A stretch of DNA of 64,000 nt from Tribonema minus (lineage: Eukaryota > Sar > Xanthophyceae > Tribonematales > Tribonemataceae): contig JAFCMP010000547.1 of NCBI GenBank assembly GCA_017506865.1, positions 434,001-498,000 on the forward strand, in the 5' to 3' direction. The notes beneath the pieces were generated by a model. That model saw only the letters and a program-made list of their open reading frames with translations, ran no database searches and was not told where the DNA came from. Positions 1 to 64,000 of the stretch are shown one piece after another. The stretch's first letter is position 1. Every line of letters starts with the position of its first letter. A program made the translations under genes and the position numbers.

Positions 1-229
1 GGTGCATGATGAGAAGAGTGTTTGTCAGGTGCTTCAGCAAACTTTTTTGTGCGTGCAGCGATGAAGCGTTTCCACCCACCCTAGCTTGAAGCATGCGTGG
101 GTCTGCAAGAGTACATCACGAGACACACCACACGTGCTCCGATCTCACCCACCACAAGCTGCACACGTCAGAGTACTTATAAGGTTGCCAATCTTGTACT
201 GTGAGCCCCACCCACCAGGCAGGTGCGTG

Positions 230-388
230 CAAATGCATATGAGGCACTCAAATGCAACCTCAAGGCTGCGCTGCGGTACGATCCTGTCACAATGGCGGAC
301 AAGGTCGATGTGTTGGACACGAAGGTGGGCGCGTCTGATGCTTGCAAGCATGGCCTTTGACATGTACATGCAGCAGATGAGCAAGTGA
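230..388 (+). pseudogene. Broken inverted copy of the 818-1071 exon
   Basis: Read on the plus strand, this stretch encodes a peptide close to the minus-strand exon at 818-1071. Both contain NLKAALRYDPVTMAD followed by K, V/I and DV. In this copy the coiled-coil part is shortened, and the tail (SMAFDMYMQQMSK) lies in a different frame from the body, so a deletion has shifted the frame. An acceptor-like CAG precedes the homology near 221. The copy is inverted relative to the exon, forming an inverted repeat with about 430 bp between the arms. It is probably a non-functional duplicate. A rearranged alternative exon is possible but less likely. Confidence 0.6.
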
Positions 389-817
389 GATTGAGTGACG
401 GCGGCACGATAAGCTCGGGGTGTGTGTGTTGTTCCCATGGAAAGGAAGGGCGACTATGTATGTACAACAAGCTGCCGCCTGACCCAGGGCAGCGTCTCAC
501 GCAAAAGCGCCGACGCGCTGTTTCAATCTCTCCATCACATACAGCAGTATATGTCTCTATAAGAAGTCCAACGTGAGCGCCGCGGGCGAGAGTCTACCGC
601 CCCTGCCGGCAATCTTCAATTGCTCAAGCAGTTGAAGTAAGCGTCAAACATCATGATCAGCAGCAGCATTCAGCGCGCAAGAGCAACAAAAAGCTGCAAG
701 GATTTTCCAGCCATCCTCAGCCTCAGTGGGAAAATAGTGGCAGTTTTATACATGCAGGCCCATACACAACACAAGTATACACGCACCGCGAGTGATTTGT
801 GTCGCCGGCACTCAATC

Positions 818-1071
818 TCACTTGCCCATCTGCTTCACGTACATGTCGAAGGCCATGCTTAAAAGCATCAGACCTGTGGCGCCCATGTGGATCATCTGCA
901 GCATACACATCTCGTCCATCTTCTTATCCAGCACATCGACCTTCTGGTCCACCACATCAATCTTGTCCGCCATTGTGACGGGGTCGTACCGCAGCGCAGC
1001 CTTGAGGTTGCGCTTGCGTGCCTCCAGCCTGAGGCCTTCTGGCGAAAAGCGGTCCGTGCCCGCCGATTCAC
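818..1071 (-). CDS. Terminal exon of an unknown gene
   Basis: The exon opens after a minus-strand acceptor (TCCATACAG) at 1072 with two bases that complete a codon, stays open for 83 codons and stops with TGA at 818-820. The middle (VDQKVDVLDKKMDE) is heptad-like and charged, suggesting a coiled coil. It is followed by a Met-rich hydrophobic stretch around MGATGLMLLSMAFDMY and a short basic end. No family is recognised. Coding status is supported by the partial inverted duplicate at 230-388, which keeps much of the peptide. Upstream exons would lie at higher coordinates but were not found. Confidence 0.5.
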
Positions 1072-4000
1072 CTGTATGGAACAGAGAGCCAAGAGACAAG
1101 GGATTAGATGAAAAACGAATCAAAAAGATCGTTGAGCTCTAGGTGACAAGGGATGGTTAGCCGCAAGCGCCTTCCATTAGATGCTAGACGTCTCTGATTT
1201 TCACCTGCTGCCAGTGGCAGATGATGCACGGCCAATGCCGCCCAATAGCCAACAGAGGATCTACACTGCGCGCAGCACAGGGCCTTGGATTACTGTTTAG
1301 GGCACATGGTGCACAACACTTCGCCCTGCAGTCGCCGCAGCGCTGCGGCGGCGGCTGCGGCGGCGACGGCGCACGCCGCAAGCTCGCCCCTTTGTGCTTC
1401 GTTAATTCTTACAATCAACTGCCATGAAACTACTCTGGTGATGATCCCACCGACTCTGGCATTTGCCGCTTGCTCATGCAAACATTGCAAAAGGGTTGGG
1501 TGTGTGAGGTGCCCAAGTTGCAGAGCTGCTGTAACGTTTACGCAGACTCCGTGTTGCAAACTGCCATTGAGGGGTCCTCGCTACATCAAACAAACGTCAG
1601 TAGCAGTTGCTTTCAACACCAATGCACGACGAGCTGTTCTCACGCAGTTATGAAACGCACCTGCAGCCACAACCACCTTGGGGCTGCGCAGGTGTGCGAC
1701 CGCACCTTCGACTCGCTGGTCATGAAGTACAGGGTGATGACGACAAGGTCTACTCGAATCGTGACGTAGCAGAACTAGAAAATTACCTCTTGAAGGACAC
1801 CAAGCCGAAATCGACAGCACATTCAACAGCAGCCGATCATGAGCATATTCACCGCCGGCTTCGCAGGTGAGGTGGAGGCCTGCTTATGGGCACGAATGCC
1901 GACGCCGTCGCCAGCATCACCACTAGCAGTAGCGCAGCAGAAATCTCCCGCATCTCGTTGTGGGCAACCTGTTTTGTTTGTGTACCTGTGTGGGGAAACG
2001 GTGATAGCAAAGACACGGTGACAGCAGTGCTCGAGTGGGCAGCAGCGGGCTCTAGGCGGAGGCAAGTGAAGTCACAGTGGTGAAGCGACTACGCAAGTTG
2101 GGAAATACTTCAGCTTTTTGAAAAACAAAAGTCGCTGCTGCACGCAAGCCTGCGGCCATAATTTCACATAATGGCACAACTTCAAGCACTGAGCAAGCAG
2201 GCACCTTGTCTGCTCGGTTTATGGCCAAGTGCGTCAACAACACTTGGCGCGAGTGTACAAGACTCAGTGCGGAACGTCAGGCCTATCTCCACTTTGCGCA
2301 AGCCCGACAGTGATTTGCACAGCCACTTGCGCTTTGTCAAGTCGTCTACGCATGTTTTAAAAAGATCATGGTGAACAAGAACAACAAATACTTCCTCTGT
2401 CCCATAAGTATGTTTCCCATTGTACAAACATGACAGTCCCAGTTGCAATTGCGGCAACCAATGTGCAGAGTCATAATGAAACTTGTGTGTCGGGTATAGG
2501 CCTGTTGCGTGTCAAATTCTCAGCTCTCAACTCTTCGATACGCTGATAAACGGTTCATTACCGTGTATCTAACATTTTGCAGCCCAGCAGGCAGACATGC
2601 ACAGCACGGCAACCACATAGGCTGCTGTGATGGCTGCCATTTTGAGGGGTAGATGCAGTTTCTTGTGTGTGGCATACCAGTATGTCATGGTCAGAAGCTA
2701 AGGCAGGCCTCAGCAACAGCTCACAAGACCACATGACTGCGTATGCACCACATACACCGCTCAAGGCCGGCTGCCGTCCTGTGCTGGTCTACCAAGTTTT
2801 TGCACAACGAGGTGGCAACCAGCACAGCAAGCCTTGCATGTCCATTGCATGGGCAGCAATTTCACCACACCATAGACGAACAGTAGTGAGACGTCTCAAG
2901 AAGTTTGGTTGCCCCACCACATAGGCAATGTGCTGTAGCGCCATGCTCTAGCCAGAGCTTGGTGACACGCCACCTGAGCGACAGCACCGATCTGTGAGGC
3001 TTGCAAGGCACCTTGTACAAACAGGCTGGTGCTCAGGTTGCTGCTATAGTTTAAGTAGCAGCAATGGAACGCCATGTGTGGTTGACAGCTCACCTGAGCT
3101 CATGGTACACGAGCTGCAGCGTGTGCTTCCTTCGCAGAGTTGCAGTCGCCTGCGACTGCACTCCCCCAGGCAGACATCAATGCGCCGCCCACACAGCACA
3201 CCAGCAGGTGCACCGGCCACCACACAGCATCTTTGCTGCTTCCTTAAGGGATTCCGACTGCCTGGCACATGCCAGGTAGTGCCGGCAGCGAGTTGTAGCC
3301 ACCTGACTGCCACCTAGCTCAATTTGGGACCTCCACGCCAAAAGCCGCCTTGCCGTCCACAGGCACACCCTGGCCATGTGGTGCGCTAAGTAACTCTGGA
3401 ACTAATGCCATCATTGGCAGCTGTGAGCAACCACTCCTCCTCAAGTGTCGTGTAGCGCGTGTGCTGTGTGTGGAGCTGCCACAGTGATTTTTGCGCGCCA
3501 CGGCGGATTTGACTTTTGGCGAAATTTTGGCCCAGATTTGACTCCGAAATCTGGCTTTTTTTCAGATAAGCTCTACTTCAATGGTGAAGATTGTAACGGA
3601 CTTCATTTTTGAAAATTGTTCCGGAAAGCTCGGGACTTGATCATCAATTTTTACATAGGAACTGTTCACCAACAAGCCCATCTCAAAAAGTTAGCTTTGA
3701 GGCGACTTTTAAGGGAAACATACTTATGGGACAGAGGAAGTAGCTTTTATTCCTTACCCCTCGATCACCAGACGATACATACATACAGGTCGCAGGGCAC
3801 TGATTTCGCAGCTGAACACGCTACTAGCCTCTCCAGCCAGGCCGCTCGACTTGATTGCTTGCTTGCTACGCCGCTGGAACGCACGCAGGCACAATCGACC
3901 GCACGCACTGTTTGGTTGGGAATAAACCATTCTGATTTGAAGTCGGAGTGTCACCTCTCCCAGATCTGGTGCAGACGGGGTGTGTGTACCTGATGGAGTC

Positions 4001-4257
4001 GAGCGCAAGCTCGCGCAGCAGAGGAGCAGTCGGACAGCAAGAATCATCATGGCTGGAGCGGTTGTCTGCTGAGTAGTTGGACTGCGGAGAGCGCATGGTT
4101 ATGCGATTTGCGGGAGTGCACACAGCACTTGGCGGCAGAACAGCGGGAACGCAACCAGCGGCAGAGCAGTCTCTCATGCGCTTCTACGATGACTGGGAAC
4201 AGTCAGCCCCTCCATAGCTACAGCGCACCCTATGCTGGTTACGAAGAAGCTGGCACG
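1072..4257. other. No recognisable gene
   Basis: Only short overlapping open frames without splice or domain support are present. It contains one copy of a dispersed repeat (1113-1176) and a GC-rich patch near 1320-1390 made of GCGGCGGC-type triplets. The stretch 3500-3760 is comparatively AT-rich. No RNA gene, promoter or terminator was identified. Confidence 0.4.
1113..1176. repeat. Dispersed repeat, copy 1
   Basis: It shares the core GAGCTCTAGGTGACAAGGGA and the following GGTTAGCCGCAAG with copies at 22015-22109 and 40437-40530. A short fragment is at 41192-41225. No terminal inverted repeats or target duplications are visible, so the class is unknown. Confidence 0.6.
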
Positions 4258-4265
4258 AGCATTCT

Positions 4266-4995
4266 TAGGGTTGGCACGTGCGTAGATAGTATATATACGG
4301 TATATTGGTACATACGCGTATATATACGCGTAGACGCCGAAACGGGGCGTATATTCGCGTATACGCTTTTGCACCGCTGTGGTGCTCACGAGCGCTGCCC
4401 GTGGCCCAGCGCATGCCAAGGGTAAGGTGGCTAGGGCTATCTGGGGGCCAGAAGCGGAAAGGCAGGGCTGAGCGGTGGTCTCAAGCCACAGAAGGCGCCT
4501 GCACAGCCTGAACTTGGCAATTCAGTGGCTCAGGCAGCTTCGCACCTGGCCAGCAGAGCCTGCATGAGCCTTCACGGCTTGTTCTGTCGGTGATGTGGAA
4601 GAGGACGATGGGAAGGGAGTCGCTGCACATGCTGACAGACACGCTGCCCTCTGACGAGGCGCAGCTTTTCAGCGGCACCATGCGGTCGGCGCACTCAGGC
4701 CGTAACCAAGCTTCTTTTGGCATTTCGGCCAACTTCAAGAAAATCCCACACTTCAAGTGTTGCTCTGATGACACTTTATGAAGGCAATTATTTCTAGTGT
4801 CTGCATGTCTGTAATCAGCACCCTGAGCCCGTTCGAATGCACCTGGTTTCAGAGAAATCTAAAGACGACAAGTCGTCGTAGCGAGATTTGGCTTTGTCAG
4901 ATACGCTAATATACGCAGTATATACGTATTGTACGCCAAAAATACGTATATATGCGGGTATGCAAAATCCAAATATACGCAATGTGCCAACCCTA
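4266..4995. mobile_element. hAT-like non-autonomous transposon, copy 1
   Basis: This 730-bp element has 12-bp terminal inverted repeats: TAGGGTTGGCAC on the left, and its reverse complement GTGCCAACCCTA on the right. It is flanked by a perfect 8-bp direct repeat, AGCATTCT, at 4258-4265 and 4996-5003. An 8-bp target duplication and a TAGGG terminus are typical of the hAT superfamily. Both ends are filled with short subterminal motifs built on TACGTATA and TACGCGTA. The interior (about 4400-4800) is GC-rich and carries a 63-codon open frame at 4590-4781 but no recognisable transposase, so the element needs an enzyme from elsewhere. The interior may be captured host sequence. Confidence 0.88.
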
Positions 4996-5003
4996 AGCAT
5001 TCT

Positions 5004-6848
5004 GTACGTGAGCGGCGGGGTGCTGAGCGCTTCGGCACCAAACGGCGCCAAGATATGTGTATATCGCTCGGTGTGCAGCAGAGGTTGACCAGGGTATTGT
5101 CAGCAATATGGTCGCTCAGTGCAGCAACTTTCTCCACTACATGCAGCGAATTGCAGAAGGCGTAGCTGCAAGCGTCGCAGCAGCTCCGCGGCGAGATGAC
5201 GTGTGGCCGGGGGACGTTGCCGAGGTGGTACTACTTAGACACCATTCACCATTTCAGACTTCGAACCAGCTTTGGCACCGCGCTAAAGGAGCTGGTTGAG
5301 TTTTAGCAACCGCCAGAAGCAAAGTATTGGCACCTTCATGCGCCCGCGCCTGCACTGCATGTGTTACAGGATGTCAAATTGCTGTACAGGCAGGTGCCCT
5401 AGATCGGCGACGGCTGCGCACGCGGGGCGCACGACAGCAGCGCCGCGGCGACACCGCAGCTTTGCGAGGGCAGCGGCACTCGCTGCGTATGACTGCAAAA
5501 CCGCAGTGGCGTAGTTCGGCAAAGGCGGCCCGTGTTTGCCGCGGCGGCGATGCAGGTCGGCGACGGCTGCGCATGCGTGGCACACGATAGCAGCGCCGTG
5601 GCGGCGCCGCAGCTAGGCGAGGTGGCAACGCAGGCGCGCCGCTCAGGGGTGCAGCTTTGCAACGGCGCCGCGGCAGCGTCGCGGCCCGCTGGGGCCAGCG
5701 TTGTGCGCGCAGCGCTCGACAGCGCAACAGAGGCTGCGCAGCGGCTCAGACGCAGTAGCGGCGACGTAGCGGCGGGCAGCCTGCAAGCGCATACCGCATG
5801 CTCGCTTCACCCTGCAGACGCTTTGTGGAAATGCTGGCGGTACACTGCAGCATGCAATTTGTCCTTTGTGAACGGCATGACACATACCGCACAACATGCT
5901 TAACTTTTCCTGCAAGTACATGATGGACTTTTGGCGGCACAGTGCAGGATACAACTCATCATGCGCAAACTGCACATGCTTTCATATGCACCACACGCAA
6001 CCCAAGAGAGCAGGCGAGCACATGCTCCGAACGACGCGTTACATGCGCTCTGGTATTTAGGTTCGGATCACACGCAGCGACGCTTTGCATGCACTCTGAT
6101 AGGAAGGTTCGGGGGGTTTACACGAAGCTGAATGCAAATAGCAGCCTGTTGGTAAAGCAGGGCATACATGATGTATGATACATCCAGTGCTGAACAGGGC
6201 ACCACTCTAGTGCTCGTGTTACAAACCACACTCGTACAGTACAACACAGATTGCCCCAAGTGTAATGCAGGGAGAACTTGCACCCTGCACCTCTGGTTTC
6301 ACGAGGCTGCACAGACAACAGTAAACAGAGCTTACTGCAACATGCAGACAAGCATGTGGCGTGCAACACACAGAGAAGCACATGGCACAGTTGAATAAAC
6401 TACAGCGAGGCATCGTATGGCGCCACAGCAGGACACAGGCAGACAGAGCAGTGTGTGTCTCCCAGGAAACAATACGTGAGGTATTACCGAGTCAAGCGGT
6501 CTCTAGTCCTGAGGGGTATTCCCTGTGTACGTCACGAACCACTCTGTGCAGCGCGTCTACAGGACTGCGCTGAGCATCGCTGCAGGGCAGTGCCATGCCT
6601 GAGTGCAATCAACAAAGTCGGGCAGCAAAGCAACATTCATGAGCGTCCAGCAGATTGGCGTCCCCTCCCCCCCCCCTCATATGAACATAACGTCAGGACC
6701 CAACGTCACAACCCCATGTCTAGGGTTAAACCATGCCGCCCTTGCAGCAGCCAGCATGCAGCTCAACCCTCGCCTTTCAATCTGCCCCACCCCGCGCAAA
6801 ATCACCTACCTCAACGCTCGAAGTACATCACAGCGACAGGCTCCCCCC
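5004..6848. other. Intergenic, with a GC-rich patch
   Basis: Between about 5150 and 5790 the sequence becomes very GC-rich, and it carries a diverged tandem duplication (5396-5470 resembles 5556-5630, sharing GTCGGCGACGGCTGCGCA-like blocks). An Ala-rich open frame exists at 5532-5903, but long frames are open on both strands, as expected from base composition alone. The rest has no supported gene. The stretch below 6849 would contain the 3' UTR of the gene ending there. Confidence 0.35.
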
Positions 6849-9800
6849 TTACATCTGCAGCATGGCTCCGATCACCGCCAGAACGGCGACGCTCGCGCCG
6901 CCAAGCGCGGTCCCCGCGGCGGCGGAACTTTCATTGACCGTCGCTGCGCCGCCGTCCGCGGCGCCCTGCTGAGCAGTGGGCTCAACGCTGGGGGCGGGGG
7001 CGGCGGCGGGAGCGTCGCTCTTGACGTCAAACGCCGCGACGGGCCTGAACGAAATGTAGTTGAGCTCGAAGGCGGCGACGTCGGTGAGGCAGACGGCGAG
7101 GACGTGCTCGCCCGCGGGCAGCGCGATGAGGTCTGCGGAGACGAAGTCTCCGAACTGCTTGTAGCCGAGGGTGTTGACGCCGGGGAGGTCGAGGCCGCCC
7201 GCGGCGACGTGTTGCGCTGCGCACGAAGGACCGTTTGTTGGGTGGCGTATAATGAGAGGAAGGCGGAAATGAATGCAATGATGCCCCAAGTTGTTGCAGG
7301 CAATAAAGTATCAGTACGCGAGGTCGAGGCCGCCCGCGGCGACGTGTTGCGCTGCGCGTGAGGGATCATCATCAGGAGGCGGAACTGCGAGAGAAGCGGC
7401 CGCACTCAAGGTTTGTTCTTGATACTGCAAAGACGGTGCAAAAGCGGCATATATGATTTGCGAGTGCAAGGAACCTCAGAGTTGGAAGTACAGGCACAGA
7501 CTTCTCATCTGGGAAATTGAAGCCACGGAAAACTTTTTGTTGCTCTGAATGACGGCAAGTACTGAGCCGCCCGCATCGCAAGTGAGTGATCCAAATTGCA
7601 CGAGCAGACAAGGCTACGTGCTGCCATTGGCAGGTTGCGCGCAAGGCGCCAGCGCCAGCTCACAAAGCATCAAGTTCCTGCAACTTCACATGTGACAGCC
7701 CATCTTCTGCAACTTCACGTGTGACACTCTGCGCTCACCGTCCTCTTTGCACGGGTCCGCCTCGGCGCCCGTGCCGCGCACGATCTTGGTGACAACGGGC
7801 AGCAGCGCTCCGTTGGGGTCGTGCACTGCGATGCGCCACGTCGCGGTAAAAACGCCCGCCGCGGGCACGTCCACGGTGTAGCGCATCCACTCGCCGGTGA
7901 CGCCCATGCCCACTGCAGCAGCGCTCAGCAAGGGGGACAGGGGGGGAGGGGGGGGGGGGGATTTGGTCATGCGCTGAGCAATGCTGTATTTCAAGGCTAC
8001 CATATTTCTTTAAGTTCAACAGACAGGGGGGTGGAACATTTGGGCACACGCTGAGCAATGCTGTACTTCAGGATTGCCATACTTCAAGTTCAACAGACAG
8101 AGGCAGCGCGCTCGGCAAGGAGCGGAGTGGGGAATGTCGGGCGTGCTGAGCGGTGCTGCATGAGTCGTACTGGATGAGGACTGCGCGCTGCGGAGGGCGC
8201 TGCGGCGTGCTTGAGATTTCGTCCACGCTCTGCAGCTGGAAGAGTCGCAGTATCTGACCTATGACCTTGGGCCACGCGGTATGTTCACTACTTCAAGTTG
8301 AAGAGCTCGCGCTGAACTGTAGTGATTGTGCGCGCCGAACTGCAGCAGTAGGCGTACAAACGCATGCTGAAATACGGATGCATGCTGTGTATGTACAAAT
8401 GTATGTACGTACGTGTGTACGTGCGCTAGCCATGCGCAGGTGGAGAACTGTGGGGAATGCGTGCTAGATGCAGCAGCACTCTGGTACCTGTCACGCTGCT
8501 GTCTCACGCTCTTGTGAAAGCTTGCAGGTGCATTCAGGCCAGTGTGTGACTTGAAATTCTCCTGATGAAGCATGCAATGAGCTTGACATCCACATTACAA
8601 AAATGGGCATAGCTGCTGGTACCGTGAAACTCCAGCAACTTCTTGAGCTGCTTGACACTCCAATATTGCATCACGTGGCGTCAAAACTGGCACAAGCGTT
8701 GCGGCGCGGCGCGGCGCGCGCTGCCCAGAAGGACCGCACCTACGGCCTGTTTTCAGTGCTCAAATACTTCAGTTTCAGGCAGCAGGTCCCCGCAGCACGT
8801 GCGGCGCTGCCATTGATGAGGTGCTCCAGGCACATTTTGTGCCGCTCTCGACCAATTCCCCGTAGTCAACATAACACTAGCTGTGCTGTTGCCGCCTCTC
8901 ACAGTTTGCTCTGAGCACATCCCAGACTGAATGCAAACAGACCCCAAACCCTCGACGTAGCCCTAACATGCACGACCCTAACCCAACCCGCAACACCACC
9001 GCAGTAATAACCCTAACCCCAACCCTAATCGTGAGCTGCAAGCTCGCCTGCTGCCTCCCTAGCCGCAACTTCCACTCCAATTTTAACCCTAATCCTAACC
9101 CCAACCCTTGGCTAACCCTAACCCTAGCCCTAACCCTAACCCCAACCCTTACCTGCGAGCTCGCCCGCCGCCTCCGACGCGTCGGGATTGGTCGCGCCGG
9201 ACACGTCGTTGATCTGCAGCGCCACCGGCTCGCCATCCTCTTCAACTCGCAGCTTGTTTTCCGGCATGGTCGCGTCTGCTTCCAGCTCAATGTTGTGATA
9301 CGCGATGCCTTCGCCGCCCATGTCAAAGTACTCCGCCTCCAGTACGCCTGCGGCGACAGAGTGAGGTCAAGGTGTAAGATCACCATGGGTGGGGTGTGTG
9401 CTGTTTTCTTTTTCACGCATGAACTTCATCATTGTTCACGATTTAAAGTTTGTCATGGCCTTCTCATGGTGAATCAACATAGTTGTTAATTTTTTAACGA
9501 TAGAATCAGCACTCATGGCGTGAAGCTGATGACGTCAGGTCTGCGATGGTGGAGTGATGAGGCCTCCATGGCAGTGCTCAGGCATCTACGAGTGAGTAAA
9601 CGAGTGAGTGAGTGAGTGAGCAGATAGGTGCAGCGCCAAAGCTAAACATTCTGTGCATTTATCAAGTGAGTCTGCTGACGTCAGCTCTGTAATGTCAAGC
9701 TTGCGCCGGCAGAAAGTTTGTACTCGATGTTGGCACGCGCGCACTCTCACCTATCTCTGTTTCAACTGAAAAGCAAATTTACCCTGCATGCAATAAAGCT

Positions 9801-10159
9801 GATAGACTTGGCAGCTGCCGCTGAACAAACAGACGCAGATAGGAGGGGGCAGAACAGTTTGGTGTGCTTGCATACGGCAGGGCAGTTCTCATTGGCTGTG
9901 GCCAACAACAAACCGTAGCACATGAGCACTGATTGTGATATGTTGATGTCAAGAGTACAAGCATGTGGCATGCTTTTCGGTTACCTGGTAGTGTGGTGGG
10001 GACATATGGGGTCCCGCCCAGAGTCACGTATGCGGGATCGACCAGCAGGCTTCTTGCTTGACCACCTTCAAAGTCGACGACCATGGTGGCCGCATTGGCC
10101 ATTGCTGCGCAGAGCGCCGCGCCGCCGGCAATCGTGCGAGCTCGTGTTCCGGTGACCAT
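6849..10159 (-). CDS. Secreted GPI-type protein with CBM6-like domain
   Basis: Four exons on the minus strand (10159-9985, 9347-9153, 7912-7739, 7216-6849) join in phase to encode 303 residues. Every intron is GT-AG. The ATG at 10159 is chosen because it begins a signal-peptide-like stretch (TIAGGAALCAAMANA). Exon 2 opens with VLEAEYFDMGGEGIAYHN, the start of a CBM6-type beta-sandwich. Exon 3 has GEWMRYTVDVPAAGVFTATW and exon 4 has LPAGEHVLAVCLTD and FELNYISF, the later conserved strands. The C-terminus is an Ala/Pro/Ser-rich linker followed by a hydrophobic tail (GGASVAVLAVIGAMLQM), typical of GPI attachment. The inferred role is binding of cell-wall or extracellular polysaccharide at the cell surface. 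Intron 2 begins with TTAGGG-like repeats and intron 3 holds a copy of exon 4's acceptor. Confidence 0.85.
7185..7358 (-). repeat. Duplicated acceptor end of exon 4
   Basis: A 39-bp block spanning the intron 3 acceptor and the first codons of exon 4 (7185-7223) is repeated at 7320-7358, inside the intron and in the same orientation, with essentially one base difference. The extra copy keeps the CGCAG acceptor and could be an alternative 3' splice site. Confidence 0.8.
9060..9152. repeat. TTAGGG-like repeats in an intron
   Basis: Degenerate CCCTAA units begin right at the donor of exon 2 of the CBM6-like gene. On the minus strand the intron starts GTAAGGGTTGGGGTTAGGG. Further units reach back to about 8960. 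It is an interstitial tract, not a chromosome end, because coding sequence flanks it on both sides. Confidence 0.75.
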
Positions 10160-12842
10160 GATGAGTAAAGCGAGCTGCCGAGGAGCGGGAGAAGGCGCAA
10201 GACCCTTGAGCGCTAGCTGCTTTACAGCATTGACGTGGGTGTGGCTACGCAGCAGAAAGACGGCCTGTCGTCACGCAGCAGCGCTACAGTACTTAAATGA
10301 CATCAAGCATGTGCCGCGCTAGCGCGTCGCTGCAGCAATGACGTGCGATGTGGTTGCGCAGCACGAAAACAGCCTGACGCAGCATCGTTTTTGACATCAA
10401 GCGCAAGTGCGGTCGCAAGTCGCTGCAGCAAGTCCATGCCAATCTCACTTTTGGTAGACGCCTGGCTTGAGCTTGCTGCCGAGTGCTGAACGCAGAACCT
10501 GAAGTAAAGAGCGTTGTGCAACACGATTGCAGGCAGCATGCTTCCGCATTTCGCTGGATTGGATTGCGCGTTCACTGTGCTTTTCTCAAGCTGGCTTTTT
10601 TGGGTTTGCTTTATTCTCCCGCGAGGTCGAAAGTTGAAGTTTTGGCTGGAGAGTCACGGCGCTTGCTGTGGCGTGTGCTAACACAGAACCCGAGGGTTCA
10701 CCCTCACTCACGCACAGATGAATGTGTTACACAGGTGAATGTTGGATAATGCAGTTTCAATTTCACTACAGTACAGTGCCCAGTGTTTATTGGAAAAACT
10801 AGCTGCACTTGACATCATTCAGCTTTTAAAAAAATGCAATGGCATGACAGTCATCTGTCCATCCTTCTTTCTTTGATTAACTCCAAACATGACTTCAAAA
10901 ACTGCTGGAACGGATTAACGACACCAGAGAACACGCATCTTTCGCCCGCATTTGCACGCTGCTGGTGACATGGGTGGTTGAGACAAGCTTGTCAAGCGCA
11001 TGCCACAATGTTTACAGACGACCTGCCGCACACACATTACTTGTGAGCTCGTTTCTGTGACTCACATCGGATTGGGGCCTCCCAAAACGCGTTTGAGAGG
11101 GGAGCAGGACGAGCTCACCTGAGGCAGCAATGTAGATGGCAGCGCGTACACTGCCTGCAGATTTCGCCGTAAAATACGTACATTGATCTCGTCGTAGTGT
11201 ACACTTACAAACTTTCACATCCCTGAGAATGAAGTTTAGGGGAGTAGACACTCTTGAAGTGGTGGGCACAGGCAGCGAAATTGCACAAACAACTTGAGCG
11301 CGCAGGCTGCGACTATTGCACTCAACGCGGCTAATTGCCACAACACACACGCAGCTTTGAATGTACATGAAGGAAGTTGCAAATTATCGCCGAAGGGGGA
11401 GGAGAGGGGAGGATGAGGGACTATACTACTGCTAGGTGAATTCTGACTGTAGATGCCATAGTGTCAATTGAGTGCGCGCGACTCGATTGAGAGTAAACGC
11501 ACCTGAACGTTTCTTCTCATAGTGCAGTAGCCGTGGCTGTACAGCACATGAGCCTCAATTGTAGGCTGCCATGCACATGCGTGCAGTCGTGACCTAAATC
11601 GGTACTCGAATGGATTTCACTCTACACACAACCTTGCAGTTGTAACATATGTGCGCCTCTGCAACTGCATGCAGTCGTGGCAGGTGTGCGCATGCATTGA
11701 CCACCTGTATGCATCGTCTTCTGCAACAAAGACTGACACTCTCGTTGCAGTGTGATTGATCATTTGCAGCACAAGGCAGAGATAGCAAGCACAAAATGCA
11801 CATGGTCACTGCCAAGCAGATGCATTTGGCAGTGCAACACATGGCACACCGACGCAGGGGCTGCGCATTGTCAGAAGAAAAAAAGTTGTGTATTCAAATG
11901 TGGATTCTGTGCCCACCAAATTGGGTGCGCATGTGCCGTAGGCAACTAAAAGGGAATTCTATCTCGACAGTGCTCAGCGAAAGGCTCGCCCCCTCCCCCC
12001 CAGAGAACCCTGGTAGAGAGGGATCACTGCGCCGCGCCATCAAATCTTAAGGCACCAGTGCTCAAACTAACGCTTTGGAACAACATCACGACCCCTTGAC
12101 CGTAGGAGCACAATGCGTGGTAGCTGAGAGGCGGCGGCACTGAAGGCATGCTTGATGGCGCTGCTGCAGCCGCTCCTTGCAGTCGCTTGACGCGTTGTCG
12201 AGCGTCCCGCCTTGAGCTCTGCAGAGGATGTTACGGCCAGTCGATGGAGGCGGCGTGCGCTACGCTTGAGCCATCCAAGCAACTGCAGGAGCACAGAGCA
12301 GCGAGGGAACAGCAGCAGCAGGGGGGGAGAACAGACAGGCCACAGCGCATGCACTTGCGCAGCAACATCAAGAGCTGTCAGCAACCGCTAGTACAGGGAT
12401 AAATAGGGCCTATTGTGAACATAGATTAGCGTTTGTGGACCACTCAGGCTTCAGAACCTGTTTGGTCAGTGGAAAAAAAGGTCTCGCTTGGTACAGCACC
12501 TGAGCTAGTTGAGCCCACGCGCCTAAGCCTCTGCACCGCGGCAAGGTGGAGACCGTAATCGCAGAGGAAAAATTGTGTGCGGAGGTGAGCGATAGCCATC
12601 ATCTCACCACCTGGGCCGGCTGGACAGCAGTTCCTACTTGTCTCTCTCAGGCTGCTTAGTCTATCTTCACTCTGGTCTGACGTATTTGAAGTATGCTACT
12701 ACCTGTAGCATTGTAGGTTGTGCTATAATGTTCATGTCCTGATAACAATTGTTGATTGTGAAGCAAATCAAAGTAGATAGGCAATCAGTAGTTCTTGCGG
12801 AAGTTCTGCTTCACATATGGGTCAACTTCAACTGCACCATTG
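10160..12842. other. No recognisable gene
   Basis: This is 2.7 kb upstream of the CBM6-like gene. The part next to 10160 presumably holds its promoter, but no TATA box or other element can be identified with confidence. Nothing else is supported: the open frames are short and overlapping, and no repeats with clear ends were found. Confidence 0.35.
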
Positions 12843-12850
12843 AGCTCTAG

Positions 12851-13580
12851 TAGGGTTGGCACGTGCGTAGATAGTATATATACGGTATATTGGTACATAC
12901 GCGTATATATACGCGTAGACGCCGAAACGGGGCGTATATTCGCGTATACGCTTTTGCACCGCTGTGGTGCTCACGAGCGCTGCCCGTGGCCCAGCGCATG
13001 CCAAGGGTAAGGTGGCTAGGGCTATCTGGGGGCCAGAAGCGGAAAGGCAGGGCTGAGCGGTGGTCTCAAGCCACAGAAGGCGCCTGCACAGCCTGAACTT
13101 GGCAATTCAGTGGCTCAGGCAGCTTCGCACCTGGCCAGCAGAGCCTGCATGAGCCTTCACGGCTTGTTCTGTCGGTGATGTGGAAGAGGACGATGGGAAG
13201 GGAGTCGCTGCACATGCTGACAGACACGCTGCCCTCTGACGAGGCGCAGCTTTTCAGCGGCACCATGCGGTCGGTGCACTCAGGCCGTAACCAAGCTTCT
13301 TTTGGCATTTCGGCCAACTTCAAGAAAATCCCACACTTCAAGTGTTGCTCTGATGACACTTTATGAAGGCAATTATTTCTAGTGTCTGCATGTCTGTAAT
13401 CAGCACCCTGAGCCCGTTCGAATGCACCTGGTTTCAGAGAAATCTAAAGACGACAAGTCGTCGTAGCGAGATTTGGCTTTGTCAGATACGCTAATATACG
13501 CAGTATATACGTATTGTACGCCAAAAATACGTATATATGCGGGTATGCAAAATCCAAATATACGCAATGTGCCAACCCTA
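12851..13580. mobile_element. hAT-like non-autonomous transposon, copy 2
   Basis: Same length (730 bp) and orientation as the element at 4266-4995, with the same TAGGGTTGGCAC termini. Only one base difference was noticed on reading (C at 4690, T at 13275). The flanks are an 8-bp target duplication with one mismatch: AGCTCTAG at 12843-12850 and AGCTCCAG at 13581-13588. Near-identity of two copies 8.6 kb apart implies recent transposition or very recent duplication. The different flanking octamers favour transposition. Confidence 0.88.
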
Positions 13581-13740
13581 AGCTCCAGTGACCTCAACAT
13601 GAACTTGAACATTCAGTCTGAAAACAGTGAAGTCAAGTTAGTGCAGAGCCCCAATGAACAATGGTTAGTGGTGAAGTCTCTCAAATGTGCTACTGTGCAT
13701 TTATAGTGTAGCTACTCACTGCATCTAAACTTCGATCTTT

Positions 13741-16700
13741 GGGGGGGGCTGCCTCTACACCTGTCTATGTTGTCAACACACGCGGCGTGCCAAGGATATA
13801 GGGGCGGCCCGGGAAGGAAGGTATGCATCCCTAGCCCCCCAGAGAAGCGCATGCACAATACATTACGTACGTGCTTCCCCTCTGCGATAACGTCTGCGTC
13901 TCAGATCGCCAACCGCCATCAATGCTGCCGACCACATGTCAAGTGAGGCAGTTGGTCAGACAACTAAGAGTCCTCCCCCCACTCTACCAAGCGACACTCG
14001 GGTGTGCCCCCAGTGCCACCTGAATTGGTGGGATTCAAGGAGCTGGGATCCAGGGGACACACAGGTTGCCTGGTCTGGCCCTCCCATATCCATGGCACCG
14101 TTCGTGCGTCAGGCACTTACCTGTACACAAATGCCCAGGCCAGTGAGCTTGCTGGCGCAGCAAGCAGGCGCAGTGGGTCCTCCAGACAAGTGTGTGTTTT
14201 GGTCAACACAAGTAACAACCTTCACTGCGCAAATTGCTTGGTAAGTGTTAGTGAACTGGTAATGTTAGTCACCTGATCAGGCACGTCATCGTCATTTTGG
14301 GGCCATTGACAGATAGGTCAATTTTCCATTTTGACTCGGTGAGATAAGTACGCGATTGCTTCAGTGCTCGCGCCATTGTAAATGGTGGTAAGTGCAGAGC
14401 CCCTACTGATACTCTCTCGGAAAACTGCCAGATATGTTGCATTATGATATTGCCATGCAGTTGATGTTTAAGCCGAACGTCAGCAAGGAATCTGATTACT
14501 GTTCTGCAACGGTCTTTGTTTGCTTGAATGTGACGGGGCTCTGCCTCTAAACCTGTCTATGTTGTCAACACACGCGGCGTGCCGAGGATAAAGGGGCGGC
14601 CCGGGAAGGAAGGGATAGCGTCCCTGGCCCCCCAGAGAAGGGCATGCACACTCAGTGCTTCCCCTCCTGCAATAACGTCTGCGTCTGAGATCGCCGACAG
14701 CCACCACCTCTGCCGAGGACAGATCAAGAGGCAGCTCCTTCACACAACTACAGCTCGCCTCAATCCCAGTCAAGCTAGCGGCAGGCGGGCAAGCCGCTGA
14801 TGCCCCTTGGCTTGGTGCAAATGAGGGGCTGGGAACCAGGAGACACTCGGGGTGAATTGGCTGGCCCTCCTTTGTCCAAGGCACCGTTCGTGCGTCAGGC
14901 ACTTATCTGTACACAATGCCCAGGCCATTGAGCATGCAACGCAGGCGCAATGGTCCCTCTAGGCACATGTGTTGTGTCGAAACAAAGTGAGCTTCACTGC
15001 TTTTGTTTGTAAAATGTACACGGTTATTGGTATGGTGTTTTATTGATGCTTAGTAAGTGCTACTGGAAGAAGATGCCTTAACAGGTTGTTGTTGTTTGTG
15101 GAATAATTGATAGACCACAACTTTGAAGTACACTTTCGGCTTGACAGCGCACAGCTCAACTCATGTTGAGGTTGGGTTCTTGAGCACTAGGGTTGCAAAA
15201 AAGCGTGTTTCCCCACACAAATACGCCGTATTTAAATACGCCGTATTTCCAGTACGTATTTGACGTATTTGGCGTATTTGGGCATATGCTGGCACACGCA
15301 GTGTAAGTAGCTACAGCAGACAGCTCTCTAGTGTGCAACATCAACTTCAAGTTGAGGTTTGACGCACTGTATGCCTCGTCTACTAGTAGGCGCTCAGGGT
15401 TAGGGCAGAATTAGAATGAGGGTCAGGGTTAGGTGTAGGAGCTCGAGCAGCCACGACGACGACGAGGGTGGCGTTTACACGTGCACAAATCGTGAGGTGG
15501 CGACACCCAGGGCCTCTGATGATGGCGGCAGCGGTGCTGGCGAGGCTGCTGTACCTGCAACAATTCCTGTCGAGCGAGCATTGCTGCCTGTGCAGCCATC
15601 CATCGGCTGTGTGGCCATCCATCTTCTCCGTGTAAAATGCGCGTGCCAGCACATAGAATAAACGACCCATGTTGAAGTTCGGCTTAATTGATCATCGAAG
15701 GGAAGACAAGGGCGAGGGCGGCGTGCCGACCTGTGCAGCAAGGGGGACGGATGCGGCGTTACCCACACTGCCTTGTCAAGCACTCCGTGAGCATTTGCAA
15801 AGGGGTCAGGCGTGAGGTCGCTAGCACGTGCCAGTTCCTGGTGCTGCTGTCTCGCTGCTGTCAGCGTCAGCAAAGGAGCGCAGTTAAAAGGCCCACGACA
15901 ACACCGTATTTGCGGCGTATTTGCTCACGCAAATACGTATTTAAATACGTATATACGCCCCCGTACTTAAGTACGCATACGGAGTTTTGCAACCCTATTG
16001 AGCACTGACGTGGCTGTTCATGTTTGCCTCCTGGGTTCTCAATGATCACTTCTCTTCTAGCAACACATACACTAGCCGCGAGTCTTGTGTCTGCTTGGGT
16101 CCCTTGGTTGTCCATTCCTGGCACGGTGGTGAGCTTTACGCTCTCACGGCTGAAGTACGACAAGCAACCAACTTCTTCGGCGTATGCTTGGGCTACTGTA
16201 GAGGGTTAGTGCAGAGCCCCGACCGTCACCATGTGTATATTGTGCTGTAATCTTTTCAAGCGCAATAGGTATTAGGGCGAACGTGTTAACAATGAAAGAT
16301 GTGATGACTGGCATGCCTTTACTTGAGTATCATGGGGCTCTGCCTCTGGGTTTATCTTGTCAACACACGCGGCGTGCCATGGATATAGGGGCGGCCCGGG
16401 AAGGAAGGGATGCATCCCTAGCCCCCCAGAGAAGGGCATGCACAATACATTACGTACGTGCTTCCCCTCTGCGATAATGTCTGCGTCTCAGATCGCCAAC
16501 CGCCATCAATGCTGCCGACGACCGATCATGAGGCAGCTCCTGCAGCAACTAAGCCCCTCCCCCCACTCTACCAAGCAACGCACGGGTGTGCCCCGAGTGC
16601 CACCTGGCTTGGTGGGATTCAAGAGGCTGGAATCCAGAGGACCGGTGTGAGCGGTCTTGTCTGCCCCTCCCATATCCATGGCACCGTTCGTGCATCAGGC

Positions 16701-19215
16701 ACTTATTTGTGCACATATGCCCAGGCCAGTGAGCATGCAACGCACGCACAGTGGTCCCTCCAGGCATATGTGTATCCTGTCAACAGATTACTTTGCTTGA
16801 TTGCTCTTACACATGATTAATTGGCAGCAGTGTTCTGTCTTTACTACTTGCTTGGTGAAGCACGATATTGTCAGCTACGTCATTGCCGTTTTTGGGGAAA
16901 CATTGACTGATATGTGCAAATACACAGGTGTGGATATTTTCCGGCTGAGCCGGCTAAATGAGCAAGCTTTAGGCTATGCTTGGACAAGTATAGAGGGTAA
17001 GTGCAAAGCCCCAACTGTCACCCTGTGTGAACTGTGTTGTGATCTTTCCAAGTGCAGTTGATATTTGACCGAAAGTTGTAACAATAGTAGATGTGATTAC
17101 TGGCATGCATTCACTTAGATCTGGTGGAGCTCTGCCTCTGTTCTGCGTTGTCAGCACGCGCGGCGTGCCAAGGATATAAGGGCGGCCCGGGAAGGAAGGG
17201 ATTGCGTCCCTAGCCCCCCAGAGAAGGGCATGCACAATACGTGCTTCCCCTCTGCGATAACGTCTGCGTCTCATATCGCCAACCGCCATCAATGCTGCCG
17301 ACGACCGATCATTAGGCAGCTCGTCAGACAACTACAACTCGCCTCAATCCCAGTAAAAGCGAGCGACAGGCGGGTGTCCCGCGGATGCCCCTTGGCTTGC
17401 TGGAAGTAAGGGGTTGGGAACCAGGAGACACTCGGGGTGAATTGGCTGGCCCTCCCATATCCATGGCACCGTTCGTGCGTCAGGCACTTATCTATACACA
17501 TATGCCCAGGCCAGAGGTGCTTGCGAAGCAGGCACAGTAGTCCCTCCAGGCACATGTGTTGTGTCAAAGCAAAGTGAGTTTCAGTGCTTTCAGAAATTCA
17601 CTACTTCGAAGTACATGTTTGCTGGAATGCTCTTTCTACTATGATGCTTACTAAGTGTAACTTGAAGATAATACCTCCTCAGTCACCTCATTAGTTTTTC
17701 AAAAAAAATTAACAGATCACTACTTCAAATGACATATTCTGGCTGAAATAGGACAAGCCACCAACTTCTTCAGCCTATGTATATATACTTGGCTACAGTA
17801 GAGGGTAAGTGCAGAGCCCCGACTGCCATCATGAGTGTACTTTGTTGTGATCTTTTCAAGTTCAATTGATGTTTGGCCGACCATTCACAATAGTAGACGT
17901 GACTACTGGCCTGCGTTAACTTGGTTATGATGGGGCTCTGCCTCTGGGTTTATCTTGTCAACACACGCGGCGTGCCAAGTATATAGGGGCGGCCCGGGAA
18001 GGAAGGGATGCATTCCTAGCCCCCCAGAGAAGGGCATGCACAATACGATACGTATATGTATACGTACGTGCTTCCCCTCTGCGATAACGTCTGCGTCTGA
18101 GATCGCCAACCGCCATCAATGCTGCCGACGACAGATCATGAGGCAGCTCGTCAGACAACTAAGAGTCCTCCCCCCACTCTACCAAGCGACACTCGGGTGT
18201 GCCCCCAGTGCCACCTGAATTGGTGGGATTCAAGGAGCTGGGACACAGGAGACACACAGGTTGGCTGGTCTGGCCCTCCCATATCCAAGGCACCGTTCGT
18301 GCGTCAGGCACTTACCTCTACACAAGTGCCCAGGCCAGTGAGCTTGCTCGCGCAGCAAGCAGGCGCATTGGGTCCTCCAGACATATGTGTGTTTTGGTCA
18401 ACACAAGTAACAACCTTCACTGCGCAGTGCTCATATTGCCTGGTAGAAGTAAGTGTTAGTGAACTGGTAATGTTAGCCACCTGATCAGGCACGTCATCGT
18501 CATTTTGGGGACATTGACAGATAGATCAATTTTCCATTTTGACTCGGTGAGATAAGTACGCGACTGCTTCAGTGCTCGCGCCATTGTAGATGGTGGTAAG
18601 TGCAGAGCCCCTACTGATACTCTCTCGGAAAACTGCCAGATATATTGCATTATGATATTGCCATGCAGTTGATGTTTAAGCCGAACGTCAGCAAGGAATC
18701 TGATTACTGTTCTGCAACGGTCTTTGTTTGCTCGAATATGACGGGGCTCTGCCTCTAAACCTGTCTATGTTGTCAACACACGCGGCGTGCCGAGGATAAA
18801 GGGGCGGCCCGGGAAGGAAGGGATTGCGTCCCTAGCCCCCCAGAGGAGGGCATACACACTCAGTGCTTCCCCTCTGCGATAACGTCTGCGTCTGAGATCG
18901 CCGACCGCCATCAATGCTGCCGAGGACCGGTCGGGAGGCAGATCCTTCAAACAACTACAGCTCGCCTCAATCCCAGTCAAGCTAGCGGCAGGCGGGCGAG
19001 CCGCTGATGCCCCTTGGCTTTGTGGAAATAAGGGGCTGGAAACCAGGAGACACTCGGGGTGAATTGGCTGGCCCTCCTTTACACAAGGCACCGTTCGTGC
19101 ATCAGGCACTTATCTGTGCACATATGCTCAGGCCAGTGAGCTTGCTTGAACAGCAGGCGCAGTGGGTCCTCCAGACACATGTGAGGTTTATCAACAGAAG
19201 TAAATATTGTAATGC
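13741..19215. repeat. Tandem array of ~0.8-kb units
   Basis: Six related units start near 13741, 14535, 16333, 17124, 17932 and 18743. The starts are about 790-810 bp apart, except where an 810-bp transposon interrupts between the second and third. Each unit has a conserved core containing CACGCGGCGTGCC, then GGGCGGCCCGGGAAGGAAGG, then GCACCGTTCGTGC, followed by a more variable AT-richer part. Units 1-2 closely match units 5-6, including the variable spacer, so duplication also happened at the two-unit level. Several units carry AGG followed by GTAAGTGC, a donor-like signal, but no frame is kept across units, so no gene is proposed. Confidence 0.82.
15188..15997. mobile_element. hAT-like element inside the tandem array
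   Basis: This 810-bp element has 13-bp terminal inverted repeats (TAGGGTTGCAAAA on the left, TTTTGCAACCCTA on the right). It is flanked by a perfect 8-bp duplication, TTGAGCAC, at 15180-15187 and 15998-16005. The subterminal parts are packed with TACGTATTT and ACGCCGTATTT motifs. The interior includes TTAGGG-like repeats and no transposase. The shared TAGGGTTG terminus suggests the same transposase family as the 730-bp elements, but the interiors differ. Confidence 0.87.
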
Positions 19216-20751
19216 TTTGTTACGTGTAGTGTTCTGCAACAGTATGCTTTAACTGTGATGCTTGGGAATCTGAAAGCTACCTTGGCACTTGAAGCCTGCG
19301 GAGACAAAGTCTAATAGCCATTAAGTTTTTGAAGTTGAGTCTACATCGAGTACTTGTAGCAAGTAAGTTAGAGTCTTGGCTAAGACGAGGTGAATTGCTG
19401 TCCTGGCGGCCCACGTGGGAATCAGATGCTACCCTGCCAGCACTAGCGGCATTGCGAAGTGCTCGCAGACCGGCGCTCACCTCTGCCCAGCTGATCAGGC
19501 GTCCCTCCACGCTGCAGCGAACCCATGTCATCATCTGCCTTACTGTAGCGCTTCTAATGCGAGTCCTGGAGCGTGTGGATGTAGCCCGCTCGTGTGCGCT
19601 TGGGCGTGTTGTCCTCGAAGAAATCAGTGGCTGGATGTCAGCGCTGCTGTTCAGCTTCACTAGCTTGCTCGGCTGTGGTGAGGGAGCTCAGGTTTGCGTG
19701 GCGAAGCAGGGCACTCGAAGCAGCGATTACGTTCGGTTGCGGCGAGGTTGAAGGTCACGTAGTAGGTACTTCTCCGCTGTAGGTAACCGGAGGCAAAACG
19801 GTTACGAGTTGCCCATACATACGGTACCACCCATGTAACGGGCGTCAACGCGAAACATCGCTGAAAAAACAAAAAACAGTGCGCATACCAGGTCACATAC
19901 GCGAATCTGCAGTACCAAAAGCAACGAATGCGGCATCGCCGTTGATCTGTTAGAGTTTCTTCTGCGGTGGCATCTGGCAAAGAGGCGAGCATTGCTGTTC
20001 CTGGGAGAGCGTGCCGGCTCTCCTCACAAGCATCTGACATCTGGCAGGTCAGGTGCGCGTAGGAGCTGGCGATCACAGCCTACCGCGCCTCTTGACGTTG
20101 CTAGTGCACGGCATTTTGAGCAGTGACTCAGGTGAGCGAGCTTGTCGGGTGCCCTGAACACGCTGGCGGTTGCGCAGAAGTAAAAAACAGGCCGATTGCT
20201 TGTTTGGTGTGCGTTGTCTTGACAGGAAAGGCGAGTGCAAACTACAAAGAGCATTTCTGTGACTTTTGATGAGTGTATTCCATGGCTTCTTTTGCGAGAA
20301 CCAGTCAAACAAAGCAACACGTATCAGTGTTGCTGTCGTAGCAACACATGACGCTGTTTTTGTCGTTGCTGAAGGGGTGCTGCTGTTGGCGTGTCCGTCT
20401 TGAATTGTCAAAGTACAATGTGCTTCTGGTGCTTTGCTGCCATCATTGATCGCCGCGCACTGCAGCACCCATGGTGACGGTTAACGAATTGTGCGGAATT
20501 TAGTGCTTTAGCGCATTGAGGCTCACGCCTTCAGTGCGGCCAGTGGGGCCTGTACGAAACATCAAGGATGTACAACGGCGTATTGAATCACTGTGCGCAT
20601 ACATATAAGAACCAAGAGCGGAACAAGCGATATGGGCAAAAACGGCATATTTTTGTGGAGAAGCATGACGGCTTTCAGATACCATCGCTATCCATGCTGG
20701 AATCTTGCATGCCCTGTCACGCTTGCATCATGAATGTGTGTCTGTTTGCAG
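19216..20751. other. No supported gene
   Basis: Open frames of 127-140 codons exist on both strands around 19277-19751, with no domain or splice support. Moderately GC-rich sequence without repeats follows. The 3' part may belong to the first intron or promoter of the acetyltransferase gene that starts to be readable at 20752. Confidence 0.3.
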
Positions 20752-21037
20752 GTGCCAGTGTCACGACATGGCCACCACAAAACGACGGGCGGTCATGCAG
20801 GGCAATACTTCTTTCAATATGCGCCTCGACTCGTGTGCGTTGATTGATGACTTTTGGAGCAATGACGGCGAGTCGCAGCTTGGACAAGGATCGTTGACGC
20901 TGCAGGAAGTAGCAGATATCATTAGAAAAACTGGCAAGCGGAAGCAGGGCAAGCTACTTGTGGTCGGCCTTGTGGAGGCGTGGCCGGCGCACCCGCAGCT
21001 ACCAGGCCTGTCGCCGCCGGTCAAAAACGTCAACCCT
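20752..21037 (+). CDS. Candidate upstream exon of the acetyltransferase
   Basis: After the acceptor TGTTTGCAG the frame reads CQCHDMATTKRRAVMQ and continues with helix-forming, mixed-charge sequence (SLTLQEVADIIRKTGK) up to a TGA at 21038. The composition looks coding and it precedes the TAZ exon on the same strand. No good donor with the required phase was identified, so the 3' border and membership of this gene are uncertain. It could instead contain the start codon (ATG at 20768). Confidence 0.4.
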
Positions 21038-24000
21038 TGAACAACTCCAACGAGTAAAGCGGCACATCATTTCGTGGCCTGGCTGGCACTGGAGGCTCAA
21101 AATGCGAGGTCGAAAGCAGCAAAAAGCGGCTTTGGACGGTCTCAAGATGACGCTGCTGGAGGTGGAAGGAGTGCGCCATCAGTGGTGCAGATTTCAGAGG
21201 TACTGCAGCGATCGTTTGCTACTCCACCATGTCTCACCCAAAGACTTGTAATCATTAATTTATTTCAAGGAGCATACTGCTAGCATGAAAAATCAATTCA
21301 CCTGTTGGAGAATAAGCTTGTCAGCGTACTTTGGTATATAGGTCAGTTAATGTCAGGCCCGATATTTTGCCTTCAAATTCCCAATCAAAGGTATGAGACC
21401 GGTAGTGTGCTGCAGCCTGCCATTGCAAGCACCAGTACTCAATGCAGGCAGTGCTTAAAACTGCAAACGAGCTCACACCAACTCAAGTTCTGGTTGAAGG
21501 TTTGAGTCTGTCGCCTCATCAACTACTGTCGTCTGACATGCCGGACGTGCTCACACTGCACACGCAGGAGGACGTCAACCTGGCTCATGCACTATGGCAC
21601 GCTAGGGACTGCAAGGAGGAACACGCGCTTGCAATACAGGGCTGTGCCCGGGCAAAAGCGTTGCGCGCACACGCGCACGGATGCACATCTGAGACCTGCC
21701 CTGTTGCCCACTGCAGCACGTCGAGGTTAGTTCCTTTGCATCATGCATCGTAAGCGCATATGCTTACGGACACCATTCGTATATGATGCAAGCAATCACT
21801 GAGCAGTGGGGACAATCTATAATGCACGATCTGTTGAGATTTGTCACCCCACTGTAACATCCATACGCTGTGCCCACGCGCATGTGCAAGGCCCAGTGCA
21901 GGAAGAAGAAGGGCTATGCGTAGTAGTTGTTGGTGCTTGAGTATTTGCACTGCTTGGGGACTTTTGAACAATTTTGAGAAGTATTGCACCGCGAGCAGTA
22001 CATTCCTGTTTATTGAAAACGAATCAAAAGATTGTAGTGCTCTAGGTGACAAGGGATGGTTAGCCGCAAGTGCCTTCCACCAGTGACCGTGGTTGCCGCC
22101 GCTGCAGCAATTGGCCATGAGTCAAACAGTACCACCGTGTCCACCAGTCAAAAAAGACTTTTGTGTGCAAGCTTTTAGCGTTCGAGGCATGGGTGTTCAG
22201 TATTGGAAAGGTCTCACGTGTTCGGTAGGCCAGCTCCAGCCGGCAGCCCAACTTTATTGTTGCATTGTGAACTATGAGGCAGGGGCCTGGTCCGCACTTC
22301 AGACCTGAACCTGCAATAAAATCAGCGAGGCTGTCAATGAACTACAGGGTAACTGCGGGAGTTACCCTGCGGGTGCTCTGTGACATGTTAACAGAGTTGA
22401 TGCATAGAAGCATGCTGCACGTTGTGTATGGTCGTTTAAGCAGCAACAGTGCTCCATCACAACAAGAGCGCCCATTGCGCGGTACAATCGGCATGGGGCG
22501 GGCAGTTGCTGGGATTTAAGTAGCATTGAGCATGCATCCTCAACATGTATGTATGCATGTATGCATGCATGCATGTATGTATATGTACTCTCACATGCAT
22601 GCTTGTGAACATCCTCGTCACCAGGGACCTTCTGAAGCACTGGATCAATGACTGTCAAGGAGAGCGGTGCGGCTTCTGCCAGCCTCTCCGCAAATGCAGG
22701 AAGAAGGTGTGCATCCGGGGTTTTAAACCATTGTTTAATAAGTTGCACATCAATGTACCTTATTCATTCTCGCTTTAGGCGCAAAGAAGGTCAGCATTGT
22801 ATGCACCAAATAAGAAGTCATGAGCGTGAAAACTTGCATAGGGAAAAGGTGCCAATGCAGCCCGATTGACTCCTGTCTGAAAAAATTTAAGTCGTTAAAT
22901 GGCAAAAACCGTTGGAGCTGCAGGATACATGAAGCATAACAAGTACCCTAGCAAGCTGAAGGCAATCACAGCAACAAGCCAAATGTGACCGCAGCAAAAT
23001 CACCTTCACCCTCTGAAACGCTCCATGGTGCGCACTTTAGCACTTTGTGCAACACACCAATGCTACAGTTGAGTGTCTGGAATGATCTGATAAAGCATGG
23101 AATTCAGCACTGTTATTCTCGCTAATCATGGTGTGCATTTCACCAGCTGCTTGTTTCATCGTACTTTCATCGTGGAATTACAGTAGCTGTGAACTCAGCC
23201 TAGCACTTCAAATAATTTTGCAGCAAGTGTCTGCTCATGACCGCTGCTGTCTCGGCTGTTCAAACCAATCTTACTTGTTGCTCTGCTGGCCTTCAAAAAT
23301 AACAGGAACATCACATCAGCAAAAAAGTACGTTTTCAAAATCTTGGTGACACAGCACTATAGCTGCCGTATGTACAGTCCATTCAAGAGAGCCTTTGAGT
23401 TGAAACTCGCATCCATGCAGGAGTGGTGTAATCAGTACAACTGCTGTGGCATCACCGAGACTGCATGCGCCGCATCGCAGCCGGTGCAGCAATGTTTGCA
23501 GACCACATACAGGCGCATCGCAGCCCCTGATGCACCTCCACACATCATCTGATTTCGAAGGAACTATGCTTGTTTTCTCCTCTTATGACAGGCCACAGTG
23601 GCACTGCAGTTGGTGTTTGCACCTGCGGGATGCCAGCCCGTCCCCCCAATAGGCGCCTACGAAGCTCAACTGGTGAGAGCGACCAGTACAAACATGTACA
23701 GTCGTCTACAAGTTTGCACATGCTGGGCCACCCAATGAAAAAAAAGTTTCAGGAATTGCTGACTCCGTACTCAGAAACTGCAGCTGCTGTGATCAGTTCA
23801 GCACACCATGTCCGCACTGACGAGAATGTCACTGGTGCACATAGTAACGGACGTTTTGAAATGCAAAAACAGTCAAGAACTGTCTCAGCAGCGCCCAGGT
23901 CACAGTCAACCCTGGAAAGCTTGATCACCGCATGTACTGGTTCTTGGCGGCACGCCTCTCGCCTTTTAAAGTGGGACTTCTCTAGTCTAGAGTGTGTATA

Positions 24001-27000
24001 CATGGTCAGTCACTGTTGCTGCAGTGGCCACATGGGGCATTGTCAGCGCAGCAGTGGCACCAGCAGCGCACTAGGTTCAGCCATGACACACAACACAATT
24101 TGCTGTTTGTCGTAATATACATGTGCACTTTTGAATTGTCTTGGTGAAGGCCCAAGGGAGGCCGGGTGTCCTATGCAATCGTGAAGTTTACTCCTTGCAG
24201 CAGCCTAGTTTGGACACAAAATGTGGCAGCAAATACTCAACACAGAAGCACACATCTTTCGTCTCTTATTCATAAATGCAAAGTTGCTGAGGGCATTACT
24301 GCATGGCTACCGCTCTTTAAATAGTAGCTGAAGTAAAAAAAAAAACGTCGGCGCCCGCTCGCACGACAAACGTTAGAGATAAGAGAAATTCAGCGAACCT
24401 ACACAATGTATAGCCCCCACAGCAATTATGCAGCCGCTGGACAGGTGGGCCACCTATGCATGCGGTGGCCACAAACGCGAGCGGCGCACCTTGTTAGTAA
24501 TGTGACTTTTCAGAACACAATGGCACACACTTCCCTCAAACTCCCGCTTGATTGCACGTGAGGTCCGCTCAGGCAGCGGCAGATGCCTGGACTGCTTACC
24601 GGGACCTACATGTACAGTTAACTGCATTTTTTTAACGCAGTGCAAACTTCAAGCGCGCACGACCCATGAAGCATGCTGATGTCTTACATCCTGCAGCCTC
24701 GTGGCTCGTTCGACGCTGACTAGTTTCGCAACCGAAGAGCCCACGCACGGTGATCTTTGTCTACGCATTCACGCCCAGAGCCTGTCGACAACGTACTTCG
24801 GTTCCTATCGTTCCTATGGTAAACTTCAACAGTAAAACCTGTAAAAGAAAACTTTGCGTTACCTTTGTTTTCCAGCAGCACAGAACACGCGTGTTCCTGC
24901 TCCTCTCTATGCAGCTTTGTCAACGTACGACGCGGTCATTGCACCTTTGCGGTGTGCAAACAAAATCAATCACTCTCTGTGAGCCGCCAACTGCAATACT
25001 GGACCTTCCCAAAAAGCACTGCACGCTCCCTCCCTCCCTCCCTCTCTCTTTCAACTCGATGTACTTCAACCGCAAACTTCACTTCAACTTCAAGTGTCAG
25101 TTGAACCAGAAGTAAACAATGCGCTTGTGCTCATGCGCAGGGCGTCGGCGTCAACACAAGCACCGCCCCTGAAGCTTCCAAACTCGACGCGTCTTACTTC
25201 TCGGTCGAGGCTTTGTCCTGCAGCGCCCTCAGCACACGCTCCGCTGAAGACATCGCACGGCACCAACACGCCACGTATAGGGACGCCCTGTGGGAGAACC
25301 TTCTGCTGCCTGTGCTCAACCACCTCAAAAACGACAAGGCACACAACGCCGGAGCTTTCAACAGCCCGGCGACGGAGGCACAAACTCCCGGGTACAAGGA
25401 TGTGATCAAGCATCCGATGGACCTCGGCACTATCCGGGACCGCGGCTGCCGCCGTCAGTATGAGAACGCGGCTGCTTTTGAGGCTGATGTGAGCCTGGTG
25501 TTCAGCAATGCCATGCAGTTCAACCCGCATCCGCACGAGCTGCACCAGCGTGCCGAAGCCCTACTTAGCCAATTTGCAACAAGGTGGTCAAAGATGGTGG
25601 CGGCTGACGCCAAGCGCAAGGCTATTTGCTCCGAGTGTGTGCAGTCAGAGGAACAGCACTGCTGCAACATGTGCGGGTACCAGTGTCTGCGCCTCAAGCC
25701 CGAGACGTACAGCTGCCACACTTGCGGCATGCACCTCGACAGCAAGCAGTACCTCTACATTACTCCTGACGCCAGCCAGTGTTGGTGTGAGATGTGTTGG
25801 AGGAAGCTGCCTCCGGGCCCGATTGCAGACACACCCGATGACTTGCAGGAGTTCTACGACAACTTTCAGCAGCCTGCAGCGGCAGCGGCAGCAACAGCAG
25901 CAGCAGCAGCAACTCAGGCGTCAGCGTCAGCAGCAGCGCTCGGAGCAGCGGAGCATGAGGTACATGCTCGGGCAGCAGCAGCGGCGGCACGGGCGGGCGC
26001 ACAGGCCGGCGTCAGCATGCAAGGGCCAGAGGCAGCTGCAGAGCTCACCCTGGCAGCCAACGCACAGCAGCCAGCTGAGCCGGTGCGAGCAGGGGCCACG
26101 GAGGCGGCTGTGGCGGCGGCGGAGGGGGTGGCAGTGGCGGAAGCGGGGGGGCTGGCGGTGAGGCGGGGGCGCACGGGGGCAGTGACGGTCAAGGAGGCAG
26201 CGGCGGGAGGCGCGCTGCTGGAGGAGATACCAGCAGGGGGCAGGGAGGCGCTGGTGGCAGGGGCGGCGATACCAGCGCGGCGAGCGGCACCGCCGGAGCG
26301 CACAGGGGCGGCTGCGGCGGCGGCGGAAGGGGGGCGGGCGGCGAACAGTTCCACAGGAGCGGCGGCAGTGACCGGGGGTCGTACGGAGGAGGCGCGCGGG
26401 GAGGCAGCAGCAGAGGCTCATAATCTGCCAGGGGGGATGGCAGCAGGGGGCAGGAGGGCGATGGTGAGGGGGGCGGCGACTTCGGCGCGCGCAACGCCGG
26501 CAGCAGCGCGTAGCGTCGAAATCGAGCGAGCCCCGGCGGGCATGCGCACAGCGGCAGCAGCGCGCGCGGGGGCAGGGGGGCGGCGCATCGGCGGCAGAAA
26601 AGGTGGTAGCAGGCGGGGAGCTGCTTGCGGCCCCCGCAGCGGTGGCGGTACGACGTGCGGCAGCAGCAGCAGCACGCACAGCGGCGGCGAGCGGCGGTGC
26701 GCCGGCGGGGCAAAAGCGAGCTGCGGCGCGCATGCGCACATCGGCGGCGGAGGACGGAGCGGGGGAAAGGGGCGGCGCGTTTTCGCGGAGGCAGGTGGCG
26801 GCAGGCGAAGGAGTGCTGGCGGCGCCTGCGACGGTGGGCGCACGCGCGCCGGCAGCGTTGCGCACAGGCTCAGTGCGTGGGTCTGCAGCTGCGGTGGCGG
26901 GGAGGTTGGAGGCGCAGGCTGCAGCCGGAGCTGGTGGTGGTGGTGGTGGTGCTGCTGCTGAGCACGGTGGTGCTGCTGGTGCTGCGGCACGTGCGGGTGG

Positions 27001-30000
27001 CGGCAGCGGCACGGCGGCATTGCCATTCACAAAGGAGCAGCTGTTGAAGCTCAGGGGGGGGTGCGGCATCTTTGAGGCTTCCTTCCAGGGCGACGCGTGC
27101 AAGGGGTGGGAGCACTGTGCCTGCGCCCTCTTCAACCCGCGCGCTGGCAAAACGGATGAGCAGTACGCGTGCTGTGCATGTCGTGTGAAAGCATGGCAGG
27201 ACGGCTGCAATGCCCTGCAAGTGCACGCATTACCACAGCTGCAGCCAAGCAGGGGGCGGATGAGCAGCAGCGGGCGGATCAGCAGCAGCAGCAGGGGGGG
27301 GCGACGGCGCAGCAGCAGCAGCAGCATGTGGTGACGGCTTTACAGCAGCAGCAGCAGCACCGAACAGCGGAGGCGGAGGCGGTGGGGGTGGCGGTGCCGC
27401 CGCCGCAGCAGCAGCAGCAGGGGGATGCGATGACGCACCAGCAGCAGCAGCAGCAGCAGCAGGGGGCGGTGATGGCGCAGCAGCAGCAGCAGCAGCAACA
27501 GCAGACAGTGGAGGCGGTGGCGGTGGCCGCGGGCGAGTCACGGTTCGCACCGCATGATTTGTACTGCGCTGCAACGCTGCAGCACAACGTCCTCAGCGCG
27601 TACCTGGTGGCGCGTGTCCGGGCACGCTGTGCGCAAGCTCTGCAAGATTACCAACTCAGGCATGGCGCAGCCGCAGCGCTGGACCCGAAGGATTTGAGCG
27701 TGCGCGTGTTGGCGAGCGGCACCGCGACGCACAACGTGCCGCTCATCATCCAGCGCGCGTTCAGGGCGGGGCCTGGTGCGGACTTGCCCCCTGCCATCGA
27801 CTACATCATCAAGGCGATCGGCCTCTTCGCCCTCATCGACGGCGTCGATGTTTGCGTCTTGATGGTCTACGTCTATGAGTACGGCCCCAATGCTCCCTCC
27901 TGCAATGCCAAGTCCGTGTACGTGGCATACGTCGACAGCGTCGAGTACCTGTACCCTGGTGCAGTTCGCAGCCAGCTCTACCAGGAGCTCATTGCGGCGT
28001 ATCTGGAACATGCACGCCGGCTGGGGTACACAACCGCCTACTTGTGGAGCTCCCCCCCCAGAAGTCCACCATCAACTACATCTGGTGGCTGCGGCCAGCT
28101 CATCAGAAGATGCCGTCCGCTGCGCAACTGCGCGGCTACTACAATCGAGTCTTTCAGCGCTGCGATGAGTACGGCACCACCGTGGCGAGCGCGCGAATCA
28201 ACCTGTACGCCGCACGCTTCGCCGCGATAGAGCAAGCGGTGGTGCAGGGGGGGGGCGCCTCTGTGGGGGGGGTTGGGTCAGAAGCTGCTGCAGGGGGGGG
28301 GCAGGGGGGGGCGGACTGGCGGACAGTGGCCCCTGTGCTGATTGAGGGGGACTGCTGGCCCTCAGAGCTCATGCGTCTGGTGCGGCAGCGCGGTGAGGAG
28401 CGCAGGAAGGATCGCGCTGCTGCAGCTGGCAGTTACGCCGAGGAGCTGCGTGCGCTGCTGCTGCGCCTGTGCGCCGTTGTCAAGGAAAAGCAGGAGAGCC
28501 TGTTTGTGGTGCCACTGGCGCGGACGGGCCAGCCGTTGGAGGATGCGTCAGGAGAGGACATGTGGCAGGCTGCTGTGCGCACGTACCGCGGCAGCGCCGA
28601 GTTTCGGGTGGATGCTGGGGGGTGCGTGGACCCGGATGCCCCCCTGCCTGGGGGGCCGGTTGATGCGCAGGACACATGCCTGCAGGCGCTGACGTGGCTG
28701 GGGTTTCAGACGGACACGCTGCGGCTCGCGAAGTACACCACGGCGCTGCTGCTTTACCACTGTCACCGCGTGGAGCGTAACAGCCTGAACCCGCGCTGCA
28801 ACCAGTGCAGCTCTCACCACCCCATATGCAACACCCTCGGGTATCGCTGCACGCCCTGTGCTTACCAGGTGAGCCTCACACACGTGAAACTTGAAGTTGA
28901 AGTTGGTAACACTTGAGGTTACTGAAACCTGAAGTTGAGTAGTAAAAGTGAAATTTGAGTTTCTGTGAGCAATGCTGAATGGTATGGTTTGCGTTGATTG
29001 AAATCTGAGCAGCACAGGCAGCTGCATGGAGCACACAGACGCACGCATCGATGAACACTTCCTGTGTACTGTATGCTCTGTAAGTGTGACATTGCTCAGC
29101 GTTACCAAGTGCTCAGTGTATGCTGCGGTGGGCAGTGCGCCCTTGTGCTCATTCGCAGGCCAGAGTAGCGAACATACACATGGCACTGCGAGTGTTGTAG
29201 TTATGTGTGTGATGCACAATGTAAGATGCACTTGTGTGGCGACTGATGTACTCTCTGCCAGCCCTCAGCACGCATTTGTCGTCACATATGTAATTCAGAC
29301 AACAGCTCTGGCAAAGCTGTGCATGCCATGCCTTGCAGCGACGCGGTGGTCGGTACAGGCAGCGTCACCACAATCAGCTTAGCCCTGGCATACTAATGGT
29401 AACTACTTCCAATCATACTTCTACTTCGAAGTAGCATGTAATAGGCACAGTGCTGAAGCACTGCTGATCAGTACAGCACTGCTGCACATGTGCTGCTTAC
29501 GCAGAGGCAAGCGCACTTTCAATTAAATTGTTGCTGCTGAAATCTTGCTGTGCTGTGGAACTTCGTGCAGCCCGCACACATCTCAGGACGCAGCGTGCTG
29601 CCATCAGTAATCCAATGCTTTCAATATGCTGGCATCAAGCGGTATTACGGCTGAATACATCATCATTGCTCAGCACACACCCTGATGTCCATCAAACCTA
29701 CCCTTACCCCACGTCACCCTCTGTTGAGCTATGCCATGAAGACGCACGCAACACGCTTCAAGTTGAAAGTTGCTCGTGCAATTGAAAGCATCGACGTAAA
29801 ACGTTATCCTTATTTCTTGTTCTTTTTTTGTTTGCTGCGCTGCGTGCAGAGCTGCGCCGCTCACGAAGCGGGTCGCGCACCTGACAAACGGGGCGAGTGC
29901 AACCACGAGATGCCCCATCCACTGATCCCCTTCAACATCAATTATGGCATCGACACCGCCAACGCATCCACTGCAGCGGCTGAGCAGCCACTGCCGCTGC

Positions 30001-30167
30001 CGCCACCGGCGCCTGAGGCTGAGGCTGAGGCTGAGGTGAATGCTGACACCGAGTTTGCAGGTGCTGAGTCAGTGCTCGGCAAGCGGCCGTTGACAGCGAT
30101 CTACAGTGTTGCTGAGCCGGGTGGTGTGGCAGTCTCTGACGGCAGCGGCGGTGTCGGCGGAGGGTGA
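20752..30167 (+). CDS. CBP/p300-type histone acetyltransferase gene
   Basis: The product acetylates histone and other protein lysines in the nucleus as a transcription co-activator. Supported exons are 21568-21725 and 22625-22706 (TAZ finger), 23592-23672, 25141-28868 (bromodomain, RING/PHD-like fingers, HAT, start of ZZ), 29032-29079 and 29850-30167 (rest of ZZ, end). They join in phase with GT-AG introns. A further candidate exon lies at 20752-21037, and the true start was not found. The domain order TAZ, bromodomain, Cys-rich region, KAT11, ZZ is that of animal-type CBP/p300; plant HAC proteins lack the bromodomain. No second TAZ domain follows the ZZ. The large exon has changes of frame (see its entry), so the gene may be a pseudogene, contain short introns, or carry sequence errors in homopolymers. 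Confidence 0.9.
21568..21725 (+). CDS. TAZ zinc finger, first exon
   Basis: Bounded by the acceptor ACACGCAG and the donor TCGAG|GTTAGT. The peptide contains ALWHARDCKEEH, then a lone Cys in IQGC, then HAHGC and CPVAHCSTSR. These are the first ligand sets of a TAZ domain, which binds three zinc ions through HCCC sets and contacts transactivation domains. The exon ends two bases into an Arg codon that the next exon completes with G. Confidence 0.85.
22015..22109. repeat. Dispersed repeat, copy 2
   Basis: Located in an intron of the acetyltransferase gene. It matches 40437-40530 over about 95 bp with a handful of substitutions, from GAAAACGAATC to GCCGCTGCAGCA. Confidence 0.7.
22543..22590. 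repeat. ATGT/ATGC microsatellite
   Basis: Alternating ATGT and ATGC tetranucleotides in the intron just upstream of the second TAZ exon. Confidence 0.85.
22625..22706 (+). CDS. TAZ zinc finger, last exon
   Basis: Short 82-bp exon between TCACCAG and AAGAAG|GTGTGC. It encodes DLLKHWINDCQGERCGFC, closing the TAZ domain with its final HxxxC and CxxC ligands, and then a basic tail PLRKCRKK. The match of phase (2 to 0) with its neighbours and the direct continuation of the domain make the splice certain. Confidence 0.88.
23592..23672 (+). CDS. Linker exon between TAZ and bromodomain
   Basis: An 81-bp exon with phase 0 at both ends, between TTATGACAG and CTG|GTGAGA. It encodes a hydrophobic and Pro-rich 27-residue peptide (GCQPVPPIGAYEAQL at the end). 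No domain is recognised. It is assigned by strand, splice signals and phase only. Confidence 0.55.
25141..28868 (+). CDS. Bromodomain-HAT exon with frame breaks
   Basis: The exon starts after ATGCGCAG. The bromodomain (25240-25600) has HPMDLGTI and FSNAMQFN, including the acetyl-lysine-binding Asn. A Cys-rich finger (25625-25820: CSECV, CCNMCG, CHTCG, CEMCW) matches the CBP RING. A long Ala/Gly-rich linker follows, then a PHD-like Cys cluster (27060-27180), poly-Gln (27260-27510), the HAT domain (27550-28400: IDGVDVCVLMVYVYEYGPN, YVAYVDSVEYLYPG, YLEHARRLGYTTAYLW, EGDCWP) and the ZZ start (CNQCSS, YRCTPC). The frame changes three times: somewhere in 26468-26961, at 27183-27301, and at an eight-C run near 28052. 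A 56-bp GT-AG intron at 27183-27238 would explain the second change. The third breaks the HAT domain exactly where its homology continues in the next frame. Confidence 0.85.
27262..27510 (+). repeat. CAG repeats encoding poly-Gln
   Basis: Interrupted CAG runs, each 5-9 units long, separated by GGGG-rich and GCG codons. In the frame that leads into the HAT domain they read as poly-Gln. These runs are prone to slippage and lie just upstream of the catalytic domain. Confidence 0.85.
29032..29079 (+). CDS. 48-bp micro-exon of the ZZ finger
   Basis: A 16-residue exon (HTDARIDEHFLCTVCS), phase 0 at both ends, preceded by GCATGGAG and followed by GTAAGT. It supplies the second CxxC pair that a ZZ finger needs after YRCTPC, and the next exon supplies the closing His residues. 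A GAG acceptor is weaker than usual; the nearby CAG at 29020 would break the frame. Confidence 0.6.
29850..30167 (+). CDS. Last exon of the acetyltransferase
   Basis: It follows a T-rich tract and the acceptor GCGTGCAG. It opens SCAAHEAGRAPDKRGECNHE, ending the ZZ finger with Cys/His. It then continues as a low-complexity Pro/Ala/Glu tail with a basic motif (GKRPLTAIYSVAEPGG) and stops with TGA at 30165. There is no TAZ2 domain after the ZZ, unlike animal CBP/p300. Confidence 0.78.
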   Translation, partial: SCAAHEAGRAPDKRGECNHEMPHPLIPFNINYGIDTANASTAAAEQPLPLPPPAPEAEAEAEVNADTEFAGAESVLGKRPLTAIYSVAEPGGVAVSDGSGGVGGG

Positions 30168-33100
30168 TGAGTGAGAGGCTGTGCGATGCGTGGCGGTACC
30201 GGCGTATCGTATGTGGCAGGTGGCATCGGCCGCTAGGAGGAGGGCCGTTCTGTGCCCAGTGAAGTGCAGCTCTGTCACATGAAGGGGGGCGAATTTCGGC
30301 GGTCACGCGCTTGTAAGACTGCGCTGCATGTGCGGTTGTGGCCACGCGCGGGACTGTATTTTGCCGGCAGTTCGGCGGCGAGCGGGGAGCTTACTTGGCA
30401 AGCTGTACCCGTGTGAGCAGATCAGCCCCTGCACTCTGAGGATTGCAGCAGCTACTTGCATACTTTGAGGTGTGTGCAGCAAGTAGTGCTGATGCAGCGC
30501 GATGTTGCGGCACTGCTTGAAGCGTTGTGCGGCGCAGCAGGGTGGTGACGTCGCGGTGCTGCCTGGTGCGGAGCGAGGTTTGAAGTTGTAGTTGAAGTAC
30601 GCCCGTTGCCGTGCGGCGATGCTGCGCCAGCAGCTGTGTCTGCCCTGCATGAGGGATTCTTAAGGGGAGTTTGGAGGGCGGCAGGCGAGAGACGGTGGCT
30701 CTTTGCAGCTGCGTGCAGCCGGCTGGTATGCGCACAGTGCCCGCTGCTATGAGCTGGATTAGCTGCCAGCTTTGTTGTGTCTTCGTTGACAGGTGTGCGC
30801 ATACTGAAGTGCACAACCCTTCATGCCTCTGCGGCGGCCAACTTTACAGCATCACACGTGTCTTTAGAGTTTTCATACAGTGTCTTGTTTATGCAGTGCG
30901 TTGTTGACTGTGTGCTACTCCATGCTTGAAGGATGCCATCTTCTCTCACGGTGGATCCATACCTTGTAAAAACCTACTAGCGCAAGAGCACATTCCACGA
31001 CACAGTACATGTCCACTTCACACTGTAAATCAACCATCAACTGCTGCAACGCTGTTATATGCAGGTCACTTTGCACCTATTGGTTCAAAGCGACCAATAG
31101 GTGCAAAGTGACCCGCATATAAAAGTGACCAATAGGTGCAAAGTGACCTGCATATAACAGCGTTGCAGCAGTTGATGGTTGATTTACAGTGTGCTTCAAA
31201 GCGTAACACCTCATGTCATCATCAATGGTCTGCTCTGACTGGACTGGAGGAGGTCAACATTGTCGCAGAAACGTGGAGGTCATGCAGGTAAGGACGGTCA
31301 CATGGCATTTTGGTACACAACGCCGTGTCATGACACACATGGCAGAATCCAGGGGGGGGGGGCACATGGAGGAGGGCGTAGGGGAGGATCCCGAGAAGCA
31401 ATTTGGTGGCGGCGGCGTTTGAGTGGTTGTCGTTGAGACACTTTCAGACTGTCATACGACATGTAGATTCCGTACAGCAAGCTTCAAGTTGGATGCCATT
31501 CATCTGGGCTTTTTCGCGCCCTGAGCGAGAATTCTAATGAAAAGTTCACAACGTCCACAACGCTCAGGTAAGTCGTGCACCTGTACGTGCCAGCGGGTCA
31601 CTCTATCACAGACAGGATCACATAGCATGGCCTACTAGCAGGTAATCATGTGAGGTGACAGTTGAAATGGTGCGCGGGGGCTCGCGGACTTGGTTTCAGA
31701 CTGTACAGCGGATGCCACGCGGCAGGGCGAGGGCAACACTGTGATCCAGGGGTATGTTACATACCGCATGAAGGATTAGTACAGAGCTGTGGCGTACTCC
31801 AGACGAAGGCAACCGCATTCGGTGGCGAGAAAATGATCGCACCATCATTGGACAAACTCAGTTCCTCCCGACTACTGCTCGTAGCAGGCAGCACATTGCG
31901 TGCGGCATTGAGCATGCAGGATAACCCATCAAAAGCAGGAAGAAAGACATGGACACTTTTCTTGCTCACAAATTCATTTCCTGCGACAAAGTTGCAGAAA
32001 AGGCCTCGTTCCTTCCACAGGGGCAGCGAAGTGCACAGTCAGAGGGAGAAAATTAGCGCATCACATACTTTTCTGCACTTTACAAAGTCAGCGTCAGCCT
32101 TTTCTAAGAGTTATTTCAGAAGTCCGCAAGTGACATCGACAAGGCTGGGACGCTCATTCAGACTTGTAGGCAAAGGCAGTTGCTGCCACAGCAATGTCAC
32201 GACTTTGAAATGATGGCAACTGATTCAAGTTGGCATGTGTGCGCGACTGAGCCAGCACTTCCAGGGCAAAATCTCCACATGCACACAGTGGTGTCTACGG
32301 CAGCTCTTGCTGATGATTCTTGGTGGCGTCTCTCCTGAGCACAGATGATGATGAAACTAAGGGGACCCCCAATATGACTGGGGCGCGAAGATCTGCCATC
32401 GCACTTATGTGGTCAAGGTCACGGCATACGCGTCTGTCACTGCAAACAACCACATGAACAGCAGCCATAATTACAAACGTCATCCACCTGTTGCACAAAT
32501 GTCGCAAATGCCGCTACATGGCACAATTGATGCAAGGTGGGAAATGGAGCATGGCATGATTACAGAACATGGGCTTGTGATGCCATTGCAGCGCAGAACG
32601 AACAAGTTGCCATGAGATGACCAGAATTAAGAGGTGAGAGCGGCGAGCTTGCACCACTGAACACTGATGTGCGACTCATCAAGGTAGTAGATAAGTACAG
32701 ACGTCATATATACCCAAGTATGATGCGCATGTGGACTATCCAGCTTGTAAATTCAGCGTCAAGGCAACCGACAGAAACCATACAGCAGTATCCCGCCCCC
32801 TGACAGCGCGACACAGCATACAAAAACATGCATCATGACAAGGGTGTCCGACATTGACATTGTGATGGGGGTGCCCTCGAGAGCCGGCACCCTGCGTACT
32901 CCATAGAAAACACTGCAGCGCAATCAAGTTTGCGCCTGCTCTTAATAGCAAAATTTGGGGATGCCGTGCAAGACAGCAGAGCAGGAAGACAAGCGGCGGT
33001 GGGGTAAAATAGGCCCCCTGCTGTCGTTCGCCGCCAACTTGCAAACTCAGAACAGTCTCAAGCGCAGGACTGATGAAGTGCCAGTGGCACTGCACAAGCC

Positions 33101-33306
33101 ACCCTCTGCTGCGCCGCGGTTGGGCACTGCTGTGCACGTTTGCTTGATGGCATCAGTGCGCGGCAGTCCCACGTAAATAAATGTACACATCAACTGCCAG
33201 GTAAACTTCGTTTAGCACAGCTGTGGCCGCGCATGCTCTACAGACTTCACAAGCTGTGAAGTGCGCTTGTCTTATCGGTGCTCTGCTGCTGCTGCTGCTG
33301 CTGCTG
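30168..33306. other. Intergenic between converging genes
   Basis: The acetyltransferase (plus strand) and the membrane-protein gene (minus strand) converge here, so both 3' UTRs fall in this stretch. Apart from the foldback element at 31019-31193 there is no supported gene. An open frame of 183 codons at 31662-32213 has no recognisable domain or splice support. No clear polyadenylation signals could be assigned. Confidence 0.4.
31019..31193. mobile_element. Foldback element with 66-bp perfect arms
   Basis: The arms 31019-31084 and 31128-31193 are exact reverse complements over 66 bp. The 43-bp spacer contains a further direct copy of the inner arm (ACCAATAGGTGCAAAGTGAC), so the block is present three times. 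The element is bordered by the triplet CTT on both sides (31016-31018 and 31194-31196), compatible with a 3-bp target duplication. The termini read CACACTGTAAATC. A MITE or foldback transposon is most likely. The RNA would form a very stable hairpin. Confidence 0.75.
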
Positions 33307-36300
33307 CTAGTGTAACCACATGGCGCCGGTGCCACCCGCCCCTTCCTCTTCGCCCACATGTATCAGTCGCCGCGAACGCTGCTGCGGGTGCGTCACCTGT
33401 GAAGTTTGCATAACTTCAACTTCAATATCATCGCTATCGCACTTCACGGGATCGTCGTCAACATCTAGTTGTCGGGGCCTGTTGCGCACGAACATAGCCA
33501 CGGAGCACCAGAGGCACCCCACAAGTGCAATGGTGAAGTTGAGCCATACGAGGACGTTCGCCACCTGGTCGTGCTGCGCGTTCAGCGTCACCGAGACTGG
33601 CGTGCAGCGCGGAGAGAGCGACAGGCGCGCAGAGGGTGAGACGGCCGAAATGCAAGTGCATGTTGGTGTGCAGTGGATGCGCAGAGAGTGACCGTACTGC
33701 GCGTTCAGCGTCACTGAGACTGCACGCGGCGCGAATTGGGCGAGAGGCGCACAGTGCGTGAGATGGCCGAAATGCAAGTGCGTTTTGGTGTGCAGTGAAT
33801 AGGATGAGACAACCGAAACGGGCGCGCATGACGCGTGATGGGAATGCATGGTTTTTGAGAGGGGTGCAACGGTTGCCCATGACATGAGTGCTGCTGGAAA
33901 AGGCACAATTACAAGCGGTGCAACAGTTTCTCCACAGCTTGTGTGCTGAAGCAGCCTGTGGGGAATGATGGACATGGCTCTGTGCATCACGAGGTCAAGC
34001 TCAACTCAACCTGGCTGTGTTGTACGTGATCACTGGTACAAAGGAACGTTAATGCTAGTGCGCTCTTCCACGGTCAGTTGTGTGGTGGTGCTGCTCGAAA
34101 GCCCTTTGGTGTCAGGCAAACCTTCGCTGTTAACGCAGAAAATTCAATTGACCTAGTAGGTTTTACAGAGTGCAGAACGGGCGTCGCACATGCAATCACA
34201 CGCCAATACACGGCTCATTAATACAGCATAACGCGTTGCTGCTGTAACTTTGAGCAAGCGACTGCATGTGACAGCACGAGAGGCCTGATAGTGCTATGCA
34301 AAGCCATGACAATGTACAATATGCAGCACCGCAAACACCCGGCATTATATGAGTTGAAGGCAGCAACAGCGAACTTCAACTCGAGCAGTGCCGGAGTGTG
34401 ACCATGCCAGCGGTCACGCCAAGTGAACTGCACTATTGCTGTCACAAGCACTATGTCATACACGTAGCGCGAACCTCAACACAGCAGCACTCAACAAACA
34501 CGTGGCGCCGACTTGGGCGAGCATACAGCAACAGCTCCTTGCAAGGAAATCAACGGCACATGATGTCCCAAGCAGCAGTGCTACAGTACACGCCTGAACA
34601 CAGTGCTGACGAAAGCGAGCGCGCGGTGTTGACTGTATCAGCACTGGTCTGCACAATGTCACTGCGAGCAGTAGCACGCGCAGCTGCAGAGCGACGTTGA
34701 AGCAGACTGCAGTGAACCAAAGCGGTGTGGTTGAAGTTGAGGTACGGTAGAGGTGGTGCAGCTGTGAGTTGAGATTAGAGTTTAGGTCAGGGGGGAGGTT
34801 GTACAAGCACCCAGGTTGAGGTTGGGGTAGGGTGATTGAAGTTGTTGTTGAAGTTTGGGGGGGGCAGTACCTGCGCCGACGATCCTGTACTCGCCGGACC
34901 CGTACGCCTGGCCCTCGACCCAGCGTATGGTGCTGCTGCTGCCGTCCGCGCCCGTAGCGCGCGCGGACCCGTCGGCGACGAGCACCAGCGCCGGCGGCGT
35001 GACGATGGTGAAGACGAACACGACAGCCGTGAGCGCTTTCGCCGCAAGGCGCGGAAGGCGCGCGCGGCGGAAGAAGTAGACGAGCTCGTGTCGACCTAGG
35101 TAGGCGGCGAGCAGCGCGACGAGCGTTTGCGAGAGGAGGAGGAAGGCGCCCGCGCGCGTGTAGTTGGTGTCGGTGGTGGCGAGCTCCGCGGAGACGACGT
35201 CGCTGAGCACTGTGCGCGCGCTGGCCATGGTCGTGTTTATACCTGACAAAATGCTCGAGCCGAAGGGGCGCGCGTAGCTGGGGGGGATGGGGGGGGGGCG
35301 GGGGGGCGAGGGGGGGATGATGAGTGTTCTTGTTGTTCTTGTCTACACGGCAGTCATGTGAAGGAGGACGTGAATGATTAAATTGTTGTCAGAAGCCGGT
35401 GGCAATGCTGGAAGGAATGCCAGATGCGAAAGGGCATGCACCAGGGCAAGCATGTCTCTAACCCTCAAATCTAATCCTTACCCTCACCAAAGTGTAACCC
35501 TCCAAGCTAGCGGTAACGAGCTCATCCAGTTTTCTTTTGAGCATCATCAAACTTGCTTTGTGATCAGCAACTCTGCCGCCGTGGAATGACGGCTTCAGTC
35601 ATGTGTGCCATACCGTAACCCTAACGCTAACCCTAACCATAACCTAACCCAAACCATGGCAACGGTACGGTAGCAAGAACACTTTTTTCAAAGTACAGAC
35701 TGACCCTGACGATCCGTGGGCAAGTCCTGCATTCCCCTGATGACGCAGCTTAGCGTCAGGGTCGGGATTACGTTGGGGTCACGTTACTCTGTCCAGACGT
35801 GCACGCTGCACAGACGGCAGTGCCCCACTCATAGCGCTGCATTGCACGATATGCTACAGACATTCAAAATGGCATGTGTGCATTTTCGCTTTATGTTGCC
35901 GTGCATCTTCCCCTACGTCCAGCTGCCACAAGAGCGCGCCGCGCGAAACGCCGCGATCTGCTTGCAGCGTGCTCACAAAAAACAGGGCACTCGCTGCAAC
36001 TCGTGTACTCACTCACTCACTCACTTGCGCACTCAGTGCGCCGTGACCCTCTCGCAGCTTGCTACAAAAAAGGCACTCGCTGCAACTCGCATACTCACTC
36101 ACCCACTCACTCACTCACTCTCACTCACCCCATGATGCCGTGCGTCTCCCCCTTGAAGTCGTACGTCATGTTCACCCAGCTGACGCGCATGCGCGCGAGC
36201 AGCGTAGCACCGCTCACCGCAGGCAGCGCCCCCCCCCCCACCGGCCCCCACCCCAGCCCCCCCCACGCATCGCAGTCATAGATGGTAGTGCGAGTGCCGT

Positions 36301-39300
36301 TCGGCAGTTGCAGCTCCCCAAACTGAGCGTTGCTGTTGATGAGAACCGTGCCGGAGGCGCGGTCGCCGTTGCACCATGGGAGCGGCTCCGTCCAGGTCTT
36401 GCTGGCGAGCACTGCCTGTTTAGGGGGGAAAGGGGGGGGGGGGAGGGATGACATTTGTGAGTCATGAGGCACCAAAGTGAGTCATTCATGTCACTCGTGC
36501 GGTGCCTGTAAGATGGCCAGGTGGCATAAGCCATGAGAGAACACGTGATGAATTGACGATGTTGATAGCGCAGACACTCTGTTATCTGCATTACCCAATC
36601 ATTGCCAGAAACAATGGCGCCAAGCAAATCCATACCAAAACCAGCTGCCTGCAAGAGCGCTGCCGCCGAGTGCGCATCAGCAACGCTCTAGCCATCCATG
36701 ATGCGCCCTCTGTGCGGACCCTACAAAGGTTGCATGCACATGAGATCACCAAGTGCCCGGCCAAGGGTGACTGTGCCACACAGAGTATTTGCACGATGAG
36801 CGTGCACCAGATGCAGCAGTGCTCAGTTGCAGCACTGCTCCGGCTGTGCCACACAGCAAAGTTGCGCGAGGCGCGTGCACTGGGCGCAGCAGTGCTCTGG
36901 TGTGGTCCGTGTCGACGTTAACTCTACCCCTAACCCTGACCCTGAGATGGTGGCCCTGCACATTGCGCGTTATCGGCGCTTCGACGTGAACTCAACGAGA
37001 CCACTACTCAATCTCAACCGTGGTCACAGCCCCGTCGGACCACGCACAATGCCACGGCGCCGTGAACCCCAACTCCAACCCCAGCTCACGCTAAACCTAG
37101 AACCTTCCGCTAAACCCATCCCCGTACGCCTGATACCTCAAGCCTGATCCCCCCCAATTTCAACCCTGATTCTACCCCCAACCCCCACCCCCATTACAGG
37201 TGACACCCCCTCCCCCCCCGCCCAGCGCTCACCAGGCGCAGCAACGCCTCCGCGGGGCCCACATTGGCAACGCTCGACCCTGATCCCCAACTTCAACCCT
37301 AATTCTACCCCTAACCCTAATCCCCAGTACACCCCCCCCCCGCAGCGCTCACCAGGCGCAGCAGCGCCTCCGCGGGGCCCACGTTATTAACGCTCGACCC
37401 CTCCACGTCTATTCTCACCCTACTAGCAGGTCCCACCTCTCAACCATACTCCTGGCCTCAACCCCAAGCCAGCCTTGATCCCGAGCTCTTGCCCTGATCC
37501 CAACCCCCATTACAGGCAATACAGACCCCGCCCCCCCCACACACGCTCACCAGGCGCAGCAGCGCCTCCATGCACAATGGCACGGCACTGCGAACCCTAA
37601 CCTTATTCCTAGCAGCTGCCGCTAAACCCAACCCCGTACACGCGTCAACCCTACTCCTGCGTTCAACCCAAGCTCTAACCCTGACCCCCATTACAGGCGC
37701 CACCCCCCCCCCCACAGCGCTCACCAGTTGCAGCAACGCCTCCGCGGGGCCCACGTTGGCCACGTTCGACCCTGATCCCCATCTTCAACTCTAATTCTAC
37801 CCCCAACTTCAACCCCACCTTCAACCCTAATACTACCCCTAACCCTAACCCCCAGTAGGCAACACATAGCCCCCCCCGAGCTCACCAGGCGCAGCAGCGC
37901 CTCCGCAGGGCCCACGTTGTTAACGCTCGACCCCTCCACGGCGCGCCCCCGCGCGGGGTTCCTCCCCCCGTCCGTCGTCAGATAGTCGTACGGCTCCATC
38001 CTCAGCCTCCCACTGTCACCGCCGGCGCTGTCGCCGCCGCTGTCGGGGGTCAGCCTCTCCTCCGTTACGGCCCACGCGCTGATCGCTGCGGCGCCGATCA
38101 CGAGCGCCGCCGGCGGCCGCGGCTCGCGCCGCCCCGCTCTCCGCGGCGCACCGCCCGCAGGCTGCGCCGCCGCGTACGCCCCGTCCGCGATGCTGCAGCT
38201 GCTGGTCCCCGCCGTCACCGTCTGCACGTTGCGGAACATGGACGCGTCGCAGAAGAGGGTGCGGCCGTAGCTCGCGACGACGCCGGGCGCGCCGGCGGCG
38301 GCGGTGTCCCAGTTGCCGGCGCCGGCGCCGCGGCGCGCGGGGGCAAAGACGTGGTGCTCCTCGGGGGGGTCTTTGTTGGGGGGGCCGGGTTCGATGGTGG
38401 GGGGCCACTGCAGGTTGGCCTGCGCACGCGGAGCGAGGGCAGCAGAGGGAACGAGTGTGGGAATGAACAGTGCACGAGTTTGGGTTGAGTTTGAGTGCAA
38501 GGGTTGAGGTGAGGTTATGCCGGATGCAGGTGAAACTGCTGCCCCCCCACCCGTGATGTGGCTGTTGCCGTTTCGTTGCCATGTGCATTTGCGAGGGCCT
38601 TGTCCTTGCGGAGGGTGGCAAGTGCAGGTTTGCGTGCAATAAGCAAGGAGGCTTACGGGGGGGTGTTGGCGATCCACACGACTCATGTTCTCCAAGATTA
38701 CATTTCAAGTCTTGTGCAGGTTCCAATCACTATTGAAGTGACTGTCTTGACCGGAGAGTCGGAGAAGCACGAGGGCGGAGAGGAAAGTGTGCCGGATTCT
38801 GTAGTTATGATGTTGTTCTTGCCTGCAAGGGTTCACATGTAGGCTGAGCGCGTGCGCTCATTCAAATGACACATTCACTCAATATCGAACGCATTGGCAA
38901 TTTCAAAGCTGTTGCCGTACTTGTTCAAAGCGCATGAGGCAGGGTTGACGTCGCCTTGCTGCCGCTGCTGGACTGTGTGTATGAAGGGGCAAGAGACATA
39001 TTATCAGCGACTTGCTGACGCAGTCGTGCAATGATGATCACTTTTGCTCCGCTCCTGCGAGCAATTTGAAAGCGTCCAACGATTGATGTGGTTGACTGCG
39101 CGAAGTAGGAGTCAAAGATGTAACGGCTGAAGTAGTTGCACTGTGTGAAGTGGGAGTCGAAGATGTACAGCGACTTGCTGACGCAGTCGTGCGACGAGCT
39201 CGCTTTTGTCTCATTCGAGTGACCGGCAAACGGCCGATGCGCTCACCTGCGTGAAGTAGGAGTCGAAGATGTACAGCGACTTGCTGACGCAGTCGTGCGA

Positions 39301-42300
39301 TGTGTTCCAGCCTTGCTGGTCCATCCAGTCGTGCTTGAAGGTGATGATGGTCACGCACTTTCCGCCTGATGTCTCGTAGTTGCCCATGCGCAGCGCGTTG
39401 AAAAGGTCCTGAGAGCATTACAGGCCATGCACACCACGCAATCTCTGTGAATAGAGGATGACATCAGTACCTTGCACACTGGACCAGCACGCATATTCAC
39501 ACAAACACAGCCCAAATATATATTCGAGACACGGTCTCTGCATTGGGAGACCAGGTCCTGAGAGCGTTGCAAGCCACGCACACCATGCAATTTCTGTGAG
39601 TATAAATTAGCACTTTGTGGTACCTATACCTACACTCATACGTATACCACCACATGCCCATGAAGTGCACCAGCCTTTGGCGCCACGCTGATGCCCAGGA
39701 GTGTGATCATGGTTGCTCCGAAGAACACCATGCATGAGAGCGTTGCAAGCTGTGCGTGCCATGTGATCTCTGTGAGTATAGCATTAGTACCTTGCATGCT
39801 GGAAGAGCACGCTACACGCCTGGTGGACATTCAAGAAGAGGTCTCTGCGTTGGGGAGCCCTGACATCTCCTAACTGCATGTAACTGCTGATAGCGTGGGG
39901 TGCGCGAGCGCCGCCAGAGGCACAACGGACTAACGCGCTTTGAAGAGCACCATACCCACACCCACACCTATGCCTTACATGCCACAAAGCGCATTCAGCA
40001 CCTTGGCTTGCTTTCGTGTGCTGTTCCGCGAGAGCGCGACCACACGCACCAACATTCCAACGGCACTGTGTGTATACCTTTACCTATGCCTACATGCTCA
40101 TGTAGAGCGGTCAGCACCCCCCCAAGAGCGCCCTCATGCGCATCATTGCTCTCAAGTCCGGCTTACCGAAGGTCACACCAACACCGCCTACATAGCGTGA
40201 GGCGCAGTCAGCCCTTGCCAATTCAATGCTTCCGAAGAGCGCGACCGTGCGCACCATCGACCCGAGGGACGCCATACAAGCCAGACCCCCATGCCATGTC
40301 CTACCCATACCCTACATACCCCTCAGGTGCGCACAACCGTTACATACTCGCCGCTGTGCTGTTGCCCAGGAACGCGACCATGCGCAACATCGCTCTACAT
40401 TCACACCATACCCCTGCCCATACCCACAGCCTACATGGAAACGAATCCAAAGATTGTAGAGCTCTGGGTGACAAGGCGTGGTTAGCCGCAAGTGCCTTCC
40501 ACCCATAACCGTGGTCGCCGCTGCTGCAGCCATACTTTGAAGATGCGCACGACCGTTACACACTCGCCTCTGTGCTGTTCCCCAGGAGTGCGACCATGCG
40601 CACCATCGCGCCGAACGACACCAACACCGGGTCCGCCTCCACCCACTGCGGATCATCCAGCGTCCACGCCACCTGCGCCATTGATGGCGCCACCGAGGCA
40701 TCGCTCTCGGCTATCGGCGCGATGACGGGGGTCATTGCGTAGGCGTCGCGTATAAACTGCATGGGCAGGCCGAGCACTGTTGTGGCGAAGCGGACGTAGC
40801 CCATGGCGAGGGTGACGGCGGCGTGGCTCGGGCCGTGCGCGAGGAAGATGAGGTCGGCCACGGCGGTGCACTCGAGGTCGCTGCACAGGAAGATGTCCAG
40901 CTGCAGTGCGGACGTTGAGGGGTGAAAACATTGAGAGGTATGTACTTCGACGTATGTGTATTCGAAGTATGTATATTTGGCCAGAGTATATGTATGTATA
41001 TACTTTGTGCAAGGAAGATGAGGTCCGCGACCACGGTGCACTCGAGGTCGCTGCACAGGAAGATGTCCAGCTGCGGCGGCGCGTGCGCAATGGATGATTA
41101 TGAGGGGCATGAATGTATATTGGGCCAGGATGCATGTATATTGGGCCAGGACGATGAGGTCCGCGACGATGGATGACGACGGGTACGTATGTATTGAAAC
41201 AAATCAGGAGATCGTAGAGCTCTATGTATATTGGGCCAGGAAGACGAGGCCGGCGATGATGGTGCACTTGAGGTCGCTGCAGAGGAAGATGTCCAGCTGC
41301 GGCGACGCGTGCGCAGTTTATTATTGTGATGGGGATGTAGGTATACTGGGCCAGGATATGTGTATGTATGTATACTGGGCCAGGAAGACGAGGCCGGCGA
41401 CGACGGTGCACTCGAGGTCGCTGCAGAGGAACATGTCCAGCTGCGGCGACGCTTGCGCAGTTATATTATTGTGATGGGTATGTAGGTATACTGGGCCAGA
41501 ATATGTGCATGTCTGTATACTGGGCCAAGAAGATGAGGTCCGCGACGACGGTGCATTCCAGTTCGCTGCAGAGGAAGATGTCCCGCTGCGGCAGCGCGTG
41601 CGCCTTTGATGTTTATCAAAAGGGATATGTAGGTCTATCTGGGCCAGGTGATATGTATGTATGTATATTGGGCGAGAAAGATGAGGTCGGCGATGACGGT
41701 GCACTCAAGGTCGCCGCACAAAAACATGTTCAGTGCACAAATGAGATTGCCGCACTTCACCAGGGCTGCGGATACATATGTGCCCTCTGAGTAGGTCTGC
41801 ACATACTGCACACCTGTAGGTACGGATACGTCAACATACAAAGTTGAAGTACGTATCTACCTCTGCAGTGTCTTCTGATCTGCCTGTGAGCATTGAGTCC
41901 CGATTGGTCACGCTTCTAGGTTGAGATGAAGCCACCTTTTGCACTCGCTGCGGCACTCTTCCTGTCAGGTAGCTCGTGCAAACCGCACTACTGCACATTT
42001 TCGTACATACTTTGAGAATCTTCAAGATATACACTTCAATTTACATACATGAACACCGCTGCAGTGCCTGTGATCTGCTTGTGCGCATGGAGCCGCGTCT
42101 GCTCACGCGTTCCCCCACGTCATATCCTTGAAGAATAAAATACTGAGGCATTTAGTGAGGTATTTAGGTTATATCCATGAACTGAATACTTCAAGGTACA
42201 TACATACCTCTGCGGTGCCCTTGATCTGCTTGTACGTAGCGAGCCGCAACTGCTCGCGCGTCAGCGTCAGCGTGCAGCACTTCAGATGTATACTTCAAGA

Positions 42301-44423
42301 TGTATACTTCCATACTTATATGCATACCTCTGCGGTGCCCTTGATCTGCTTGTACGCATCGAGGCGCGACTGCTCGCGCATCAGCGTCAGCGTGTGGAAC
42401 TTCAACATGTATACTTCAAGATGTACACTTGAATATTTGCTTATACCTCTGCAGTGCCCTTGATCTGCTTGTAAGCATCAAGCCTCGACTGCTCGCGCGT
42501 CAGCGTCAGCGTGTAGTCCGCCATGAATGCGCGCACATTCCTGTCGGTGGTGGGCCACGCCGCATCGGGCTTCTGAAACCTTGCGGCAAACAGCAAGTCC
42601 GCCGCGCTGCCCAGGGGGTACCCCTGAGAATATGGCGGGGGGGGGAGGGGGAGAGAGGGGCACGGCATTGGCTGCTTAGGGGTGGGTACCCCTGAGAATA
42701 TGGCGGGAGGGGGAGGGGGGGGGGGGGGGATAGGCTGCGTGGGTGGGGGGGGTGACTTGACAGTGCCGAGGAGGAGACTGGGTGTGCAGACTGCACTACG
42801 AACTGCACTACGAGAGAGTTGAAGTGAAATTGAATGTGTGCGCGTGTGAGCCCTGAGTGTCATGCCTGCGGCGGCTTAAACGAAACCCTAATCCCAACCC
42901 GTAACCCTGACTCACAGTGTCAGCAGCAGCTGCAGCAGCTGCGCGATGCTGGCGCGGCGATGCAGTCAGTCACAGGCTCAAAGGTTGCTAGTTAGGCATG
43001 ATGTCAGGCTGCACGAGTAGTCCTAACCCTAAGCCTAACCCCTAATCCTTGCTCCTGACGCGTCAGCCAGGCAATCATTGCGGTTTACCCCTTGATGACA
43101 TGACACACTTCAGATGCTAGGTATTACATGATAGTATGTGCAGTAGCGCTCTGGTCAGCACTTCTCAATGTCTCAGGCCTTGCTGCTAGAGAAACAGAGC
43201 TCAAGTTAAGCTTCTTGAACACTGGCAGGTCAGCACATGCAATAACTTTTGGTTTGCTGCAGCAGTGTACGCTGATTTAGGTTGCCATGATCGCGTCAGC
43301 ATTTGCCATGCGAAATGGGTCATCAACACCAGCTTGCTCAGCCAACTGGACAGCATTTTGGTAAAAAATGTCGCTGCAAGATGATGAGGGTTTTTATTTC
43401 GTCCCACGTGTGTCTTAGTGTTGTGTGAAGGGCGTGTCTGCATTCCTGCGTGTCAGAGACAATCATTCCTCATGAAGCCAGTCGCTGGCTTATATGTAAT
43501 CATATTTAACATCAACCATTTGTTACCCGGATGCTGGCCTGCCTTGACTTCAGTCACAATCAGCAATTGCAATAATTGCACTTAGAAGTGAAGTATGTAG
43601 CAGTGTACATGTCATCAAGTGCCAGAACGTGTGGACAAGAGTTGCTTGCGCGCCAGGTGTGCTACGTGTAGATCGTATGCAGACGCATTTGAGGACACAC
43701 GCAAAGGGCAACAGCAGTCTTCCAGCAGGTGTGGCAAACATGCAATAAAATGTGCATTACATTGGTTTGAACTTTGTGTGCAATGTTGGTTTGAGTTTGG
43801 CCAAGTACTGCAGGCAGCGCACCGAGGCCGGCCTACGTGCCAAGGCCTTCGAGAGTACCTTGGTGTGCTAAAATCACAAGTGACAGTTGCAGTGGAGTCA
43901 GGCGCAGGTTTTGAGCCAGAATAATGCAGGCTGCACATGGCAGTATCAGCACAAACATGTATAGCTAGACACCCCGCCGACGGCAACCAACATCAATGTT
44001 GATGATGCTGGTCGCCTGCGACAGGGACTTGGAGCTTTGAGCTTCAACATTACGAACAAGTCGCTGCGACAGGGACTTGCAGCTTGCAGCTTGGACATGA
44101 CGAACAACACTGCACTACAACATGCTTGTCATCGTCATGTACGCTGCAGAGGAGCCTTCGTGCGTCCCGCTTCGGTTAGATTGGATATGTTATGTGCTGG
44201 TGTACATTTATTCTGCAAGCAGCAAGCATACCTTGCCCACGATGTTGCACAGGGAGACCTGTTGACCGGACTGCAGCGCCTCCCCACAGAGCTCCGTGTC
44301 GCCACCGGCATCTTCCTGAGTGACTTGAGTAAGGTTGATAGCAAACTGTGGGCTGCCTGCACACAACGCCACATTCAGTGCCCAGCACAGCCCAAGCAGC
44401 ACAGCCAGGCTACGACGGTCCAT
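33307..44423 (-). CDS. Signal-peptide multi-pass membrane protein, unknown family
   Basis: Eight minus-strand exons join in phase to about 795 residues: 44423-44232, 42623-42447, 40900-40562, 39408-39247, 38419-37886, 36415-36129, 35277-34871 and 33596-33307. All introns are GT-AG. Exon 1 starts MDRRSLAVLLGLCWALNVAL, a clear signal peptide. A long, probably extracytoplasmic region follows, with Cys residues (LFLCSDLEC-like motif in exon 3, GGKCVTIITF and TSHDCVSKS in exon 4) and several N-glycosylation sites (NLT, NST, NTS, NGT, NMT). The last two exons hold about three membrane spans (FLLLSQTLVALLAAYL, ALTAVVFVFTIVTPPALVLV, LNFTIALVGCLWCSVAMFV) and an acidic cytoplasmic tail. No family is recognised. 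Further exons between the first two cannot be excluded. Most introns contain tandem copies of the adjoining exon ends. Confidence 0.75.
33596..33860 (-). repeat. Duplicated acceptor region of the last exon
   Basis: The start of the last exon (GTGACGCTGAACGCGCAG on the minus strand) with its upstream intron sequence recurs at 33693-33724. The neighbouring intron block containing GGCCGAAATGCAAGTGC is also present twice (33648 and 33763). A third, more diverged copy follows to about 33850. Confidence 0.75.
36004..36128. repeat. CACT microsatellite at a donor
   Basis: ACTCACTCACTC runs at 36006-36030 and 36090-36128. On the minus strand the intron after exon 6 of the membrane-protein gene begins GTGAGTGAGAGTGAGTGAG, so the donor site itself is part of the repeat. 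Confidence 0.8.
37230..37931 (-). repeat. Five tandem copies of an exon-donor junction
   Basis: The last codons of exon 5 of the membrane-protein gene, encoding NVGPAEALLRL and followed by GTGAGC, recur downstream in the intron at 37722-37771, 37548-37570, 37350-37403 and 37230-37279. All keep the donor. The copies are 120-200 bp apart and are separated by poly-C and CCCTAA-like sequence. Confidence 0.88.
39004..39290 (-). repeat. Tandem copies of exon 4 donor end
   Basis: The end of exon 4 of the membrane-protein gene (DCVSKSLYIFDSYFTQ) recurs as degenerate pieces at about 39146-39196, 39083-39115 and 39004-39032. The first copy keeps most of the peptide. Confidence 0.75.
40015..40600 (-). 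repeat. Tandem copies of exon 3 donor end
   Basis: The end of exon 3 (MVRMVALLGNSTEAS) recurs downstream in the intron near 40364-40400, 40235-40262 and 40020-40060. A more diverged version near 39700-39740 reads FFGATMITLLGISV. A dispersed repeat (40437-40530) lies between the real exon end and the first copy. Confidence 0.7.
40437..40530. repeat. Dispersed repeat, copy 3
   Basis: Near-identical to 22015-22109 in the same orientation. It sits immediately after exon 3 of the membrane-protein gene, on its downstream side. A 30-bp fragment of the same repeat is at 41192-41225. Confidence 0.7.
40840..41735 (-). repeat. Array of exon 3 acceptor junctions
   Basis: Upstream of exon 3 (start 40900) its first ~20 codons with the acceptor (minus strand CAG|CTGGACATCTTCCTG) recur at 41011-41075, 41239-41303, 41382-41443, 41528-41590 and 41676-41735, with a partial copy at 41141-41172. 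From 41239 on, the period is 143-148 bp. Every unit carries TATATTGGGCCAGGA or similar on the plus strand. The peptide FLCSDLECTVVADL is largely kept in the copies. Confidence 0.9.
41858..42525 (-). repeat. Array of exon 2 donor junctions
   Basis: The last ~22 codons of exon 2 (LTREQSRLDAYKQIKGTAE, then GTAT) recur at 42325-42393, 42205-42272, 42057-42110 and 41858-41914, with divergence increasing with distance from the real exon. ACTTCAAGATGTATAC-like intron pieces separate them. Confidence 0.9.
42614..42740. repeat. Duplicated acceptor of exon 2 with poly-C tract
   Basis: The block GGGTACCCCTGAGAATATGG at 42616-42635 is repeated at 42686-42705. Each copy is followed by a long G run (42638-42652 and 42708-42730), which on the minus strand is the poly-C tract upstream of the acceptor. 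Confidence 0.85.
44232..44423 (-). CDS. First exon of the membrane-protein gene
   Basis: The start codon at 44423 is chosen over the in-frame ATG 48 bases upstream because a hydrophobic leader of about 20 residues follows directly after MDRR. The exon ends at GGCAAG|GTATGC, phase 0, after a segment with two Cys (ELCGEAL and SLCNIVGK). It lies 1.4 kb downstream of the end of the PHD gene. Confidence 0.7.
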
Positions 44424-45863
44424 CGACCCACCAGCACATGTGCGCGCTGGCAGCCCGAACGAGAAGTGCAAACCTCGCGGTAACTATTAGACAGAAGGAA
44501 ATTTTTGAAAAAAGTTTTGCGGACTCTCGACTGCCCGGTATGCTGGGCAGGTGCTGTGTCGAGTTGCGTCTGCAATGTTGGCGCTCTTGCAGCGAGGGCA
44601 GCCGCAGCGTGTGTGGCAATTCTTCACCCCATCGCCAACTTCAACTGCAAGTTCAACAAAACACGAAATTGAGAAACAATTCTCTGGAATCAGCGGTGTT
44701 AATAAGTAGGAGGGGGGAGGTAGGGGCTTCCCACCAATTCCAATTTTTGTGCCTCGTGTTTCCTCGCGTTTCACAAGGTGCGACACAAAAACAAGAATTG
44801 GTAGGAGGGCCACAACTAGGGTTCCCCTTCCAGTGTGCTGGCGCATAGAAAAATCGAGCCGCAGGGCAGCATACCAGCTGAGTGACACTTAGTGAGGCCG
44901 CGTAAGGCACCGGAGCAACGTATAGTAAGTAGCCCAGCCTGCCGACGCTCACCGGCAGCTTCATGGCGCGAGCAAGCAGCAAAAGCAGCCAGCGTTGGAA
45001 GTTTTGCGCTTTTTTCTGAGGCCGAATCCTGTCATTGCTTGCGCCACGGTGCTTGCCAGCGCGTCGTGGATAGCAGCCGACAGTCCACGACACATAGCAT
45101 CAATTCGTCTCATTGCGAGTGCAACGCGCGCTGTGTCACATCGTTTCGTCGTGCTTTCTTGAGGTTGTCGCTACAGGCGCCCTCAACAACAAGCGTACAG
45201 CAGCTGCAACACACAGCGAGAGCATGCACGTTGCAGCTGGTGATGTTGACTGGCTATAATAGGATACATTTGACATGGTGTGCGCCAATCATATGTGCGT
45301 GTGTGGCAACGCGCGAGCAATTGCATCTTGCAGAAAGTATTCAGCCACACCAAAAATGCATGTTCAGCCGCCGTACACCGCGCGAGCCGGAGGCATGAAG
45401 CAGACGATATCGTGGGACACTATACGACAGTAGCAACCTGTACTGAGGCCACGGGCATGCGTGTGTGGTGTGTGCGCGCAGGTGGGGGGGTGGGGGGGGG
45501 AGGACCCCCCACCGATTCCTGATGAGAGTAAACAAAAATCTCGCAAAGATGATCCCATTCATTCATGCTTTTGTGGGGGGGCGTGCGCTGGACAGCACAT
45601 GTGTTTTGCGCCGCACATGCAAATTGCACCGTTGATACTCGTTACATAACGCAAAAAACACGAGGGCTTTCCCACCACGCCAGCCCAGCGGCACTTCACT
45701 TCAACCCATGCACTGCACATGATCTGCTCGCACAAGCAATGGCCATCGTTGCTGTGGCCGCTGCTGGTGCCGCTACCGGGGGTGCCGCTGCTGCCGCTGC
45801 CACTCCGGTGCTGCACACTACTTGTGTCAATGGCGTCATGTCGCCAACGTCTGGAGTCACATA
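44424..45863. other. Intergenic spacer between two minus-strand genes
   Basis: This holds the expected promoter of the membrane-protein gene and the 3' UTR of the PHD gene. No TATA box or polyadenylation signal is convincing. A G run at 45484-45500 and scattered CTTCAAGT-type motifs are the only notable elements. No supported coding sequence. Confidence 0.4.
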
Positions 45864-47298
45864 TCACATGCCGTTGTGCGAGCCGCCACCGCTGCCGCCA
45901 AGTCCGTCTGCGCTGCGCTGCCGCTTTATGTCTCCATACAGCTCTGACGCCGACCTCTTGGGGCCTGTCAAGGGATGCGCAGAGGGGCAAAAATACGCAC
46001 CGAGAGTCAAGTCAGACACATACTTCAAGAAGTAGGTACATGCAAATGGAAGAGGCGAGAGAAACTGTGTAGCAGAAACCAACAAGACACAATGTGCAAA
46101 TGGCGAGCACAGGGCGTGCATGCCAACAAGTCTGCTGGTTGGCGCATTCATGATGACCATCGGGGATCACCAAGCAAACGCTTGATCGTGTGAGTCAGCA
46201 TGCAATGTGTCCATGCACAGTAATGCAGCTTGCGTGGCACGTTTTGGCCACCCCCGTGCGTGCATCATACTACTGCAGCGGTTACGCGAAACAGGTTGAC
46301 ATGAGAGCGCAGTCACAACAGTCCAGCTGACAGCCCAACTGGGTTCGGCACCCCTTTCTGCACACAGGCCTCAGTACCTGCGAGCTGCTGCGGTCGGTGC
46401 TGCTGCGGCATCGGCACTAGGCCAGGGGCAGCAGAGCTCAGGTACGGCGGCGGCTGCTGTTGGTAGCTTGCCGCAGGTGGAGGCGCGTAGCGGGCCTGCG
46501 GTGGGAACAAGGGGTATGCACGTACCTATGTGAGATGTGTTCTGCAGCAACATTGACCTGGACTTCACAGGGCGTGTAGAGATTTTGGCGCGTGCGTGCA
46601 GCTAAATGCATGCCTCCGGTCAGGCTGTCTGGCACGCTAGAGCTGGCGGTGCGCGGCACGGCATTGCCGTGTGCCAAATGTGCCATCATGATGAATGAAG
46701 TACCGTGCTGATGCGTGCAGTTTGTGAGGCATCAGCGTGATTTCAATGTCAGCTACAACCAGATATGACGCCTTTTCACTCAATGTGTAGCACAGGCTTC
46801 TCCAAGAATTACAAAGGTTTCATGCGCCAGCATGAGTCCGATGCCAGTTGCGACCATGCCAAGTACTTTGATTCGCAATGTCACGCACGCATAAATACCG
46901 CCATTGCAGCTGATGCTGTGCGCACCAAGCCATCTCGCAATTAAATAGTGGCAAGAGCAAACGTGAGGTGCTGTCCTTGCAACTGCACATCCACCTGACT
47001 GCAAGATGCTCCCTGGTACAGCACAACATGGACCTTGCACAAGGGCCTGGTCTCCCCCCCTCCCCCCCCCTTTCCCCCTGTCATGAGCAGCAGCAGCCGA
47101 TCACCAACAAAGCTGAGCACTGACCTGGGGATGTTGAGGCGCCGGCACGCCAAGCGCTGCGCCGCCATGACCCTGCGCAGACCCCCCTGGTGATGGCCTC
47201 TGCGGTTGCGGTGAGGGGGAGCGCGCCCCCTGCGATTCAGGGGACTCGTCTTCGGAGGGGGGCGTCCGGGGGGCGGGCATTTCTGGGGGGTCCAGTTT
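45864..47298 (-). CDS. C-terminal tail exons of the PHD protein
   Basis: Exon 47298-47125 is Pro/Ser-rich ([18 protein letters not shown]). Exon 46495-46378 is Gln/Pro-rich ([19 protein letters not shown]). The last exon 45964-45864 begins [18 protein letters not shown], a bipartite basic nuclear-localisation motif, and ends GGGSHNGM before TGA at 45864. Phase 1 at the last junction is completed correctly. Confidence 0.75.
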
Positions 47299-50200
47299 CT
47301 GCGCATACGGGGGGGAAGGGCGGGTTAGTACATTGAGAGTGCATTGAGCAAGGTACCCTTTCTTTCGTCAGCAGCTTCGAAACACACGCACGAAGTCGTT
47401 GACCACGGCAAGTGCGAGGGCTCGTTCGCCGTGTGCATGCAGATGAGTGCGCTATGTTGCTCAGCACTTGAAGTACTCCAAGAGCGTCATGCAATTCCAA
47501 GCTGTATCATCTTGCAACACATCATTGCATCATGCGCGGAAATGAGCATGTGCGGCACAGATTCAACGCCGACACCATGGTCCTCTGCGACAGAGTTCAT
47601 TGTAAACAAAATGTCCAAACGCAACACTTAGCGGGCCCTGTCAGCAGCGCTGTCAACACTCACAGAGATGTGCTCTACGGTCTCCTGCAGCCATGTCCCC
47701 TTCAGCAACCAAGTTCACAGATAAACATAGAGCTGGTGTCCTGTGAGCAGCACTGTGAGAAGCTCATGTGACTAGACACTCCAACTGAATCAAGTGAGAG
47801 GTTATATGATGCAAAGTGGACTGTTGCATTACTGGAATAAGAAGGCAAGACATCATAGCGCAGTATCTGGATTTCAATGCCAATACAGGGGGGGTCACGA
47901 TATACGAGCGCTCGATATAAGAGCGGTCACAGAAATGAGAGCGGTCTGACGGCTGAACACGGATCTGGCCAATACAAGAGCGATTTGGAGCTGCTCGGGG
48001 CAGACCGCTCTTATATCGTGCCCACCTACCACTTGCCGCCTCACGAACGATGCTTGAACAGCGGCTTTAGCGTGATATTCGACAACGCTCAAGCGCGTAT
48101 CGACCAGTCAGAGCGTATAGCGCACGGACGGTTGCTTTCCGGCGTAGTTCCTAGCCAACTTCAACTGTTGGTGCACTAACCCTACTTGAATACTTCAAAT
48201 CCTAGGTCTAGGGTTAGGGTTAGGGTTAGGGTTAGGTCTAACCCTACTTGAGCACAAGAACGATAGGAGCGGTCTCAGTACAAGAGCGGTGAGGCTGGCG
48301 GGGACGCTCTTATATCGCGACCCCCCTCTATGTTAAGGTTGCACACAGATTCAGACAAAGTGTGACACTGACTACCTACATACCACGCTGGTCCTGTGAG
48401 CGGCACTTGCGACGCTATTAGCGCACTTGTGGCACTCACATTGAGGTACTCCTGCAGCCGCCGCGGCGACCATAGCAGCCTGTGATGCGTACATTGTGTG
48501 ACCCTCACTACCTACTACGATGGTCCGCAGCATCTGCAACGCTATTAGTGCACTTGTAAAACTCACATTGAGGTACTCCTGCAGCCTTCGCGGCGGCCAC
48601 AGCAGCCTGCGTGGCGTCACTTCACCCACCACTTCAATGTGCTCGTCCCATTCATCGTTCTCCTCGCTCTGCAGGAAGCACGGGGGCAGCATGGCTCAGT
48701 CAGTACAGTGACTGTACACAGCGAGCACAGCGGCATTGTGAGAATGCATGACAGGGCGGCTGCACTCCGCACTGCGCCCGCCATTCATCAAGAAGGGCCA
48801 TTCATCATGAACGCATGAGTGTACATGGTATGAGTGAGTTGTGAAAGAACGAGCTGAGAATGTGGGCATAGCCTCTCAGCCGCCATCCAAACACGAGTCG
48901 TGTTGTTTCGCAATATTCTTGCATGCGTTGTGTGCGCGTGACGGCCACCTTTGTGGTAGGCAATACAGTGTGTGCGCACTGCTGTGCGCACTCCAGGCGT
49001 CCAGGCCCCATGAAAAGTTGCAGTGTCAACCACCACCACCACCTTGTGCTCATCTGCACTTTGCAAAGGGCAAAGATGCCCCAACACCCTACTGACAGAT
49101 ACTTGCGTCGGCGGCGGCGGCCTTGGCCTTCTGCTAAAACTCTTCGCCTCCCCGCTGCGCTCATGTTGACTTTGCAGAGGGAAGGTTTACGCAATGGCCT
49201 ACTGACACTCACGTCGTCTCCGGCATTGGATTTCTGCTTTCAACTCATTTCATTTTGCAGGTGGGAAGGTCAACGTGATGGACAGCAGACACTCACGTCG
49301 TCATCGGCATTGAGTCTCTGCTCACTCGATCTCTTGTTTACTTTGCAGAGGGCAAGGTTTATGCAACAATGGCCTACTGACAGAAACTCACATCCTCGTC
49401 GGTGGGCTTCTGCTCAAATTCGTACGCCTGGCCGCGGCGGCGCGCGCACGCCTTGCACGTGTAGTGCTCCAGCGTACCGCACACGTCCTGACCAATGTTG
49501 GCGCATCTAGCAGACACAACAAACACGCAGGCAGGCAGGCAGGCACACAGCGCGCGAACGCGCACGCAGGAGGTCACGGAATGGCAGTTACTGTTGCTTG
49601 CAAGGCATGGGACCCTGTAGAGGCGTTGCGCTTTGACGGACGCAGCAAGCAGCTGCGGGGCAGGTCGTGCAAATGTGAGTTTGTGCGCATGCACTGGTTT
49701 AGGGTTAGGGGCAGGGTTGTGTTGTGTTCGTGAAGGCGCTGTGAAGGGCCGGCTTGCAGCGCATCAGAGCAGCGGGACGCAAGCAGCTACATGTGCGGCA
49801 CTACAAGCTCGGGCAATCAGACGGCGGCGGAGCGCTATACAATGTCAGCGCACAGTTTGCGAAGGACGCGCACAGCGCACAGGGCGTGCTGAGAATGCTA
49901 TCTAAAGTTGGTGACAAAGTACATGTTGGAGTTTGAGATGCGCGACGATCAGTACAGCTTTCACTGCCGTCTTGCAGCCCTTTGCAACACGCCTCGTTTT
50001 GCCGGATGTAAAGCTGCATCGCGCAGCAGCTGCTGCAGCCCGCGCCTCGTGAGATGCGCCGAGACCTCGTGATAACAGCACACCAGTCAATGCACCTTCC
50101 GCCCTTAATGACTCTCACCAGTTGCCGAGGCGCGTGAAGTGGCTTATGATACTGCAAAGGAGTTGAACTGGCAGGTGAACTGGCTTCTCAGCTGAACTGG

Positions 50201-53200
50201 CAGATAGTGAACTGGCAGGTGAACTGGCCTCTCAGCCGGACTGGCAAGTGAACTAACTGGCTGCTCAGCCGAACTGGCGAGTGAAACTGGCAAGTGAACA
50301 TTGGCGAGTGAACTGACTCACCCGCCGTGGAACCACTCCTCGCAGTTGTCGCATTGTATCATGAAGCGGCCGTCGTTGGGCCCGCGGCACACGCAGTAGC
50401 GGTAGCCGCCGTCCTCCATCGCTGCACGCGCCTGCAGAAAACGGGGGGCGTTTGCGCGTTATTGCTGCTGCCACAATGCCACAATGCTGAGCTGTCACAG
50501 TGCTGAGGAGTCGAAGATGCAGTAGCAGTAGCCGCCGTCCTCCATCGCCGCGCGTGCCTCAAGCGAACACAAGGTGCATCGGTTATATCGTATTGTCATT
50601 TAGTTGTTGCCTTCTTCTTGGTGTCTGTCTGTCGTTGTTGTCATTATGAACTCATGTCTCTATGGTAGTACTACGACTTGGTGCACATATGTTTACCAGG
50701 TATGTATGTATTACATCATTGCCGCACAGTGCTCAGCGCAATACAGTGCCAGGCTGGGACTGATGTGAGGCTGTAGCGGTGGCCGCGTCTGCAGCAAATG
50801 GGGGGGCTCTAGCGTGTTATTGCTGCTGCCACAATGCTGACACAGTGCTGAGGAGTCGAAGATGCAGTAGCGGTCGCCGTCCTCCATCGCCGCGCGCGCC
50901 TGCAGAAAACAAGGTGAACTTCAAACTATCAGTTACATAGCCTCCTTCAGCAAATTTTCGTCTTCGCCTTGATGCTTGTCTGTCTTCGCCGTCTTCATGG
51001 TAGTACCACCATGACATGCAAACGCTTCTTAGGTACACGTGGTTGCAAATTACCATATCAACAGTGTTGCGGTGCGCAGCTCTACAGAGCCAGGCTGATC
51101 TGAGGCAGTGGTGGTAGCCTCGTCCATTATGGACGTGCGTGCCTGCAGTGAATGCGGGTCTTCGCGTGTTTTGCTGCTGTCACAATGCCACAATGCTGAG
51201 CTGTCACAGTGCTCAGGAGTGCAAACGCAGTAGCGGTAGCCACCGTCCTCCATCGCCGCGCGCGCGCTTGCAGGAAAATAAGGGTGCATCGGTTACATTG
51301 TCTGTTCATCTTGTTTTTGTCCTCTCCTTGGTCGCTGTCTGCCGTTGCCGACTTCATAGTACTACCATTACTACATGTTGCTAATAGTATGTGCAAATGC
51401 TTCTCAGGTGCGCATGTTGGCAAAGCATCGTAATGCCATCACAGTGCTCAGCGCTACAGTGCAGGCTGGGGTTGATTTGAGGCTGTAGCGGCAGCTGCGT
51501 CTGCAGTAAATGGGGGCTTTGGCGTGTTCTTGCTGCTGTCACAATGCTGAGTTAAGAACAGTGCTTCGCAGTCTTAAAAATGCAACAGCAGAGGCTGCTA
51601 GCCTCCATTGCGGCGCACACCTTTCAGCGCATGTAGCAACATTGCATGTTATGGGCGCGACAGCAGTGGTCTGCGGCAGCAATGACAATTGAAAATATTT
51701 GCGCGTTGTTTGCGCTGTTGCAGCGCTCGGCGGTCCAAATCAGATGCAGTCAATGTGACAGCCCGTCCCGGGGCAGCTGTCGTGGCGCAGAGTCACGTCG
51801 TAATACAAATGGAAGTACAAATTACTCAAGATATTAGATGTCAGCGATCTGCACCTGGATCTCCACCTTGGAGTCAACGGGCAGCAGTCGTCATGGCATG
51901 ACGCAAAAACATACAAAATTTCAATATCCAAATCTTTAAAATGCTTCTACTGAAAAAGTTTATTACGTGGAAATGCACTCGCAATACGCCAGCACTGAGT
52001 GGCAGCGCTCCGCACCTGAATGTTGGCCTCGATGTCAATAGGCAGCTGTCATGCCGCAAAATCATACATTACTTGAGCACACAAGGCTCCCAAATACCTA
52101 CATATACAATACGCCAGTACGCTGAGTAACAGCAGCTCTGCACCTGAATGTCCGCCTTGGTGTCAATGGGCAGCTCCCGCTCCATCCTCTCCACCAGCTG
52201 CTGCAGCTTCTTGAGGTCAATGCGGTCTGCCGTCGCGCCGCCCTGCGCAGCAGCAGCGCTCAGCAGCAGGCGCGTGGCAGCGATCAGAAGGGTGGCGCAG
52301 CAGCGCTCAATAACGTGTGTGTGGCAGCGATCAGGGGGCATAGCAGCAGCGCTCGGCAGCGTGCATGCGCATGGCAGTGATCAGCAGGGCGGCGCGGCAG
52401 CGCTTGGCAGCGTGCGTGTGGCAGCATCAGCAGGGCAGCGCAGCAGCGCTCGGCAATGTGTGTGTGGTGGCGATCAGCAGGGCGGCGCAGCAGCGCTCGG
52501 CAGAGTGCGTGTGGCAGCAATCAGTCAGCGTGCATGTAATTGCAATCAGCAGGGCGGCGCAGCAGCGCTTGACAGCGTGCGTGCGTATGGCGGCGATGAG
52601 CAGCGCTCGGCAGCATCACGCGTGTGGCAGCGATCAGCAGGGCGGCGCTGCAGCATGCAAACATGTGGCAGCGATCATCGGGACGTCGTAAGAGTGAGCA
52701 GCGGCGGCGACATCCTCTTTGTGACAACGAGACGTTAACGGCGCTGACCCAGAGTAGCCACTTCATGATGCAATGCTACTTGCACCACTGGAAGGAGCTT
52801 CTGAGGAGGAGTTGTTGGAGCATGTGCTCCAGAGTAGTGAAGGTGAGACAGTCCCCACAAAGTCTCTTGTCACGCTTCAACAAGTGCATATATATGCGGG
52901 TTTGCAGCGCTCGGCGGCGTGCGCGCAGCTGCCGTCACGTCACGCGGACGCGCAAGCGGCTGCTGCTGACGCTGCAACGCCACTTCACCGCGCTGCCTGC
53001 TGCATTTATGACCAGAAGCACACGCACCATTAGAGTAGGGCTCAGCATCTCTCTACGCGTGCGTGTACCGCACGTCACGCAGCTGCGAAAATGACCCCTA
53101 CCGATGATGCGCAAGCATGAAGGACACGCGGCAACGCGGTTCCCGTCACTTCTCGTTCTACACACGAATGAACCCTGGTCTGCGTTAGATGAATATGCTC

Positions 53201-56200
53201 AACTGGCATCGGCTCATGGTCTCTCACTCTACGCGAGACTCAAGGTTTGTGAGCAAGACGGCCACCCCTGAGGAGGTCCCACCTCCGCATAATTCAGCAT
53301 CGAATGCTAGGAGTATATGCCCCATCTCTGAGCCTCCAACACCACCACACCAGCAGGAGGTACAAGCTGTTCGAGCGTGTGTTTTCAACTCATCGATACC
53401 TTTAAAGGTTTGTGTGCTCACAGGACAGAGCACTCTTTTTGCAACCAAGACAGGACCTGAACTTCAAGTGCGTGTGGTGAATGGGGAAGGTACTCACTTG
53501 AAGGGACTCACTCTTGGTGGCCAGAACGAGTGCTCTGTCCTGTGAGCACACAGACTCAACGTATCAGTGAGTTGGATACACACAACTGAACAGCTGTAAT
53601 TCCTGCTGAAGTGCTGCTGGTCTGCTCCGTCGGCTCGTTCCACACACTTCAACGAGGAGAGTCACTGCCCTGCCCTACTTCAGGTGAGCCCTAGAACGCA
53701 CCTTCTTGGTCGCCACTTGCGCCGTCGGCTCGTTCTACACTTCAACAAGGAAAGTCTCTGCACTGCTCTACTTCAAGTCAGCCCGAGAGCGCACCTTCTT
53801 GGTCGCCATCTGCTCGCAAGCAAACCTTTTGTCATGCTCCGTCGGCTCAATCCTGAAACTCAACAAGGAGAGTCACTGCCCTGAACTTCAAGTGAGCCCG
53901 AGAGCGCACCTTCTTTGTCACCATCTGCTCCGTTGGCGCCTTGAAGAGGTCCTTGACTGCAGCTCCGTACTGGCGTGCCCTTCGGTCGATAACCTCCAGC
54001 ACCTCGGCGAGGGCAGGATCGGTGAGCTTGAGAGCTTTGACCTGCATCTCACAGCGAATACAACAGTGTCATGGCAGTTACGCACTGGCGCTGCGCCACC
54101 ATGTCGGCACATGTGAGAACTTGATTTTCGTGAAATGCGCGAAGCTGGTGTGATGACGAGTTGCACACCTGGATTCGATGCCATCGACCGTGGCCATGCC
54201 TGTCTGCCAAAGTCACGGTTGTGCGTCTCTCGCGGAAATCAAACTTTGGACTTCAACGTGGTAAACTGCTACACCGACTTCACTCTTGGTGTAAATAAAT
54301 TCGCCTGTGTCTTACTCAGCATGACAACATCAACTGGTACGGCGCACACACAGCTTTAACTTCAACAACATGTCTCAGGTCCTGAAGCGATGGCTAAATG
54401 CAGCATCCCAAAGTCAGCTGACATGAGGCCGTGTTTCAGACGCTTCTAGTGATACATTTCTCCAATGCCGGAGTAGTCACTGGTGCCGAAGCACATGCAC
54501 GGGAGACCAATCATCGCCTGCTGCGAATGCGGCCCCTTAGCGGAGTGCGACAGACATGGTCTCGTACCAATCTTCCTACTTCATAGCATTCACCGCTTTC
54601 GTTTTATGATTCTTACTCACAAGAGCGGGTCGATGTCATCATTGCGACCGGCGCGCAAACACAGTGCATGATGCTACCGGCTGAGAGGACCGCCCTCAAA
54701 ATACGCCGCCTCAATCTTGCATGTATCCTACCGTAGCACTTGAAGTACGTTTCTCTGGTCACCATTGCAGATCATTCTATCGTCACCTGCTGCGAGAGCG
54801 GGCCAATGTCGTAGTGCTACAGGCGCGCGCACAGCCACCACTGCATGACATCACCGGCTGAGAAAACTGCCAACAAAACGCAACATCAATCTGGCACGCA
54901 TGCTACCGTAGTACCTTTCTCTAGTCATTCTATCCTCACCTGCTGCGAGAGGGGGCCGATGTCATAGTGCGACGGGCGCGCGCGCAGCGACCACTGCATG
55001 ATGGCGCACCACACCACGACGCGCAGGCCCTGCATGATGGTGTACGCCTCGTTGCGCTGCACGTGCCCGCTGGGCGTCGTCTCGTCCCACTTGAGCGAGT
55101 CCAGAGCGCGCAGGTTCTCGTCCACCTGGTCCAGCACCTGAGATGAGGAACCCGGGGGGGGGGGAGGGGGGGGGGGTATCTGAAACCTGATGGCAGCTCA
55201 AACCCTGTTACAAGTCTGACCCTAGTGTGACCCGTTTTGTACAGTGAGTCCAGCGCGCGCAGGTTCTCGTCCACCTGGTCCAATGCCTGCGGCGCAAGGC
55301 GATGGCGGAAGAGGGTCGTAATCCTAATCACTCTTGAACCTAACCCCAATCCTGATAAAAAAATGACCCCTACACCTACAACATGAAACTAGTCTGACCA
55401 CAAATCTTTGAGCGAGTCCAGCGAACGCAGGTTCTCGTCCACCTGATGCAGCACCTGAGATGAGAAACGGGGGGGGGGGGGGGGGGGGGGGTAGGTTTAG
55501 GGTATCTGAATTGTGGTGATGATGATGGCAACTCAAACCGTGGCCCTAACCCAAGTCTGACCCAAATTCGAGCGAGTGCACTGGTCCACACGGAAATGGG
55601 CGGGGGCAGGCGGGGTGATTGGTTTAGGGTACCCAAAACCCTGATGGCAACTCAAGCCCTGGCACTAACCCTCACCCCACTCTGTAGTCTGACCCAGTTT
55701 GAATGACTCCAGCGTGTGCAGGTTGTCATCTGCCTGGTCCAGTGGGACAGGGGGTGATGAGTAATCCTTACCGCTCTAAATAACACTGCAACCTCTACAA
55801 CTTCGACCTACTTTACTCAACAAATCCCACTGCGCGCAGGTTCATGCATCACGGACACACGAGTGAAGCGAAGGGCTAGTCTCCTATACATATATTGGTG
55901 TACAGGGTTAGGTTAGGGTTAGGGTTAGGGCTTAGGCTTAGGGCTTAGGGTTAGGGCTAGACATGCAACCCCACACCTGACCAAGACCCACACAAGCCTG
56001 ATGTGTGACCATAAAATAAGTCTTTGAAGCGAGCACGAGTCATTGAACCAGCAGCTGCGCTGCCGCTTTTCACTTCCGCAGAGATACTGCTCCCCCCGGA
56101 GCAGGGCGCATGCGCTGGTCACTGAGGTATCCATTCACATTCTTCCACAATTGCAGTAGATGGCGCACCCCCACGCACAACCTCCCTACTGCAGCAAATA

Positions 56201-59200
56201 CTGGCTGCTGCTGCCGATGCAGGCAGGGGGGGTAAATCTGGTGAGCTCATCTATCTACACTTGAAGTTTCACTTGCCTTTACGTTGCAGCGGACCATGTC
56301 TGGGTCCAGGTTCAGCGCGCCCGTGATTGCCTGTGCGCGCGAGAAAGCAGCAACAGAGCGTGGTGAGCACTCCACGATTCAAGGACACATGCGCTGCAAC
56401 CTCATCAGCACCCGGATTTGGCCACACGGCCTTTGGGGGGGGGGGGGGGGGGGGATGAGAGTTAGAGATAGATGCTATTTTAGGCGAGAACGCGTGGGGC
56501 CTGGCCCGGTGGGCGTGATGCAGTTGAAGAAGCCTTCAGCTGAAGATCTGGCCGTGTGCAGACACCAGCGTTGATGAGTCGGATGTAAGCTTCTGTCTAC
56601 ATATATACTGTCTACATATATACATATACTTCAATGGACGGCAGGGCCACGCGCTTGAAATATACAAAGCGGACACAGACATCGATGACAGTTTCATGGT
56701 GGATGCCATGCTTTCATCCCGCATGAGACTGGTGTCAGCGTCGGTGTCCCTCGTGTACTCCAAGTGCATGGCCCTGCTGTACAGGTTCAGGAAGCTTGTC
56801 TCCGACTCGTCTACGCTAATGTCTGCAGATAGCCGGATCCTCAACTGCCATCTTCAACTGATGCATGCCCACCAGGCCAGACCCCATGCATTCTCATCCT
56901 AACCCTAACCCTAACCCTAACCCTAACCCAAAGAGCCGCAGCTCCACACGCAGTAAATCTACGATATGCTCTCTCAGGCGCCCTTCGTGAAGCAGAGATA
57001 GAGATGGCATGAATGAGGCATGCCATTTGCATGACAAGAGTGAGTGGCGACGCCCGCATTTGGGCAGCACAGCGCAGCTAAGTCTGAGCAGCTATCCACT
57101 TAAGGAACTGCTGCGCTGGCCAGCAGCGCCGCTCAGCAACTCCAGCGCGAGTCGCACTGCAGTGTGCTTGTACAAACGGGGTGCAATACATACCTGCCGC
57201 ACAGTACGTGGCGTAGTAGAAGCAGTTAGGGTTAGCGTTACGGTTAGGGTTTTTCACATTTCGGCCTCACCGAGACCACAGAGCTGTAGATCCTGTGTAG
57301 ATCCTGACGATATGATGTTGGCTGTCTGCGCCAACCACTTGCGCTTCTCATACGCCTTCTAAGTTAGGATTAGGTTCAGGGAAATTTGCACATTATCGGA
57401 CTCACCGTGACTACAGAGCTGTAGATCCTGACAAGACAAGGTGTTGGTGGTATGGGCCAGGCGCTTGCGCTTCTCAGACACTTTTTAAACGATTAGGGTT
57501 AGGGTTGGAATGTTTGCGTTTCGGACTCACCAAGACCACAGAGCTGTAGATCCTGACGGACATGATGTTGGTGGTCTGGGCCAACCGCTTGCGCTTCTCG
57601 AACGGCACCAAAGCGGTTAGGATTAGGGTTACGGCTTTCGCATTTCGGCCTCACCGAGACTATAGAGCTGTTAGGATTAGGGTTACGGCTTTCGCATTTC
57701 GGCCTCACCGAGACTACAGAGCTGTAGATCCTGACGGACATAATGTTGGTGGTCTGCGCCAAGCGCTTGCGCTTCTCAGACGGCGTTTCCGCGATCGGCG
57801 CGGGCGCCTTGCGCACCACCAGCGGCCTCCAGCGACGGAACGCCGCAAGCATCTCGTTCTGCGCGCATGAATGCATGCATGAATGAATGAGTACATGAAT
57901 GAATGCGCCAGTAAATGAATGAAAGCATTAATGAACGCACCAATAATGCATGGATGAATGAATGAATGGACCAACGAATGAATGACAGAATGCACCAATG
58001 AATCAACGAATGCACCAAGGACGAATGAATGAAGGCGCTGGCTGTTATTGATGCCGTCCTGCACCCGAGCGGTTTTGCCGAACACAAATGCACGGAATGG
58101 AGTGCATGAGCGAATGCGCTGACCAGCATTTCTGGCGGCAAGCGTGTGCACTTGACGTCGCTTCCTCGCTTGCGATGCGCACATCCATGCAGCAAACATT
58201 TGATGACTGGGTCGAACAGCTGGGCAGCGCATCACAACGGTGGACGGCCTGGCGTCTCTCCTTAGGGTTATGGTTAGGCTTGCTATGGCAGTCTCAACAA
58301 TCCTGCATTCTTCTGAGTGTTGCTGCACGAGCCTGTACAAGCTGTATGCATACATGACCAGCTGGACCACTGTCAGAAAGCTTAGAACATGTCATTTGCA
58401 GTCCATGGATGAAGCCACCAACGCCTTTGTTGGTGGCATGTGGTGGTAGACTGAGCACTGGGGCCCAGCAGTGCTCAGTGCACAAGCGCGGCACACAATT
58501 GCAGATGGTGGTGTAGGAACTTTGCTCAGAAGCACTTTGCCAGATAGCCCAGCGGGGCAGAATGTGTTCATAGCCGCCCTTCACAGACGAGAAGAACACT
58601 GCTACACCACGCATTCTCGCGCACGCTTACATGCACATGACAACTCTACACTCACGGCATGCGCTTGCAGACGGTCCGCCATCGTGGCAACTGTTGAACA
58701 AAGACTTCACACTCCTACTGCACAGTGCTTTCGCAGGCAGACTGCATGACCATGGTATGGTGCTTTTACGAGCACACCCATACTTTCAGATTGACTTCAA
58801 GTTGAAGTGCGTACCTCTGCTCGCCCGTGGAGGTTGTTGACGCGGCACATAGGACATGTGAAGGGGTCGTGCATTTGCGTGGTAGATGCGCGTGACTGCG
58901 CACAACAGGAGCAAAGGCGCAGCGAGTGGGTGCAACATGACGTGAACGCGCGCGTTGGAGAAAGATGCATTGCAGGCCATATGATGTGGATCTAATGTTG
59001 CAAGCAAGCTCAATGAAGAGTTTGATGCACGCACTCCTCGCAAATCATCACCAACAACTTATAGTTATATATAGAAGTATGGTGAGTGACTCACCGTGGG
59101 CAGTATGATGAAGCCGCAGCAAGGGCATCGTAGGATGCGAACACGCGCTTTGTAGAGGTACTCCTTGCAGGCAGCATGATGTTGAGGTCATCTTGACCAC

Positions 59201-62200
59201 GGGAGAAAAGGCGCAGCGAGTGCATCCTGATGCGAATGCAAGCGTCGTGGAGTAATTCCTGGCAGGCAGTATGATGCCGAAATCATCTGAAGTGCAACTG
59301 CAATTACGACTTTGTATGGTGAGCATTGTTTGAGCAGCTTTTACCATCACAGCAAGGGCAGAGGGAGACCAGTGGCAACCGGGCGGAATGCCGTCTGCTC
59401 TGCCCCCATATCAAAGACACGTGTGAAGGGTTGATGTGTGGCAGTCAGGTTGTTTTGGGAAAGGATGTGCAATGAGGCATGGCCTGCTGGCAACACACAG
59501 CCAGGCGTCGCTGGAGAAGCAAGCCGACCCCCCTGCAGACAGCAATCGCAACTCTACATCTTCAAGTCGCAAACAAAATATGACAAGACTACTGTAGTAT
59601 GCAGCACCGTGGTACTTCAAGTATCATTACTTCAAGTCACGGCTCAGCGTAGTAGGCGTCACCCACTTCAAGCAGCCCACACTTGCCCAGTTGCAGATCT
59701 TCCGGGGCGGGGGCAGACAGCCCAGAATTCTACCAGAGTGTCAGGCAAGCGTTGCTCGTAGAGTATGTACTTCGAAGTATGATTTTTGCGCATACCTTGG
59801 GATCCATGGCCACGCAGATAGCGTGGTGCCCCAGGCCGCAGTTCACGCACTCCACAATGGCGCCCTGCGCGGGTTACCGAGTGGCACGTCAACTACGTAA
59901 GTTACAGCGTGTCACGTCAACTGCGTCAATTGCAGAGTGGCACGTCACCTACGTCAGTTCAGAGAGGCACGTCAACTACGTCAGTCACAGATTGGTGCAT
60001 CACTTGCAGCTCGTGCCTGCACATATCAGGCGCCGCGCACCGCCGCTGCACGCAAAGAGAATGTGTGTGTGGCCTTTCTATGCTAGCCTACCAGCTAGTA
60101 CTCTGCCGCAGCTGTGTGCCTACAAAGTCTTGCTGGTCGGCGTCAAGCAAGGACTGATGCGCATGCTGCTGCCCTTCGCAAAAAGTCAACACTCTTTAAG
60201 GCCCGTTCCGCGTTTGGCCATGTGGATGATTTTGTGCAATTGCGCCGCGCAGAGATCGCGCAGCAGGCGTGTTCCGCAGGAATCAACGGTTGCGCATAGC
60301 AGAATGTACATGCAGGCAGCGGGCGCGCACTCTGCAGACGACTTTGCTTGGCATCTGAACGGACGAGACTTGCTCGAAACGGCACGTCGCCGCGGTGGAA
60401 GTGCGAGAGCTGCACCACCGCTACAAAGTTTTCAGTGGTAAGGGCGATGTTGCAGGGCGGCAACAAGGTGGCGCTGGACAGACGTGATGCGACCAGCTTG
60501 TGTAGCAAAGGCAGGCGCGCGTGCTGCACTCCGCCGCGCTCCCGTCGTCTCCAGCAAAGCAACCGCGATCTGCGGCTCAAGTCACTCACATCGTTCAGCC
60601 TTCGGCAGATGCAGGTGGTACAGGCCAGTTGCTGCAGATACACAGCAACAGCGGCGGCGGCAGTGGCAGCAGGTGGCAACAGTCAGTGTTGGTACCTGTG
60701 CCGCGACAGGTGACGTATTTGACGCCCGCACGCACATTCGCAGCGGTGGCTCAGCTCAGCGCAGTGTGCATGGTCGCAGCAGCGGCGGTGGCGGCGGCAG
60801 TGGCAGCAGGCGGCACCGGTCAGTGTTGGTACCTGTGCCGCGACAGGTGACGTATTCGACGCCCGCACGCACAGTCACAGCGATAACTCATTCATCGAAG
60901 TGTGCACCGTAGCTGTCTGCTACCAGATGGCTTGAAAGGTTGGCGGCGCCAACCAGACGCTGTAGGGGTGGGAAACCAGCACTTTTGAGGTGGCTTCCCC
61001 CTTAGGGTTAGGGTTAGGCTGACCCTAAGGTTAGGGTTAGGCTGACTCTACCCTAATCCCAACCTGACCGTGACACTGACTGAACCGATACTACGTTTCA
61101 CGCATTTGGTCCACGATCAGCTCGGCCGCTGTAGCCAAGCGCGTGGAGCGCCGCCTGACGCCGCCTTGGTGTGCCCCTGGCAAAGTTCACTTTTGAACTT
61201 GAGAGTCCCCTTCACGCAGAGGTCCAATGTGCGCACGCATTTCTCAGCCTGCGCATTTTGCTCAACACGGAAAACTGCGGGACATTGCAAAACATACGCT
61301 GTGAAATGGGTGTTCTGCATTTGACAACATTGCGTGGTACCTGTTTGAGCGTTGCCACCAGTTTATCAATTAATTGGTTATATATAACCTAACCCTAACC
61401 CTAACTGTATATATACAGTTAGCATGTGACGATGTTGCATGGACTTGAGCGTTGCCACGAGCTTGCTGAGGTCGACCCTAACCCTAACCCTAACCCTGAC
61501 CCTAACCCTAACCCTGACCCTAACCCTAACCCTAAGCCTAACCCTAAGGGCTGCTGCAAATGTCGGTTACATTTATGTTATATATATGCTGACCGCTGAT
61601 GTGGCACCATAAGACCAAACTCAAATACAACTGTTTCCCATGTACCTTTTTGAGCGTTGCCACGAGCTCGCTGAGGTCGACCCTGATGTCGCCGGCCTCC
61701 TTCATGAGTTCGCGGATCTGCCAACAACCAGTGCAGCAACAACGCGTGGACATCTCGAGATTAGCTCCAGGTCACACATGTGATGACTCCTTGTGCAGGC
61801 GAAGAATCGCAAGCTCTGACGTACTGCATTCACGTACCGCAAACGTACTTGGCAGTCTCATCACAGTTCAAGCAGCGCGTGCATGTGCAGATAACCAGCG
61901 CAGCACGATACACCGAGCGGCTTGAGACGACAGTAGCTCCAGGTACTTCTATTAGATACCTTTGTGTGTAGACAATAATAATGAAGCTGTGTTGAGCTTC
62001 GCTCCGGAGTACACATTTGATAACTCTTTGTGTAGAGAGAAAACCTCAAGCTCTGGCTTTCTCCCGTTGTGTGCAGACAACCAGCGCAGCACCACACACC
62101 ATGCAGCTTGAGAAAACAGTGGCTCCAGCTTACGGATTAGATATAATAATTTGTTGTGTAGAAAAAAACTCAAGCTCTGACATTCTCCCTTTGTGTGCCA

Positions 62201-63567
62201 CGAACATGCAGCACCACACACCGAAGAGCGTGAGAGTACAGTAGCTCCAGGTTACCGATACCTTCGTGAAGATAACACTATCATAATAGTCATGACGCAC
62301 TCCATTTGTATGCCGCAAACGTACGTGAAAATATACGCTTCCACATAAATTACGTGAGGGTTTGTGCAGTTACAAGCACAGACTGCATCACAATGCATCC
62401 GGATCATATGTACGGCACGCAGTTGTGGCTTTGTGTTCGCTGCTCTTGACAAATCAGCCATTGGTACTGAGCAAAAGCAGGAGCAAAACAGCAACCGGCG
62501 ACTCGCCGCATTCGCACACGAAGAAATTGAAGTAGTGATTCGAGGTACACGACGAATTGAAGTAGCGCATAGCAAGGTGACTTGCCTCAGAAGCTGCCGC
62601 AGCGCTGCCTTTGCTGCTCACTCGTCTGTACACAGACACCCACTTGCCGGCGTTCTGCAGTGCGAAAACAGTCAACAAACATTGAGTTCAATTTAATGTG
62701 AATCGCTTTAACTTGTAAATAACTGACTGTGACGAAGAAAAGTACATAAAGCAAAAACGCATCAGCTCAAAGGCACAGCAATGGAGGTGGCGATGCATGT
62801 GATGTTGCTGGTGCCTGTCTCGCATACCTGCCATACTGCAGCAGGGACCCAAAATGGGCTACTTGTTGTCGACGCAGAACCGCAAATACGGTTTCGTTGT
62901 TGCATGACTGCGCAACAGGACCGCATGACGTGCAGCAGCGCTCATACGTATTGCGTGCAACAGGTTTCACGGGTTGCTGCTTCGCACAGAACATGCCACA
63001 AGGGAGGTCGCCAGTCGTGTGCAAACGCAGCGAAGCGGTGATCGTCATGAGCAGTCATATCGTCACTCAACTGACACTACAGGGACACACGGTGCAGATG
63101 CCATGACATTCATTCACCGTGATCGTTCACAATGTACCACGCTATACCAGCCTGTCGCCGACGACACTTGTTTTTTTTTTGTGAAGGACCACTTGTGGCC
63201 CATGGCCCAAGGGGACACACGCTGTAACGCGCGTCAGCATCACCCGACTGAGCACTGTGTGCACTCGCGACGCACCTTGGCATGCGCCTCGAGAACCTTC
63301 CTTTGCCTCAAGAACCTTCCTTCGCCTTGAGAATCTACAGAGCACTGTGCACTTGGAGTACACCTGAGCACTGTGCACTTGAGGTGGACCATAAATAGCG
63401 TGCGCCTGAAAGGAATCTGCTGATAACTGTGCCACTGTAGTGGGCATTAATTAGCGTGCGCCCCAAGCAATCAACCGAGCACTGTGAAGTCGGGGCGCAC
63501 CTTGGCGTGCGCCTTGAGAGTCTTCGAGTCCTCCACTGCTTCCGGCAGCCGTAGGCGGTCCCCCTCC
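45864..63567 (-). CDS. PLU-1/PHD chromatin protein, KDM5-like, 5' end missing
   Basis: Seventeen minus-strand exons join in phase to about 579 residues: 63567-63501, 62654-62622, 61717-61646, 59864-59796, 59163-59095, 58895-58815, 57858-57709, 56330-56283, 55137-54940, 54041-53910, 52242-52144, 50431-50322, 49506-49392, 48668-48567, 47298-47125, 46495-46378 and 45964-45864. Domains in order: PLU-1-like helical repeats, a Cys/His zinc module, more helical sequence, a complete PHD finger, then a Pro/Ser/Gln-rich tail with a basic nuclear-localisation motif. Such proteins read or remove histone H3 methylation. In KDM5 proteins the catalytic JmjC domain precedes PLU-1, which would lie beyond the window edge. 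KDM5 identity is an inference; a different PHD protein is possible. Confidence 0.7.
47886..48328. mobile_element. Short TIR element with TTAGGG core
   Basis: The ends are inverted repeats: GGGGGGTCACGATATACGAG on the left, and on the right CTCTTATATCGCGACCCCCC, whose reverse complement differs at a few positions. TA dinucleotides border both ends (47884-47885 and 48329-48330), as for Tc1/mariner-like MITEs, though 2 bp is weak evidence. A third end-like block (GACCGCTCTTATATCGTGCC, 48003-48022) suggests a nested or composite element. The interior contains uninterrupted TTAGGG units at 48211-48236. It lies in the intron between the exons ending at 48567 and starting at 47298. Confidence 0.6.
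49090..49440 (-). repeat. Tandem copies of the PHD second-exon donor
   Basis: The donor end of exon 49506-49392 (minus strand, KPTDED then GTGAGT) recurs at about 49290-49325, 49203-49235 and, more diverged, 49091-49135. The unit includes a CTACTGACA/GACACTCAC block and a TTTGCAGAGGG-like block. Confidence 0.7.
49392..50431 (-). CDS. PHD finger exons
   Basis: Exons 50431-50322 and 49506-49392 splice in phase (a Gly codon is split). Together they give [29 protein letters not shown] and, after 12 residues, HYTCKAC. All eight C4HC3 ligands are present. The [13 protein letters not shown] core with an aromatic before the first pair is typical of PHD fingers that bind histone H3 tails methylated on Lys4. 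The exons are 815 bp apart, and both have junction copies nearby. Confidence 0.9.
50399..51625 (-). repeat. Tandem copies of the PHD first-exon acceptor
   Basis: The start of exon 50431-50322 with its acceptor (minus strand CTGCAG, then GCGCG, AMEDG and YRYC codons) recurs upstream at 50509-50560, 50850-50910, 51117-51150, 51216-51275 and 51570-51625. Each is followed on the plus strand by related intron blocks such as TGCTGCTGCCACAATGC on the opposite flank. Confidence 0.85.
51855..52180 (-). repeat. Three copies of an exon-donor junction
   Basis: The end of exon 52242-52144 ([10 protein letters not shown], then GTGCAG) recurs at 52016-52050 ([10 protein letters not shown]) and 51855-51892 ([10 protein letters not shown]). 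Substitutions mostly keep amino-acid class. Confidence 0.85.
53690..53945 (-). repeat. Copies of the exon 10 donor junction
   Basis: The end of exon 54041-53910 (EQMVTKK, then GTGCGCTCTCGGGCT) recurs at 53782-53830 and 53688-53740. Pieces of CGTCGGCTCGTTC sequence are shared with 53626-53640. Confidence 0.8.
54600..55745 (-). repeat. Junction copies on both sides of exon 9
   Basis: The acceptor end of exon 55137-54940 ([12 protein letters not shown]) recurs upstream at 55244-55290, 55410-55465 and 55700-55745. The donor end ([14 protein letters not shown]) recurs downstream at about 54780-54870 and, more diverged, 54605-54670. Copies on the acceptor side come with long poly-C (minus strand) tracts and TTAGGG-like spacers. 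Confidence 0.85.
55905..55962. repeat. TTAGGG tract
   Basis: GGTTAGGTTAGGGTTAGGG followed by GCTTAGGCTTAGGGCTTAGG variants, in an intron of the PHD gene, in TTAGGG orientation on the plus strand. Confidence 0.85.
56536..56845. repeat. Imperfect 300-bp palindrome
   Basis: The plus-strand sequence from 56640 to 56540 read in reverse complement resembles 56770-56840. AAGCTTGTCTCCGACTCGTC at 56789 corresponds to AAGCTTACATCCGACTCATC on the minus strand at 56592. GGCAGGGCCACGCGCTTGAA at 56639 corresponds to the minus-strand AGCAGGGCCATGCACTTGGA near 56786. The result is an inverted duplication centred near 56700. The minus-strand reading is open for 102 codons, so one arm may derive from an exon, but no splice sites of the right phase were found. 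Confidence 0.65.
56898..56931. repeat. CCCTAA tract
   Basis: Five or so perfect CCCTAA units inside an intron of the PHD gene. Confidence 0.85.
57258..57792 (-). repeat. Five copies of the exon 7 donor junction
   Basis: The end of exon 57858-57709 ([20 protein letters not shown], then VVS and GTGAGG) recurs at 57645-57672 (short), 57520-57608, 57397-57480 and 57258-57352. Units are about 125-130 bp long. Each is separated from the next by a single TTAGGG-like block (for example GGTTAGGATTAGGGTTACGG). Confidence 0.9.
57868..58035. repeat. GAAT-type microsatellite
   Basis: Degenerate GAATGAAT and GCATGAATGAATGA runs immediately upstream (minus strand sense) of exon 57858-57709. The donor-side intron carries a different repeat. 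Confidence 0.85.
58815..59864 (-). CDS. Cys/His zinc-module exons
   Basis: Three consecutive phase-0 exons (59864-59796, 59163-59095, 58895-58815) encode [19 protein letters not shown], then [19 protein letters not shown], then [17 protein letters not shown]. Ligand candidates are CxxC, HxxC, CPCC and CPMC, resembling the second half of a PHD finger with a long insertion or a degenerate C5HC2-type module. The first CxxC pair of a standard PHD was not located upstream. Confidence 0.65.
61335..61717 (-). repeat. Copies of the exon 3 donor with CCCTAA spacer
   Basis: The end of exon 61717-61646 ([11 protein letters not shown]) recurs at 61443-61480 ([10 protein letters not shown]) and 61333-61375 (KLVATLK). 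CCCTAA units fill 61479-61552 and 61386-61405 between them. Confidence 0.85.
61646..63567 (-). CDS. PLU-1-like repeat exons
   Basis: Three exons (63567-63501, 62654-62622, 61717-61646) give a continuous helical stretch: [30 protein letters not shown], then [18 protein letters not shown] with VATLKK. The pattern of a Pro-rich start, Leu spacing and an A..W....R element followed by a 'leucine, acidic, V-x-L-x-E-L' segment is that of PLU-1 domain repeats in KDM5 demethylases. Phases are all 0 at the internal junctions. Confidence 0.5.
63250..63545 (-). repeat. Short-period copies of the first exon's donor
   Basis: The donor end of exon 63567-63501 (KTLKAHAK, then GTGCGC) recurs at 63265-63300 (KVLEAHAK). 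Shorter pieces containing GCGTGCGCC occur at about 63398 and 63453. GAGCACTGTG decamers occur at roughly 63250, 63340, 63366 and 63477. Confidence 0.75.
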
Positions 63568-64000
63568 CTGCAGGCGGCCGCAGCAGCACGATACACAGGG
63601 CGCGCTGGGTCAGATCTACCGCAATGCTCGTCTTGATACTCACGTTTAGGGTCGGCATAGCCAAGCCAGCGCTACTGATGAATGCTGCTTGCGGCCATTG
63701 TTCAACAGCGAAGTGCACCTTGTCGCGGCGCGTCACAGCTTGAGGTTGACTGCGTATCATGTCGCTCCGCGTCGCTCACCACCGGTGACACTAGTGCGTG
63801 GTGCGCCTATTTCTGTGATTCTGCGAACTGACAACATGAGACTTCAGAAGACGTGCTGTGTCCATCTGTAGCGCGACAACAAAAACAGAGAGTTCAGAGT
63901 GCGCGTTGCATATATCAAGGTCCCTTGTAGTGGCCGCACTCAAGAAATCCGCTGCAGTGTGCCCAAGCTTTTCCCGTGTCAGCGAGCAGCAAAAGCAAGC
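63568..64000. other. Upstream intron of the PHD gene
   Basis: It begins at the acceptor GCCTGCAG of the most 5' exon found and runs off the window. No further exon could be assigned with confidence. Confidence 0.35.

Follow-up and report, generated by a model that had tools for sequence, protein, structure and literature searches.

Intron lengthening is usually ascribed to mobile elements, and head-to-tail units that decay are known from minisatellites. The potato RdRp gene gained a new intron when a segment spanning an intron-exon border was duplicated in tandem, and the duplicates differ at ten sites (PMC4974935). The same article outlines a model in which introns are gained by tandem genomic duplication (Rogers 1989; Hellsten 2011), with an AGGT-containing exon segment giving rise to a new intron (PMC4974935). 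In mammalian cells, breaks with complementary 3' overhangs acquire small tandem duplications through CST-guided Pol alpha-primase fill-in (PMC8355091). Introners are, in the accessible text on them, associated with genome-wide intron remodelling (PMC9860276).

Here, we analyze serial copies of exon ends in adjoining introns of an alga, which share features with all of these systems and differ from each of them. As in the potato gene, the duplicated unit spans the intron-exon border. However, the potato case comprised, in the text available, one event in one gene that led to a new spliced intron (PMC4974935), whereas in the alga many junctions are affected, donor as well as acceptor sides are involved, the duplications are serial, and the extra copies lie inside existing introns. 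The original prediction that no system of this kind has been described was thus too strong, since the border duplication of the potato gene has been published (PMC4974935). The Rogers model is similar in that tandem duplication acts on exon sequence together with splice signals, but it leads to a new intron (PMC4974935, accessible text), whereas the introns compared here are already present in a paralog: absence of the intron from the unduplicated homolog was not observed, as the C25 paralog contains introns at all eight junctions compared. The CST/Pol alpha pathway resembles the present case in its short direct duplications, in the absence of a mobile element, and in the involvement of a telomere-associated complex, this genome being full of telomere-like tracts; however, the accessible text treats nuclease-made breaks in mammalian cells and describes neither border preference nor arrays (PMC8355091). 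Introners share the genome-wide remodelling of introns (PMC9860276, accessible text), but no family of similar introns was found across the sampled genes. Unlike minisatellites, the arrays are enriched at exon borders and contain coding sequence. Among the literature matches listed (open-licence literature, titles and beginnings of abstracts), no description of serial exon-end copies in adjacent introns was found, which is weak evidence.

The window, that is, the whole stretch of DNA that was analyzed, is 64 kb long and lies on the 1.86-Mb contig C544; the genome comprises 158 Mb in 554 contigs. The genome yielded 92 matches to the antenna family, which identify it as algal, probably with a plastid of the red lineage; two of these antenna proteins resemble many PDB chains designated fucoxanthin or chlorophyll a/c proteins, with no close species among them, and no psbA match exceeded the family cut-off. 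The G+C content of the sampled loci is 50-62%, compared with 64.6% in one published assembly of Phaeocystis globosa (PMC11347835). Self-comparison of the window yielded 93 same-strand BLAST pairs less than 6 kb apart, showing that local direct repeats are abundant, and TRF arrays were found, for example, at 42203-42516 (period 120), 41223-41733 (period 145) and 57296-57671 (period 124). Reading of the minus strand revealed that exon ends are followed by repeated units of exon end plus GT, and that units of AG plus exon start precede exon starts. Many introns contained between one and five degenerate copies of the adjoining exon end, usually including the splice site (Table 1). The predicted exon-end repeats were confirmed in all three places for which they had been proposed, namely two large minus-strand genes and a gene at 7.2 kb, and the predicted side rule also held, with donor copies located downstream and acceptor copies upstream of the respective exon. 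The claim that at least a dozen exons are affected was borne out for about a dozen junctions, which are located on somewhat fewer exons.

Gene A is encoded on the minus strand at about 33.3-44.5 kb. Its exon limits are independent of the repeats because they were set by the C25 paralog, which is about 67-82% identical over most exon alignments. In a strict test, a query of 120 bp of exon sequence only had to score above all 100 dinucleotide shuffles, and copies were found at 6 of the 14 junctions of gene A. Two further acceptors with border-reaching repeats that contain few exon bases were recognized by eye and are outside this count. One exon end of 71 bp, which is single in C25, occurred four times in the window (five times in a more sensitive search), and an exon start of about 80 bp occurred six times, the real exon included. 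A GC donor is present at the same junction in gene A (40568/40567) and in the C25 paralog (L033 5796), and GC is retained by some of the gene A copies of this E3 donor. In the second gene, at about 53-63 kb, copies were present at 5 of 6 tested junctions, which had been picked by eye; the ORFs tried from this gene yielded no Pfam match. At 7.2 kb, the duplicated acceptor region comprises 46 bp at 93% identity in BLAST.

Table 1. Exons, exon-end copies and border repeats in gene A and at other places of the window (coordinates refer to the window)
Feature	Position	Strand	Remarks
Exon E2, gene A (real)	42447..42623, donor 42447/42446	-	tblastx to C25 paralog 88-90% aa; strict-test junctions
E2 donor-end copy 1	42328..42395	-	68 exon bp, then GT; 91%
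E2 donor-end copy 2	42208..42277	-	70 bp, then GT; 89%
E2 donor-end copy 3	42059..42110	-	83%
E2 donor-end copy 4	41861..41916	-	78%
E2 acceptor repeat, 68-bp, about 8 exon bases only	42616-42660/42684-42728	-	BLAST pair 91%; outside strict-test count
Exon E3, gene A (real)	40568..40900	-	82% aa to C25 (tblastx); strict-test junctions
E3 acceptor-end copy 1	41006..41070	-	65 exon bp, AG before; 91%
E3 acceptor-end copy 2	41232..41296	-	85%
E3 acceptor-end copy 3	41376..41440	-	88%
E3 acceptor-end copy 4	41521..41583	-	84%
E3 acceptor-end copy 5	41669..41733	-	83%, AG lost
E3 donor-end copy 1 (GC donor)	40354..40393	-	90%; more copies 40237-40278, 40017-40051
Acceptor repeat, gene A	39404-39812	-	self-BLAST and reading by eye; not in strict-test count
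E4 donor-end copy 1	39141..39194	-	96%, GT lost; more copies 39096-39122, 39005-39033
Exon E6, gene A (real)	37886..38419, donor 37886/37885	-	C25 tblastx; strict-test junctions
E6 donor-end array, four copies	37730-37772, 37551-37569, 37353-37407, 37233-37280	-	strict test
Possible very diverged distal E6 donor-end relics	36771..36897	-	BLAST repeat pair; E6 identity by eye
E9 acceptor-end copy	33693..33719	-	27 exon bp, AG before; 93%
Donor-end copies (three), exon ending 57709	57533-57606, 57406-57479, 57271-57354	-	exon by reading frame only
Acceptor-end copies (three), exon starting 55137	55243-55282, 55408-55454, 55684-55742	-	exon by reading frame only
Donor-end copies (two), exon ending 54940	54787-54848, 54622-54673	-	exon by reading frame only
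Donor-end copy, short (21 bp), exon ending 53910	53795..53815	-	
Donor-end copies (two), exon ending 61646	61445-61479, 61341-61361	-	
Acceptor with 32 exon bases, two copies 135 bp apart	7185..7365	-	BLAST

The window contains several further features. A p300/CBP-like gene with long low-complexity tracts is located at 25105-28227 on the plus strand, where adjacent open frames encode a bromodomain (E=4.8e-18) and a HAT_KAT11 domain (E=3.1e-15). A cluster of long direct repeats of about 430-1460 bp, which are 74-92% identical, occupies 13743-19203, and nearly identical reading frames of 125 aa at 4481-4858 and 13066-13443 (minus strand) probably represent a dispersed element.

The occurrence of copies beyond the window was quantified with exons that had been located by protein families, blind to repeats. 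The set comprised 45 actin-family and kinesin exon matches at 16 loci. The HMM hits C538:351879, C511:562024 and C246:701357, which are themselves candidate copies, were left out, as were four actin rows from C514 and C501. The first or last 60 bp of each match were sought in the introns, with 44 tests of each kind. At z>=6, the proper adjacent intron contained a match in 9/44 donor and 10/44 acceptor tests, compared with 0/44 and 0/44 on the wrong side and 0/32 and 1/32 for mid-exon segments. When the threshold was lowered to z>=4 and every shuffle had to score below the match, the respective numbers were 10/44 and 12/44 for the proper intron, 2/44 and 0/44 for the wrong side, and 0/32 and 1/32 for mid-exon segments.

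In addition, exact junctions were placed by hand near the ends of protein or paralog homology and were analyzed with exon-only queries. The adjacent intron contained at least one exon-end copy scoring above all 100 dinucleotide shuffles at 28 of 86 junctions. The predicted exon-end copies are thus real and also exist outside the window, and the proposed comparison with shuffled exons, run here on sampled loci, came out in their favour. Outside C25 the count was 27/78. The kinesin loci L038 and L039 had been picked partly for visible duplicate hits; without these two loci, gene A and C25, copies were present at 17 of 53 junctions of loci not chosen for repeats. The kinesin sample comprised 6 of about 40 multi-exon genes (counted by eye), one L040 acceptor was left out, and for the L038 and L039 words the first of two places was used. 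A GCC-rich acceptor copy of L020, 25 bp long and 42 bases off the junction, is weak and was nevertheless counted. Copies recurred on ten or more contigs. They are not universal: none was found at any of the 9 junctions of L018, a multi-exon actin-family gene on C97, and self-BLAST of two more kinesin loci, chosen by size alone, gave copies at 0/2 junctions and one border repeat among six. At CDS ends without a splice site, 1/11 had copies versus 28/86 at junctions (p=0.17, small sample), the single hit being L027. By eye, a large inverted repeat was seen within an actin-family intron (L019, about 4700-5000).

The exact-junction test yielded 62 copies, of which 51 reach to within 4 bases of the junction. 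Unit listing and TRF revealed that the units are arranged head to tail and that each carries intron sequence as well. For the 25 arrays with a copy ending near the junction, the first unit had a median length of 161 bp (range 91-404 bp); it measured 91-216 bp in 24 arrays and 404 bp in the remaining one. The exon parts measured 21-112 bp (median 51), and in the 24 arrays they were combined with intron parts of 34-174 bp. Duplication of whole exons with both splice sites, as in tandem exon duplication or mutually exclusive exons, was not observed: the copies carry exon parts of at most 112 bp, and nearly all stem from one exon end. Uniform placement would have resulted in longer exon parts (median 80 versus 51 observed, p=0.005), and placement across the border is therefore not simply random. 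The limit inside the exon was often common to a whole array, e.g. the same 65 bp in 5/5 E3 acceptor copies and 60 bp in 3/3 copies of one L026 donor. These shared limits indicate that one and the same unit was probably re-duplicated within arrays.

The sequences around the units were also analyzed. At the breakpoints of some donor arrays, GGGTT or TTGAAGTT-like sequence is present. A breakpoint motif (TGAAG/TGAAC/CTTCA/GTTCA) was located within 20 bp of 13/31 donor-copy breakpoints versus 13% in the control, and of 2/20 acceptor breakpoints versus 10%; these counts are post hoc and not independent, and we regard the motif as a lead only. TTAGGG-like sequence had been predicted to alternate with the copies, and it is indeed strongly over-represented: 55 interstitial 12-mers (up to one mismatch, both strands) occur in the window versus 0.1 expected. 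The spacers of the E6 array (37233..37772) are rich in it, and by eye a stretch like the putative E6 relics is also present in the C25 paralog near L033:9787. ACTT-C/G-AAGT words, i.e. 4-bp inverted repeats around one base, were found 44 times in 264 kb versus 5.4 expected. As a driver of the duplications, telomere-like tracts were rejected, since junctions that carry copies and those that lack them showed no difference in TTAGGG hexamer density (p=0.88).

TTAGGG-like, poly-C and ACTT-C/G-AAGT words are common to the spacers, as would be expected if an introner or another transposable element family had inserted at exon ends. However, the units of each array come from the local exon and intron. 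When 33 introns were compared between loci, with the first hit of each matching pair considered, the 38 matching pairs were telomere-like, poly-C or poly-G, with the exception of one element. No family of similar introns was thus present among the introns sampled, and we regard insertion of such elements as extremely improbable. The exceptional dispersed element is present in introns of L021, L022 and L041, with matches of 177 and 144 bp that are about 80% identical and contain GCGCGAAAAAGCCC. An assembly artefact is hardly credible, because copies of 35 bp or more differ from the exon by 2-22% and recur on the ten or more contigs mentioned above.

Exon and copy were compared for 58 copies with at least 80% identity; copies below 80% and the L020 copy were left out. 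The mismatches were distributed over codon positions 1, 2 and 3 in the ratio 79:73:149, with about 956 aligned sites each. A ratio of about 1:1:2 is expected if a copy drifts everywhere, while the exon drifts mostly at synonymous third positions. The copies look dead, i.e. neutrally decaying. The copy-unique changes of gene A were unevenly distributed over codon positions (26:13:31), although nested copies are not independent. The splice dinucleotides were kept in 36 of 45 copies, which is about the expectation for neutral decay at a mean identity of 89% (the count covers copies of at least 35 bp that end within 4 bases of the junction). Although GT or AG is thus kept in most copies, as would be expected if selection maintained them as functional decoy or alternative splice sites, this retention is about that of neutral sequence, and the codon-position pattern is neutral. 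Moreover, the copies are truncated within the exon, and in the C25 paralog 7 of the 8 junctions lack copies. Selected splice-site arrays were therefore rejected, and we consider them very improbable. Of the three readings initially proposed, border duplication with intron expansion fits the data, whereas decoy or alternative site arrays do not.

Divergence was predicted to rise with distance from the exon. This was observed: when copies measuring 35 bp or more were compared pairwise within arrays at all loci tested, the nearer copy was more similar to the exon in 36 cases, less similar in 7, and tied in 3. The trend has exceptions, e.g. the E6 array.

The position of local repeats relative to exon borders was quantified in 33 introns (42 kb) bounded by exact junctions. 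Introns longer than 2600 bp were left out, and some of those included may conceal an unrecognized exon. After removal of 16 of 110 repeat pairs as low complexity, 35 clusters were obtained, one of which, the L039 538 acceptor cluster, is weak and mostly poly-C. An exon border was located inside 23 of the 35 clusters versus 7.3 expected for random placement, an observed count that 0 of 400,000 simulations reached, and border clusters occurred in 16 of the 33 introns. However, these numbers have to be weighed against survivorship. A border pair stays visible longer because one of its two copies is conserved. Duplications could arise at one rate everywhere, without border preference, with those inside exons being purged, those inside introns decaying in both copies, and those at borders keeping one conserved copy. 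Survivorship alone would account no less well for the orientation, the neutral decay and the trend with distance. When the detectability of border pairs was doubled, 11.8 border clusters were expected and the excess persisted (p=7e-5). At the loci not chosen for repeats, 11 of 19 clusters were border clusters versus 3.7 expected (p=1.5e-4); with doubled detectability 6.0 were expected (p=0.014), and with tripled detectability 7.7 (p=0.09). As tripling removes significance at these loci, an excess of local repeats at exon borders is likely, not beyond doubt. The non-uniform size of the exon parts also argues against survivorship alone, which we regard as doubtful. The borders may be preferred by mutation and not through survival alone.

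Preference could also stem from the exons themselves, if GC-rich exon DNA were the hotspot, only border-crossing events survived, and splicing were irrelevant. Exon ends with copies indeed have a slightly higher GC content (0.665 versus 0.632, p=0.03). However, the exon parts are short and the units lean towards the intron, with a mean exon fraction of 0.36, and we regard instability nucleated in exons as unlikely. A tentative view, held with less than even confidence, is that the borders are mutational hotspots, at which the junction is recurrently duplicated by a process linked with transcription, with splicing, or with G-rich or hairpin tracts next to the border. Equally tentatively, a directional ratchet might make introns grow outward from their exons and accumulate fossil exon ends in order of age.

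Comparison of paralogs provided information on the age of the arrays. The copy-bearing junction of the C25 paralog is the E3 donor, which has two copies there, and some arrays may therefore predate the split of gene A and C25. At sites that differ between the exons of gene A and C25, the copies at five paired junctions matched gene A 81 times and C25 35 times. Judged from these matches, most copies probably arose after the split, and the exon has since undergone changes. L021 and L022 are close actin-family paralogs on C80; their identity is 92% over the 4.9 kb that begin with the exon, and about 80% upstream. L022 has two acceptor copies, which L021 lacks. The distal L022 copy differs by 15% from its exon, compared with 8% between L021 and L022; L021 may thus have lost its copies, and growth would not be the sole direction. 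Near the C-terminal end of the C25 paralog, a stretch (L034 2470-3080) that is coding by eye is absent from gene A. That the final exon of gene A had been the site of an intron gain was rejected: the extra sequence of about 600 bp in C25 is not a duplicated intron, because it appears coding by eye and contains no self-repeat.

We propose that short tandem duplications recurrently arise across splice junctions and that the surplus copies fall into the intron and decay, a reading to which we assign a probability of roughly 0.78. Its supporting features were observed, i.e. the tandem units, the border enrichment, the neutral decay, the trend of divergence with distance, and the differences in copy number between paralogs. 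Each duplication would carry exon as well as intron sequence. Because the protein remains continuous, the exon-proximal splice site presumably stays in use; every further copy would be intronic, free of selection, and would decay. New copies would mostly be added next to the exon, older ones would be pushed deeper, and divergence would rise with distance while the intron grows. For the DNA step, fill-in or end-joining of staggered breaks is one candidate, and template switching at short homologies or at G-rich or hairpin-like tracts beside exons is another. By analogy, a pathway like CST/Pol alpha might be involved in this alga.

Roughly one in three of the junctions tested appears to have deposited copies of itself in the adjoining intron, which offers a testable route of intron growth. 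The copies would provide raw material for alternative splice sites and for intron gain. Because exons keep changing synonymously after copying, the copies would also document, locally, earlier states of the exon, so that introns preserve fossils of their own gene.
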